Source of the DNA: Siphonodentalium dalli
Taxonomy: Eukaryota; Mollusca; Scaphopoda; Gadilida; Siphonodentaliidae
DNA length: 64,000 nt
Direction of reading: 5' to 3'
Assembly: GCA_032622095.1 (NCBI GenBank)
Contig: CP136062.1
Coordinates: 1,860,001 to 1,924,000, forward strand
Each line of letters begins with the position of its first letter. Within the stretch, counting starts at the first letter, position 1. The notes under the pieces are model-generated. The model was not told where the DNA came from. It made no database searches and was given only the letters and a program-made list of their open reading frames with translations. A program made the translations under genes and the position numbers. This document shows positions 1 to 64,000 of this stretch, piece by piece.

Positions 1-304
1 TTCAACTGCATCCCCAACCAAACACCAAACTCCCAGGTTCAACTGCATCCCCAACCAAACACCAAACTCCCCGGTTCAACTGCTTCCCCAACCAAACACC
101 AAACTCCCTGGTTCAACTGCATCCCCAGCCAGATACCAAACTCCCCGGTTCAACTGCATCCCCAACCAAACACCAAACTCCCTGGTTCAACTGCATCCCC
201 AACCAGACACCAAACTCCCCGGTTCAACTGCATCCCCAGCCAGATACCAAACTCCCCGGTTCAAATGCATCACCAATCAGACACCAAACTCCCTGGTTCA
301 ACTG
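1..304. repeat. 37-bp minisatellite, about 8.2 copies, cut by the window edge
   Basis: Eight full 37-bp units begin at 1, 38, 75, 112, 149, 186, 223 and 260, each opening with TTCAACTGCATCCCCA and ending CAAACTCCCNGG. Copies differ by a few substitutions such as CCAACC/CCAGCC and AAACACC/AGATACC. The array decays after 297 and probably continues upstream of the window. No coding role is seen. Confidence 0.95.
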
Positions 305-639
305 TTTTGCCTGTCGCATTACCTCGGTGTTTACCATGACTTATAACGGATACGATTTTTGCTTACCGTTTTCTTTCAGTGTGCATTTCTATATATACCC
401 GTTTACACTAGTATGCATGTAGAACTGTACACAGATCTACACCAATGTAAACGTCCTTTATTTTCAGCTCTGTTCACATCTTATATCTATATTTGCGAAT
501 GTCTGTCTGTCTGTGTTCTATAGAAATTCACAGAGGACCATCTAGATGATGCCAAAGGGGTCTACTAAGAGTAGCTTTTTACGAGAAAGATAATGGTCGG
601 GGTTAGAATTTTCTAAAGTGACGCCATTGTTGTCAGGGG

Positions 640-1100
640 CAGAAAAGGGGGAGGGGCAGAAAAAAAATTAGTCGCCGATTGCCACCAAACTTATATATAA
701 TCATCCCCATAATATGAGGAATCTAATGGCGTGGTTTACATATGGCAAAAGTCGCGCCGCTCGCGTCAGGGGTGCCCGGAAAGGGGGGTAGTTTTTTTTT
801 CTGTCGCCGATTGCCATGAAACTTACATATAATCATCCCCATGATATGAAGAATCCAACGGTGTGGTTTAAATATGTCAAAAGTGGCGTCGTTTGAGTCA
901 GGGATGAACGGAAGGGGAGAGGGGCACCAAAATTGATAAAACTAATTTTAGCGCCGATTTCCACCAAATTGATATATATTCTTCTTCATGATACAAGGAA
1001 TCTAATTGTGCGATTTAACAACGCCAAATTATTGTTTTTAGATGAGAGATTGTGAGGGGTGGGCACTAAATTTGATAATAAGTCGCCGATGTAACATACG
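640..1100. repeat. Degenerate tandem repeat, about 130-150-bp units
   Basis: The phrase GTCGCCGATTGCCACCAAA, or a close variant, recurs at 671, 803, 951 and 1082. Each time it is followed by an ATATATAATCATCCCCATGATATGA-like stretch (variable) and a G-rich run. The phrase GTCGCCGATT also occurs in the repeat field at 62-63 kb, so this may be a distant member of that field. 305-639, upstream of it, holds nothing recognisable. Confidence 0.75.
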
Positions 1101-2070
1101 AAATTTGTGGCAAAGAGGAATAATCCAGTATAATAACCGAACCTATCAGCGCTACGCAGGTTACAAGCAACACATTATATAGAGTTACGCTTCTTAGATT
1201 TGTGTAGGGTCAGCATTTAAACAAATCTGGCTGCTGATTGGTTGATTATCATTGAAGGAAAATCCCCTGAGCGGGAACAGAAAATCATAGCCTACGTAAA
1301 TGTGGCGACCATTTTTGTCTAGATGGCCAGGAAGAGTCTGGTGGGGTCCAGAACTGTTGGAAGGGGTCTCGGTATTCTATGCTGCTGATTTTTGTGCAGT
1401 AAATGGGGTAGTTATGGAAACGCAAGACTAAATATCGTTTGGAAAAAAAATACCGAAAAGGTCGCGTTTGTTGTCACCAAATGGTGTATCGGATGACGTT
1501 ATAAGGGAAAATTGAACACTTGAAGTTCAAATAGGCTTAACCCATCGATGGCGGGACTTATAGTTAACACTGTCGCCTATGGAAAATGATTACTTGTCTG
1601 TAACCTATATGCAGAATAAAAATGGGATTTGTCTGAGCGGGAATAGCTTATTTTGATTGAAGCCTATTAAGTATATCGGTGGTCGTAGCTCGTCACCTAC
1701 TCATATACACGAGGTTTGACGCCATAAAATCACATGTCTTTTCCCGCCAAGTGCATCTCGATGGAAATACGATAGCAACACACATTACAAATATCGCGTA
1801 CGTGTGACTAAACCTCACTAATGATAGGCATGTTGCGAACTACCAGTTGACATTCAAACGCCAAGCGCGAGAAACACATAATTCACACGAAGCACGTGCA
1901 CGTCACGGTCTTTATTGTGTTTTAGTACCCAGAGAAGATTCACCTTGTCCAGTTGTCCTTCGAGTTGACTTGACGATGAGTTTTAAAGGTGTAACATTCG
2001 TGACGTAGTGCAGCCTGATTAAAACCAGAATGGAACTGATCGTTTGTTGAACTTATTATCTGAACAATTT
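1101..2070. other. Intergenic, nothing recognised
   Basis: There is no long open frame, no inverted repeat longer than about 15 bp, no RNA gene, and no array beyond single-copy sequence. Confidence 0.6.
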
Positions 2071-2345
2071 CTATGGGATAACTACTCATGTATGAGTATA
2101 GAAAGGGTTAATTAAAATAAACATGTTGGGTAATATATAGAACTATGGGATAACTATTCAGGTATGAGTATAGAAAGGCTTAATTAAAATAAACATGTTG
2201 GGTAATATATAGAACTATGGGATAACTACTCATGCATTAGTATAGAAAGGCTTAATTAAAATAAACATGTTGGGTAATATATAGAACTATGGGATAACTA
2301 CTCATGAATGAGAATAGAAAGACTTAATTAAAATAAACATGTTGG
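2071..2345. repeat. 72-bp tandem array, 4 copies
   Basis: Units start at 2071, 2143, 2215 and 2287 with CTATGGGATAACTA. Each contains AATTAAAATAAACATGTTGG. Copies are nearly identical, so the array is young. The sequence before the first unit (TTGTTGAACTTATTATCTGA) and the unit itself have a diverged single counterpart near 22690-22800, so the unit is also a dispersed repeat. Confidence 0.93.
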
Positions 2346-2741
2346 AAATTGAGCACACATAACCTTTAGCATACATCGCGTCCTATTTATATTTATTTGC
2401 AGGATGTCTTGTGCAAGGTGATCGCCACACAATTAAAATCTATGACAATTGGAATTGTCCGATATGCATAACGTACCTTCGCCCCACCATATCAAATCAA
2501 ATCATTTAATCACGGAACGAGTTTGACACTTGGTTTCGGCGATTCTCTTTGAAACCATATATAATCATATAACGTTTTAAAAATGCATGTATAGACAGAC
2601 TATAAATCGTGATAAAATTTCTGGTCTTCCAAAATGAATGTCTATGAGAAACTTGAATGCCTTAAAGTCTCACAATGAGACTTTTTCCGCAACAATAATT
2701 TTTTTTCCGAGTTATCCCCCTGCATAGCTTTTTTATATTAT

Positions 2742-3020
2742 AATAGGTTGGCGATTATTGCAATACGATAGAGGAACACTCTGACTTTCGTACTCAGATT
2801 CATACATTTTTGTACCTCGCTTGCCTGACCGAAATTTTACGGGGAAATGGCTAATTTGGATTTATTTGTCGTTCTAGATATGGTTATTGTGCCTTTTATC
2901 ATTCCTTTTCATGAAAACAAATTAAAAACAAGTCGAATATGTTATGATAATTTTTAAACATTCTTGTGCATGAAATTGGGGATAAATTGTTCCCAGAGTT
3001 AGAGTACGTTATTTCACAGT
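2742..3020 (+). mobile_element. MITE, one-ended copy of a three-copy family
   Basis: The element starts with AGGTTGGCGATTATTGCAAT at 2743. It then runs through TTCGTACTCAGAT, GGCTAATTTG and AGAGTACGTTAT in the same order as the reverse complement of the elements at 40115-40446 and 45063-45395. Those copies have this terminus at both ends. Here the far terminus is missing, so the copy is truncated and diverged. No protein is encoded. The stretch 2346-2741 holds nothing recognisable. Confidence 0.7.
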
Positions 3021-4169
3021 CCGTATTCGCCACCCCTGCACATTCGCAATGCGCAGCCGAACTTCCGGTGTAGAATTTTTATGTGTTAAAAATAAATAGT
3101 TTTTTCATCTGTCATATCTGCTTGTTTCGTTCATTATTCGCAGAAAATGTGTATCTCATTCTTTCGTGTACATAACGGATTAGATATAGACTGTTTTAAC
3201 CCGTTTGGATGTTAGAAATACCGCTTAATTATCAGAAAATATCATGTGAAGTGACGGGACCAATCCGAATATCGCACACTGGACTTTCACTTTGTGAAGT
3301 TGGTCAACATGACCGCTTTCGCAGATTGCTGCTTCCAGCGTAGAAGGATACGCACTACGTTCATGACTGAACTAACACTGGACTGGTCACAGACACTGTG
3401 TGTGAGTCACTGAGTGTGGCAGGTCAGGCTATGCCGTATTCAACTGTTATTATCATGGACATTGACTCGAATAAGTGAATAGCACTGATTGACCCAAGGC
3501 AATGGAAGAATGCAAACAATGTGAATGTAATGATTATTGCAAAATATGATGATTATAGTTCTATTCTGGACTCCTCAGCCCTTCAATGCTGAAATGCAGT
3601 CAACGCTGAAATGCAGTCAACGCTGACGCCGTAAAAGGTCATTGAATGTTCAGAATTCAGATTCTATCATTCTGCAAAGTACATTAGACTGATTAGAAGT
3701 ACAGTAGCTACATGTGTGTGAACTTGTGAAGGGTAGAACATGATATGGAGATTGGAGAATCAGAATGGCAATGGCACCACTCACCAGTGTCAGTGAATCG
3801 AGTGAGGATGTTTACCAAACATGTCATGAAACATGCAGACATGGACAATGCTGTGAAATGGATTATAATTCACCAGACTCCCGGATCATGATCATAAGTT
3901 ACCGGTACATACTAGTAACATTCCGCCTTTGATCATTAGATCAAGACTAAACCAGACTTGGATAATGAGTAATGGACAAAGACAGTTACATGTTACACAT
4001 GCGGCTGCACATGGTTTTGATTCATTAAAATTATTTTGTAAAAATCATGAACTTATGTTATCAAAATCAATGACTAACAGTGATCACCAAAGTCACTTAC
4101 TGGTACATTGTTTATGCCAAACAACAGGTCTGACACAACTTGAATTCCATTGTACCGGTACATGTACCG
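3021..4169. other. Intergenic, nothing recognised
   Basis: Only a small tandem duplication is visible: GCTGAAATGCAGTCAAC occurs twice between 3588 and 3622. The open frame at 3929-4207 is short, matches no family I know, and runs into the inverted-repeat element that follows. Confidence 0.55.
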
Positions 4170-4513
4170 TATATACCGCTATACTTAAAGTAATTGACCA
4201 CCAATAACGTGGTGTCACCCCGTTAATATGGCGGTATCCTCCAATACCGCAGTACTGATACCGCTTGTTAACGCGAACAAGTATGTGTGAGTAAATACCT
4301 CCCCTCAAAGAGTTCCATGAAAATCACTGCGGTATTCAACAAAATTAATGCGGTGCCCGCTAAAAGACCGCAGTATCATTATCGCCCAATACCGTAACTC
4401 CACCGCCATGACCGTCTCGATACCGCTACCGTTTATTACCGGTATCACCGCGGTCATGACCGGGGTATCACCCCGTTTTTCTGGTCAATTACTTTGAGAA
4501 TAGCGGTATTCAA
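4170..4513. mobile_element. Foldback MITE rich in ACCG/CGGT
   Basis: The left end (4174-4203) contains ATACCGCTATACTTAAAGTA. The right end (4481-4510) is its imperfect reverse complement (TACTTTGAGAATAGCGGTAT). The inside is packed with short inverted GGCGGTATC / GATACCGC words. It can fold on itself, has no coding capacity, and is about 340 bp, typical of a MITE. The target duplication is not clear. Confidence 0.8.
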
Positions 4514-5729
4514 CTATTATGAAGTGGTGAAAATATCTCATGTACGGTACCTACTACATGTACTAAGTACAGTATATATATCGGTGCTGGCATTTTTGAT
4601 TATTTAACTGATTTACTTGTACTAGTAGTTAGAATTTTGAAATCATCTTGGTGAGAAGTTATTTATAATGTCATTCAAATGGCATACCGGTACATGCACA
4701 TGTACTTCTGCCATTATGAAATAAACAGGTCTCCTGTAATAAGCTGTAGAATTCTTTTTATATTGGAATATGATGCCTTCTCATTTGCTCTGTTAAAATT
4801 ATAGTGTTATATATATGTACATTTTAAGTGGTTGTGCATTACGAAGTGAGATGATTCCATGAAGTTTTAGTAAAAATAGAGAAAACCTGGAGTTTACGTA
4901 TATACCGTACCAGTATACATTGTGTATGGTAGTACAATTAAGATATAATACATGTAGTTGAATATCACTATGATAGTTGAATTCAAGAAGAGCCAGACTT
5001 GATAATGACTTACTCATATTAGCATCTACATGTACTAGTAACGGTACTCTCATGTGCAATAATAGTGTCAATAATATGATAGTGTCAACACTGTTATTAT
5101 ATTTGGAGAACACTTCCCATGATCAGATCACTAAGAGACATAGAGTGAAATTGCTGTGGTTACTATTATTAATTTTAGCTAAAAAATCCCACCATCACTA
5201 TTATTAGTTTGTCTCTATTATTACGCAACTTAGAGGATGTTGTCTGAATGAACTATCATTTATTATATTACCTGATGTATCAGAACAAATTAAAAAGGTA
5301 ATAAACAGGCCAGACACCTACATGTACAGTATGGTCGGTTCCAGTACTGCTAGTGTTATTGTACCAGTACTGTTTATATTCAGTACTAGGAAAATTTAAT
5401 GAAAGTTATGCAACGAATGATTGTGTAGGCCTACTGATGTTAAAAGGAGTATAAATTTAAAATGACCTTGCCACTTTATCAAACACATCGCTATTGATAT
5501 AATACTCAATAATGAGTTTGTTAAAGTGGTGCGCTCGTTTTAAATTAACATGGAGAATATAGCAATTCATGTGGGTCCAATATGTGTACATATACATGTA
5601 TACCGGTACACGCAGAGCTGATTGATTTACAATTATGGCTTTCATTATATCGTAGACAAGGTGTGGGATGTTTCTTTCATTTTCAGATGCTGTTAAAATT
5701 ATTCATCAGGTTCACTGATTGTACCGTAG
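4514..5729. other. Intergenic, rich in TACATGTAC / ACCGGTAC words
   Basis: The small open frames here overlap on both strands and show no domain. The octamers ACATGTAC and CCGGTACA recur, but no array is formed. Confidence 0.55.
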
Positions 5730-5766
5730 CTGGGACTAATACATGTATAACATATATTAGTCCCAG
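5730..5766. repeat. Short hairpin, copy 1
   Basis: CTGGGACTAAT (5730-5740) is followed 15 nt later by its exact reverse complement ATTAGTCCCAG (5756-5766). The same stem recurs at 7115-7153. Confidence 0.85.
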
Positions 5767-5802
5767 ATTGTAGTGGGGTTGAGATATGGTTGCTGTTAGA
5801 TC

Positions 5803-6205
5803 TTAAAGGTACTCAATCCGAATTAACGGTCGCAAATTACTATTTCCTTGACTTTGGGGGTAAAAAATATTTGATTCGAGTCGAGGAACCCACCCACCAC
5901 AGCTCAGAGTGATCAGATATCGATGTTATAAATCTATTATTTTAATTGAAGTGGCCCAATAGACAGTCAACGAGAAGAATTTCATTGACCAAATTGCGGG
6001 CAAAGATGGATAACTCTAAAATCAAGTGGCTTTTTGTGTCAGATATTTGACAAACCGGCAAAATAGAAAGTCATCGAGAAGAATTTCATTGACCAAATTG
6101 CGGGCAAAGATGGATAACTCTAAAATCAAGTGGCTTTTTGTGTCAGATATTTGACAAACCGGTAAAATTTCGTTGAACAAAATGTTGATAAATAACAGGT
6201 TTTGT
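5803..6205 (+). mobile_element. Dispersed element, + copy with internal 104-bp tandem duplication
   Basis: It begins TTAAAGGTACTCAATCCGA and is matched in reverse orientation at 23626-23827. Inside, a 104-bp block (5965-6068, 6069-6172; key words CGAGAAGAATTTCATTGACC and ATCAAGTGGC) is present twice and almost identical. The reverse copy has it once, so the doubling happened after dispersal. No open frame belongs to it. Confidence 0.82.
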
Positions 6206-7172
6206 GCAATTTTATACTATAGTTGATGGTGCTTTTCATTATTTTTGGGCAATTATTAGATTCTGAAAACTGAAGCGTCATTTCAAAAAATGTTGTTGTT
6301 GGAATGTGATTATATGGGGACCCTCTGATCGGATTAAGTACCGGTACCTGTAAGAGATTTTATGGTATCTGGTACATTTCATATTTAATTACATGTAGCA
6401 TGGCATTCAGAAATATGATATGTCGCCTTGAGGCAAAAAATTATATTACCATATTTATGGTAGTGATCGCCTACAATCCCTACATGTATTGACCAAAATG
6501 GACAGGATTACATTTTTCTCTTGTCTTGTCTATTTCATTCCTAACTTAGAAGTATGTCGATCTGGTAAATAATTGACTGGAGAGAATAGCATTTATGTCT
6601 TGGCCACTAACTGGGAGCTGTGATAATAATAGTAAGTTATCGTTGGAGACCCCCCCCCCCCCCACAATGGAGATCTCTAGTCGCATCCATGTAGCCAATG
6701 TGTCTTATACCTTATAACCGGGGAGGTGGCTACATGTAGATGGTCCCCATTGGTGGGTGGATGGGAAACTTGGGTTTGTCCACCTTGACATTTTCAAATG
6801 TACGTACCTTGAACCAGACCAAAGTCAAATGTTCTTGAAATACTACTTTGCACCCCCCCCCCCCCAGTTGAATTTTCCAAATGGTACCTCAAACATTTCC
6901 AACTGAAATGTCCAACCTGACACCCTCTAAACCTAAATTGTTCAACCGATAGCCATTCCGACCAAACTTTGGACCAAAAGTAGAAGAATATACTGCTGTT
7001 GGTCTAAAAACAACACATTCCCCCACTAAATACTGGTTGGAAAATCAAACAATCAATAATATATATTGTTTGTATCTCAGGATGTCTACTGTTCACATTT
7101 CTACCTACATGTAGCTGGGACTAATATATTATTATATATTATATGAGTCCCAGTCTCTAGTAAGCTATTATT
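6206..7172. other. Intergenic with two poly-C tracts
   Basis: C14 lies at 6650-6663 and C13 at 6853-6865. Nothing else is recognised before the short hairpin at 7115-7153. Confidence 0.6.
7115..7153. repeat. Short hairpin, copy 2
   Basis: CTGGGACTAAT (7115-7125) pairs with ATGAGTCCCAG (7143-7153) across an AT-only loop. It is the same stem as at 5730-5766, with one mismatch. Confidence 0.82.
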
Positions 7173-7200
7173 ATGGGAGGCCAAATTCACATTTAATAAT

Positions 7201-7266
7201 CAATTGCGCTTAAGCGCAATCATTGCGCTTAAGCGTAATTATTTGCGCTTAAGCGCGCTTAAGCGC
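7201..7266. repeat. CGCTTAAGCG palindrome array, left
   Basis: Several TTGCGCTTAAGCGCAAT-type palindromes run head to tail. Each is self-complementary and centred on CTTAAG. Confidence 0.9.
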
Positions 7267-7808
7267 AATTCATGGTTATATGTAACAAAACACCCCTGGT
7301 GAATAAATAGGTTTCTCCATAACTTAGCATTAACTCCTATTGACATGTCACTTCTTGGTTTCATTGGTTTGGATGGGTAGGGAGCTAGCCCAACTTCTTT
7401 ATCAAAATGGCTGACTCGCAATAGTCTCACCTTCTGTTTTAGTTGGAGCGATTCGTGATAGCATTATATTATCTTCGGTATATATTAGTTGGGGCTACTT
7501 GCAATAGCATTACTTTCTGTATTAGTCGGGGCGACATTGATTTTCTTAAATTTTCGAGTATACAGGCACACCATATGAGGGAAGCAAGCCCTCGGTGACA
7601 CCACATTCACACTATATGATCATGGAAATACTATAGATTTGTGCAAGAGCTGCTGATTTAATAAGAAAAACTAGAGCTTCAGGACTGAGACATCAAAGCT
7701 CCAGTAATTACACACCATTTTTTGGACAGGGATCAGCTGCAGGGATGCTGATAATATGAAAATAGAGTTTTTTCCCCCTGATTTAAGTCAATAAGTAAAC
7801 CATACATT

Positions 7809-8010
7809 AATGCTCTAATTAATCGACTCCTTAACCACAGCAGAATTATGGATAACTTTTCAGGATTTAGTCGGAAATATGGCTTGTTGCCATTCATCGG
7901 AAAGCTCTCGAGAGCTTTTCGATGAATGGCAACAAGCCATATTTCCGACTAAATCCTGAAAAGTTACCCATAATTCTGCTGTGGTTAAGAAGTCGATTAA
8001 ATAGAGCATT
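7809..8010. repeat. Near-perfect 202-bp palindrome
   Basis: The arms 7809-7909 and 7910-8010 are reverse complements with only a few mismatches, meeting with no loop at AGCTCTCGAGAGCT (7903-7916). It lies between two direct copies of the surrounding sequence. Overlapping reading frames on the minus strand here are a by-product of the symmetry. Confidence 0.92.
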
Positions 8011-8328
8011 ACTGTATGAGGTAAGAAAGCCCTCATGCAGTGACACAGCATGCATGTATAGGATATTACCATAGTAAAGGCTAAAATCTGTGCAAAAATA
8101 CATTAAAAACATCATACAAGACATTCCTAGAGTTCCGGGAAGGCGACATCAATTCTTTGGATAGAGGGATGCTGATAATATGTAATTAGGGGATTCTCCT
8201 TGTTGAACACATACCCACAGTTTGACTGTTGAGTACAGGTCAAAATTAGCCCAATGCTCATCTTGTGTTGCTAGGTGATACACCAGGTCATGCTAATAGT
8301 TTATGGGTAGGTTAGATAGTAGTCACAA

Positions 8329-8422
8329 TTACGCTTAAGCGCAATTGATTGCGCTTAAGCGCAATTAAGCGTAATTAATTACGCTTAAGCGTAAATGCCC
8401 TATTTGCGCTTAAGCACAATAT
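8329..8422. repeat. CGCTTAAGCG palindrome array, right
   Basis: This is the counterpart of the left array. It mixes TTGCGCTTAAGCGCAA and TTACGCTTAAGCGTAA units and lies just inside the right terminal repeat. Confidence 0.9.
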
Positions 8423-8485
8423 GTGGCAATTCATTATTAAATGTGAATTTGGCCTCCCATATATTATATGTTTTGGGTTGGGAGG

Positions 8486-8745
8486 TAGGCCTACCACCCG
8501 GGGGTGATACGTGGTGGCTAGGAGTGTTTTTATGTGGTATTTAGGGCGGGCCACCCACACATTCCGTTAAATCGGTCGAAATCCTTACCATTCTCGAAAA
8601 TGGTCCATACCCAATTTTCACCCCTCGGGGTGGTACCACCCGCGGGGGGTGATGGGTGGAGGTCGGGGTGTTTCTATGTGGTATTTCAATTTGGGGCGGG
8701 CCACACACCCATGCCGTCAAGTCTGCCGAAAGCGACATTTTTGAA
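8486..8745. repeat. Two imperfect ~140-bp GC-rich direct repeats
   Basis: TACCACCCG..GGGGTGAT...TATGTGGTATTT...GGGCGGGCCAC occurs at about 8492-8600 and again from 8633. Both are followed by a CGAAA-containing tail. This explains the overlapping open frames on both strands here, which have proline/glycine-rich composition and no domain. Confidence 0.8.
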
Positions 8746-8892
8746 AATAAGGAATATATATATAGGGAAGGGAATAAGTTCCAAATGTCATGATCGTTGT
8801 GATAGCGCCATATACAAATGTCTGCCATTAGCATGAATTGTAATTCGCCAGACACAAAGAATGATGAGGCGATCAGCATAATAATTGCATTA

Positions 8893-10896
8893 GAATATCA
8901 ATTGTATGGAATACTATTATGGCCACTTCCTAATGGCGCTTTCGGTGCGCGCCGAAAGCGACAAAATGTGTGCCATTAGTAACGCGCCGAAAGCGACAAA
9001 TGTGCGTCGTTACGGTGCATGGCGGAATCTAGACCGTATACTATATAGATTGAAATTTGAGATATATGATGCATGTTTTTGCCGACTGGCCCACAAAGTG
9101 ACTCATTCCCAATCTACATGTTACCAATGTCAACAGTCATGGCAAATTTCACAATGATCCGACCAAAGTTACAACCTGTAGCCTATGCCAATGGCAATTG
9201 TCGACGGACGTACTTATGTTCGCAAACCACAGTGATTGGCGATGGGTATACCAAACCATGGCAAATTGGCAATATCTCAACTTGAATTTTCATATTCAGC
9301 AGCTTGAGCTAAAATGCATGCTGAAATAGAGTCTTACATATCAAATTATGCAGCTTCTCATGTCTCAGTCATAAATAATGATAATCCTATTTATTCGAAC
9401 AACGTATTCGGAAACACAAATGAATAGTACAACCACCGGTCCCTGGCACAAAATGGTCATAATACTAAAAGTACATATATATCAGACACAGGGGTCCCTG
9501 GGGGTCCGGAATTTTTTGTTATTATATTATTTTTAGGGTCACATTCCCCACTTTAAAGAAATAACACCAAGCTTGGTGAAAATGGCTTCAAAATCACAAT
9601 TTTTTCAAAATACCAAATGTGTTGACAGGACTGCCCCTTCCTTAAATAGTATAATAGTCTTTAAAACTAACATCCATAAAATGGGATAAAGCAAAACAAG
9701 TTTTAAAAATCCATTCCCAAATTCCAAAAAATGATCGATTTTTTAATAATCTGCCGATCTGCCCGTCCGTTTGATCGCCTATATATAGCAACAGTTATAA
9801 ACATTATCAGCGCCCTTAATCCCCGGGTTGGAATATCATTGGTATGGAATACTATTAGGAACATTAGGAAACATATATCTCAAATTTCAATCTATATATA
9901 GTATACGGGCTAGATGCCGCCACCGAAAACGACAAAATGTGCGATATTAACGCATGTTTCGACGCGCAGAAAGCGACAAAAAGTGCGCCATTAGTAACGC
10001 GCCGAAAGCGACAAAATGTGCGTCGTTACGGCGCACGTTTTGTCGCTTTCGGCGCGCCGAAACATGCGCTAATATCGCACATTTTGACGCTTTCGGTGCA
10101 TGGCGGAATCTAGCCCGTATACTATATAGATTGAAATTTGAGATATATGATGCATGTTTTTGCCGACTGGCCCACAAAATGACTCGTTCCCAATCTATAT
10201 GTTACCAATTCCAACAGTCATGCCTAATTTCATAATGATCCGACCAAAGTTACAACCTGTAGCCTATGCCAATGGAAATTGTCGACGGACGTACTTATGT
10301 TCGGAAACCACTGGCGATGGATACCAACCCATGGAAAATTGGCAATATCTCAACTTGAATTTTCATGTTCAGCAGCTTGAGCTAAAATGCATTCTGAAAT
10401 AGCGTTTTATTTATCAAATTATGCAGCTTCTCATGTCTCAGCCACAAATAATGATAATCCTATTTATTCGAACAACGTATTCGGAAACACACATGAATAG
10501 TACTACCACTGGCCCCTGGCACAAATTGGTCATAATACTAAAAGTACATATATATAAGACACAGGGGTCCGGGAATTTTTTTTATTATATTATTTTTAGG
10601 GTCAAATTCCCCATTTTAAAGAAATAACACCAAGCTTGGTGAAAATGGCTTCAAAATCAATTTTTTTTCAAAATACCAAATTTGTTGACAGGACTGCCCC
10701 TTCCTTAAATATTATAATAGTCTTCAACACTAACATCCATAAAATAGGATGAAGCAAAACAAATTGTAAAAATCTATTCCCAAATTCAAAAACATTTCGA
10801 TTTTTTTTTTAATGTGCCGATCTGCCACTCCGTTTGATCGCCTATATATATATAGCCAAAGTCATAAACATTATTAGCGCCCTTAATCCCCGGGTT
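8893..10896. repeat. Tandem duplication, units of about 0.93 and 1.07 kb
   Basis: Copy 1 (8893-9826) and copy 2 (9827-10896) share GGAATACTATTA at the start and CGCCCTTAATCCCCGGGTT at the end, and align throughout. Copy 2 has gained a large palindrome. Both carry GCCGAAAGCGACAAAATGTG units. The short frames shared by both copies (for example 9073-9285 and 10154-10402) drift at the amino-acid level and are not considered genes. Confidence 0.9.
9872..10149. repeat. 278-bp palindrome inside tandem copy 2
   Basis: The left arm starts CATATATCTCAAATTTCAAT (9872). The right arm ends with its reverse complement at 10149, with a centre near 10010. The inner parts are GCGCCGAAAGCGACAAAA in both orientations. 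Copy 1 has the right-hand half only, so the palindrome arose by inverted duplication or gained a second half by insertion. The antiparallel frames at 9947-10177 and 9954-10235 are symmetry artefacts. Confidence 0.88.
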
Positions 10897-11378
10897 ACGT
10901 GTATGATATGACCCTATGACCACATTTTCAGAGGGGTTAAGTCGTTTTGTCGCCTTTTTCCGGACAGACACACGAACTCAATTTATTTTTATTAGTAAAG
11001 GTTAGTGCTAATGTCACTACATGTATATATTTGCACGCGTGACACCCCGTCAACAACCCCGCCATCGCTAATGTACGTCCCTAGCCTCGGCACAGAAACT
11101 GACCAACATGCCGCGTCTGGACGTCGCCTTGATATGAATCTTGAAAGCATAATTTCGAGTTTTACTATACGAGTATAGGCTGCACTTTCAAGAATGAACA
11201 GTCCGTAGCTGCAGGTAAAATAAAGTCCATCCTGATTACGATGCGGCAAACTAACTTCATTTATATTATTCGATTAATACAAGCCATTACTCTTTTCATC
11301 ATTACTATCAATAAAACACGAATTATGCATGCACGCAAGAAACAGGTCTGTTGTGACAAACGCATGGCCAAATAGCCT
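10897..11378. other. Intergenic, nothing firm
   Basis: An ATG-initiated + frame at 11011-11172 ends in AATCTTGAAAGCATAATTTCG and then a stop. It lies upstream of the methyltransferase exons, but it has no compatible splice donor phase and no membrane anchor, so it is not called as a first exon. Confidence 0.4.
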
Positions 11379-11452
11379 GTCTCTTTGAAAAGCCGACGAA
11401 ATTCCTAACAGATGTACATCGTTTAGGAATTTCGTCTGCTTTCCAAAGAGAC
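11379..11452. repeat. 74-bp hairpin with 30-bp arms
   Basis: The arm 11379-11408 (GTCTCTTTGAAAAGCCGACG...) pairs with 11423-11452 with few mismatches. The loop contains the self-complementary GATGTACATC (11411-11420). It is a candidate small foldback element or RNA hairpin. Confidence 0.85.
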
Positions 11453-11597
11453 ATACGCATCGTACTCCGGTATCAGGCTATAGCTATTAGGAGGCCAGCA
11501 TGCAGTTAGCTCGTACTGCGAGAAGCACACTCGATTAATTATCTTCATCCGGGCACTCTGAACCAACGGGGCCCGCTTCTTGGTTATATCGCAATAA

Positions 11598-11878
11598 TCA
11601 AAGTGCCCCTTTAACGCTCTCTGTGGTCACCACTGACTCCGGTAAATTGTTCCATAAGGGGATTATTCTCTGTGTGAAAAAGTACTTACTGATGTCTCTG
11701 TTTTTCTTATGCATTTGCAGTTTTTAACGAGTGTCCTCTCCTGCTCCCATATATTACGTACTCGAATAATGAATCATACTCAATGTTGTATTGTTCTGTT
11801 ATAATTCTATACACCTCTATCATGTCTCTGCGAATCTTTCTGTATTTTGAGGACATCAAATTCAATAGAGTTAGACGG
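11598..11878 (-). pseudogene. LINE reverse transcriptase C-terminal remnant
   Basis: Read on the minus strand from 11878, the sequence encodes RLTLLNLMSSKYRKIRRDMI then EVYRIITEQYNIEYDSLFEY. After a frameshift near a TAAAA run it gives KYFFTQRIIPLWNNLPESVV, ending at a stop at 11598. The blocks RR.DMI.VY.I and YFFT.R....WN.LP..VV are the typical C-terminal tail of CR1/L2-type non-LTR reverse transcriptases. The catalytic domain is absent, as expected for a broken copy. It lies antisense just upstream of the methyltransferase exons. Confidence 0.82.
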
Positions 11879-12186
11879 TCGTGGTATGTATATTGAAGCA
11901 GATAAACAATTTACCATTCGAATTTCGATCGAATCTGAATTGCCGACATTTGCATTTTTCTATCGCATATGCCTTGCCATACACTTACCCGATTCGGAAG
12001 GCGAACGGCGAGTCACCGACTGTGAAATTGAACCACGAAATTAGTAAAGTTTTCGCCAAATTGACGTTAGCCGCTCGAATGGGAACTTGTAGTTCGCAAT
12101 CGCAACCTGCATATAATTGTGCATTGAAAACGATGAAACTGTGTTATAATTCAACAATAAATTAAAACAATCTTCTTGCTTTCCAG

Positions 12187-12306
12187 AGATTGGGAGTTCA
12201 AACCGAAAGACATCCAGTGCACTAACATGCAGTTTGTTGGAAACTGGCCTGTGTGCTTCGATGGTGTCTTCGAAGTTAAATCACCGTGTCTCGTCTCCAG
12301 TTTTGG
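12187..12306 (+). CDS. Methyltransferase exon A (FkbM N-terminal part)
   Basis: The acceptor TTGCTTTCCAG ends at 12186 and the donor GG|GTAAGT follows 12306. The translation is DWEFKPKDIQCTNMQFVGN then WPVCFDGVFEVKSPCLVSSF, with two bases left over (phase 2). The conserved QC, GNWP.C.D and PCLV.SFG blocks fix the frame. A second AG two bases downstream (12187-12188) could also be the acceptor and would remove two bases. Confidence 0.85.
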
Positions 12307-15300
12307 GTAAGTACATCACCATGGTTGTCTATGAAGTAGATCAATGTAAGCCCGGATCTTTATCGTACGTTCACATGCTGGCATATTTGGCCGGCAATTT
12401 GCTGTAGTTTGTTTAAATATAGAGCGCTACACTCTTAAAACAATAGGTACTTCAGAGTACCTACGTAGGTACTAAGCTTTGTCCCAGGGGGAGTGCCAAC
12501 GTTTTGGTACTCTGGAGTACCAAAAGTTTAGGTACTCTAGAGTACCAAAATGTTTGGTACTCTAGAGTACCAACTTGTACTCTAGAGTACCAACTTCTTG
12601 GTACTCTAGAGTACCAAATTGTTGGTACTCTGGATTACCTACTAATTATTTAAGTTCTACCCGGGCATTGTGCATATAATACCCACCCCGCATTTATGTC
12701 ACCGAAGCCATGACGCTCACGATATGAAGTGCCAAGAAATATATGCCTTCATGATACGCCCTATATATTATCTGAAGTACCAAAATATCAAGACAGGTAT
12801 TCTGAAGTATTTAGGTATTACGCGTAGCTCCATAAATTTGGTACTCCAGAGAACAAAACAGCCCAGATACCAGCAAATTTAACAATGTGACATGTTAGAC
12901 TCCAAATGATGCTGCCGCGTTCAAACATCGAATTAAGTACAAAACCACAAAGACTCCCTTGCATAGTGCTAAATGAAATAATCCGACAGATCTATGACCG
13001 CGAGTCGATGGGCGGCCATTTTTCATTTTAATTGGATCGTTTGCACACGGCACTCGATATTGACACACCCACGGTCTCACCCAATCAGCATGGAGCCAAC
13101 GATTGGCCCTCTGTGGAGTACCAACTCATCTGGTTCTATAACGCTAAACAGGCTCTAACGGCTTATAGTACCAAACTGTCTGGTACTATCGCGGCTTTTG
13201 GTTCTATGGGGTACCTAAATCAATTGCTTTATTTGAGCGTGTAAGATGTGAACGACAACCTATGCAAACGTACGTACGTACCTACACGTACAGGCCACTC
13301 TTATATGATTACATATAAATAAGTACGTAATCGGAGGGGTGATTAGATATTATTTATTATTATCCATCCCTTAACTAACACTATTTATGATTGGGCAAAA
13401 GCCGTCACATGATAATCCGGGAAAAAGTCATATTGGTCTCCGAAAGTCATATTGGACTAAATCGAGTCCAATGTGACTTTTCTCTACCGGGACTCCGTGA
13501 CGACAAGAAGTAACTCTATAGCTAAATGAATTGGTGAAATTGTGATGCTCGCGCAATACTCTGGTGGATTTAGCAGACTTTTCACTTCCGCATTGAGTTT
13601 TTTTTTTCACTTCCGTGTTTACTGTTCCAAATCATGCTTTCTGATGATCGAGTACAGGCTTTTATAGATAATCAAGTGCCGACAAATACCAAAAATAACC
13701 ACAATGTTGTATTCCCAAAATTAGGATAAACATACAGATGGATAATAAAAATGTCATTGTGCAATATTGTGTACAGCGTGTCTCGTCCAATATGACTTTT
13801 CACCACAGCCTTGACTCGTACAAGAAAAACACATATTGTAAACACCATTGTATAATAACTTTATAATATCTCATTGCAACCACAGGAGATACACGTGCAG
13901 GATCACTATATTAAATCAAGAAATATTAAAGACATATTATGTACTTGTTCGGGTGCGTGAAACTGATAAGTTAGTAATCGGGCGCTATTTCAACTGGAAG
14001 GCCGTAACATTCTACTAACATCGCCAAAAATTTGAAGCAAATCGACAGAAAACATCGCTTGAATAACACTAAATTGTAAATATTTACTACTTTATTCGGG
14101 ACGCACCTGTCGGCGATAAACTAACGAAAACGATTTCGCCACCGAGAGTCACTGCATTTAATTAATATATAAGAAGACTGTGTGTGTTGTCTATATGGAT
14201 ATAATAATTCAAAAAATTACTACATTGAACAAGATTATTTTCAGTTTCTATTTGATCACCATACGGGGTGTTTCACATCGCATTCAGATTGATCTTAGGA
14301 TTAATCGAGGAATAATATTGATCCCTCGTGTTATTTGTGGTCTACGGATGTCAACAATCTGTGTTGTCAACATGAAATTAGAGCACATGGATTTATATAT
14401 GTATGTAATAACACAACAAGGATATGCGTTGTATATCGATTAATTTGTTCTTTTCAGGATAATTTTCGATTTCTATTTTGACGATGGCATGGCGACTCGT
14501 GGATGTGAAGTTCATTCCTTCGATCCCAGGTAAGCATGATGTCCGCATTCCACTCGACTCTTTCCACAAGTTTACTCGAGGCTGCTTTATTTGTGTCTTT
14601 CCTTAACCCTTTCGTGACTGATGGTTCCTGAATTTTTGTTTTGCGAAAACCCTGTGACAATGCATTCTCTTATATATGCGAGTATATAAGAGAATGCATT
14701 GGCCTAACAATATTTTACTTGATATTGTAAGCCAGTGCATTCTTCCTATAAATGGGAGACTCGCATATATAAGAGAATGCCCTGGCACATGGTATTTATT
14801 GCTGCACTAGCGCAGTTCCCGTCACGAAAGGGTTAAGGTGACCTATTGTTGCACCATCAAAGAAATCTCAATTTCTCACTGCTTGAAATTAAAGTTTTGG
14901 TATGGTAAGGTAAAACTAACATGGAATTATAGTAAAAGTCCGAAATATGTGACAAGTTTCAGCAGAAAACATATTTCTAAAATAAAAAAATTAATTAAAT
15001 TGAACTTGAGGTCAATCTATGTCGAATTTACAACAACTGAACGCTGGTATTGTTATCTACTACACTTACTGGTTACTGTACTGGTTAATGGTTCAAGTAA
15101 AAAAAATTATATTTTTTTTTGGTAGGGAAAATGTTTTTGTCTTGAAAACCAGGAAGTGTTCTTTTTGGAAGCAGTCTCCAAATTGCATCAAGGGTATCTT
15201 GTCCGACAATAAACCAATCCTTGCATTAGATGTGCATTGGAGATATTGTAGATTATCAATGAATTCACTAGTTTGAAGATGGAACTTTGTTTAGGGAAGA

Positions 15301-18300
15301 GTTAGTTTTTGAAAAGATTGCCATGGTTACCAATGCTAAAACAAGTCATATCTGCACCACATCTCTGTTCCATCCGATTTGGACCTAGGTATCACGGAGA
15401 CTCCCGTCAGAACATGCATGAATAATATTAAGCATTAAAGCACCACAAAAGATCAACGAAATCCTAAACGCCCTTTTCCATCTGACGTTTTAGGCACCAA
15501 AACAAAAATCATAACCTGGTAAAACTGGCTGTTTTAAGTCGAGAGTTGGCGTTTAAGATTTACGTAGATTCGATCCGATTACCACATAGAATGCAAAACG
15601 TCCAAATAATATTGTATAGTGTAGCATATAACGACGTACCTTTAGTAATTCCTCAATGCTGGGGATGAACTAAAAATGTTAAGAACACTGGCGCTCAACT
15701 TTGCAATGACTAGTTCTTATGTAATGCGATTTTGGCACCCAAAATCGAAATACGTCAATGCGTTCCCCTTAGTTTAACTATACAGGCGAGGTATTATTTT
15801 AACAACTCTCACAAAATAAAATAATCGGTGTATGCTATAGCTCTAAAAGTCATTCTATGGAGTGGCTCATGTCGCTATATGGACTCACAGCTGAAACGAT
15901 GTTACACCCTTCTATGACTGGAGATTCCTGATTTTTTGCGAAAACCCTGTGCCAATGATTTTCTTATATATGCGAGTCGACCACAGGTCGCCTCGCATAT
16001 ATAAGAGAATGCATTGGCCTAACACATTTTATATTATTTTTATAATTGTTAAAAAATGTAAGAAAAAATAAAAAATAAATGAATTTTTTTTAAAGAATGT
16101 AAGAAATAATGATAAAAATGATTAAAATTGTTAAAGAATGTAAGAAAAAAATGATAAAAATTTAAAGGGGTACTGTACACTAAATCCGGCCATTTTTGGG
16201 ACCATCTCCTTTTATACTCAACAGAATATATGCAACAAGTGAATGAATTTGATCCATAATTAATAAATTCATTATAATTACCATATTATTTGCATTGTTC
16301 ATAGAGCACATGAGCGTATTTTGCACTCATCCACGGCACAAATTCATTCATTTGTTGCATATATTCTGTTGAGTATAAAAGGAGATGGTACCAAAAAATG
16401 GCCAGATGTAGTGTTCAGTACCCCTTTAAAAAGAATGTAAGAACAAATTGTAATTTTTTTTTTAAATTGTTAAAGAATAAAAAAAAAAAAAGATAACAAT
16501 GGTTATAGAATGTAAGAAAAATATATAAAAAATTATAAAAATTGTTAAAGAATGTAAGAAAAAATGATAAAAATTGTTAAAGAATGTAAGAAAAATTAAT
16601 AACAAAAATGACAAAAACTTTGTTAGGCCATTGCATTCTCTTATATATGCGGTGCAGAGAAGCCCACACACACAAAGTGTTAACATATATTCAATGGCCG
16701 GGATTCCGTTGAATACATGTGTCTGACGTCTTCGGTCTGGAATAAAGTTCATTATTTGATCAGTGATCTGGATACGGGTATATTTGCCTCCCGGAGCTCG
16801 CTTCTATCCAGCAAAATTTGACGCTATTTTTTTTCTATTTCAGTATGAAGTTAAATGACCACATCACAACGACCAGTGTTATATTTCACAATCTTGGTCT
16901 TAGTTCACACGGCAGCGATAATTTCTCACCGCGGAAAAATACATATGTTCAAGATGATCAGAAATGGAAAATGCGCCGGCTTAAATCTGTCATTAAGGAA
17001 CTTGGTCACGTAAACGTAAGTTTTAATTTTCACGTTATAATGAATTGTACTAAAGTGAATTCGATGTGCATTCAAACAACTTTTTAATCAAAACGCAGAA
17101 CTGCAAACTAGGAAGATTCATGTTTAACCTGCGTCATATAGTACATGTAATTGATCGCTTTAATCTCGTTCTCTTAATTTAAAACCCAGCCGCTTTGTTC
17201 TACCTTGTCCCTCTATATTCTGAATTGTCACTTTATACCATTATTTTTCATGTCTCCCAATGTATGCACACTGAGCTCCCACGGAGACTGAGAAATGATT
17301 CGCATCTATACCTGCCCAAAAATAAAAAATAAACCATTTGCATAGTGCTTATGAAACCCACGTAATTAATTTTGTCGGTTGAGGCGTGCTGCTCATTTGC
17401 ATACTAGGGGTATATATATCATTGAAACACAAATACGTCAACATGCGAGATTACATTACTAGAGTTACTATTCTGCAGGATACAACGATATGAATGCATT
17501 TTTCATTATATGTATATGTGCCCAAGATTCAGATAATTGCGTACGCTGTGTACAACACAAAATAAATATTTTATTATATGTTTGCATACATCGATGTCTG
17601 GTTTCGAACATAATTGTACCGGTACATATGCCTAAAATTGTTTTCACGACAAAGTCCACATGCAACCATCAACTAACACTAACAGTGTCAATTGTCGTGG
17701 TTTATTTGTCAGCCAAGGACTATTTTTATACAGAACAATGTTCGTATATGTCTCATTTATCATATTTTTTACCTGTATAAAAGTAATTTCTCCTTGTATA
17801 TTATTTAAGGAATAATCTCGATTTCCTAATGTAATTACACAGTCTAAAAGCATATGCCGAATCACAAACCAATAAATCGCAAAGCGATTTATAAGAGTTT
17901 GTGATTCGGCATATGCCTTTGACTGTGTAATTACATTAGGAAACCGAGATTATTCCTTATAATTATGCCATCGATTGTTAAATATTGATTTTAAAGGGGT
18001 ACTGTACGCCATTTTCATTAAATATCCGGTGACAACAACGATCTAATATCGATAATATATAGAAACATAAGTAATTTGAGTCGAAGATGTATTCTGTAAA
18101 CGCTCAGGTTAATAGGCTATCTTAAAATCTAATAATTTAAAAGTTAATAATTTGATATAAATTGAATTTATGACTGGAGCCATAAAATGGCGTCAATTAA
18201 ATTACGAATTACCGTAATCAAACAAAGTAATTGAGGGATACTGGCTTGTTAAACCGATCGCACACACGATCGCTTAAAAATATTATGATGATACGGGGAG

Positions 18301-21300
18301 AACACTCAAGCCACTCACTGACTAGCGACAATACAATAACTTAAATGATTATATGGGACTAGTATGCCTATAATATAACTTTTATTTGATTCATTTGGTT
18401 GAAAACTGTACAAATATTACTCGACAACGACAATTTGTATTTTTGCATTCCGGTAAATTTGTCATCCGTAACACTACTTCGTACTCAACAGACTTTCAAA
18501 TAATGAAAAAATTGTTACCTTATTCTCCGACTCGGAGACTATAGAAACCAACAACAACATTTGGCGTACAGTACCCCTATAAAGACATATTCGCCCTTAA
18601 AATACGATTGAAACAAGGAACTATATGTTCTCAAATAACAGACAAGACTTGAGCCGAAAACAACTCGCTGCATTCCCGTCCGAATAATATCGATCGATCT
18701 GCAGATCGAGTGGGATTTTCCCGAACGTATGTCAAGGACGAAACAAAACATTAATAAACTTTTGATCAAAATTAAACATTATTAGCAGAATTTTGGAAGA
18801 GGAAAATATACAATTAGTCTCCATGTCAACTGGGAATCATGAACATGCGATAATCAAAAAGTTTAGTGAGCATTTTCTTAGAGGAATCCCCCTATCTATC
18901 GGCAGTGATCCAAATACTTTTCAATTTTCGATTTTTCGCACAGTCATTTTGTGTCATTGTGATTTTACCGAGAAACAAGTTTTCAGAAGAATTAAATCAT
19001 CATGGCATTTAAGGAATTTTAAGATGATTTATTTTTCAAAAACTTATATATTTGGTAAAAATTTAAAGTGATTATTAAATCGCTTGTGTCCAGATAATGC
19101 CGACACGTAAACCTTTGTAACACTTTTAACATATCGGTACACTGAGACGGGTAGAAGAAATATCCTGCGAGTGGTCTCTGTGGATCTCAGAAATCATGTG
19201 TTTAGCGGTCGCGTTGTAAATATAGAAGGCCGATGACTTCTCTGATCGAGAGGGCACGGTCGTTACACACTTTTTGTGATAACCGAAGTTAAGCAACGTC
19301 GGGCGTGGTTATTCCATGGATGTGTGACCGGCTTGGATTCCGGGTGCTGCCAACTTTCGGTGCGACTCCCACACTTCTCTCTCACTCTCTCTCTCGTTCT
19401 GCTACACATGTAACGTAATGCTTTGTAACAATTTATCGCTACACTGAGACGAGTTGAAAAAATATACTGCAGTTTTCTCACAGGGACTTTATATCATTTG
19501 TAACACAGTCCTGTCTACGAGCGGTCACTGTGGATCTTTGAAATCATATAACGATTCGTAACACTTTGTAACATATCGCTGCATTGAGATGAGTTTTAAT
19601 AATATGCTGCGGTTTTTGTTTGGGGGGGGGGGGGGGGACTTAATATAATTTGTAACATGTACCGGTAACGCCTCATAACACTTTTTGCAACATATCGCTA
19701 CAATAAAAGGAGATGAAGAAACATTGAATGCTGCATTTTTTTTACGGAGACTTTGTAAGTTTCAGTTTGTAGGGCCAGTCTCTTTGGAATCTCATAAATC
19801 ATGAAACGCTTTGTAACATATCGTTACACTGAGACGAAGGGGAAAAATATGTTGCAATTTTCTCACGGGACTGGTACAATGTTTGGGGACATCTGTAAAC
19901 AGTAATTAAACATTTCATCCTATAATATAAATTGTAGTGCCCAGATTAGGTCTGAGCCGAAACGTCTCCGGACCGAAACGACCCGTTCCCTAATTATACT
20001 AATTAGCATTTTGGCCAAAAAAATGGTAATTAGGCTAATTAATGCAATTATTAATCAAGTTCCACACTCTTGTGGTCTTACAAAATGACAAGTAGTGACT
20101 GCTGGGAAAATGTAAACAAAATTATAAATGAAACGAAAACTAAAAAGTTGTGTATGTTTAGTCATGCATTTCGTAACGAAACGTCGCAAATACGACCAAA
20201 TTTACACTCTGTAAACAGCTTGGGAATGTTTATTATATTGGGGCATTGTCTTTATTTGGATAGTTATTTATTTTTCTTGTATTGGCTTTCATAGCGTTCG
20301 TGAAACAAAATGTTTACTGCGAAGCGAGTGCGAATAAAAGAGCGTCCTTAGTTACTATGCAACGGACTACAAATATCATTGCGCGCAAGTACTTTTGGGT
20401 CGTTTTTGTTGCATTGATAAAATCTCGACCTAATGTAATTATCCGATATAATTACATTAGCTTTGATAAACTCAACGGCAATTTACTATAGAAAATGAAG
20501 TGGGTGTAATTATAAAACTGTGACTCGTTAACTCGACAATGAAGCTAAATGGTCTCGCCCTTCGAACAATAACTTCCAGTTTCCGAATGTCCAATAGCTC
20601 GTTCATTAACCCTGACAGAAACAACTGAAACATGCATTGGCTGCGGGCACACGTACCACAGTAGCGATGGCATAGTAGGTGTGACAATTTATTATGGTGC
20701 AGTTTGGTGACAATTGTATGACAATAATTATGTGCCATCGCAAGCCATGTTGACCGCTGAGTTTCCGCACAATGAGTTGACTGGACCAATTCACCCATTG
20801 CGTTTCACCAAGGTTGATCTCTGCTCATCACGTTCTGCTACATTGTATTCTCTACGATATATATAATTGCACGATCGATCGTCCAGAATTGTGTTTGACC
20901 GCGGCAATCCCTCATTCCCTCACATATCACGCACATATAGTATTTTATTGATATGCTCTCACTACCTATATTAATTTAATGCATATTAAGACAGTTCCCC
21001 AATTGCGTTTTTAATTTTGCGACGTTTAGTTCTACGCATAATTCCGCTAATATTATCATGTGGGCCGATGAATCTGTGTCGGAACTGTTGAGGGAAATGC
21101 AGCGAAAAGAAAGTATCTTGAATAAACAAAGCGAACATTATACACAAGGACCAAAACAAGAAAAGGCTGAGCACAACGAACTTTTGAAGACTCATTGTGC
21201 GAATATGCAGCCGGCGACATGGCTAGCTATGGCATATTAATTGTGATGACCAATTGTCACCAAACTCCACCATAATAAATTATCACACCTACTATGCCAT

Positions 21301-21737
21301 AGCTACTGTGGTACGTGTGTCCGCAGCCATTGTGTAAATTAATAACAGTAATCGTATAGGGACTGTTTATCATATGCACAAATATGTGAGTATGTACTCC
21401 CAACAATAATATTAACTTAGAATTATTGTTTTTACAGCGGACGATAGATGTTCTAAAAATAGACGTTGATGGTCATGAGTGGGAAGTCGTCAAGAACATC
21501 ATGGAAAACGGAATATTTTCAAATGTGAAACAATTCATTTTGGAATGGCATTTATTCCCCGACTCACCAAAAAGGAGTGACTTCAGACAGTGCCAAAAGA
21601 CATATAGGTCTTTCATAGACTCGGGCTTTCCAAAATATCACACTGACATTCATCCAAAGACATTGACGAGCAAAAACTTTAATATACAAGCAGACACGTC
21701 ACATGTGAACACAAAATTCATCAAACCTGCAGGGTGA
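12187..21737 (+). CDS. METTL24-like (Methyltransf_21/FkbM-type) methyltransferase, four 3' exons
   Basis: Four exons (12187-12306, 14458-14529, 16844-17015, 21438-21737) join in frame with phases 2, 2 and 0 to give about 220 residues and a stop at 21735. All introns are GT-AG. Seen in order: GNWPVCFDG...SPCLVSSFG, FDDGMATRGCEVHSFDP, FHNLGLS...KWKMRRLKSVIKELGH, and LKIDVDGHEWEVVKN...QFILEWHLFP. These blocks follow the metazoan METTL24-like proteins, a SAM-dependent family related to bacterial FkbM. The acidic KIDVDGHE block is the family hallmark. The substrate is not established, and the vertebrate member is usually described as secreted or membrane-anchored. The N-terminal ~150 residues expected from the human length (about 366) are missing: their exons lie upstream and were not identified, or the copy is 5'-truncated. 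No premature stop or broken splice site is visible. A weak AATAAA lies at 22157. Orthology to METTL24 itself is not claimed, because invertebrates carry several paralogues. Confidence 0.85.
12428..13243. mobile_element. Non-autonomous element with GGTACTCTAGAGTACC array
   Basis: The ends are TACACTCTTAAA (12428) and TTTGAGCGTGTA (13232-13243), imperfect inverted repeats flanked by or including TA. Inside the left end (12445-12645) is a run of GGTACTC..GAGTACC palindromes, each spaced by a few bases. Diverged GGTAC..GTACC words sit near the right end. About 816 bp, with no transposase. A TA target and CAC-type ends hint at a Tc1/mariner-type origin, but this is inference. Confidence 0.65.
12445..12645. 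repeat. Array of the palindrome GGTACTCTAGAGTACC
   Basis: At least six units are present, such as TTGGTACTCTAGAGTACCAA, each self-complementary around CTAG. Spacing is about 20-45 bp. Confidence 0.92.
13444..13479. repeat. Short intronic hairpin
   Basis: AAAGTCATATTGGACT pairs with AGTCCAATGTGACTTT across AATCG, with one mismatch. A single diverged arm (GTCCAATATGACTTTTC) recurs at 13786-13802. Confidence 0.8.
14458..14529 (+). CDS. Methyltransferase exon B (SAM-binding part)
   Basis: 72 nt between TTTTCAG and AG|GTAAGC. The first base completes the Gly codon from exon A. It encodes IIFDFYFDDGMATRGCEVHS then FDP plus two bases (phase 2). FDD.MA..GCEVHSFDPS is a strongly conserved block in METTL24-like proteins. 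The residue pair after SFG is II rather than the more usual G-containing pair. Confidence 0.87.
14603..14836. mobile_element. piggyBac-type MITE
   Basis: The termini TTAACCCTTTCGTGAC (14603-14618) and GTCACGAAAGGGTTAA (14821-14836) are exact 16-bp inverted repeats including TTAA. TTAA targets followed by CCC...GGG ends are diagnostic of piggyBac superfamily elements. The interior contains GCATTCTCTTATATATGCGAG-type hairpins (14662-14699, and again near 14765). 234 bp, no coding capacity, so it must have been moved by a transposase encoded elsewhere. Confidence 0.88.
16029..16610. repeat. ~31-bp AT-rich minisatellite, interrupted
   Basis: The unit GTTAAAGAATGTAAGAAAAA followed by ATGATAAAAATT recurs about ten times on both sides of an inserted MITE (16161-16430). 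The longest minus-strand frame here (16462-16752) is Phe/Ile-rich repeat read-through. Confidence 0.85.
16161..16430. mobile_element. MITE with ~92-bp terminal inverted repeats
   Basis: TTTAAAGGGGTACTG at 16161 and CAGTACCCCTTTAAA at 16416-16430 open long arms that match for about 92 bp, including CCATCTCCTTTTATACTCAA. The spacer is under 90 bp. It sits inside the minisatellite at a TTAAA that belongs to the unit. Confidence 0.9.
16844..17015 (+). CDS. Methyltransferase exon C
   Basis: 172 nt between TTTCTATTTCAG and AAC|GTAAGT. The first base completes Ser. It encodes MKLNDHITTSVIFHNLGLSS, a spacer with Asp/Tyr/Gln, and KWKMRRLKSVIKELGHVN, ending in phase 0. FHNLGLSS and WKMR.LK.....LGH match METTL24-like proteins. 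Confidence 0.87.
17807..17958. repeat. 152-bp foldback
   Basis: AAGGAATAATCTCG (17807) and CGAGATTATTCCTT (17945-17958) bound arms of about 73 bp with few mismatches, with AATCGCAAAGCGATT at the centre. It looks like a short MITE. Confidence 0.9.
17994..18580. mobile_element. MITE with GGGGTACTGTACGCCA ends
   Basis: GGGGTACTGTACGCCA (17996-18011) and its exact reverse complement (18562-18577) bound about 587 bp without coding capacity. The outer part GGGGTACTG is shared with the 16161-16430 element, so the two are related. Flanks are TTTTAAA and TATAAAG. Confidence 0.85.
19100..19880. repeat. Degenerate tandem repeat, ~130-150-bp units
   Basis: The phrase TTTGTAACA...ATATCG.TACACTGAGACG recurs at about 19115, 19422, 19568, 19687 and 19812. 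It is followed by AATAT.CTGC and often by TCTGTGGATCTC.GAAATCAT. A G17 run interrupts it at 19620-19636, and a CT-rich microsatellite lies at 19373-19396. Confidence 0.75.
19278..19357 (+). ncRNA. 5S rRNA-derived remnant (SINE3-like or pseudogene)
   Basis: GATAACCGAAGTTAAGCA, then CGTCGGGCGTGGTTA, CCATGGATG and TTCCGGGTGCTG follow the order and spacing of the middle and 3' parts of animal 5S rRNA, including the internal-promoter region (box A AGTTAAGCAACG and the box C side). The 5' third is not recognisable and several stem positions differ, so it is not a working 5S gene. 5S-derived SINEs are known in animals; whether this is one or a processed remnant is undecided. Confidence 0.65.
20431..20461. 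repeat. 31-bp palindrome
   Basis: CTAATGTAATTA and TAATTACATTAG flank TCCGATA. The same TAATGTAATTA core appears in the 17807-17958 foldback. Confidence 0.8.
20634..21333. mobile_element. Foldback pair with ~143-bp arms
   Basis: The left arm (20634-20776) and right arm (21190-21333) are diverged reverse complements sharing TACCACAGTAGC, CATAGTAGGTGTGA and TTGGTGACAATTG. The 413-bp spacer shows no gene. The two arms give similar small frames (THCA...TWLAMA) in opposite directions, a consequence of the repeat rather than two genes. Confidence 0.82.
21438..21737 (+). CDS. Methyltransferase terminal exon
   Basis: The acceptor TTTTTACAG ends at 21437. It encodes RTIDVLKIDVDGHEWEVVKN, then IMENGIFSNVKQFILEWHLF and a C-terminal tail ending KFIKPAG before TGA (21735-21737). 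LKIDVDGHEW is the FkbM/Methyltransf_21 signature. EWH followed by a proline-containing loop is also typical. Phase 0 agrees with exon C. Confidence 0.9.
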   Translation, partial: RTIDVLKIDVDGHEWEVVKNIMENGIFSNVKQFILEWHLFPDSPKRSDFRQCQKTYRSFIDSGFPKYHTDIHPKTLTSKNFNIQADTSHVNTKFIKPAG

Positions 21738-22690
21738 AGGTCGGATGTTATCTGTGATTTTCCTATTGTCATGTGATATTCAAATCAGGGCCGCTGGCCA
21801 GGTGCCATTGGTGTTGATGGGTAGTGATACGCCCTATATGCTGCAGGGCAGACCAAGCGTGGTCGGTTCCAAAACAGATGGTGGCGGTTTGGTTGAATCG
21901 ACAATGCGGTCAGTGTTTTGTTGGAGATTTCATCGATATTTTAACAAAGTGACATTCTGAATTCATCAACACCATTGGCTCGTTCTTAATGTTCCGCGTC
22001 TAATCATAAATATACACACATAGGACGTGTATATTGATACCAAGTGCATGGACACATAGTTGTTCCAAAAGGCTGTGACCGACAGAAAGACTTGATTCTC
22101 ATACTCACATCCACATTGTCAATACTGATTGCAATGCTTACCGCAGTTACACAATCAATAAACCAGGAAATGTCGATATATGTGGTATATGAGACATGTA
22201 TACTGTCATGTGTCATTTTTATATATACTTTCTTTTACCTGGTCCCCATGTTGAATTGTGTCGACACATCGACATTGGTAGAACTTATATTCGTATTTAA
22301 TTTGCGTAGATATATCAATTGTGCGTTCTAGTGCATTAGATCAATAGTAATCATTCCTAAAAATCAATTAAGATCGCTCACACATGCGGCTAAATGTCTA
22401 TTAGATAAGTTGAGATAAATTATATAGGAATGAATTAGTAAGTGCCGGTTTATAGAATATAAATATGTTAGTGATATGGTTGGAGTATCTTTCAGTAAAA
22501 TTCAAATTGACACTTTCTATTCTGAATGGATTCTCCCGTTCAGTTATACATGTATACTTCGTGACGCTCTATTTTTTCATTTGGATGGGTGTTTAGGTCA
22601 GGTAATAAAAGCAGACGACAGACAGAAAAAATGTAATATTAGACCAGAATGATTCATATTCATTGTTGGGAAATGTTCTGATAATAATTT
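21738..22690. other. 3' flank of the methyltransferase, nothing firm
   Basis: This presumably contains the 3' untranslated region. The first AATAAA is at 22157-22162. The frames at 21745-21960 and 22044-22331 have no recognisable domain. Confidence 0.5.
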
Positions 22691-22800
22691 CAACAAACGA
22701 CCTACTTGTTTAACTTATTATCTTATTATCATGTCCTAAGGTAACTACTCGTCAATGGATATGTAGTAAAGAGAGGTTAAAGTTAAACATAGAAGTTGGC
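22691..22800. repeat. Diverged single copy of the 72-bp unit and its 5' flank
   Basis: TGTTTAACTTATTATCT, GGTAACTACTCGTCAATGG and GTTAAAGTTAAACAT follow the order seen at 2045-2130. Confidence 0.55.
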
Positions 22801-23079
22801 TGTTGGTGTCAATTTAATTTGATCTAAATAAGTCGATAAATACATAAAATATACATGTATCCATCGGCAAAAGTCAATTAAATAATAATTATTAAACTCA
22901 AAATGGGGAGGGGTGGGGAACGAGTCTGTTCTATCCAAAACAACAAAGAGCGCCCTTTGTTAGTTTTGTTTTCCCACAGTAATACTGTCTCAATTCTGCT
23001 GTTGAACATAGCTGATAAATTACTCGCTTCGGTATGTCTATTCTGAGCTCACGTATGTCAGTGTATCAATGTTTCGACT

Positions 23080-23131
23080 AGAAAAGCAAGTCTTGTTGAC
23101 ATTAAAATGTTTGAGGGTGAAAAGGAGCATG
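23080..23131 (+). repeat. 52-bp exact direct repeat, copy 1
   Basis: It is identical to 23304-23355. In the frame AGA AAA GCA it reads RKASLVDIKMFEGEKEH. That frame stays open from 23047 to a stop at 23263, with an ATG at 23107. No known domain is recognised. Confidence 0.95.
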
Positions 23132-23303
23132 ACTTAGTGAACATAAGATCTACATCTCCACGCATGCAATATACACAATACATCAACGCTTGGGGAGATA
23201 TTCTCACATTCGCCGCGAAATTCATGTACAAAGAATGCCAACTTTTACGAAACAATGCCCGTTAAGACTAGACCCGATTGCTTGCGTGTGCTTGTTGCCT
23301 GCC

Positions 23304-23355
23304 AGAAAAGCAAGTCTTGTTGACATTAAAATGTTTGAGGGTGAAAAGGAGCATG
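23304..23355 (+). repeat. 52-bp exact direct repeat, copy 2
   Basis: It is identical to 23080-23131, 224 bp away, and is open in the same frame. Here it lies in a 62-codon frame (23190-23378) ending in a stop soon after the repeat. It could be a duplicated exon fragment or a transposition footprint. Confidence 0.95.
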
Positions 23356-23625
23356 CGATATACACTTTCCTTATCTAAATGTGCTCTAACTATAATATGG
23401 TACATATACCATACGGCTGTGATGTAGGGGAATTCAGTGTTGTTACTTTTTGCCACCATTTTCTATGCTCAAATGTTGTTTGTATATATACTATATAATG
23501 TTTGTAAATACCACTCTCACCTTTATGTGTACAAAACGCCCCAATTCATTTATACAACACATTCAATGTATTGATGTATGCTCTCTGTTAATGGAGGTTA
23601 ATACAGATATATATATATACCATCG

Positions 23626-23827
23626 ACAAAAAACCCTGTTATTTAAAAAAAATTTGTTCAACGAAATTCTGCCAGTTTATCAAGTATCTGACACAAAAGC
23701 CACTTGATTTTAGAGTTGTCCACCTTCGTCGACAATTTGGTCTTCTCGACTCGAATCGTATAAGTTTTAACCCCGAAGCCTGGGAAATCTTAATTTGCGA
23801 GCGTTACTTCGGATTGAGTACCTTTAA
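23626..23827 (-). mobile_element. Dispersed element, reverse copy of the 5803 family
   Basis: Its reverse complement starts TTAAAGGTACTCAATCCGA at 23827 and continues with CGATTCGAGTCGAG, ACTCTAAAATCAAGTGGC and TTTCGTTGAACAAA as at 5803-6205. The internal block is present once only. Confidence 0.82.
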
Positions 23828-26800
23828 CCGACTGTTGTGTTCAGCCACCCATTACCACGGCATACAAATAAACGACAATGCGAGAAATACTATATAATTA
23901 TAGTTATGGGTCGGCTGCGTTGTGTTACGCTGGCACAGCATTAATTTTGTCAATAATATTAGTCAGTATGGCATTAACACAATTGATCCTTTCATATTTT
24001 AACCTGAGATCAGTGCTTATAGTTGTGGTATGCTGTCCCAGGATAGCGACTGCTGTTTGCACGCAATATGGGGGGTGGGAGTCACACTGGCAAGAATTTT
24101 TTTTAAACCATTTTAACTGCCATTTTATAAATCTTTAGAACGTTCTCAAATTTGCCTATATACGATATACTTCCCAGCCCTGCAATCTACTTTCTATTCC
24201 ACCGGTCAATTAAATTTGTTTAATCTTATCGACCAATAATACATAGATATTAAGATAACATATATTACATTTATGAACATGACTTACATCATAAATATTC
24301 AAATGATTCATTATTATATATGAACAGTATTTACAATATAAATAATATACTTGCCTGTTATATGTCATTGCCACTAATCTGATCCGTTTGGTTTAATTCA
24401 TTGGGGCTTACCATTCAGGTGTAATGCCATACCACGAGAGAGATATTTATTCCTCCAAATATGGGGACCATTATTGTACAATATATACATATACAAAAGT
24501 TAACTTGTGACATATATACACAATATAATTTAATTTGAGAAGGCTCATTTGAAGTCGATAGTGCGATCTAGTTTCTTATGTGATAATTAAAATATCAGGA
24601 GGTCGGATAACTTTCATGAAAGACAGACACAAAACGGAAGCTAATAAAGCCCGGCGTTCCAATGCAGAAACATCTGCTCAACACATTGAGCAACCTTTAA
24701 GCATCGGGGCGTTCGTATTACGTAATGTATCATCTGGTGGGAATTTATGGCCTATACAGACAGCACGGAAATCCATGCTTCTTTGATATTGAATAATGAC
24801 TGATAGAAATCCACTGCATTTGACCACCATGTGTGTTAATATCAGTGTCAAGCCGAATAGATCAGCATATCCACCCGGATAGCCGCCTAGTTTTATACTG
24901 TTGCTCAATATTTCATGTATATTATAAGTGTTGGTCGATGTAGCTTGGAAAACATTTAACACTGTAAGCAGACGAGTGGACTTGCTAGTAGGAACACCAG
25001 AGGCTAAAGGCACGGGCGGCGGTTGTTGCAGAAATATTTATATTTGTCCAAATCGCCATTAACAGAAGGAACACAAAAATATATACAGTTCCGCTCGTAT
25101 GCCAAACATAATCAGCGCGTAGATAGTATATTGTCGTCAAGACGTACGATGTTGCACGTAAACAAGAGACTGCTCGTGTTACATAAGTTGTGCTTCTGTT
25201 TATATAACACAGTGCATTATATTGGTTAACACACACAAATGATATAAACGCTCTTTATTATTTCCATATCAGGAAAACCTTAACAAATAACGCTCTTTGT
25301 GTTTACCATATCCGACATAAACAAAAGCCAGGAAACGTAACGTTTTTGCTTTCGTTTACACAACAAAAGGGGAAAATGAGAATAACATACTGTTTATGCC
25401 ATATTTCTGATTGACATAAGAATAAAGGCTCTATATTTTACTAATCCGTCTGTTTATGGCGGTTTTTGACGGATGTGATTATTTTAACAGCATACCCACC
25501 ACCAACGCCGCCCGTATCTTTAACTTGTGTAAATAAATCATACCTATATAGTATATAGACAATTTGTAATTATATGTTGGATTATGACTATATATGGGCA
25601 TATCTTGTCTGAAATAAACACAATACAATAGCAGTAATGTTTTTTTCCCCATTTGCATACACACACAATATACATCTATTTAATTATATATGACCTGTCA
25701 AATGAACAGCGATTTCGTTCTATATTGTTAAATGGCTACGATACGCTTTAACCTCTACTTATCCACGCATCTATGTACATGTACATTGATTTGCAATGGT
25801 GTCGATATACCAAAACCATTGCTAGACACCAAATAATTCTGATCAAATTGGTCGACATAAACTCAAATGTTTTGTATCTCGTAATTTGCTGTACATTTCA
25901 GTTTGATAAGGTTTCGAAAATTCAACCATTTCGTGCTTTATATGCAAACTACTTGGCTTCAAATTGAATAGGTGTGAAAAGTGTTGTTTCACATGTAAGT
26001 CATATTGTAGCTTGAAAGAAATCGAAGATGGTGCGCCGTATTACCACTTATGGTTGCACACCAGGTTGCAGTGACCAATGTCGTCAAAATTGAATTATCC
26101 CCGAACGCGACCAAATTTACATGGCATGGTTACATGTCACCCCGATAACGATGCCATGCAAATTTTGTAAGCGAATTACTCGCCCCTGAATGTTCAAAAA
26201 GTATATATATTTGCTCTCCATAATGGAGGAAAGTGGCTAATGGAGTAGCTGAAGCGCGCGCGAGGGTGAGACCAGCCCAGAGGAGGCGGTACATGTCATA
26301 TTTAGCAAAAAGAAATAGGAGTCAAAATGTTGAGCAAACAGTTAAGTCAACAATATTTTCAGTGTAGATACTGTTGCCACGTCCCTGCAACGGTGTAAGG
26401 TACACGATGCTGGTTGATCGCATCCATGGCAGGGGGCGACGCACTCTATCTGTCATTGGTCATAACCAATGATTTTATGCAATGCATGCATAAGCAGATG
26501 TTGAGTATATCGATGGATTATATGCGTGATTGATCACCATAATTACGAATTTTATGTTTTCAGTACGCTTTCATAGTGTTGAACATGAAATCTTGGTTGT
26601 CGTTGCCATGAATGTACATGTATATGTGGTGCGCTAATCATTGTTAATATTACGTGCTTTTAAAGATGTATTATCCGATTAAGTGCTTTTTAAGATGCAT
26701 TATCCGATTGAAGAAATATTGTTGTTGTAACTTGGTGATATGGTGACCGTCTGATAAATTAAAATAACTGGGGTAAATTATGTTTGTATCCCATTGTGTC

Positions 26801-28364
26801 ACGAATACATTTGGCGATTTACTACAAAAGCCAAACAGGAGAAAATATCTATCTTGAGCACTGAGATCGCCTGCCGGCACGTGTTAGCCCCATCCAGAAC
26901 TAATATAATCCGATGGCGCGCGTTAGGGGCGGCGGCAGATATCTCAGCCCATAGTGTGCGCTATATATTTGCCCTGGCTGTTAATAGGAATTATGATTCC
27001 CTTCTATATGGCTGTGTTTGTATACACCGTCGGGGTGGTACGCCATGGATGGCAGCAAACACTCTGGGTTTAAACTTAATAGGTCAGTATATTGCTATGC
27101 AATTGTATAGTCCCTATATATAGTTTGCTGATATTAACATCCACATATGTACATGTACGTACACAGTCACAATTGATCCCGCATATCTCAAATCGTAAAT
27201 TTGTGATTTTTAAAAAATATTTATTGGCATCGCGTATGATCGATACCTGCAGAATCTATCCCACCAGAACATTGGTATCCATATTATTCATGCTGTTGTC
27301 GTCATACAAACAAAACAACCACAATCATGCGTGATTAGTTCCGCATATTTGTATTGAAGTGCTCTAAATTGATGACAAAGTACGACACATACTCTTCGTT
27401 AAAATCTGCAGTCGAAAATGGCCAATCAAGAAGGATGATCTTGGATTCATCGATGTGGCTGGAAAATATTTTAATTCGGCCGTTTCCGAAAATAAAAATA
27501 CTGACAGACATACGGATTACAGCATGGTTCAAGTGTGGAGATGAGGATAATGAGAGTATTCTTAAGGAACGGCATATAAATAATATAATTGTGAAATTGC
27601 CTCGTAATTTTGTGGGATAAGTGGGATTAACTTTTATTTTATATATCTAAAGGAACAGTAACTCCTGCATGCAAACTACTTATGTCCACGCTGCGTGACA
27701 TTCGCATAAATTTGGAGACAGCATGGCGTTTATTAAAATAATTCATATGCCGCCTATATGGAGGAACCTTTTGTTTTATGTAATCTTGTGATATATTTCT
27801 ATAATACCACATGGGCGCACAAAACCTAAGTTAAACAGTAAAATATAATATAGACACATAAACAAACTCAAATGTTAATGTCCATGCGTACATGCACATG
27901 TACGTCAGTGATATATCCCGAATTTAAGTAGTCTTGTTGATTTGCTACGATGCTGGTGGGTATACCACGGAGTTGAAATATTCTGATATGGTAACCTTTA
28001 TTATGTTAAGAAAATGTACCGTTATTCTTTCTGAATATACATGTTGCAGTGTCTGGATATATATCGAACTATTTGAGAAAATATCTAGTGTCTGCATGAA
28101 CCATTCATTATCATATATATTTTCTAGGCTTCTCGTGTTTTTGCACGCAAAACGACAGTAATAGTCATTTTGATTATGGCCGATTCGCAACTATCAAAAG
28201 TAAAATAGTTTACAATATACAATGTATATGTATTTTAATACTGTATAACCATACTAGCAGCTTACTTGAGTCAATTCTCACATATATGTTAACGGCCGTG
28301 AACATGACACCTTTAGAACACAATAACGGTACAATTTCTTAACACCAGTATTTGTCACTACCAG
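23828..28364. other. 4.5 kb without recognisable genes or repeats
   Basis: The longest frames (24678-25013 minus, 26794-27123 plus, 27354-27620 plus) have no family I recognise and no paired splice context. The first two show hydrophobic or basic stretches only. Composition is AT-rich with many TATATA and TACATGTA words. Confidence 0.5.
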
Positions 28365-28910
28365 CACAATGGCAAGTCAGCAGGACCCACCAGCATCAGA
28401 TCAAATAAGCAGGATAACTTAACCGGGATGGAAAGTGTTTGCTTTGCAATGACCGGAACTTGGAATCAGCTCTATCTCACCTATGACATACATGCACTGT
28501 GTCACACTTATAGTAAAGTGGTCACTTTCACCGCTGTGGCCTGCTCCCACAACGAATGATACACACGGAGTTACCATAGCTCATATCCCTGTCGACGCGC
28601 CCGTGACCTGACGGGTGTCACCTAGTTGTCTCGATGTCCGTTTCGATGTAGATTGGTGTGGGTGTGTATTGATGATGATCGTCGCTCTTCATTGCTATAA
28701 ATATTCATTTATGGCGTTGAACTCTTTCTCTGTGTCTGGTAACCGATACCTGCCATGAACTATTGTGGCCCAGCTGCACATTCATGTCAGAAACAATGGT
28801 TCGCCCTGGTTATTTGGTCATGTGGTCTTAGCAGCATGACAGTTCACCTGATCCCACCAGCATCATAGCAAATTAGCAAGACCATTTAACCAAATTAGCA
28901 AGACCATCAC
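28365..28910. repeat. Weak direct repeat, two copies ~470 bp apart
   Basis: CCCACCAGCATCA..TCAAATAAGCA (28385) resembles CCCACCAGCATCATAGCAAATTAGCA (variable) at 28854, both followed by TTAACC. The second contains an extra tandem AATTAGCAAGACCAT. Diverged; of uncertain significance. Confidence 0.4.
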
Positions 28911-30640
28911 ACCCATCGTTGACTGACTGTTAGCATATTTAATATGTTGTGTACTCTCGAGCGATTTATATTGGTCCACCGGGAGGTGTCAATTACCATG
29001 GCTAATGACCATGAAGGGATAAATTCGTCTGACGTGTGTGTGTTCCCGGGTGTCCCATCGGAGCCGGCATTTCATTAACAAAATTCGTGCATATATTTAC
29101 AATGCATAATATATCTATTTATATGAATGCTATTCAACTCTGGTCGTAAGGTATGCATACATGTACATCAGTATAATAATGGTCATTGTGTTCTCCTGCA
29201 CTTAACTGTGAAAGACTGAAACCAAAGTTTCAGACAAACTAGGACAATCCGGTGTGTGTGTAATTTAGAAATCAGTTTCCACTCACGGAAAGTATATTAG
29301 TTATACATGCTCTTTATCGACATACAACTTATACTATTTCGATATTTGCCTCCCACAACTCAACAAAATGCAATGTTAAAAAGATAACAGTCCACTGGCA
29401 TGTATGCCGGACTTTGGGTATGAGGACAGACTACCATTGTTCATGGGTCATGTGCTTCGTTTGACCACCCAACTCGGCCTACTATAGTACAGAAAAGTTA
29501 TTTATAATGACGCCCCTTGGGTATACGACTATCTGGTTGCACCACGAGGCATGGTCGTGTTATATTGAGTAAACTCATTGGAATTTTTTCGAGAACAGAC
29601 AAACACCAAACTGGACTAAGAGCCAGTCTTTTAGTTTTGATGGAAGATGAATAACTCTATACACTTGTATTTGGTACAATTGACCTCACCACCCTGAAGA
29701 CAGCAATTACAAACACACTGTACACACAATACAGTATCCCGTATATATGTTATCTTCGTCATCTACGTTGTATTTGTTAAAATGTTAATGGGAGAGGGGT
29801 GGATGTAAGTTGTTAAAATTTGTGCCCCGATCCCTCTTGTAATATTATATTACAATAAAATATGTTTTAAAAAAAGAGACACGATATAAGACTTATATAT
29901 GTATTTGGGGTGGTGGGGTCAATTGTGCCAAATACCCCTGACTATATATCTCCTAGTTTTTTTATTTTTATGCATTTTATTTAAATAAAGTGGGAGTTTT
30001 GGGGTAAATATGAAAATCTCTATCAATTAGTGGAAAATCTTTTGCGTAAATCATCGCATGTACTAATATTAAACGTGTGTCTTACCAATAATTATGAAGC
30101 TGATTTTGTGAGTTAATTTTGTGATAAATATAGTTACGATGTACATGTAGGTTGTATACAATGCTATGTATTGGCATCAAGCTAATACTATTCCGAAATT
30201 TGTCTTGCCAACTCAATATCATGCAATGTTAAAATTGCACACATCAGTCGGAAACATATGGTTCAATATAACCATACTGTATTATATTGATGCCCTAAGT
30301 AAGGTAGACATATATTTTGCATTGTGTTGTGTCGGGGACAGCCCGTCAAAAATAATTTTAAAAACAGTCGTCGTATATAAACATATAGTTTAACATTAAT
30401 TTGCGATGAACATTCTTTATTGAAATAATGTATATCCCTTACATACCATGTCCTCAACAGAACAACGAGTTAGGACCGAAATAAGAACAGTCTCACGCAT
30501 ACAGCGATGAGTTCATACGCACTGCGCTCTCGCCGCATACCGTTCCGATACGCGCGCCGAGCCTGGCTCCTAATTAGCCACAGCGCCGTTCCGGCTGGTT
30601 TACGCACCGTATCTGGCGCGCCGAGTAAGGTACGCGACGA
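28911..30640. other. Intergenic, nothing recognised
   Basis: 30480-30640 is clearly richer in GC and CpG (GCGCGCCGAGC, GGCGCGCCGAG) than its surroundings. It abuts the start of the R repeat field. No promoter or gene can be assigned. Confidence 0.5.
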
Positions 30641-33600
30641 TATATCGTAGCGAGGAAGTCTATAGTTTTTGTACTGATGCCGTTTTTCGTTTATTTGGAA
30701 ATACTCAGAAACTAATGGCAGTAGGAACGTGAAATCTCTAGTGATTGTAGGCATTCAAGGTCGACTAAACATAAAGGTATCCACATGTTGGTCCAATATC
30801 TTTTAACACAGTTATAGCCCTTTTTCGATTATTTTTCATTATTATTATACTACAGTATTTTTCAACGCCCTAATATCTGAAAGTATTAGGATTAGAAAAC
30901 TCAAGATTGGTAAATATATTGGGTAAATGAGTATTATGCCTTTGGCTCATAACGAATATTGTCCGCGTTTATCCCACGGAGTTATCTCCCTTTATATAAA
31001 AAAATGTGATTTTATTATCTCGGAAATTATAAGGAGCAGAGCATCGACAATTGGAACGTATGCACACCTCGATATGCCCTACTGCCCACGGGCATCAAAA
31101 CTTGTGTCCGCGCTTTCCCTGAGGAGTTACCGCCCATAAATAGACAAACTTGTATTTGATTTACTATGCTGTACTCTCGTATCATTCCAGATAACTGCAT
31201 TTGGTTTCCACAGTCGTGTTGACCGTTGTCAGCTTAGTCCGAGGAAGAAAATTTGACAGGGTCGGTCATATATTTTTACACTGATGTGGGGGCAAAATTT
31301 TCGCAATTTTTTTTTATTGACATTCATCTATTTAAGTATATGTACTTCCTAAACGAAAACAAACCCATACCGGAAAGGATTTTTGAAATCCGAGAAGAAT
31401 TGCTAGTTAGCAATTTGGGCCCATGTGCTTGATACCACATCTCCTCCGAAAATGTCGAAGTTTGGATGTCATCTGATACGCCAACGTGTGCGGACGGAAG
31501 AGGGCACGCGGTGCGCCAAATTTTGCCAGTGTCTGTTCAGTATTGTGGGTCAGGGGAGGGGTGGTCCGTGGTACCAATTTTTAATTCTTCTCCGAATCAG
31601 ATGAAACTTGGAATATAACATCTGCACCATCAGCCGATCTCGAAACTGAAAGAATTTCGAAAATCCATCGAAAACTGAAAGAATTTCTGGCCCTCAAACT
31701 TTGCAATTTTGGGCCCATGTGCTTGATAACACATCTCCGAAGATATCGAACATAGGATGTCATCTGATACAAAAATACGTACGGACTGAAGAGGGCACGC
31801 AGTGGGCCAAATTTTGCCAGTGTCGGTTAAGTATTGTGGGTCGGGGGAGGGGTGGTCCGTAGTACCAATTTTTAATTCTTCTCCAAATCAGATGAAACTT
31901 TGAATGTAACATCTACCATATACTTTGATCACGAAGCTGCAAACAGATCGTAAATTCGTGCCAAATTGGCGGAGATTTTGGCCATCCAATTTTGAATTTG
32001 GGCCTATATGCTTTCCAATAACCAAAGTGTTATTCGGGTCCGAATCAGATGAAATTTGTATTATGCAATCCATGTTAGCGGCAGATCGCAAAACTGAAAA
32101 GAATTTTAAAATCCGTTGGAAACTAACGGAGTTACGGGCCCTCAAACTTCGCATTTTGTGCCAGGGTTGATGTTTTCCCAATCCCGTCACCCAATTTCGA
32201 GGCAGGGGTGGGGTCACGTCCAAACACTTGAGATCAACCTACACATGTTAGGACACCATATACTCACCATACTTCATATTTTCCGTCCATAAACTGCGAT
32301 TCTTTCCACTCATAATTTTCCCTATTATTATACTTCTATGGTGTAACCAAGGAAGTATATTGTTTTTGTACTGGCGCCGTTTTCCGTTTATTTGGAAATA
32401 CTCAGAAAGTAATTGCAGTAGAAACACAAAACCTGTAGCGAATATGTAGGCATCTGGGGTCTACTAAAAATAAAGGTATCCGCATGTCGGTCCAATGTTT
32501 CTTGACGGAGTTATGGCCCTTTTTCGATTATTTTTCATTATTATACTTCCATGGTGTAACCAAGGAAGTATATTGTTTTTCTATTGGGGTAGTTTTCCGT
32601 TTATTTGAAAATACTCAGAAACTAATTGCAACAGGACCGCGAAATCTTTAACGAATATAGGCATCTGAGGTCTACTAAAGATAATGATATCCGGAATTCG
32701 GCCCATTGTTTCAAGACAGAGTTATAGCCCTTATTCGATTATTTTTCATTTTTATTATTATACTACAGTATTTTTCAACGCCCAAATCTCTGAATGTAGT
32801 AGTACTAGAAAACTCAAGTTTGGTAAGTATGTTGGGGTAAATGAATTCTATGCCTTCGGCTCATAACGGATATTGTCCGCATTTAACCCGTGGAGTTATC
32901 TCCCTTTATATGAAAAAATGTCATTTTATTATCTCGGAAATTATAAGGAGCAGAGCATCGAAAATTGGACCGTATGTACACCCCGTTAAGCCCTACTGCC
33001 CACGGGCATCAACACTTGTATCCGCGCTTTCCCTGAAGAGTTACCGCCCATACACAGGGGAACCTCTATTTTATTGTACTCTTTTGTTTTCCCGTATCAT
33101 TCCAGATAACTGCATTTGGTTTTCATAGCCGTGATGACCGTTCTCAGTTTTGTCCGAAAAAGAAATTTTAACAGGGTCGGACATATATTTTTACACTGAT
33201 GTGGGGGCAAAATTTTCTCAAAAATGTTTTTTTGATCGATATTCATCTATTTAAGTATATGCATTCCCTGAACGAAAACAAACCCAAACCAAGAAGGATT
33301 TTTGAAATCCGATAAGAATTGCAAGAGTTACAGGCCGTCAAATTTTGCAGTTTGGGACATGTGCTTGTGACCACATCTCCTCCGAAGATGTCGAAGTTTG
33401 GATGTCAACTGATACGCCAACGTGTGCGGACGAAAGAGTGCACGCGGTGGGCCAAATTTTGCCAGTGTCTGTTCATTATTTTGGGTATGGGGAGGGGTGG
33501 TCCGTGGTACCAATTTTTAATTCTTATCGGAATAAGATGAAACTTGGAATTTAACATCTACAACACCACCCGATCTAGAAACTTTGGGCCTGGTGTGACA

Positions 33601-35283
33601 ATTTCCCAATCCCGTCACCCAATTTCGAGGCAGGAGTGGGGTCAATTATAAACACTTGAGATCAACACACAAATGTTAAGGACAGTACACAATAATCTTA
33701 CTTCATATTTTCCATCCCTAAACTGCGAATTGTTCAGTTCATGATTCGCCCTATTATTATACTTCCATGGTGTAACCAAGGAAGTATATTGTTTTTCTAT
33801 TGGGGTAGTTTTCCGTTTATTTGAAAATACTCAGAAACTAATTGCAGCAGGACCGCGAATTCTTTAACGAATATAGGCATCTGAGGTCTACTAAAGATAA
33901 TGATATCCGGATTTCGGCCCATTGTTTCAAGACAGAGTTATAGCCCTTATTCGATCATTGTTCATTATTATTATTATAATCTCTGAATGTATTAGTACTA
34001 GAAAACTCAAGTTTGGTAAGTATGTTGGAGTAAATGAGTTCTATGCCCATGGCTCATAACGGATATTGTCCGCATTTAACCCGTGGAGTTATCTCCCTTT
34101 ATATGAAAAAATGTCATTTTATTATCTCGGAAATTATAAGGAGCAGAGCATCGAAAATTGGACCGTATGCACACCTCCATATGCCCTACAGCCCACGGCC
34201 ATCAAAACTTGTGTCCGCGCTTTCCCTGAGGAGTTACCGCCCATAAATAGGCAAACCTCTATTTGATTTACTATGCTCTACTCTCGTATCATTCCAGATA
34301 ACTGCATTTGGATTTCATAGTCGTGTTGGCCGTTGTCAGTTTAGTCCGAGAAAAAAAATTGGACAGGGTTGGGCATATATTTTGACGCTGGGGGTGGGGG
34401 CAAAATTTTCGAAAACAAAAAGTTTTGATTGACATTCATCTATTTAAGTATGTGGATTTCCTGAATCAAAACAAACCCATACCGGGAAGGATTTTTGAAA
34501 TCCGAGAAGAAATGCAAGAGTTACGGGCCCTCAAAGTTTGCAATTTGGGCCCACGTGCTTGTATACACATCTCCGAAGATGTCGAACTTTGGATGTCATC
34601 GATATCCCAGTACGTGGGGTCTGAAGAGAGCACGTTGTTTGCCAAATTTTGCCAGTTTTGGTTCAGTGTTGTGGTTCAGGGGAGGGGCGGTCCGGGGTAC
34701 CATTTTTTATTCTTCTCCGAATCATATGAAACTTGGAATATAACATCTACACCACAAACCGGTCTAGAAACTGAAAAATGTTCGCAAATCCATTAAAAAA
34801 TGACAGAGTTGCGGGCCTTCAAACTATGCAAATGTAGGCCCATGTGTTTGTGGACACATCTCCTCCGAAGATGTCGAACGTAGGATGTCATCTGATATTC
34901 CATTGCGTGCGGTCTGAAGAGAGCACGCGGTGTGCCAAATTTTGACAGTTTTGGTTTAGTGTTGTGGGTCAGGGGAGGGGCGGACCGGGGTACCAATTTG
35001 TTATTCTTCTCCGAATCAGATGAAACTTGGAATATAACATCTACACCACAAACCGGTCTAGAAACTGAAAAATGTTCGCAAATCCATTAAAATATGACAG
35101 AGTTGCGGGCCTTCAAACTATGCAAATCTAGGCCCATGTGTTTGTGGACACATCTCCTCCGAAGATGTCGAACGTAGGATGTCATCTGATATCCCAGTAC
35201 GTGCGGTCTGAAGAGAGCACGCGGTGTGCCAAATTTTGCCAGTGTCGGTTCAGTGTTGTGGGTCAGGGGAGGGGTAATCCGAG
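30641..35283. repeat. R repeat field, left part
   Basis: Diverged copies of a ~1.2-1.4-kb sequence follow one another. Markers: GTTTATTTGGAAATACTCAG (30688, 32382, 32603, 33816), TTGTCCGCGTTTA/TTGTCCGCATTTA (30959, 32873, 34067), CGCGCTTTCCCTGA (31105, 33023, 34217) and GAATCAGATGAAACTTGGAA. Within it a ~290-bp sub-repeat is doubled (31590/31879 and 34715/35008). Three hairpin junctions TATACTTCC...GGAAGTATA lie at 32329, 32542 and 33759. No transposase is seen. Confidence 0.88.
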
Positions 35284-35370
35284 CTACCGATAACAACAAA
35301 TCAGAGATTTCCAACTCTCTAATTGCAATTGTATAGTTGCTACTGCGTGGAGCATCATTCTCTCATACCT

Positions 35371-35383
35371 CAAGATGGCGCCG
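35371..35383 (+). promoter_or_regulatory. YY1-like motif in the LINE leader
   Basis: CAAGATGGCGCCG matches the AAGATGGCG core bound by YY1. It lies about 85 bp inside the inferred 5' end and 225 bp before ORF1. A YY1 site near the 5' end is known for mammalian L1; a similar role here is inference. Confidence 0.4.
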
Positions 35384-35608
35384 TAAACATTGAACAAAAT
35401 TTGGTGGAGAGAACTAATTAAATCTAATTAAGCATCCGACGTGATCGACACTCGTTTTTTGATACACAAGATGAACAACCGACAGAAGAACCATTACAGT
35501 AATATTTAATCATTTAACGTAAGGTTAAAAGTGAACTTTGAGGGTGAATTCCCAGCCTGCATTACAACGCCTATTCTCGTGATATAGACAATAAACGCCG
35601 ACAGTAAA

Positions 35609-36571
35609 ATGGATGATAAAAAACGTCCCCCGGCAAGTTCTACATCTAGCGCCAGTGGCGATGATAGCATGAATGGAGATTCAAAGAACCCACCTGCTTC
35701 TAGAACCAAATCCATTCCATCAAAGAAATTCAAAATGATTGATACAAATTCAAAGACTCAACAGAAATTACAGTTTGTAGCAGAACAGTCTGACACTGAC
35801 ATAGCTCCCAGCAGTATTGAGGCAGTACTAGCACAAATAAATTCCAAGCTAGATACAATGGTTACCAAAGACTACCATGACAAAAGCAACGAACCACTTG
35901 TTAAACTGGACAGCTTAAACCAGATAATAAACAAACTAAAATCTGACTTTGATGCAAAAATTGAAGATGCTAAAGATGAGTGCAGAGGCAAAGCCTTTGA
36001 TGTGGAAAAAAGGATGGACGACCTAAAAACTGAAATGAATGGCCTCAAGAAAGATATTAATGACAGGGATGACAAAGTAAATTCACTTGAGTCAGAAATT
36101 AGAGACTTAAAGGACAAAAACAACAAATTGGAGCAACACACTAGAAAGGATAGCATCAGGATATTTGGCTTACCAGGGGACAGCATTAAGGAGTCAGTGG
36201 ATGAATGTGAGAAGAAATGTGTTGAGTTGATGAATGATAAACTGTCCATGAATATAACACAGTGTGATATAGGTATTGCTCATAGAATAGGCAAACTCCA
36301 ACCAGAACAGAAGACTGGGTATTCGCGAAGCATAATATGTCAGTTTGTGTCAAGAAGAACTAAAAATGCTGCTATTAGTAATAGGAAACTTCTTAAAGGC
36401 TCAGGCATTGTGATCAAAGAAGACCTAACTGAATACAATACTAACTTAATCAAGAAATCTAAAGAAAGAAAAGAAGTTGCAGACACATGGTCAGTAGGAG
36501 GAAAGGTTTATGTGAAATATGTTAATGCATCTAAACCAATCAAACAGATAAAAGATATATCTGATGTGTAA
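35609..36571 (+). CDS. Non-LTR retrotransposon ORF1 protein
   Basis: 320 residues, intact. The first 90 are Ser/Lys/Asp-rich and probably disordered. Residues ~95-178 are a heptad-like charged helix (for example DVEKRMDDLKTEMNGLKKDI) expected to form a coiled coil. RKDSIRIFGLP at 179-189 begins an RRM-like fold, followed by AHRIGK and a basic C-terminal block (FVSRRTKNAAISN, KEDLTEYN). This coiled coil-RRM-CTD order is that of L1-type ORF1p, an RNA-binding chaperone that coats the element's RNA in the cytoplasm. Codon use is A-rich like ORF2. It has no stop or frameshift, unlike ORF2. The start is the first ATG after the leader. Minus-strand frames over it are shadows. Confidence 0.88.
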   Translation: MDDKKRPPASSTSSASGDDSMNGDSKNPPASRTKSIPSKKFKMIDTNSKTQQKLQFVAEQSDTDIAPSSIEAVLAQINSKLDTMVTKDYHDKSNEPLVKLDSLNQIINKLKSDFDAKIEDAKDECRGKAFDVEKRMDDLKTEMNGLKKDINDRDDKVNSLESEIRDLKDKNNKLEQHTRKDSIRIFGLPGDSIKESVDECEKKCVELMNDKLSMNITQCDIGIAHRIGKLQPEQKTGYSRSIICQFVSRRTKNAAISNRKLLKGSGIVIKEDLTEYNTNLIKKSKERKEVADTWSVGGKVYVKYVNASKPIKQIKDISDV

Positions 36572-36642
36572 ATGGTATTTGCACACAAAGTAATACACAT
36601 GAAAGTGCACAGTTTTGTATAGTCATGAGCAAACACTGGCTC

Positions 36643-36702
36643 ATGCATCTGCATATATTAAATAATTTAAATAAATATGCATCTGCATATATTAAATAAT
36701 TA
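36643..36702. repeat. 35-bp tandem duplication after ORF1
   Basis: ATGCATCTGCATATATTAAA followed by TAATT occurs at 36643 and 36678, immediately before the large tandem duplication. It may mark the left edge of the nested insertion. Confidence 0.85.
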
Positions 36703-37089
36703 TTCTACCAGATTATATCTTGATTTTTTTTGGATGATTTTATGATATTGATAGTATGTATATAATAGACCCCACTGACACATGTGATAAATGGAACACA
36801 ATACAGTTCTCTTTAAAAAAAAAAAAATCTCAATATCTGGACATATGTGCAAATGTCGTTAAAATTATAAATTAAATTGACTCATATATATCATAAATAA
36901 TCTGAATTATCTGGTTATATGGTTCATGAATACCACGAATAAATACTGAGTAGAATCTACAAACAAATTTCTAACACATGAACTAAGTATTTGCCCCACG
37001 AATTTATTATGTGTATATACCAAAATACACACACTCATAGCAATACCAGAAAAATCTTACAAGTACAGTATGCATATCAGATTGACAGC

Positions 37090-38190
37090 TTGAAGTTGAA
37101 CAGATAAGTTTGTATATTAGCCATTTCATTGTTATTGTATGCAAATACCATGCTCCTAATTATGTCAAAATGGTCATTTGTCCCTTGTAGCATATCAGTT
37201 TCTACCAAATAGAAGTTGTGATCATATATAAAGCATGATCCAGTAATGTTGATATTGAACTTTAGAATGATAGTAAGTTGTTTGATTAAGTGAGTCTCTT
37301 CATATTGATCAAACTCAAGTGCATATCAAGATAGAAATTGTGACAAAATGGTCATTTATCCCTTGTAGCATATCAGTTTCTACCAACTATAAGTTGTGAT
37401 CATATATAAAACATGATCCAGTAATGTTGACATTGAACTTTAAAATGATAGTAACTTAGTAAGTTGTTTGATTAAGTGAATCTCCTCATATGGATCAAAC
37501 TCAAGTGCATAGCAAGATAGTAAACTATGTACATGTACCGTACATTATTGAAGAATATACCATTTCTGATTTGACACTCTATTTCGGAAAACTCTGAGAA
37601 GATAAATATTTCGTACAATATCGTAACAAGTTACAAGTCGCCATATCTGTAGTAGTGTTTTCTTCTTCAAACTGGGACATGCAATGTTACTATATATAGA
37701 ACATAATATTCCTGATTAACATTGTTAAAATGTCAGTAAGTTGTTTGAATAAATGAATGTTGTCAAAATAACCTTTTTGTAAAGACTAGCAATTCAAATG
37801 TCTTCATAATTGATCAAACTCACCATCCATACATGTATGCACATACCAAACATTGTTGAAGAATAGATCATTTCTGATTTGATACTCTTTGTTTCGGAAA
37901 ACTCTAATAAGACAAATATTATGTACAATATTGTAACAAGTCACCACAGTTGTAGTAGTGTTTTTTTCTTCAATCTGGGACAGACAATGTTACTCTATAT
38001 AGAACATAATATTCCTGATTAATATTGAACTTTAAAATGGTAGTAAGTTGTTTGAAGAAGTGAATACTATCTGAAAACTATCAATATAAATGCTGGAAAG
38101 TTGTAACTCAAATAACTGAACTAATCAAAATCAAGTGATTAGCAAGCTAGTAAACCATCCATACGTGTATACATGTACCGTACATTAATG
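37090..38190. repeat. Satellite-like repeats in copy A
   Basis: Diverged ~170-bp and ~300-bp units with the markers CATATCAGTTTCTACCAA, TTTCGGAAAACTCT, GTAACAAGT and GTTACTATATATAGAACATA. Related single units occur at 52600-52830, outside the duplication. Confidence 0.85.
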
Positions 38191-39119
38191 AAGAATACCA
38201 ATATATAATAGCAACCACCCCGGTGGGTGTTTATACCTAAGGCGTGTGTGAATGATGACGTCATATAATTTTTCTATATATATTTCTATACGATGGAACG
38301 ATTTTCAGGAAAGAGTGTATGCATTTTTTCGGAATTAACACGTGACTTCCTCTCGCCACTGCGCATAATCCAGCAGAAACTACAGGGTGCTCAGATATAG
38401 CGGTGGAATACTCAGACAACAACTGATCAAATTAATTCCCAGGTTCTAGGTCACAGTACTCAGTTCTTACCGAGAATTAAATACAGTTTTTTCATCTGAT
38501 AAAATTCATTGTGATATTACAAGCATAATAAGTAAATAACTAATTATTCCCCGTCTAGCGACCGCCCTGCAATCCGGCTTACGGCAATTTAAGTGGTCCA
38601 GAAATTACTACCATATATCCAATAGCCTTCACCTTGAACTTCGCCGCCATAGCAAACAGTTTTTGACAATCGACAGTATTGCTCGCTTGATTTCGTGAAT
38701 TACGTTTTCTCCACTTCAACACTGTTGACAATTACTGAGTTATGCTGTTGTGAACTGTTAGAGACAACACTGATAAAGATTCAAGAATCATTTAATCAAC
38801 CAGTGAACCAAAACGTTCAACTTTCAACAGTTCAAGTTCATCATCATGGAAATTTAAAAACAAAGAAAGAATTCTGTGTTGCGGCGTGCAATGTAGTATG
38901 TTTCCTAATTCATAGTTACCGTCTTATCATTTGTGATTCAATCAGTCCATAACTGATTACAATTCAAGGAAGTGATATCTGATGAAGATTTTGGCGGTGC
39001 TGTTGTGAACACATACATGGTCCTGGATCGAGGCATTTTTAATCAAATCCAAGTTTTTTAAAGGTAGGTCTGTTTGCTTAAAAAATTAAATTTTAATTTA
39101 ATGTTATTCATTTAATCGT

Positions 39120-39830
39120 TTTTCATCATTTGACAATTTGTCGTCATTCGTTACTGTCGTCAGTGTGTACGTTTGTCGTCATTCCTGTTTGGTTGTCGTC
39201 TATCGACTATCGTTTTTCGTCCTTGGTAGTTTGTCGTCGTGTTTATTGTTGGTCATTCGTTTTCATTCTTTGTTTATTTGTCATCAGTCGTGTTTTTCGT
39301 TGGAAGTACACTGCGACCCAACTGTAGTTATCCAGTGGAGCCGCGGCGTACAATGTAGTTGCATTTTGGCCACGGTGGCAATACTATTACTAACTGCACT
39401 GTGGTTAAGTGGAAACTAGTTTTGTCCAGCAGGGTACATTATATCCCGTAGATTTTCGACTAGGATTGCCTATTAAAGCACAAACCAGGCGAACGAAAAA
39501 TACATGTACCATAGGTTACACATAATTTTGAAACCTGCAGGCCTGAGTCGATGTGTTTGTCGTCCAGACATTTTTCGTCGTCGATCATTCGACATTGTGT
39601 TTATCGTTGGCCGTTTGTTTTTTCGTCATCGGTAATTTTTGGTCATCGATATCGTGTTAGTCATTGGCCGTTTGTTTTTCGTCATCAGTCATTTTTCGTT
39701 GTCGGTCAGTATTTTACTTTGTTTTTTGTCATTTGTCATTGTCATTTATCGGGCATTTGCCACCATTCGTCAGCCAGTGTGTTTTTTCGTTAGTTGTTTT
39801 TTATCGTTGTTCATTTGACGTTGGTTGTTT
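39120..39830. repeat. T/G-rich degenerate repeat with TTTTCGTCATC-type words
   Basis: Runs of TTTGTCGTCATTCGT, GTTTTTCGTC and GTCATTTGTCATTGTCATTT dominate the + strand, with almost no A-rich counterpart. Reading frames through it are Ser/Val/Phe/Cys-rich and overlap in several frames. It is interrupted at ~39300-39436 by a fragment of the MITE found whole at 46138. The same tract is at 44069-44779 in copy B. Confidence 0.8.
39300..39436. mobile_element. Fragment of the GCTGGACAAA MITE (and 44249-44385 in copy B)
   Basis: The right terminus GTTTTGTCCAGCAGGGTA and the preceding CACTGTGGTTAAGTGG match the end of the 46138-46511 element. Inner words GCCGCGG, TGTAGTTGC and GGCCACGGTGG also match. 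The left terminus is missing. Confidence 0.65.
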
Positions 39831-40114
39831 TTCGGAACTTCTGCAGTCCTTCGAATTTGGAAAACGTAGGTGCCCGATATATCGCTCGGAGCTTTTGGGA
39901 TTTGCGCGCGCCTTTTTTGAGGGAGCACAATTCAAATTAACATCGATGAAATTATTACTGAATAAAGACAAACACAAGTATAATGGTATATTGGTATGCA
40001 CACGTTTAATTCCAAGTGTGGCAACAGAAACAGAAATAAAAACATTTGTTTATATTGTACATTTAGTCCACATGATGATAACATCAACAATCCCGGTGAA
40101 TCTGATCATGGTAA

Positions 40115-40446
40115 TTAGTCGGTTGCGATTATTGCAATACGATAGGGGAACACATTATGCGTAACGTAACTATCACAAGTATAACGTACTCTGATAACAT
40201 CGCCAGTTTCATGGTTCAGAAGTTTTAAACAAATCATCTTCGGCTTGTTTTATTTTATGTTTATGAAAAACTTAAAAGAATAATAAACGAGGTGATATAT
40301 ATATATAACAACACACAGAATCAAATTAGCCATTTTCCTGTGAAACCCAGAACAGGCAAGCTACGGTAGGTAAAAAAATTGGTGATATCTGAGTACGAAC
40401 GTCGGAGTGTTCCCCTATCGTATTGCGATAATCGCCAACCTAATTG
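40115..40446 (-). mobile_element. MITE with ~38-bp ends, copy A
   Basis: The ends TTAGTCGGTTGCGATTATTG (40115) and TGCGATAATCGCCAACCTAA (40424-40443) are inverted repeats that both run into CAATACGATAGGGGAACAC. 332 bp, no coding. It is the same family as 2742-3020. A one-base difference (GGTTGCG versus GGTTGGCG) separates it from copy B. Confidence 0.88.
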
Positions 40447-40914
40447 GTCGACTTCCGCGTCTGAGAGCGCATGCTCATCAGACTCGCTTAAAGGTTCAGA
40501 AAAGGCTGAATGGAATCAGGATAATTATTCTACCAGATTATATCTTGATTTTTTTTGGATGATTTTATGATATTGATAGTATGTATATAATAGACCCCAC
40601 TGACACATGTGATAAATGGAACACAATACAGTTCTCTTTAAAAAAAAAAAAATCTCAATATCTGGACATATGTGCAAATGTCGTTAAAATTATAAATTAA
40701 ATTGACTCATATATATCATAAATAATCTGAATTATCTGGTTATATGGTTCATGAATACCACGAATAAATACTGAGTAGAATCTACAAACAAATTTCTAAC
40801 ACATGAACTAAGTATTTGCCCCACGAATTTATTATGTGTATATACCAAAATACACACACTCATAGCAATACCAGAAAAATCTTACAAGTACAGTATGCAT
40901 ATCAGATTGACAGC

Positions 40915-43140
40915 TTGAAGTTGAACAGATAAGTTTGTATATTAGCCATTTCATTGTTATTGTATGCAAATACCATGCTCCTAATTATGTCAAAATGGTC
41001 ATTTGTCCCTTGTAGCATATCAGTTTCTACCAAATAGAAGTTGTGATCATATATAAAGCATGATCCAGTAATGTTGATATTGAACTTTAGAATGATAGTA
41101 AGTTGTTTGATTAAGTGAGTCTCTTCATATTGATCAAACTCAAGTGCATATCAAGATAGAAATTGTGACAAAATGGTCATTTATCCCTTGTAGCATATCA
41201 GTTTCTACCAACTATAAGTTGTGATCATATATAAAACATGATCCAGTAATGTTGACATTGAACTTTAAAATGATAGTAACTTAGTAAGTTGTTTGATTAA
41301 GTGAATCTCCTCATATGGATCAAACTCAAGTGCATAGCAAGATAGTAAACTATGTACATGTACCGTACATTATTGAAGAATATACCATTTCTGATTTGAC
41401 ACTCTATTTCGGAAAACTCTGAGAAGATAAATATTTCGTACAATATCGTAACAAGTTACAAGTCGCCATATCTGTAGTAGTGTTTTCTTCTTCAAACTGG
41501 GACATGCAATGTTACTATATATAGAACATAATATTCCTGATTAACATTGTTAAAATGGTAGTAAGTTGTTGGAAGAAGTGAATGTTGTCAAAATAGCAAT
41601 CTTGCATATACTGGTAATTTAATTGTCTTCATAATTGATCAAACTCAAGTGAACAGCGAGATGATGAATCATTCATACGTGTACATATGTAACGTACGTT
41701 TTTGAAGAATATATCATTTTTACTTGACACTATTAATTTCGAAAACTCTAATAAGTTAAATATTATGTACAATATTGTACAATATTGTAACAAGTCGCCA
41801 TAGTTGTAGTAGTGTTTTCTTCAATCTGGGACAGGAAATGTTACTATATATAGAACATAATAGTTCTGATTTACATTGAACATTTAAATGACAGTAAGTT
41901 GTTTGAAAAAATGAATGTTGTCAAAATAGCGACTTATTTAATACTGTAGTGTTTTCTTTAAACCAGGACAGGCAATGTTACTATATATAGAACATAATAT
42001 TCCTGACTAGTATTGAACTTTAAAATGATAGTAAACTGCTTTAAGAAGTGAATGCTATCAAAATAACCATTTTATTAATACTGGTAACTCAAATCACTTC
42101 ATAATTGATCAAACTCAAGTGAATAGTAAGATAATAAATCATCCATACTTGTATACATGTACCGCACATTATTGAAGAATATTAAAATATCATTTCTGAT
42201 TTGACACTCTATATTTCGGAAAAAGTCTGATATTAAGCTAAATACTACGTACAATATTATAACAAGTCGCCATAATTGTAGTCGTGTCTTTCACTTCAAC
42301 CTGGGACAGGCAATGTTACTATATATAGAACATAATATTCTTGATTAACATTGTTTTACACTTCAGTCTGGGACAGGCAATGTTACTATATATATAACAT
42401 AATATTCCTGATTAACATTGTTAAAATGTCAGTAAGTTGTTTGATTAAGTGAATCTCCTCATATGGATCAAACTCAAGTGCATGTACCGTACATTATTGA
42501 AGAATATACCGTTTCTGATTTGACACTCTATTTCGGAAAACTCTGAGAAGTTAAATATTTCGTACAATATCGTAACAAGTTACAAGTCGCCATATCTGTA
42601 GTAGTGTTTTCTTCTTCAAACTGGGACATGCAATGTTACTATATATAGAACATAATATTCCTGATTAACATTGTTAAAATGTCAGTAAGTTGTTTGAATA
42701 AATGAATGTTGTCAAAATAACCTTTTTGTAAAGACTAGCAATTCAAATGTCTTCATAATTGATCAAACTCACCATCCATACATGTATGCACATACCAAAC
42801 ATTGTTGAAGAATAGATCATTTCTGATTTGATACTCTTTGTTTCGGAAAACTCTAATAAGACAAATATTATGTACAATATTGTAACAAGTCACCACAGTT
42901 GTAGTAGTGTTTTTTTCTTCAATCTGGGACAGACAATGTTACTCTATATAGAACATAATATTCCTGATTAATATTGAACTTTAAAATGGTAGTAAGTTGT
43001 TTGAAGAAGTGAATACTATCTGAAAACTATCAATATAAATGCTGGAAAGTTGTAACTCAAATAACTGAACTAATCAAAATCAAGTGATTAGCAAGCTAGT
43101 AAACCATCCATACGTGTATACATGTACCGTACATTAATGA
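40915..43140. repeat. Satellite-like repeats in copy B, expanded
   Basis: This is the same unit set as 37090-38190 plus extra rounds of GGGACAGGCAATGTTACTAT and ATAATATTCCTGATTAACAT. Confidence 0.85.
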
Positions 43141-45062
43141 AGAATATCAATATATAATAGCAACCACCCCGGTGGGTGTTTATACCTAAGGCGTGTGTGA
43201 ATGATGACGTCATATAATTTTTCTATATATATTTCTATACGATGGAACGATTTTCAGGAAAGAGTGTATGCATTTTGTCGGAATTAACACGTGACTTCCT
43301 CTCGCCACTGCGCAGAATCCAGCAGAAACTACAGGGTGCTCAGATATAGCGGTGGAATACTCAGACAACAACTGATCAAATTAATTCCCAGGTTCTAGGT
43401 CACAGTACTCAGTTCTTACCGAGAATTAAATACAGTTTTTTCATCTGATAAAATTCATTGTGATATTACAAGCATAATAAGTAAATAACTAATTATTCCC
43501 CGTCTAGCGACCGCCCTGCAATCCGGCTTACGGCAATTTAAGTGGTCCAGAAATTACTACCATATATCCAATAGCCTTCACCTTGAACTTCGCCGCCATA
43601 GCAAACAGTTTTTGACAATCGACAGTATTGCTCGCTTGATTTCGTGAATTACGTTTTCTCCACTTCAACACTGTTGACAATTACTGAGTTATGCTGTTGT
43701 GAACTGTTAGAGACAACACTGATAAAGATTCAAGAATCATTTAATCAACCAGTGAACCAAAACGTTCAACTTTCAACAGTTCAAGTTCATCATCATGGAA
43801 ATTTAAAAACAAAGAAAGAATTCTGTGTTGCGGCGTGCAATGTAGTATGTTTCCTAATTCATAGTTACCGTCTTATCATTTGTGATTCAATCAGTCCATA
43901 ACTGATTACAATTCAAGGAAGTGATATCTGATGAAGATTTTGGCGGTGCTGTTGTGAACACATACATGGTCCTGGATCGAGGCATTTTTATTCAAATCCA
44001 AGTTTTTTAAAGGTAGGTCTGTTTGCTTAAAAAATTAAATTTTAATTTAATGTTATTCATTTAATCGTTTTTCATCATTTGACAATTTGTCGTCATTCGT
44101 TACTGTCGTCAGTGTGTACGTTTGTCGTCATTCCTGTTTGGTTGTCGTCTATCGACTATCGTTTTTCGTCCTTGGTAGTTTGTCGTCGTGTTTATTGTTG
44201 GTCATTCGTTTTCATTCTTTGTTTATTTGTCATCAGTCGTGTTTTTCGTTGGAAGTACACTGCGACCCAACTGTAGTTATCCAGTGGAGCCGCGGCGTAC
44301 AATGTAGTTGCATTTTGGCCACGGTGGCAATACTATTACTAACTGCACTGTGGTTAAGTGGAAACTAGTTTTGTCCAGCAGGGTACATTATATCCCGTAG
44401 ATTTTCGACTAGGATTGCCTATTAAAGCACAAACCAGGCGAACGAAAAATACATGTACCATAGGTTACACATAATTTTGAAACATGCAGGCCTGAGTCGA
44501 TGTGTTTGTCGCCCAGACATTTTTCGTCGTCGATCATTCGACATTGTGTTTATCGTTGGCCGTTTGTTTTTTCGTCATCAGTAATTTTTGGTCATCGATA
44601 TCGTGTTAGTCATTGGCCGTTTGTTTTTCGTCATCAGTCATTTTTCGTTGTCGGTCAGTATTTTACTTTGTTTTTTGTCATTTGTCATTGTCATTTATCG
44701 GGCATTTGCCACCATTCGTCAGCCAGTGTGTTTTTTCGTTAGTTGTTTTTTATCGTTGTTCATTTGACGTTGGTTGTTTTTCGGAACTTCTGCAGTCCTT
44801 CGAATTTGGAAAACGTAGGTGCCCGATATATCGCTCGGAGCTTTTGGGATTTGCGCGCGCCTTTTTTGAGGGAGCACAATTCAAATTAACATCGATGAAA
44901 TTATTACTGAATAAAGACAAACACAAGTATAATGGTATATTGGTATGCACACGTTTAATTCCAAGTGTGGCAACAGAAACAGAAATAAAAACATTTGTTT
45001 ATATTGTACATTTAGTCCACATGATGATAACATCAACAATCCCGGTGAATCTGATCATGGTA

Positions 45063-45395
45063 ATTAGTCGGTTGGCGATTATTGCAATACGATAGGGGAA
45101 CACATTATGCGTAACGTAACTATCACAGGTATAACGTACTCTGATAACATCGCCAGTTTCATGGTTCAGAAGTTTTAAACAAATCATCTTCGGCTTGTTT
45201 TATTTTATGTTTATGAAAAACTTAAAAGAATAATAAACGAGGTGATATATATATATAACAACACACAGAATCAAATTAGCCATTTTCCTGTGAAACCCAG
45301 AACCGGCAAGCTACGGTAGGTAAAAAAATTGGTGATATCTGAGTACGAACGTCGGAGTGTTCCCCTATCGTATTGCGATAATCGCCAACCTAATT
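45063..45395 (-). mobile_element. MITE with ~38-bp ends, copy B
   Basis: Duplicate of 40115-40446, with the left end intact as GGTTGGCGATTATTGCAATA. Confidence 0.88.
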
Positions 45396-45456
45396 GGTCG
45401 ACTTCCGCGTCTGAGAGCGCATGCTCATCAGACTCGCTGTAAGTTTCCGAAAAGGC

Positions 45457-45710
45457 TGAATGGAATCAGGATAGGCAGGTCCGGTCTATGCATGTGTCAT
45501 TTTTTGACGCGCACGACAAGAGGATCGAACACTTCCACAACTGTTCTAGTTTGGGTCAAACACGCACAATGCGTTGTCAAGCTGATCAAATTGACCGTAT
45601 GGTTTACGGAACTTTAGTTAAGTCGTTCCGCTCAGTTTTATTCGACAAAATATTATTACATTAAAAACTGCGCATGCGCAGACCGGACCTGCCTATCCTG
45701 ATTCCATTCA
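45457..45710. mobile_element. 254-bp element with exact 31-bp inverted ends
   Basis: TGAATGGAATCAGGATAGGC... (45457-45487) and its exact reverse complement (45680-45710) bound 192 bp without genes. The first 17 bases of this terminus also end copy A, where they join directly to the start of copy B, so a duplication breakpoint fell inside the terminus. Confidence 0.9.
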
Positions 45711-45957
45711 GTGACCACCTAAAGGTTCAAACTCGGAAGTGTAATCCTAATCGTTTCACTGCTGAGAAAGATACATGGTGAATAGTCTTGTCGGCGTTTA
45801 ACCATTGGTGTGTTTTGTTTGTTAAAATCTCGTTCGCTGGTTGCAAATTTCGAGGTGCGCATTTGAAATTTTCGGCGTGCGTATTTAATAACTTGCTGGT
45901 TTTTAGATCTGCGCGCCTTGGCAAGCGCAATTGCGCGCCTCAAAATGGAAGGACTGA

Positions 45958-47145
45958 CTTATGTCTGTGTGTGGGTCTTATAGAATCAAAAACTGCTCAA
46001 CTATCTATCCCACTAAAATTTAGTATGTGCATGTATTATATGTCTACTTTGATCCCAGAAATGAGCGGGTCCAATTTCATGAGTGACCATGTCCTTGATC
46101 ATGACCTCGCTCATATACATGTACATGTACCGGTAGGTACCCTGCTGGACAAAGCAAGTGTCCACTTAACCGCAGTGCGGTCAGCGTTGCCACCACAGCT
46201 GAAATGCAACTACACCGCGGCTCCACCGGCTAACTACAGTTCGGCCGCGGTGTACGGTACTTGTCGTTCGGCCATGGTGTAGTTGCCACAGTGTACGTCA
46301 TTAAACTGAAAAAAGATGATACAAATCATGCCATTCAGCCGCTGTGTAGTTGCCTTTCAGCCGCAGTCACGGCGCAGTGTACTTGATATTCGGCCACGGT
46401 GTACTTGTCGTTCAGCCGCGGTGCTCAACTGCAGTTACAAACTCTGACACCGCGGCCGAATGGCAAATACACTGCGGTGCCAATGGACACTTGATTTGTC
46501 CAGCGGGGTATATGCTCACACCGGTATACTATTGGCATGTGTCTGGACCTCAACCAATTGATTGGTACATTTATGCAGCCCTTTTAATTCAGATTGTTTG
46601 GCTTCGGCAATCCGCTACGGCAACACTATGGTCCAGTTTTCTGCAGCAAATTGCTTCGGCAATGCTGATTGCCGTACCAGTAGCTAATCATGAAAGCTGT
46701 GTATGTAGGCTTCTTTCATCCTGGAAACAATATGGGCAGACCTGTCTAATTTCACATGATGCGACTGTCCTTGACATTGACCTACGGTACTGGTAGCACA
46801 CATACGCTCATATGTTTCTGGACCTCGACTGATCGTTTGTCCAGATGCTGTATATTTTGTCCAAACAGAGACGATCATAGAGAAATCCCAAAATAGAGCG
46901 GAAGAAGTCAGTCACATCACTTGGTCTATTATATTATATTATATTTTGGAATTGCTGTCTGTGTGTTATAGACTCGAAAACTGCACAACTGATCTGGCTA
47001 AAATTTGGTAATGTACCAAAGGTCTACTGTACATGTACTTTGATCCCGGGAACTACCGGTATATGGGTAGGAATAATTTCATGTGCGACTGTGTCCGTGA
47101 CTGCGACCTCGATATATACTCATACATTGATACCGGTAGGCAACG
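45958..47145. repeat. Two diverged direct copies ~1 kb apart
   Basis: CTGTCTGTGTGTG, AAAACTGC.CAACT, TACTTTGATCCC and TTTCATG.G.GAC.GTGTCC occur in order at 45958-46135 and again at 46953-47145. The MITE at 46138 abuts the first copy. The long frames 45788-46282 and 46350-46796 run through this and the MITE and are not considered genes. 45711-45957 holds nothing recognisable. Confidence 0.7.
46138..46511. mobile_element. 374-bp MITE, CCCTGCTGGACAAA ends
   Basis: TACCCTGCTGGACAAAGCAA (46138) and TTGATTTGTCCAGCGGGGTA (46492-46511) are inverted repeats with TA at both ends. The interior is full of CCGCGGTG/CACCGCGG words and TGTAGTTGCC. GC-rich compared with its flanks, with no transposase. Confidence 0.88.
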
Positions 47146-47291
47146 TTGTTCCCTAAATAGCCTGGATGAAGCCAGGCACATCAGCTACTGTATATGTACA
47201 TATATACATGTAATAAATAATAATTTAGAAATAACAGTTACCAAATTATGAAAATTTCCTCAAGAATATACTAATAGTGTGAATATTGATC

Positions 47292-48238
47292 CTATTATGC
47301 AGAGGCGGACTGGCCGATCGGGAGACCGGGAAATTTCCCGATGGGCCGGAGGCCGGAAAAATTCTGATTCCACGTGATTTTCTATCAAGCGAGAATCCGA
47401 GGGTTTTTTTTACGGTTTGGGTGGGGGGTATATGTGTTTGGGCCGCCCAACCACAACTTGGGCCGCAAATGAAACCGACGTGGGCCGCCACATGTGTTGT
47501 TTAACCAGCCGTGTATTCAATAAGATGGTACTCTTCTCACATAAATTCATGAGGGCAGAGGCGGCCTGCATGGCCGATCGGGAGACCGGGAAAATTCTGG
47601 ACGTGGGCCGCCACATGTGTTGTTTAACCAGCCGAATTGGCTAATCGTAATTTTGACGTTAAATGAACTTGTCGGCACCATATAACACCACGTAAAGACC
47701 CCATTAATCTCGAGATTTTAACGGTAACTCCCAGCTGTAAATCCCAAAAAAAATCTTACGCACCCCTCCCCCAATTGAAATTTACAAGAAAATAGGAACG
47801 CTTCAGTTGATGCCAGTCTAGTTTATCGGATTCGAGATTTTCTTGTATAGTTTTCAAAATGTTCTCACCCCGGGCCGAACAACCATGAACAGCCCGGTGT
47901 GTCCTGGTCTCTTGTCCGTAGCCGTGTGCATTTGTCTGGAGTTAGACCGCTAGATGTTAGATTTTATGCAATTTTTCAGGTAAAAATATCTGAATGGTCT
48001 CATACCGGGAATATATAGAACCATGGTTTATGAATATATATGATATTAGACCAGAGGTGCAAATGGAATTATGCAAAAATATGTATTTGGTCTGATTCTG
48101 ATTCAAGGGGGGGGGGGGGGGGTGGAGTTGGAATTTTCCAAGGTGGACTGTGGACGCCCCCCCCCCCCAAACAGATGGGCCGGTATTATATTAATTTTCC
48201 GGGCCGGTTTCTTGGCCCAGTCCGCCTCTGCTATTATG
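47292..48238. mobile_element. hAT-type non-autonomous element with 8-bp target duplication
   Basis: The element 47300-48230 starts CAGAGGCGGACTGG and ends CCAGTCCGCCTCTG, exact over 14 bp and extended by diverged GGCCGG words. Both sides carry the same 8 bp, CTATTATG (47292-47299, 48231-48238). An 8-bp duplication with CAG...CTG ends is the hAT signature. Inside, a second GCAGAGGCGG..GGCCGATCGGGAGACCGGG block occurs at 47555, and a GGGCCGCCACATGTGTTGTT segment is doubled (47482, 47605). G- and C-tracts lie at 48107-48121 and near 48158-48169. No transposase. Confidence 0.93.
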
Positions 48239-48930
48239 AATGCGTTATTTTCCACGGAGCGTTTGTATATATACAGCATGTAAATAGTGAGCGATAAGCA
48301 AATCACTTTCAGACAACGTGGCGATTGATTAGGTCGAGAGTGATTGATGGTAACCCATTCAACACCAAAATATGAGATTTAGCTTATTGGCTATACCGGT
48401 AATGCAGTATGTTGTAAACAAACAACAAAAGTTCATATACTGGTACTAGTACATGTACATGCAGTGGGGGTCTACTCGGTGTTGAGTGTTTTGCTTATCG
48501 CATACTCTTTACATACATGTACATGTACATGTAATGTTTGTTTACGTAAGATGACTTTTGCTTACAAACAATGTAACACAAAGTACTAACATAACATGAT
48601 AACAACATGCTGAAATTAATGTGGTACATGTATTTATGATTTGTATGAGAACAAGGTTTGATTATTATAACATTAATTCTGTATTAAATATGGCGGTTTT
48701 AATGGATCATGGATGTGACTATTTTAACACAATACCCAGCGCCAACACTTACCCGACCTTTAGAAAGATCCTCATGGACATATATCATAATTTTCTTCAA
48801 CGTCTGGTGTGACAACCCGCTAATACCTGTAGACCGTGTTATCATAACCGAACGGCAGTGACCGTTTACATACCACTGTCATCATGTCATTGCCAATTCA
48901 TTAAATGCGACACATCACATATTCATTATT
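48239..48930. other. Intergenic, rich in ACATGTAC
   Basis: Runs such as TACATGTACATGTACATGTA occur at 48451-48465 and 48513-48532. Nothing else is recognised. Confidence 0.55.
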
Positions 48931-51420
48931 AGCTCATCTTACTTTGTAAGTTTGAGCTATTGCCATGGGTTGGCATCCGTCGTGCGTGTGTACATGTACA
49001 TGTATGTCCGTCAACAATTTCCTTTGGCGCGGGCTACAGGTCGTACATTTGGTCTGATCTTTAGGAAATTTGTCAAGAATGTTGACATTGACATGTAGAT
49101 GGGAATGAGTCATTTTGGGGTCATTGGCCAAAAAACATGGCCGCTGACGGCCATCTTTGATTTCAAGATTAAATCAATTGGCGCGGTCTACAGGTCGTAC
49201 TGTTTGTCTAATCATCATGAAATTTGTCATGGATGTTAATAATGACATGTAGATGGGAATGAGTCATTTTGGGGTCGTTCGGCCGAAAAAACAAGGCCAC
49301 CAGCAGCCATCTTGGATTTTACTCGTTGCATGACTAAATCCTTTGGCACAGCTTCAAGTCCTTACTTTGGTCAGATCATTATGAAATTTGTCATGAATGT
49401 TGACATTGACATGTAGATGGGAATGAGTCATTTTGGGGTCATTTGGCCAAAAAACATGGCTGCTGGTGGCCATCTTGGATTTTACTCTTTGCATCACTAA
49501 ATCCTTTGACACATCCTACAGACCACATCTCTGATCCCATCATCACCAAACTTCATATGGATCATCGGGGTGACCTCTAGATGGGAACGATTCATTTTGT
49601 GGTCATTTGGCCAAAAATCATGGCCACCGTCAGCCATCTTGAATTTTACTCTTTGCATCACTAAATAATTTCGCGCTGTCTACAGGTCGTATCTTTGGTC
49701 GGATCTTTATGAAATTTGTCATGAATCTTGAAATTGACATGTAGATGGGAACGAGCCATTTTGGGGTCATTCGGCCAAAAAACATGGCCGCTGGTGGCCA
49801 TGTTGGATTTCAAATTTGAATCCCTTGGCGCGGGCTACAGGCAGTACTGTTTGTTTGATCATCATAAAATTTGTCATGAATGTTGACATTTACATGTAGA
49901 TGGGAACGAGTAATTTTAGGATCAATCAGCCAAAAAACATGGCCGCTGGTGGCCATATTGGATTTTACTCTTTGCATCACTAAATCCTTTGACACATCCT
50001 ACAGACCACATCCCTGATCCGATCATCACCAAACTTCATATGGATCATCGGGGTTACCTCTTGTTGGGTATGAGTCATTTTGGGGTCATTCGGCCAAAAA
50101 AATGGCCGCCGGCAGCCATATTGGATTTTACTCTTTGCATCACTAAATACTTTGACACACCCTACATACCACATCCCTGATCTGATCATCACCAAACTTC
50201 ATATGGATCATCAGGGTGACCTCTTGATGGGTATGAGTCATTTTGGGGTCATTCGGCAAAAAAATATGGCCACCAATGGCCATTTTGGATTTTACTCTTT
50301 GTATGACTAAATATTTCTACAAAATCCATTAGCATGGGTTATAGACCTATCTGTTTTTTTTTATCTTCATGAAATTTGTCATGGATGTTGACATTGACAT
50401 GTAGATGGGAAACGAGTCATTTTGGGGTCATTCGGCAAAAAAACATGGCCGCAGGTGGCCATTTTAGAATTTACTCTTTGCATCACTAAATCCTTTGGTA
50501 CACCCTACAGACCACATCCGATCATTATGAAACTTGTCATGAATGTTAATATTGATATGTAGATGGGAACGAGTAATTTTGGGGGTCATTCAGCCATCTT
50601 GGATTTCAAAATTGAATCCGTTGACGCGGGCTACAGGCCATACTGCTGTACTGTTTGTCTGATCTTCATAAAAATTATCATGGATGTTGACAGGTCTGAT
50701 CATAATGAAATTTGTGATGAATGTTAACAATTACTTGTAAATGCAAACAAGTCTTTTTGGGATCATTCGGCAAAAAAACATGACTGTCAGTGGCCATCTT
50801 GGATTTTACTATTTGCATAACTAGGCCTTTCCACATTCCTAATCACTCCATTGACTGTAACACATGAAATTATTCCCTTTCCAAGTTGAGCTACAGTGTC
50901 ATTGACACTTTCATTAAATTTGTCATGGATGTTAAAATTGACATAGATGGGAAACGAGTAATTTTGGGGTTGTTCAGCCAAAAACATGGCCACCAGCAGC
51001 GATCTTGGATTATACTCGTTGCATGACTAAATTCTTTGTCAAGGGCTACAAGTCTTATCTTTGGTCAAATCATTTACATGTAGATGGGAAAAGATTCATT
51101 TTGAATTCAATCAAGAAACCCGGTCGCCAGCAGCCATCTTGTATTTTACTCTTTGCAAGACTAAATCCTTTGACATGGGCTACAGGTCGTATCTTTTGTA
51201 GGATCATCATGAAATTTGTGAAGGATGTTAACAATGACATGTAAATAGGAAGGAGTCTTTGTTGGGTCATTTGGCAAAAAAAAACATGGCTGTCGCGGCC
51301 ATCTTGGATTTTAATCTTTGCATAACTAGGCCTTTCAACTTTCCACATTCCTAATTGCTCCATTAACTGTAACACATGAAATTATTTCCTTTCCACATTG
51401 AGCTACAGTGTCATTGACAC
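48931..51420. repeat. Tandem array of ~165-bp units, about 14 copies
   Basis: The marker ACATGTAGATGGGAA or a variant lies at 49095, 49245, 49412, 49580, 49739, 49894, 50063, 50223, 50400, 50560, 50735, 50943, 51076 and 51240. Each unit reads GAAATTTGTCATG, the marker, GAGTCATTTTGGGGTCATT, CCAAAAAACATGGCC, GCCATCTTGGATTTTACTC and then GCATCACTAAATCC. It opens with AGCTCATCTTACTTTGTAAG and CATCCGTCGTGCG. Divergence between units is 10-25% by eye, so the array is old. All short frames in it are repeat read-through. Confidence 0.93.
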
Positions 51421-51514
51421 TTTCATAATTACATTTCAGTCAATTCACATTTTCAGCTGCATATATGTAAACCAATTTCATCATTAAAGAAATTGCAAAT
51501 TCATCGTTGATCAT

Positions 51515-51950
51515 CATCTCAACATTTCATTAAAGTGAGACTTTATGTTCACACATCGATTCATTCAGGCAACATTTTTTCCATTTCTACACTGGTCATT
51601 GCATTGATCGTCTTCAATGGGGATAATATATAATTCTATATGTATATCATCGTTAACTATTAAAGTGAAATTTCTCTTCCACCCAATCGATATTGCATTA
51701 AAATGACGCTTCATATTCATTACACTTCATTCAATAATTTCTGTTTCTACATGTACATACCCTTCAGGTAAGGTAATCTATGTCCGACTCAAAATATTAA
51801 AGTGACGCATCATATTCACAACACTTCATTCCATAATTTCTTTTTCTACATACTTGTAGTTTACATGTATTGCATTGATTGCCTGCAGCTAAGATAATCT
51901 ATGACCGACTCAAATAATACAAATATTAAAGGCATTCCATTTCCATCCAT
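51515..51950. repeat. Three diverged ~110-bp tandem units
   Basis: TTAAAGTGA.(A/G)C, TTCATATTCA..ACACTTCATTC and AATTTCT.TTTCTACAT recur at 51530, 51700 and 51800, with ATGTCCGACTCAAA / ATGACCGACTCAAA in the last two. Confidence 0.7.
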
Positions 51951-52009
51951 TAATATTAATTTAATTCTAAGGAAACTTCTGCTGTGATATATATATGTAT
52001 ATATACATA

Positions 52010-52534
52010 CAGGGTACTACATGTGCTACACCACTCGGAGAAATGTCTGTGTCATCACACTAAAATACCTTGTTAGAACTTGAATTGATATATTCGTAAT
52101 CGTATATAGTCACCAATAGCCAGGTTACTACCGTAGTACCTGACATTGCCCATCTAGTGAACTATTCAAACACAACAGGCCTGGTTGATTTCGCTGTGGG
52201 ATGATGGTTCACTTCCATCCTCAAGCTATGGCATAATTTGTTCTGACGTGCAGGGGTAGATATGCTTGAGGCCCCACTACAGTTCAATTTACACCAGGTT
52301 CTCAGCTATTATGATCTTATGTTCGAACTTTACTTATATGTTTGGACTGATCATAACCATGATTTTAATGCTGGGTTTGAATAGTTCACCGGATGGACAA
52401 TTTCTGCTACTACCGTAGTAACCCGACTATTGGTGACTATATACGATAACGAATATATCAATCCAAGTTCTAACATGGTATTTGTGTGACGACACAGACA
52501 TTTCTCCGAGTGGTGTAGCACATGTAGTACCCTG
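52010..52534. mobile_element. 525-bp foldback with ~160-bp arms
   Basis: CAGGGTACTACATGTGCTAC (52010) is matched by GTAGCACATGTAGTACCCTG (52515-52534). The arms pair on through CACTCGGAGAAATGTCTGTG and ACTATTGGTGACTATATACG with scattered mismatches. The central ~210 bp is single copy. CAG/CTG ends would fit hAT, but no flanking 8-bp duplication is seen. Confidence 0.9.
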
Positions 52535-52599
52535 TACGGAACATCCTATAATTAGTGTAATATTGAATTTAATGATCAACTTGGTGGTTGCTCCATTAC

Positions 52600-52830
52600 G
52601 TGTCACGTACGATCATATTATCTGATTTGACACTCATTATTATTTCGGAAAACTCTGATAAATTGAATACTATGCAAAATACTGCGGCAAGTCGCAATAT
52701 CTGTAGTAATGTTTTCTTCATCAATCTGAGACAGTTGTTTGAAGTGAATGTTGATAAAATAGCCATTTTATAAATACTGGTAACTCAAATATTTCATAAT
52801 TAATCAAAATCAAGTGAATATAAATAAATG
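52600..52830. repeat. Outlying copy of the copy-A/B satellite
   Basis: TCTGATTTGACACTC, TTTCGGAAAACTCTGATAA, CAAGTCGCAATATCTGTAGTA and TCAAAATCAAGTGAATA follow the satellite order, diverged. Another fragment (GGACAGGAAATGCTACTATA) is at 53208-53227. Confidence 0.75.
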
Positions 52831-55110
52831 TTTTTTGTTTCTGTTTCCTTTTGTTTGGTCATCCATTTTTTCTTTTAATTGAAGCTCCAAATACCGGTAC
52901 TCTTGAGCTAAATGCATTAACTATGGTGAAGCAGGAATGGACTATTTCAAGACAAATGGATTAACTGATTTCGCAATTCTCATTTTATAGGACTTGAACA
53001 ACTTACGCTGTTAACTACAATGATCCTAGTTTGCTATATTTAGTACATAACTTTTTCTCATTGAAGACTTGTGTTTATACAAATTAATTCAAATGTAACA
53101 TGTTATAATGTAGCAAGCACTCATTGTTATTGTATTATTGGCATGACTTTCTAATCTCTTTTCACTAACAGTGACAGGAACTTCCTTATCTCTTTTCACA
53201 AACAGGGACAGGAAATGCTACTATATATAAAACAGCTCCAACACATTTATGACCAAATGAGACTCTTGATATAAATGCACAAACTTATGGTGGAGCAGGA
53301 ATGGTCTATTTCGGAACAAATTGACCCACTAGTGTCAAAATCCCCATATTATCGGATTTAAACAAATTACACTTTTGACTAGAATGAACCTATATTCAAA
53401 ATAGGGGTGCATGTACTTGAAATTGAAATACAGCTTTCACATATCAACATTTATCTTAATTACAATTAATGCATACATAATTATTTACAAAATTACAATG
53501 CAATTGTAATATATAAATTAGTCTTTACACAAATTACACTAAACCCAGTCCTAATTATATAATCATATACATTTATGTCAGATACATAAATAGTTTAAAG
53601 TGAATGCTAGCTGATGGCATAAATTTCCATCACTACAAGTTAAGGAAATACATGGGATGGCGAGAATTATTGGTTGTCAATTATCCAATTAAAACACCAT
53701 GTCTCCGCCATTAGCTTGAGCTTAAGCATGAGTCTCATTTGTTATCTAGCTTTGATGCAATGAATTAAATGTATATTCCATGCACTTCCACAGTGAAACA
53801 TGCATATGTAAATGAATTAGCCTCATATATTGCTACCAAAATTATGACTTTCACAATATAGCCTACGTCATTATGAAACAATTATCAATTCTAGTTTGAT
53901 ATTCTATATGGGCCTGATGTTGGCCCTCGGTAGCCTCATAATATAATGTGGGGTTGCCTTTGGCAGACGTCGGGACTATTATTATCAATTCAGCTAATTA
54001 AGATTCTCCCAAATTGGATGTATTGATATTAACTGATATCCGAAAATGTTTAAATAATGCTACTCACCACATATCCAGAATTATATTATCAATATCACTA
54101 ACGCACATGTTGGACATCTCGTGTGTATTAACAATAGCGAATCAAATTTTAAACTGAGACAACAAACTGTCTGACTGTCGTGCGAGCGGCTTTTTTCTCT
54201 GCGTGGCAATGAATTCAGCTACATTTGCTTCTACAGCTGTTCTAAGTTCTGGCATATACACATACAAATTATAGAACAAAATATAACGAACGAATTATAT
54301 TCCACACGAATATCCAACCGAAATAGCATACATGTGAAAACAAACTTTCAATAGACTGTCCCCACAGCAGTCTGATTCAGTCTCTCGCATCACGCGTGGT
54401 TAGTGGCTGCAGGAAAAAAGCGTGCGAATTTGATGACGGAAGAATCATAATATTTTGATACTCGATTCGAGTGGATGGATACAGCAAGGGCCAGAATAAT
54501 TCGCTTTTTCGCCAATCGTGCGCCTTTGACATTTTGGTACTGTATCGTATCTCGCTCATAATAAATATCGAGATGACAATATATGCATAAATACAAATAT
54601 GTTTAAAGTGAGGTCCCCTCTTTGGGTATGTATTATAGATAAATATCCTTTCTAATGAGGCTGCACGGATTCATTGCTTGACTCGTAGAAATCTGGATAT
54701 ATGCCTCTCCATTCAGGGACGGGATTTGGGGATGCAAAGGGGAGTCACTGGTGTGACATCATCGCTATTTCGATAGCCAATGGCTGTATATAAATAAGCA
54801 CTTGTTCAATTGTTGATTTGCATATACTTCAAGATGTGTATACTTATTCGTATAATTTGTTTTGTTCCACAATTGATATTGACTCGCATAATATAATACT
54901 CTCTTTCTTCCGCATGTATATAATCTCCAATCACGGATACATTTTCTTTGACATAACTCCACCAAACAAATTGAAATTGAAAGTTAAACTTACATTAATT
55001 TATGATATCCATATTAGTTTCCATGTATATGTACAGACGTTCAGTACCACGACATAACCAAATGGTCGTAATCAGGGGCCCACATAACAACACCTTAGAA
55101 ACCCCCCATT
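52831..55110. other. AT-rich sequence before ORF2, nothing firm
   Basis: No array or inverted repeat of note. The right edge of the nested insertion should lie here if the split-LINE reading is correct, but it could not be located. Confidence 0.45.
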
Positions 55111-58100
55111 ATGTCTGCAAATAACATAACTTTGAGTGAGGTAAGGGACACGCGTACGCATGACTTCGCGGCGAAATGGTCTCAAATAGAAGGAGACGAA
55201 TTTGAACCCGACAGCATCCAACTCTGGAATCAAAATACCTGCCAATATCTCTCGCCCACAGAGGGTAAAGAATTTCTCTCAAATAACATAAAATTCTCTC
55301 TTTTTGGCATACATTGCAGAAGCCTTAACGCAAATTATGAAAACCTGAAAAACCTACTCTGTGATTTGAATTCAGAAGAATATATGTTTGATGTTATCGC
55401 CCTGACAGAAATATTCAATGTGCATAGATCCTCAGACTTCTCACTTCCAGGATATCACCCCTTAGAATTTAATACTCGACCCGATGGCGACGATGGCAGA
55501 GGCGGTGTTGGTATCTACATCAAGGAAAATATACAATACAAACTAAGACCCGACTTGACAATATTTATTCCCCACGTAATAGAAACAATATTTGTAGAAA
55601 TACACAGAGGAGCGAACGATATTTACATAATAGGATGTATTTATAGACCAAATACAGCACCGAAGGCCGACTTGGACAAATTTATGTTGAAATTCGATAA
55701 TATCTTAGAGAAATTGAAAAAAGCCAAGTCTTACATAATAGGAGACCTCAACATTAACCTTCTCAATTTCGATACGCATGCAAAAACTAACGATTTCATA
55801 AACAATGTTTTTACAAGAGGATTCATGCCCATGATTACGAAACCTACAAGATTAACCGAACACTCTGCCACCATAATTGATCATATCTATACCAACAAAA
55901 TGCAAGATAGTCACCAAACAGGGATAATTACCTGCGATGTTTCCGATCATTTCGGTATATTCATCTCTGAAGCAAACAAGCAGAAACCATTAAACCCCTC
56001 CCATAAAAAAGCTACATATAGGAACTATAATATTAATAATGTCCATATATTCAAAAACTTGTTAAAATCGTGTAAATTTGACTCAGTTCTCAGTTGCAAC
56101 TCATCTGAAAAGGCATATGAATGTTTTTTAGACATATACATGACCGCGCACGACCTAGCTTTTCCGCTCGTAACACAGAAAGCACCCAAGAAATATATCA
56201 AACGCGCACCATGGATGACAACTGGACTAATCAAATCATCAATCACCAAACAAGAACTCTACTGTAATAAACTGAATTCGCCTTCGGACACAAATAAAAT
56301 TGCCAACATAAATTATCGTCAATTATATAATAAACTAATTAGGAAAAGTAAAAATAGTTATTTTTCTGACTGTCTAGAACAAAATAAAAATGATATAAAA
56401 AACACATGGAAAATTCTTAAAAATGCCATCAATAAAAAGCAAAAATCGTGTTACTATCCTAAGATATTTAATGATAACAATATAAAGCTATCTGACCCAA
56501 ACATAATAGCCAAAACATTTAATGACTACTTTTCAAAAATCGGTGAAAACACTAGCAGTTCTATTCATTCTGAAACCTCAGACGCAGACTTTACTGACTA
56601 TCTTCGAAATAGACAAGCACACGAATTAGAAATCGAACCGACATCCATTCAGGAAATAATATTAACATGTTATTCTATGAAAGGAAAAAAGAGCAAAGAT
56701 TACATCGGCATATCGACTGAACTCATGAAAGAGACTATCTTCATAATAGCCCCAGCACTTAAGTATATATTTAATCTTTCGTTTGAACAGGGAATAGTCC
56801 CAATGAACATGAAAATCTCTAAAGTAGTTCCCATTCCCAAAATAAACAACGCCAAGGAAATAACACACTATCGTCCAATCAGTATCCTTCCATCGTTCTC
56901 TAAACTGCTTGAAAAATTAATGCAAAAACGACTTGTAGATTTTCTTAAAGACAATGAAATATTATATAAACACCAATATGGATTTAGACCAAACCACTCA
57001 ACGTTTCATCCTATTATGCATCTTCTAGATCATTTCGTTAATAATAATGATAAACCGACACGGGATTCCACCCTGGCCCTATTCCTTGACTTATCTAAAG
57101 CGTTCGATACAATAGACCACAATATACTACTATCAAAACTTGACCACTATGGTATTAGGGGTGTAGCAAAGTCGTGGTTCCATAGTTAGTTATATGACAG
57201 GAGACAATATGTTGAATATTGCGGGAGTGCTTCAAACCTTATGAATACTTCCTGTGGAGTCCCACAAGGCTCAATTCTTGGGCCAATAATATTTTTAATA
57301 TACGTGAATGATATGGCAAATTCTACAACAATGGACTTTTTATCGTATGCCGATGATACCACTCTCTTTACAAGCGGGTTGGGAATTAGTACAAAGTTAT
57401 GTCAACAACGAATTAGCCAATGTATTCGATTGGTGCTGCTGTAATAAACTTGCAATTAATATTAATAAAAGCAACTATATGCTCATACACCCACCGAATA
57501 ATGACAAAAAATGGAATACTTTGAAAATAAAGTTAAATCACAATGAATTGAATCGAATAGGGAATCTTGGGCACGAATCCTCAACAAAATTTTTAGGTAT
57601 CCATTTTGATGAGAACATGACGTTCAAAAAGCACATATCCATAATCTGCTCTAAAGTATCACATGCAATATATTGTATCAATAAGGTGAAACATTTTTTC
57701 CCGAGTAAAGCGTTGAAAACTTTGTACAATGCATTGATTCAAAGCCAATTAGTTTACGATATCCAAATATGGGGACATGTTCCAGAAGTCAAGAAAATTT
57801 TTCTATTACAAAAACGAGCAATGCGTATAATATGCAATAAGAAGTATAGGAGTCACACAGACCCGCTCTTTAAAAAAGAAAATATCTTGAAAATATATGA
57901 CTTACACACCATCAATTCTACAATGTTCGTGCATGACTGGTAGTATGACCGTCTGCCGGCTTCTTTTAAAATGATGTACAACAATCGAGCAAAATCAACT
58001 CCAAGACACCCTAATCCCCTGCTACTAGAAAAACCTAGAACCAAATTTTCTGGAAGATTACCACACCACGCCTTCCCCACAATATGGAACAACCTTGAAG

Positions 58101-58169
58101 CTGAATACACACATGCATACAAAGCAGGCATATATTGAAGAAACGCTTACAGACAAAAATACTTGGTAA
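55111..58169 (+). pseudogene. Non-LTR retrotransposon ORF2: APE endonuclease and reverse transcriptase, broken
   Basis: The protein makes and integrates DNA copies of its own mRNA by target-primed reverse transcription. The intact first part has 692 codons (55111-57186). The endonuclease shows Glu100 in ALTEIF, GDLNINL at 211-217 and SDH at 278-280. The reverse transcriptase starts near PIPKINNAKEITHYRPISIL and has motif A FLDLSKAFD (Asp660). A TAG at 57187 breaks the frame inside WFHS*LYDRRQYV. The same frame then gives GVPQGSILGP (57256) and YADD (57346-57357). A frameshift between about 57361 and 57400 moves coding to the next frame, which gives FDWCCCNKLAININKS and FLGIHFDENMTFKKH. In-frame stops follow at 57941 and 58136, inside a tail with W.NL. 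The domain order fits CR1/L2-like clades. It is not functional as written. Confidence 0.92.
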
Positions 58170-59131
58170 TTATCTAAAAAAATGTACGCCGTAAAAACAC
58201 AGGATGTCCCGACTGTACCGATACATAATACGAATACTTATATTAAAATAAACACCTTGTATACACATAGTTCTATTCGGCAGCACAATCATAGTTCTAC
58301 TCTACCATTTTTATTTCCACCACCGCGTCCTCGGTCATATCAAAGGCTACAATACCAATACCACGATGACTACAACGCAAGTCATAATATCGACACATTA
58401 AAGGTGAACAAGCATATTTAAAGTAATGGACACTCATGCCGAGTCTGCGCCTCCAATCTATGATGGTATACACACACATAATTATCACATTTAGTTAACA
58501 TTCTCCCTTAAACCTCACTCAACAAAAAGCCCTTCCGGCGAATCATATGAATTCATATTTATTTGTATTGTTACTATAAAAGATGCATAATCTCTCCCCA
58601 GAATCCTATGAATCTATGAGTATGAAATAATAATTCTGAGTCGGATGAGACATCGTGGTGAGCTTGTGTTCTGAGATTTCATCATGAGAACTTCTCTATA
58701 ATCTGAATACTATTCTCTCAATCTTCGTTTGAAACTAAGACATGCAGAAACTTCTCATACTTTAGAACATGTGACAAGAACGTAACGTTTCCGGGGAGAG
58801 ATAAAGCGATATAGTGATAACTCGTCTGGACTGGCTCACAAACATATAAACACTTTTGTAAAAAAAAAAAAAAAATGCCCTGAACATTTTGTCTTATATT
58901 ATTTGTTATATATACGATTAGTCTGTACGTGTACGTGGATACGAATATAAATAATACTCACGCTATCTGATAAATTATTTGTATAATGATATTTGTTATG
59001 GGGGAAACAGGAAGACAGCCCGGCAGGGCTATGTTCCCCCCAGCAATATACTGAATTATTCTAGTTATATGTTAATTTATTGTACTATTCATATGTGTAT
59101 TGTAAATACAAATATCCTATCCTATCCTACC
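58170..59131 (+). other. LINE 3' region with (TCCTA)n tail
   Basis: No gene. An A15 run lies at 58860-58875. GGGCTATGTTCCCCCCAG lies near 59025-59045. The element ends AATATCCTATCCTATCCTACC at 59111-59131. A short microsatellite tail rather than long poly-A is common in CR1/L2-like LINEs. Confidence 0.7.
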
Positions 59132-60135
59132 AAAATTTATTTCGTCTTCGAATTATATGAAACCTGGAATATAACATCTACCATACACGTTGATCACAAA
59201 ACTGAAAACAGATCGTAATTCCGTTCACAAATGGCTGAGATTTGGGCCCTCAAAATTTTAATCTGGACCTGTATTCGTTCCAATAATCAAAATGTTATCC
59301 GTCTCGGAATCAGACAAAATTTATAACAAACAATCTACGTGAGGAACTAATCACAATACTGAAAACAAAATTAAAATCAATACGAAAATAACTGAGTTAT
59401 GGGCCCTCAAACTTCGCATTTTGGGCCGGGTTTGACAATTTCCCAATCCTGTTACCCAATTTCGAGGTAGGTGTGGGGTCACTTACAAACACATAAGATA
59501 ACACACACATGTTAAGAACAACATATAATCAACATACTTCGTGTTTCCGACCCAAAAATTCGATTCTTTCAGATCATGATTTTCCCTATTATTATACTTC
59601 CATGGTGTAACCAAGGAAGTATATTGTTTTTCTAATGAGCTCGTTTTCCGTTTATTTGGAAATACTCAGAAACTAATGGCAGTATGGACGTAAAATCTCT
59701 AGCGATTGTAGGCGTCCAAGGTCTACTAAAAATAAAGGTATCCGCATGTTGGTCCAATATCTTTTGACAGAGTTATAGCCCTTTTTCGATTATTTTTCAT
59801 TATTATTATTATTATTATGCTTAACTATTTTTCAACGACCTAATCTCTGAAAGTATTAGGATTAGAAAACTCAAAGTTGGTAGGTATGTTGGGGTAAATG
59901 AGTTCTATGCCTTTGGCCCATAACGGATATTGTCCGCGTTTACATCGCGGAGTTATCTCCCTTTATATGAAAAAATGTCATTTTATTATCTCGGAAATTA
60001 TAAGGAGCAGAGCATCGAAAATTGGACCGTATGCACACCTCGATATGCACTACAGCCCACGGGCATCAAAACTTGTGTCCGCGCTTTCCCTGAGGAGTTA
60101 CCGCCCATAAATATGGACACACTATACACCAGGAT
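59132..60135. repeat. R repeat field, right part
   Basis: It resumes the unit broken at 35283: GAAACCTGGAATATAACATC, then the GCCCTCAAA..TTCGCATTTTGGGCC block, the junction hairpin at 59593-59622, GTTTATTTGGAAATACTCAG and CGCGCTTTCCCTGAGGAGTT. A T-run lies at 60151-60172. Confidence 0.88.
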
Positions 60136-61450
60136 GAATAAACCAAGGTTGTTTTTTTTTTTTTTTTTTTTTATAAGTGCAGCGCTCTAATTTTTTTATT
60201 GCACATTCAGAATTGGACGCGTGATCCGGATCCGAATATACCGCTTAAAAAAGTTTTTTCCCATAACATTCCGCGTTACTGGGTACGGAAATGTTTCAAC
60301 TATTTTTCCCGCCAAATCTAAACCGCTAATTAAAGAGCAAGATAATATCGTAACAGGTACGCTGATATACTGTATGTACGTCCCAAAAGTTTGACGGCTA
60401 TACTTTAAAAGTAACCTGCCCAACGGAGAATGCGAGTCGGAGTGGGTTTTGACTTTAGGAAAATTCCACAAACATTGCAAAGGGGGGGGGGGGGAATTCA
60501 AACATCGAGATAAAAAATTTTGACGAATACATCTGATGGCTAGTGTTCATGCGCATCCAGAGGGTGATTTTCTAATTTTCAGATGGAACGGTTTACTCTT
60601 GACAACGCTATATATCATAAATATGTATACTTACGTAGTCTATCACTGGCCGATTTTAGCCCCAAATCCAAACGGGATAATGTAGGAGCGAGTTTCACGC
60701 AGGAGCATGTAAGCCGGTATACTGTAGGTACCCCTACAAAATTTGACCGCTCTACTATAAGCGCAACCTGCTCAAGGGAGTGTTTGTGTCGGTGGGTTCA
60801 GATTTGGCAAATTCCACCGAAGATCAAATGGGGAAAATTACTCCGAAAATCAGATATAGAGATAAAAACTTTTCGACGAGTGGATGTCATAAGTAGTATC
60901 TAAACGCAAGATTTGTATGATTTTTAAAGATTTAGATTGGACGGTTTAACCCTGGTAGCGTATAACGTTGTAACGGGTGAAATATATTACTCAAAATCAT
61001 AACATCTCTTCATGACGCAAATTCAAACGGACTTGTCAAGAAGCAAGGCAAATGCATGAACATGCTCACCGATATACTATATAGGTATGTCCGCTCTACT
61101 ATAAAAGTAACCTATTGTCACGATTTGACCTTTCCAAAACCCTACCCGGACAAAAGTTTCCTAGGTATCAAATTTTGTCGAAATCCGTTCGTTTTACTTG
61201 ACCTTGAAGTGACCATTTCGAAGGTCAATTTTAGGTCGGGGCCACAATTTGACCCTCACAAAAGACTCCCCGGACAAATGTATCCCTAGGTATCAAATTT
61301 CGTTGAAATCAGTCTGTTTTGCCCGATCCAAAACCCTCCCTGAATAAAAGTACCTTACTAATCAAATTTTGTCAAAATCCGTCCAGCAGTTTTCCTGGTC
61401 ATAGCTAACAGACAAACAGACAGACAAAAGTCCCAAAATTATATATTACA
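60136..61450. repeat. Degenerate tandem units of ~360 bp, then ~120 bp
   Basis: Units starting near TTCAGAATTGGACG (60206), TTTCAGATGGAACGG (60579) and TTAGATTGGACGG (60928) share CTATACT.TAAAAGTAACCTG and TTCCAC. From 61120, three shorter units share AAAACCCTACCCGGACAAAA-type text, GGTATCAAATTTTGTCGAAA and a closing CCAGCAGTTTTCCTGGTCAT followed by ACAGACAAACAGACAG. A G-tract lies at 60482-60494. The frames 60196-60501 and 60583-60903 are within repeats. Confidence 0.75.
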
Positions 61451-61592
61451 TTTAGAAATGACAATGCAAGTGCACCATCGGATCATAAGGCACCAATATG
61501 CATTCGCATAAAGAGGAACACACATATACGCATGTGGGATGGGATGGAATACCATGGAAGTATATCTGATTCCATGGAATCTGACCTCTAGT

Positions 61593-63250
61593 TATACTTC
61601 CATATTTTAATATGGAAGTATATTGTTATTCAATTTTTTATTTTTCACTATTATTATTATTTATTCTTAATATATTTTGTAACCCTTATATCTCAGAAAG
61701 TTTAAAAGATAAAACATTGAAATTTGGGTAGGTATATGCACCTTTCTGACCTACAGCGACTCGAGACATTTAGGTTTATGTCCCAACTTGCTTACCAGAG
61801 TTATGCCCCTTAAACCAATTTTTTGGAAAATGTTTGTGCCCAGATCTTCATTTATACGAAGCCAAACAGCTGAATTCGGTTTACGTAACCGTGTTAATTA
61901 ACGAAAGGGCACGAATCGAGAAAACTTTCACCAAGGTCAGAATACAATTTGTTGACAAGGGGAGGGGTCCAAAATTTGTCAATTTTTTTCTTGTCACCGA
62001 TTCCAGCCATTTTTGCTCTCGTGTATCTATATGAGGTACTAATGCTACTCGTGTAAGAATTTTGTAAATCGGTTGAGAAATGACCAAGTTATAACACATC
62101 GAAAAATGTGCTAATAAAGTCCATGTGTGGAAAGTGCTTGTGTCCAGATCTTCTCCTAGACGAAGCGCAACAGCTGGATTTGCTCTATGTGTGAGCGTCT
62201 TAAACATAGACAGAAGACAAAACCACGAAATTTTGACAAAGGTCCGCTCAATTGTTTTATGGGCTAGGGGATGGGCAAAATTTGTCAAATTTTTTTTGTC
62301 GCCGATTTGAATCAAAATTGTTGTAAGGTATCTATAAGATGCACTGAGTGTCATCGTGAGTGAATTTTATGGATCGGTTGACAAATGTAGAAATTGTGGC
62401 CCCTTCCTTTTTTCAAGTTTACAGAAAATGCACTATGAATTTGAATTCCTTCAAACAATCGTCACGTGTTTGGTGTCATTCCATGGGGAATTTCTAGTAC
62501 TTCTAAAAGTGTGAACTGACCAACATACATATTGGCCTACATAGTAAAATATTGCCACAATACTTTACCATAAACTGGTAAATATTAAAGGGGCATCAAA
62601 TACGAACACAATGACGCAAAAATTAGCTCGATATCTCGAAAATTGTCCGATATATGACGACTTTTCTACCCGCGTCACCAAATTTCGAGGCATGGGTGGG
62701 GGTCACATCAGAATGTTCCAACTGAACACAGAAATGTCAATAAACCATATTATCGACATTCCAATCAATTCCGCGCGATTCCCTTATTACACGAGTAGCA
62801 TTAGTACGTCGTATAGATACACGACAGCAAAAATGGCTGGAATCGGTGACAAGAAAAAAATTGACATTCAATGTTATTCAATTTTGTATTTTTCACTATT
62901 ATTATTATTTATTCTTAATATATTTTGTAACCCTTATATCTCAGAAAGTTTAAAAGATAAAACATTGAAATTTGGTAGGTATATGCACCTTTCCGACCTA
63001 CAGCGACTAGAGACATTTAGGTTTATGTCCCAACTTGCTTACCAGAGTTATGCCCCTTAAACCATTTTTTTGGAAAAGTTTGTGCCTAGTTTTTACCATA
63101 ACATTGGCCGATATATGACGACTTTTCTACCCGCGTCACCAAATTTCGAGGCATGGGTGGGGGTCACATCAGAATGTTCCAACTGAACACAGAAATGTCA
63201 ATAAACCATATTATCGACATTCCAATCAATTCCGCGCGATTCCCTTATTA
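61593..63250. repeat. Second R-like family, two direct copies plus inverted segment
   Basis: It starts at the hairpin TATACTTCC..GGAAGTATA (61593-61622). TTATCTCAGAAAGTTTAAAAG...CTTACCAGAGTTATGCCCC occurs at ~61685-61812 and again at ~62937-63057. A 143-bp segment is exactly repeated at 62647-62789 and 63108-63250. Arms 61978-62053 and 62790-62865 are inverted. The 157-codon minus frame (61881-62354) and the 149-codon frame (62611-63060) are repeat read-through. 61451-61592 shows nothing but a palindrome-like CCATGGAAGTATA. Confidence 0.85.
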
Positions 63251-64000
63251 TACTTCCATATTTTAATATCGAAGTATATTGTTATAATACTTCCATATTT
63301 GCCTTTGGCTCATAACGAATATTGTCCGCGTTTATCCCACGGAGTTATCTCCCTTTATATAAAAATATGTGATTTTATTATCTCGGAAATTATAAGGAGC
63401 AGAGCATCGAAAATTGGACCGTATGCACACCTCGATATGCCCTACTGCCCACGGGCATCAAAACTTGTGTCCGCGCTTTCCCTGAGGAGTTACCGCCCAT
63501 AGTTGGCAAACCTCTATTTGATTGTACTCTGTTGTCCTCTTGTATCATTCCAGATAACTGCATGTGGTTTTCATAGTCGTGTTGACAGTTGTCAGTTTAG
63601 TCAGAAAAGGAAAATTTGACAGGGTCGGACATATATATTGACACTGGGGTGGGGGCCAACATTTTCGCAAAATAAAATTTTGATTGACATTCATCTATTT
63701 AAGTTTATGTATTTCCCGAACGAAAACAAACCCATACCGGAAAGGATTTTTGAAATCCGAGAAGAAATGCAAGAGTTACGGGCCCTCAAAGTTTGCAATT
63801 TGGGCCCATGTGCTTGTGTACACATCTCCTCCGAAGATATCGAACATAGGATGACATCTGACACGCCAACGTGTGCGTACGGAAGGGGGCACGCGGTGGG
63901 CCAAATTTTGCCAGTTTCGCTTCATTAGTGTGGGTCTGGGGAGGGGTGGTCCGTGGTACCAATTTTTAATTCTTCTCGGAATCAGATGAAACTTGAAATA
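63251..64000. repeat. R repeat field, last copy, runs off the window
   Basis: After a hairpin (63249-63278) and TAATACTTCCATATTTG it joins R in mid-unit at CCTTTGGCTCATAACGAATA (63302). It continues through CGCGCTTTCCCTGAGGAGTT, ACATTCATCTATTTAAGTTT and GAATCAGATGAAACTTG to the end. Confidence 0.88.

Follow-up and report, generated by a model that had tools for sequence, protein, structure and literature searches.

A two-ORF LINE copy in Siphonodentalium dalli with a probably native multi-kilobase non-coding spacer between its ORFs

This locus raises the question of how an ORF1 and an ORF2 of LINE type came to lie 18,539 bp apart within one repeat, termed R. The window, the whole 64,000-nucleotide stretch of Siphonodentalium dalli DNA analysed here, had been read in a first-pass annotation as holding a single LINE split by about 18 kb of nested DNA. 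Our analysis indicates that 35289-59131 is, very probably, a two-ORF LINE copy in R that carries a native multi-kilobase non-coding spacer, which was later opened by a dispersed repeat, N, before a segment spanning the spacer array and the start of N was duplicated in tandem (Table 1).

Table 1. Features of the LINE copy and its surroundings (window coordinates)
Feature	Position	Strand	Basis
Repeat R, left side	30653-35288		Self-comparison; joined-flank alignment
82 bp between R and usual LINE 5' end	35289-35370	+	Present in 3/41 ORF1 hits
LINE leader, opening with AAGATGGCG motif	35371-35608	+	12/41 ORF1 hits start at 35355-35373
ORF1, 320 aa, open	35609-36571	+	Reading frame; predicted structure
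Own inter-ORF spacer, 5' part with tandem array	36572-38210	+	Sister copies L024, L025, L027; self-comparison
Partial N (first ~2.31 kb), within tandem duplication	38211-40520	+	99% match to N positions 1-2314
Spacer array, copy 2 of tandem duplication	40521-43159	+	36696-38065 vs 40521-41916, 93.9%
Nested repeat N, ~9.46 kb, in LINE spacer	43160-52614		Absent here in L024, L025
Own inter-ORF spacer, 3' part	52615-55110	+	10 other copies at 93-99%; adjoins 5' part in L024, L025
ORF2, endonuclease and reverse transcriptase, frame broken	55111-58418	+	Frames, domain matches, sister copies
3' end with (TCCTA)n tail, then R	59100-59131	+	10/14 fetched sister copies end at matching base
Repeat R, right side	59132-64000		R matches 59128-60113 and 63296-64000

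The interval 35289-59131 was confirmed as a single insertion in R. In a self-comparison of the window, the alignment of 31412-31866 with 34831-35288 ends at 35288, and R restarts at 59128, where 31863-32544 aligns with 59128-59806. When the flanks were joined, an unbroken alignment to 31412-32538 was obtained across the join (1131 columns, 81% identity). Since the joined flanks give back a continuous R, one insertion accounts for both edges, and the insertion point proposed earlier, 35288/59132, is borne out. The CTACC reported on both sides is present at both edges as well; it may, however, be microhomology, because the element tail itself ends in CCTA and the edge words of other copies are at chance level. 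In 12 comparisons involving 11 copies besides the window, these words were just 4-7 bases long (the edges of L011 and L018 may belong to later insertions), and random pairs gave 4-6 bases in 1816 of 2000 cases and 7 bases in 101 of 2000. No target-site duplications beyond chance level were found in these comparisons.

ORF1 and ORF2 belong together in one LINE family. Copies of both, 97-98% identical, occur elsewhere in the genome on other flanks, and the dispersed copies have their 3' end in common and are variably truncated at the 5' end. The common 3' terminus agrees with the (TCCTA)n tail of the first-pass annotation, 10 of 14 fetched sister copies stopping at the base that matches 59129. 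The leader had been placed at the very start of the insertion; its first 82 bases are not the usual 5' end, and among 41 ORF1 DNA hits they are found in the window, its twin at C2:5.96 Mb and a copy at C6:65.77 Mb only. ORF1 is intact, as had been noted. Its predicted structure, of low overall confidence (mean pLDDT 60), shows a long helix, which we take to be a coiled coil, followed by strands and helices. ORF2 was likewise correctly described as broken: the frame breaks off after codon 692 and is disrupted further downstream, and the later pieces lie in other frames. Some sister ORF2 copies are open for 1003-1096 codons, and in young copies ORF2 is open and the protein 99-100% identical. Pfam matches to RVT_1 and Exo_endo_phos were obtained for the window ORF2 and two sister ORF2s. 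RNase H was absent from the Pfam matches of those two sister proteins (866 and 993 aa, searched short of their last ~180 and ~50 aa, respectively), which comprised only RVT_1 and endonuclease families.

Relatives across the genome show how far apart the two ORFs usually lie. The ORF1-ORF2 distance was 2597-8108 bp in all 35 pairs found besides the window and its twin, among the matches listed, and these pairs come from several subfamilies, with ORF1 identity falling as low as 44%. Lengths cluster by subfamily, with eight copies at 5239-5328 bp and four at 2597-2610 bp. The spacer sequence of the window copy recurs in four fetched sister copies, and the spacer is collinear in L024 (4975 bp), L025 (4869 bp) and L027 (5925 bp). 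Between copies at different sites, spacers are 98.3-98.7% and 99-100% identical in the two subfamilies compared, and between distant subfamilies they are nearly unalignable. The window family and the C9 subfamily align at 70% over about 165 bp 5' of ORF2, and the remaining spacer is unalignable except for one 53-bp stretch. ORF1, spacer and ORF2 form one mobile unit, with a spacer in every subfamily measured, and we read this as a LINE lineage whose multi-kilobase inter-ORF spacer is mobile along with the element. Moreover, the ORF2 copies L015, L019 and L023 begin within the spacer beside unrelated DNA, and among the matches listed no other spacer piece lies nearby, as expected if one RNA served as template for spacer and ORF2.

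These pairs leave hardly any room for two separate elements that came to share the R insertion point by chance. The first-look candidates were far commoner for ORF2 DNA (3573) than for ORF1 DNA (114), as separate elements might predict; this excess is explained by 5' truncation, and such elements would not recur at many sites on the same strand, in the same order and with subfamily-specific spacing, or enclose DNA that is collinear between copies. The single parent LINE of the first-pass annotation is upheld by the same observations together with the 97-98% family copies. Its suggestion to look for copies with ORF1 directly followed by ORF2 yielded none: compact copies, with the ORFs adjacent or overlapping, were not found among the matches listed. 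Of 126 ORF1 hits, 87 were unpaired, and no ORF2 match lay within 2.9 kb 3' of ORF1 for the 15 of these that were checked. This check misses a late-starting ORF2: no match was obtained for L035 although it contains the first ~50 codons of ORF2; L052 begins like L035, and its ORF2 may start undetected near 2.6 kb. A compact subfamily could be missed, since only the best-scoring candidates were scored (the best 125 of 2292 for ORF1; the best 64 of 27,266, 52 of 36,161 and 135 of 5,675 for ORF2).

The gap in the window copy consists of N, a tandem duplication of about 3.8 kb (36696-40520) and about 5.3 kb of the element's own spacer. Copies of N are dispersed and have their ends in common, the common 3' end extending to 52620. 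In L024 and L025, which lack N, the base matching 43159 directly adjoins the base matching 52615-52619, in agreement with the later large nested insertion called in the first pass. The hAT element named in the first pass could not be confirmed: Pfam revealed no transposase in the eight of N's 28 open frames (at least 75 aa) that were searched, three weak matches falling below the curated cut-offs, and N as an autonomous transposon was dropped on the same eight frames; N may be a non-autonomous element. The tandem duplication, also called before, is evident from the 99.4% identity of 37522-40523 and 42470-45473 and from the array match given in Table 1, copy 1 beginning at 36696 inside the 5' spacer part. 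The 3' spacer part is nearly all covered by other copies. The first proposal, of a compact LINE split by nested DNA over the full ~18 kb, is therefore right for the ~13.3 kb of N and duplication, whereas the remaining ~5.3 kb recurs in sister copies at other sites; with the ORFs 2.6-8.1 kb apart in every other pair among the matches listed, we consider the whole-gap version very unlikely. Because every relative measured has a spacer of thousands of bases, only part of the window gap is a later insertion. On the native-spacer reading, a two-ORF LINE already holding multi-kilobase non-coding DNA between its ORFs would have inserted into R, N would then have opened the spacer of this copy, and a tandem duplication would subsequently have copied a segment made up of the array plus the initial 2.3 kb of N.

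The spacers gave no coding signal in the tests made. The longest stop-to-stop frames were within the range of 40 shuffles in six of eight spacers and were rarely reached by shuffles in L029 (1/40) and L031 (2/40); the L029 frame is a simple-repeat frame, and a hidden third gene was rejected on these grounds. Tblastx gave at least 41 rows; those listed are all between L030 and L031, and they indicate no coding since they are spread over several frames on both strands. No Rfam family was detected at Rfam thresholds in the window or spacers (seven sources). The folding of five 150-nt stretches before ORF2 did not surpass that of shuffled sequences (z -0.06 to 2.88), which disfavours a strong structured IRES just 5' of ORF2. 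Spacer arrays turn over: in all three subfamily C copies the spacer is an array of ORF1's own 3' end, and array copy number tracks spacer length in all three. As a general origin of the spacer such an array was rejected, being found in none of five other spacers (for three of them, the comparison covered just the final 46-78 bases of ORF1) and in none of 15 further downstream stretches. The spacer as a retrotransposed intron was also rejected, the joins of L028 and L005 being without GT/AG borders.

From these sequences we infer a life cycle in which the 5' leader would drive transcription of an RNA of at least 10 kb, spacer included, with ORF1 translated from the RNA 5' end. The 64-276 ATGs per spacer suggest that ORF2 would be started separately, by internal ribosome entry, a second promoter or a splice form. 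Target-primed reverse transcription of this RNA would at times halt within the spacer, and tandem duplication and contraction would account for spacer turnover.

Two readings of any role of the spacer are both compatible with the native-spacer structure. The spacer may be a passenger, acquired through an ancient invasion or duplication of a source element and copied unused since, with drift and expansion at the neutral rate; we come close to favouring this, without quite doing so. When subfamilies B and B' are compared, 200-bp windows from the 3' spacer half show 82-93% identity, near the 89% of ORF2 four-fold sites (30 of 272 differ), and most of the 5' half cannot be aligned. Arrays vary freely, and neither coding nor Rfam signals are present. 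A mere passenger would not readily explain why at least 2.6 kb is kept in all 35 pairs of several subfamilies, with no spacer-free revertant seen among the matches listed, though shorter elements should copy more completely. Alternatively, the spacer could part two transcription units, ORF2 being expressed from its own promoter or by splicing and the full RNA serving as template, a serious possibility that we nonetheless would not expect to prevail. The many spacer ATGs make scanning from ORF1 to ORF2 implausible, and the ~165 bp before ORF2 are still alignable when the window family is set against the C9 subfamily; against this, the 5'-terminal AAGATGGC motif is absent from the sense strand of the eight spacers scanned (on the antisense strand it occurs once or twice in three window-family spacers), and, since the L028 and L005 joins have no GT/AG borders, no spliced copy was recognised. 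More tentatively, and rather unlikely in its entirety, the lineage might carry, on a single mobile RNA, two genes that are expressed separately, with spacer length rather than sequence under selection and tandem duplication building and rebuilding the spacer, for which one subfamily would have used the 3' end of ORF1 itself.

LINEs are usually viewed as compact, ORF2 starting shortly after ORF1. A lineage that keeps 2.6-8 kb of non-coding DNA there, with ORF2 open in young copies, is hard to square with this view and makes the mode of ORF2 expression directly testable; its arrays amount to a retrotransposon growing a minisatellite from its own gene. A literature search by titles and abstract openings found, among the papers listed, no report of a LINE with a multi-kilobase inter-ORF spacer. 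Annotation could split such LINEs in two or take the whole spacer for nested insertions, as in the first reading here.

The element resembles two-ORF LINEs of the CR1/L2/Jockey group, where we presume from its motifs that it belongs, in its long predicted ORF1 helix, its endonuclease and reverse transcriptase ORF2 in which RNase H was not found, its 5' truncation, its short-repeat tail and the lack of clear target duplications in the copies compared. It differs in having its ORFs separated by 2.6-8.1 kb of non-coding DNA, a gap that in this group usually measures at most some hundreds of bases. LINE-1 of mammals has a 63-bp inter-ORF spacer and poly(A) tails, unlike the multi-kilobase spacer and (TCCTA)n tail found here. 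Similarities to LINE-1 include the PDB matches of the subfamily B ORF2 to human L1 ORF2p structures (E 3e-19) and the helix/strand order of ORF1, which in a low-confidence model presumably resembles that of L1 ORF1p. The 5' terminus also bears the AAGATGGC motif, which we take to be the YY1 site of human L1. YY1 is reported to bind the L1 5' end (PMC11602158). In its length, at or over the ~10 kb that one review gives as the traditional limit (PMC6431247), the LINE resembles giant retroelements, of which Terminons, Ogre and Burro are examples. These belong to the Penelope-like or LTR elements, and several have additional coding domains, whereas the extra length here is non-coding and sited between ORF1 and ORF2.

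The first-pass annotation had placed the LINE at a single insertion point in repeat R, and this was borne out. In the window's self-comparison the R alignment runs to 35288 and restarts at 59128, and the joined R flanks align with 31412-32538 in one alignment crossing the join (1131 columns, 81% identity). CTACC is present on both sides as it had stated, but we do not call it a proven target duplication, because the LINE tail itself ends in CCTA and 12 comparisons on 11 other copies revealed no duplication beyond chance. The insertion opens with 82 bases that do not belong to the usual LINE 5' end; they occur in 3 of 41 ORF1 matches, namely the window and two relatives also carrying the R flank, and 12 of the 41 start at 35355-35373. 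ORF1 is indeed intact, open across 320 codons, and ORF2, which contains endonuclease and reverse transcriptase domains, is indeed broken: the frame from 55111 holds 692 codons, followed by pieces only. Several diverged copies of R lie on either side of the LINE (30653-35288 and 59128-64000).

The same annotation took the element for one LINE copy apparently split between its ORFs by about 18 kb of nested DNA. The genome (2.23 Gb in 9 contigs) was searched, and 126 ORF1 protein matches were paired with 251 ORF2 matches obtained with three queries, the best-scoring candidates in both lists. For 39 of the 126 ORF1 candidates, an ORF2 match lies no more than 60 kb away on the same strand. Two of these share a single ORF2, at distances of 37 and 58 kb, and were left out; the remaining 37 comprise the window, its twin at C2:5.94-5.97 Mb and 35 pairs, grouped below by ORF1 identity to the window. 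No ORF1 directly followed by ORF2 was found elsewhere: all 35 pairs among these best-scoring candidates are separated by a spacer of 2597-8108 bp.

Spacers of the 35 ORF1-ORF2 pairs, with the ORF1-end arrays of subfamily C
ORF1 identity to window	Copies	Subfamily	Spacer (bp)	Array copies
97-98%	2		4869, 5925	
63-68%	7		4371-7268	
56-58%	8	B	5239-5328	
53-55%	6	B'	4458-4989	
47-48%	5	C	5503-8108	L033 (C2:94.34 Mb) 26; L057 (C3:37.10 Mb) 19; L058 (C6:44.15 Mb) 31
47%	1		6468	
46%	4		2597-2610	
44%	2		5429, 6134	

In window-family DNA matches beyond the paired lists the ORF1-ORF2 order is unchanged. Gaps are alike in size at C6:65.77 Mb (4975 bp) and C5:212.24 Mb (about 5 kb), larger (about 8.5-13 kb) at C1:17.59, C4:278.68, C1:239.88 and C8:131.56 Mb, and at C2:9.40-9.44 Mb the closest ORF1 and ORF2 pieces are 36 kb apart. 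Eighty-seven ORF1 protein matches have no partner among the best-scoring ORF2 candidates; in the 15 examined, no ORF2 match was detected within 2.9 kb downstream, a test blind to an ORF2 starting near the end of the stretch. About 50 ORF2 codons are present in L035, and it too gave no match; L052, because it begins like L035, may have an ORF2 start near 2.6 kb that the test did not see. Two pairs 0.4 Mb apart (C7:6.40 and 6.80 Mb) have near-equal spacers (7266 and 7268 bp) and are probably a segmental duplication.

Four sister copies (L024-L027) were fetched across the gap. The spacers of L024, L025 and L027 (4975, 4869 and 5925 bp) are collinear with the window, array copy number aside; L026 is cut inside ORF1 and has the same spacer. 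L024 and L025 pass directly from the base that matches 43159 to the one matching 52615-52619. The extra 9455 bp of the window at this point is N, a separate repeat family whose copies have start or end positions in common, its shared 3' end extending six bases further. The N copies seen have TAATA at the start (upstream of 43160) and TATTA at the end. A tandem duplication (37522-40523 versus 42470-45473, 99.4%; 36696-38065 versus 40521-41916, 93.9%) is later than N, since the duplicated unit includes the start of N. N (9455 bp) and the tandem duplication (3825 bp) do account for added DNA in the 18,539-bp gap, but the remaining 5259 bp matches sister-copy spacers in size and is the LINE's own. 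N (43160-52614) is a dispersed repeat of about 9.4 kb whose ends are defined; inside it are a tandem array (49.0-51.4 kb) and inverted repeats (52008-52177/52369-52536). Part of the nested DNA had earlier been labelled hAT; Pfam returned no transposase in the 8 of the 28 open frames of N that were searched.

Copies of ORF1 (97-100% identity) and many of ORF2 (97-98%) occur elsewhere in the genome. The 3' end falls at the base matching 59129 in 10 of 14 fetched ORF2 copies, and the right flanks of all 14 differ. Among seven ORF1 copies, the left edge has the R flank of the window in two (C2:5.96 and C6:65.77 Mb) and other flanks in five. The C2:5.94-5.97 Mb copy, on the same contig as the window in inverse orientation, matches at 99.7% across 4.3 kb that take in the R flank, and it lacks the stretch matching 57634-58154; by sequence it is a duplicate of the window locus, as R flank, N, a partial N copy and the 18.5-kb gap are all common to both. 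The C6:65.77 Mb copy lacks N, and its match (96%) crosses from R into the LINE without a break; it appears, from its left side, to be an older duplicate of this insertion, but its ORF2 match ends at the base matching 58864. A derivative without ORF2, L028 (C8:165.77 Mb), retains the LINE 3' end together with a decayed ORF1 and a shortened spacer; in it, sequence matching 55102 gives way within some 10 bases to sequence matching 58562.

The LINE and its spacer form a single mobile unit; the spacer is native, turns over and gave no coding signal in the tests made. A spacer is common to the subfamilies paired above, and it moves with the element: two subfamily B copies on different contigs have spacers 98.3-98.7% identical, and two B' copies 99-100%, one length difference excepted. 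ORF2 copies L015, L019 and L023 start inside the spacer beside unrelated DNA, and the matches listed nearby include no spacer piece from further upstream. For L010, L011, L013, L018 and L020 such a piece is present a few kilobases off, so these were interrupted later rather than truncated. The stretch at 54.05-54.75 kb, in the 3' part of the spacer, is where several copies at other sites begin or are broken, and is possibly a preferred site of later insertions or truncations.

GC content is 30-33% in seven complete spacers, the longest open frames fall inside the range of 40 dinucleotide shuffles in 6 of 8, and tandem repeats of one type or another are present in 11 of 15 downstream stretches. 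When B and B' are compared, the 3' half of the spacer is 82-93% identical in 200-bp windows, near the figure of 89% for four-fold degenerate ORF2 sites, and the 5' half is mostly unalignable, a pattern consistent with near-neutral drift and array turnover. The window family and the C9 subfamily, whose ORF2s are 85% identical in DNA, have spacers that align over no more than one 53-base stretch and the final ~165 bases leading up to ORF2. The ORF1 3' end (79 bases) occurs 26, 19 and 31 times (ORF1's own end counted) in three subfamily C copies, whose spacers are 7.05, 5.50 and 8.11 kb long; the spacing is mostly 226-272 or 151-157 bases. Copy number tracks spacer length in these three copies, and most of the spacer there is a minisatellite derived from the end of ORF1 itself.

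Each part is familiar from two-ORF endonuclease LINEs. We know of no LINE with such an architecture, and none comparable was found in the part of the open PMC literature that was searched. Transcription from the leader would yield an RNA that spans the whole element and measures at least 10 kb. At the LINE 5' terminus, AAGATGGCG is similar to the YY1 site known from human L1. YY1 binds the 5' end of L1 (PMC11602158). The spacers contain 64-276 ATGs, through which scanning is hardly possible, so ORF2 would need its own start of expression; no structural or motif sign of how it starts was found in the spacers examined.

Elsewhere in the window, 7801-8018 is a 218-bp palindrome (95% self-complementary), weaker palindromes lie at 9872-10149 and 12491-12630, and short tandem arrays occupy 1-304 (period about 37 bp) and 2071-2345 (about 72 bp).
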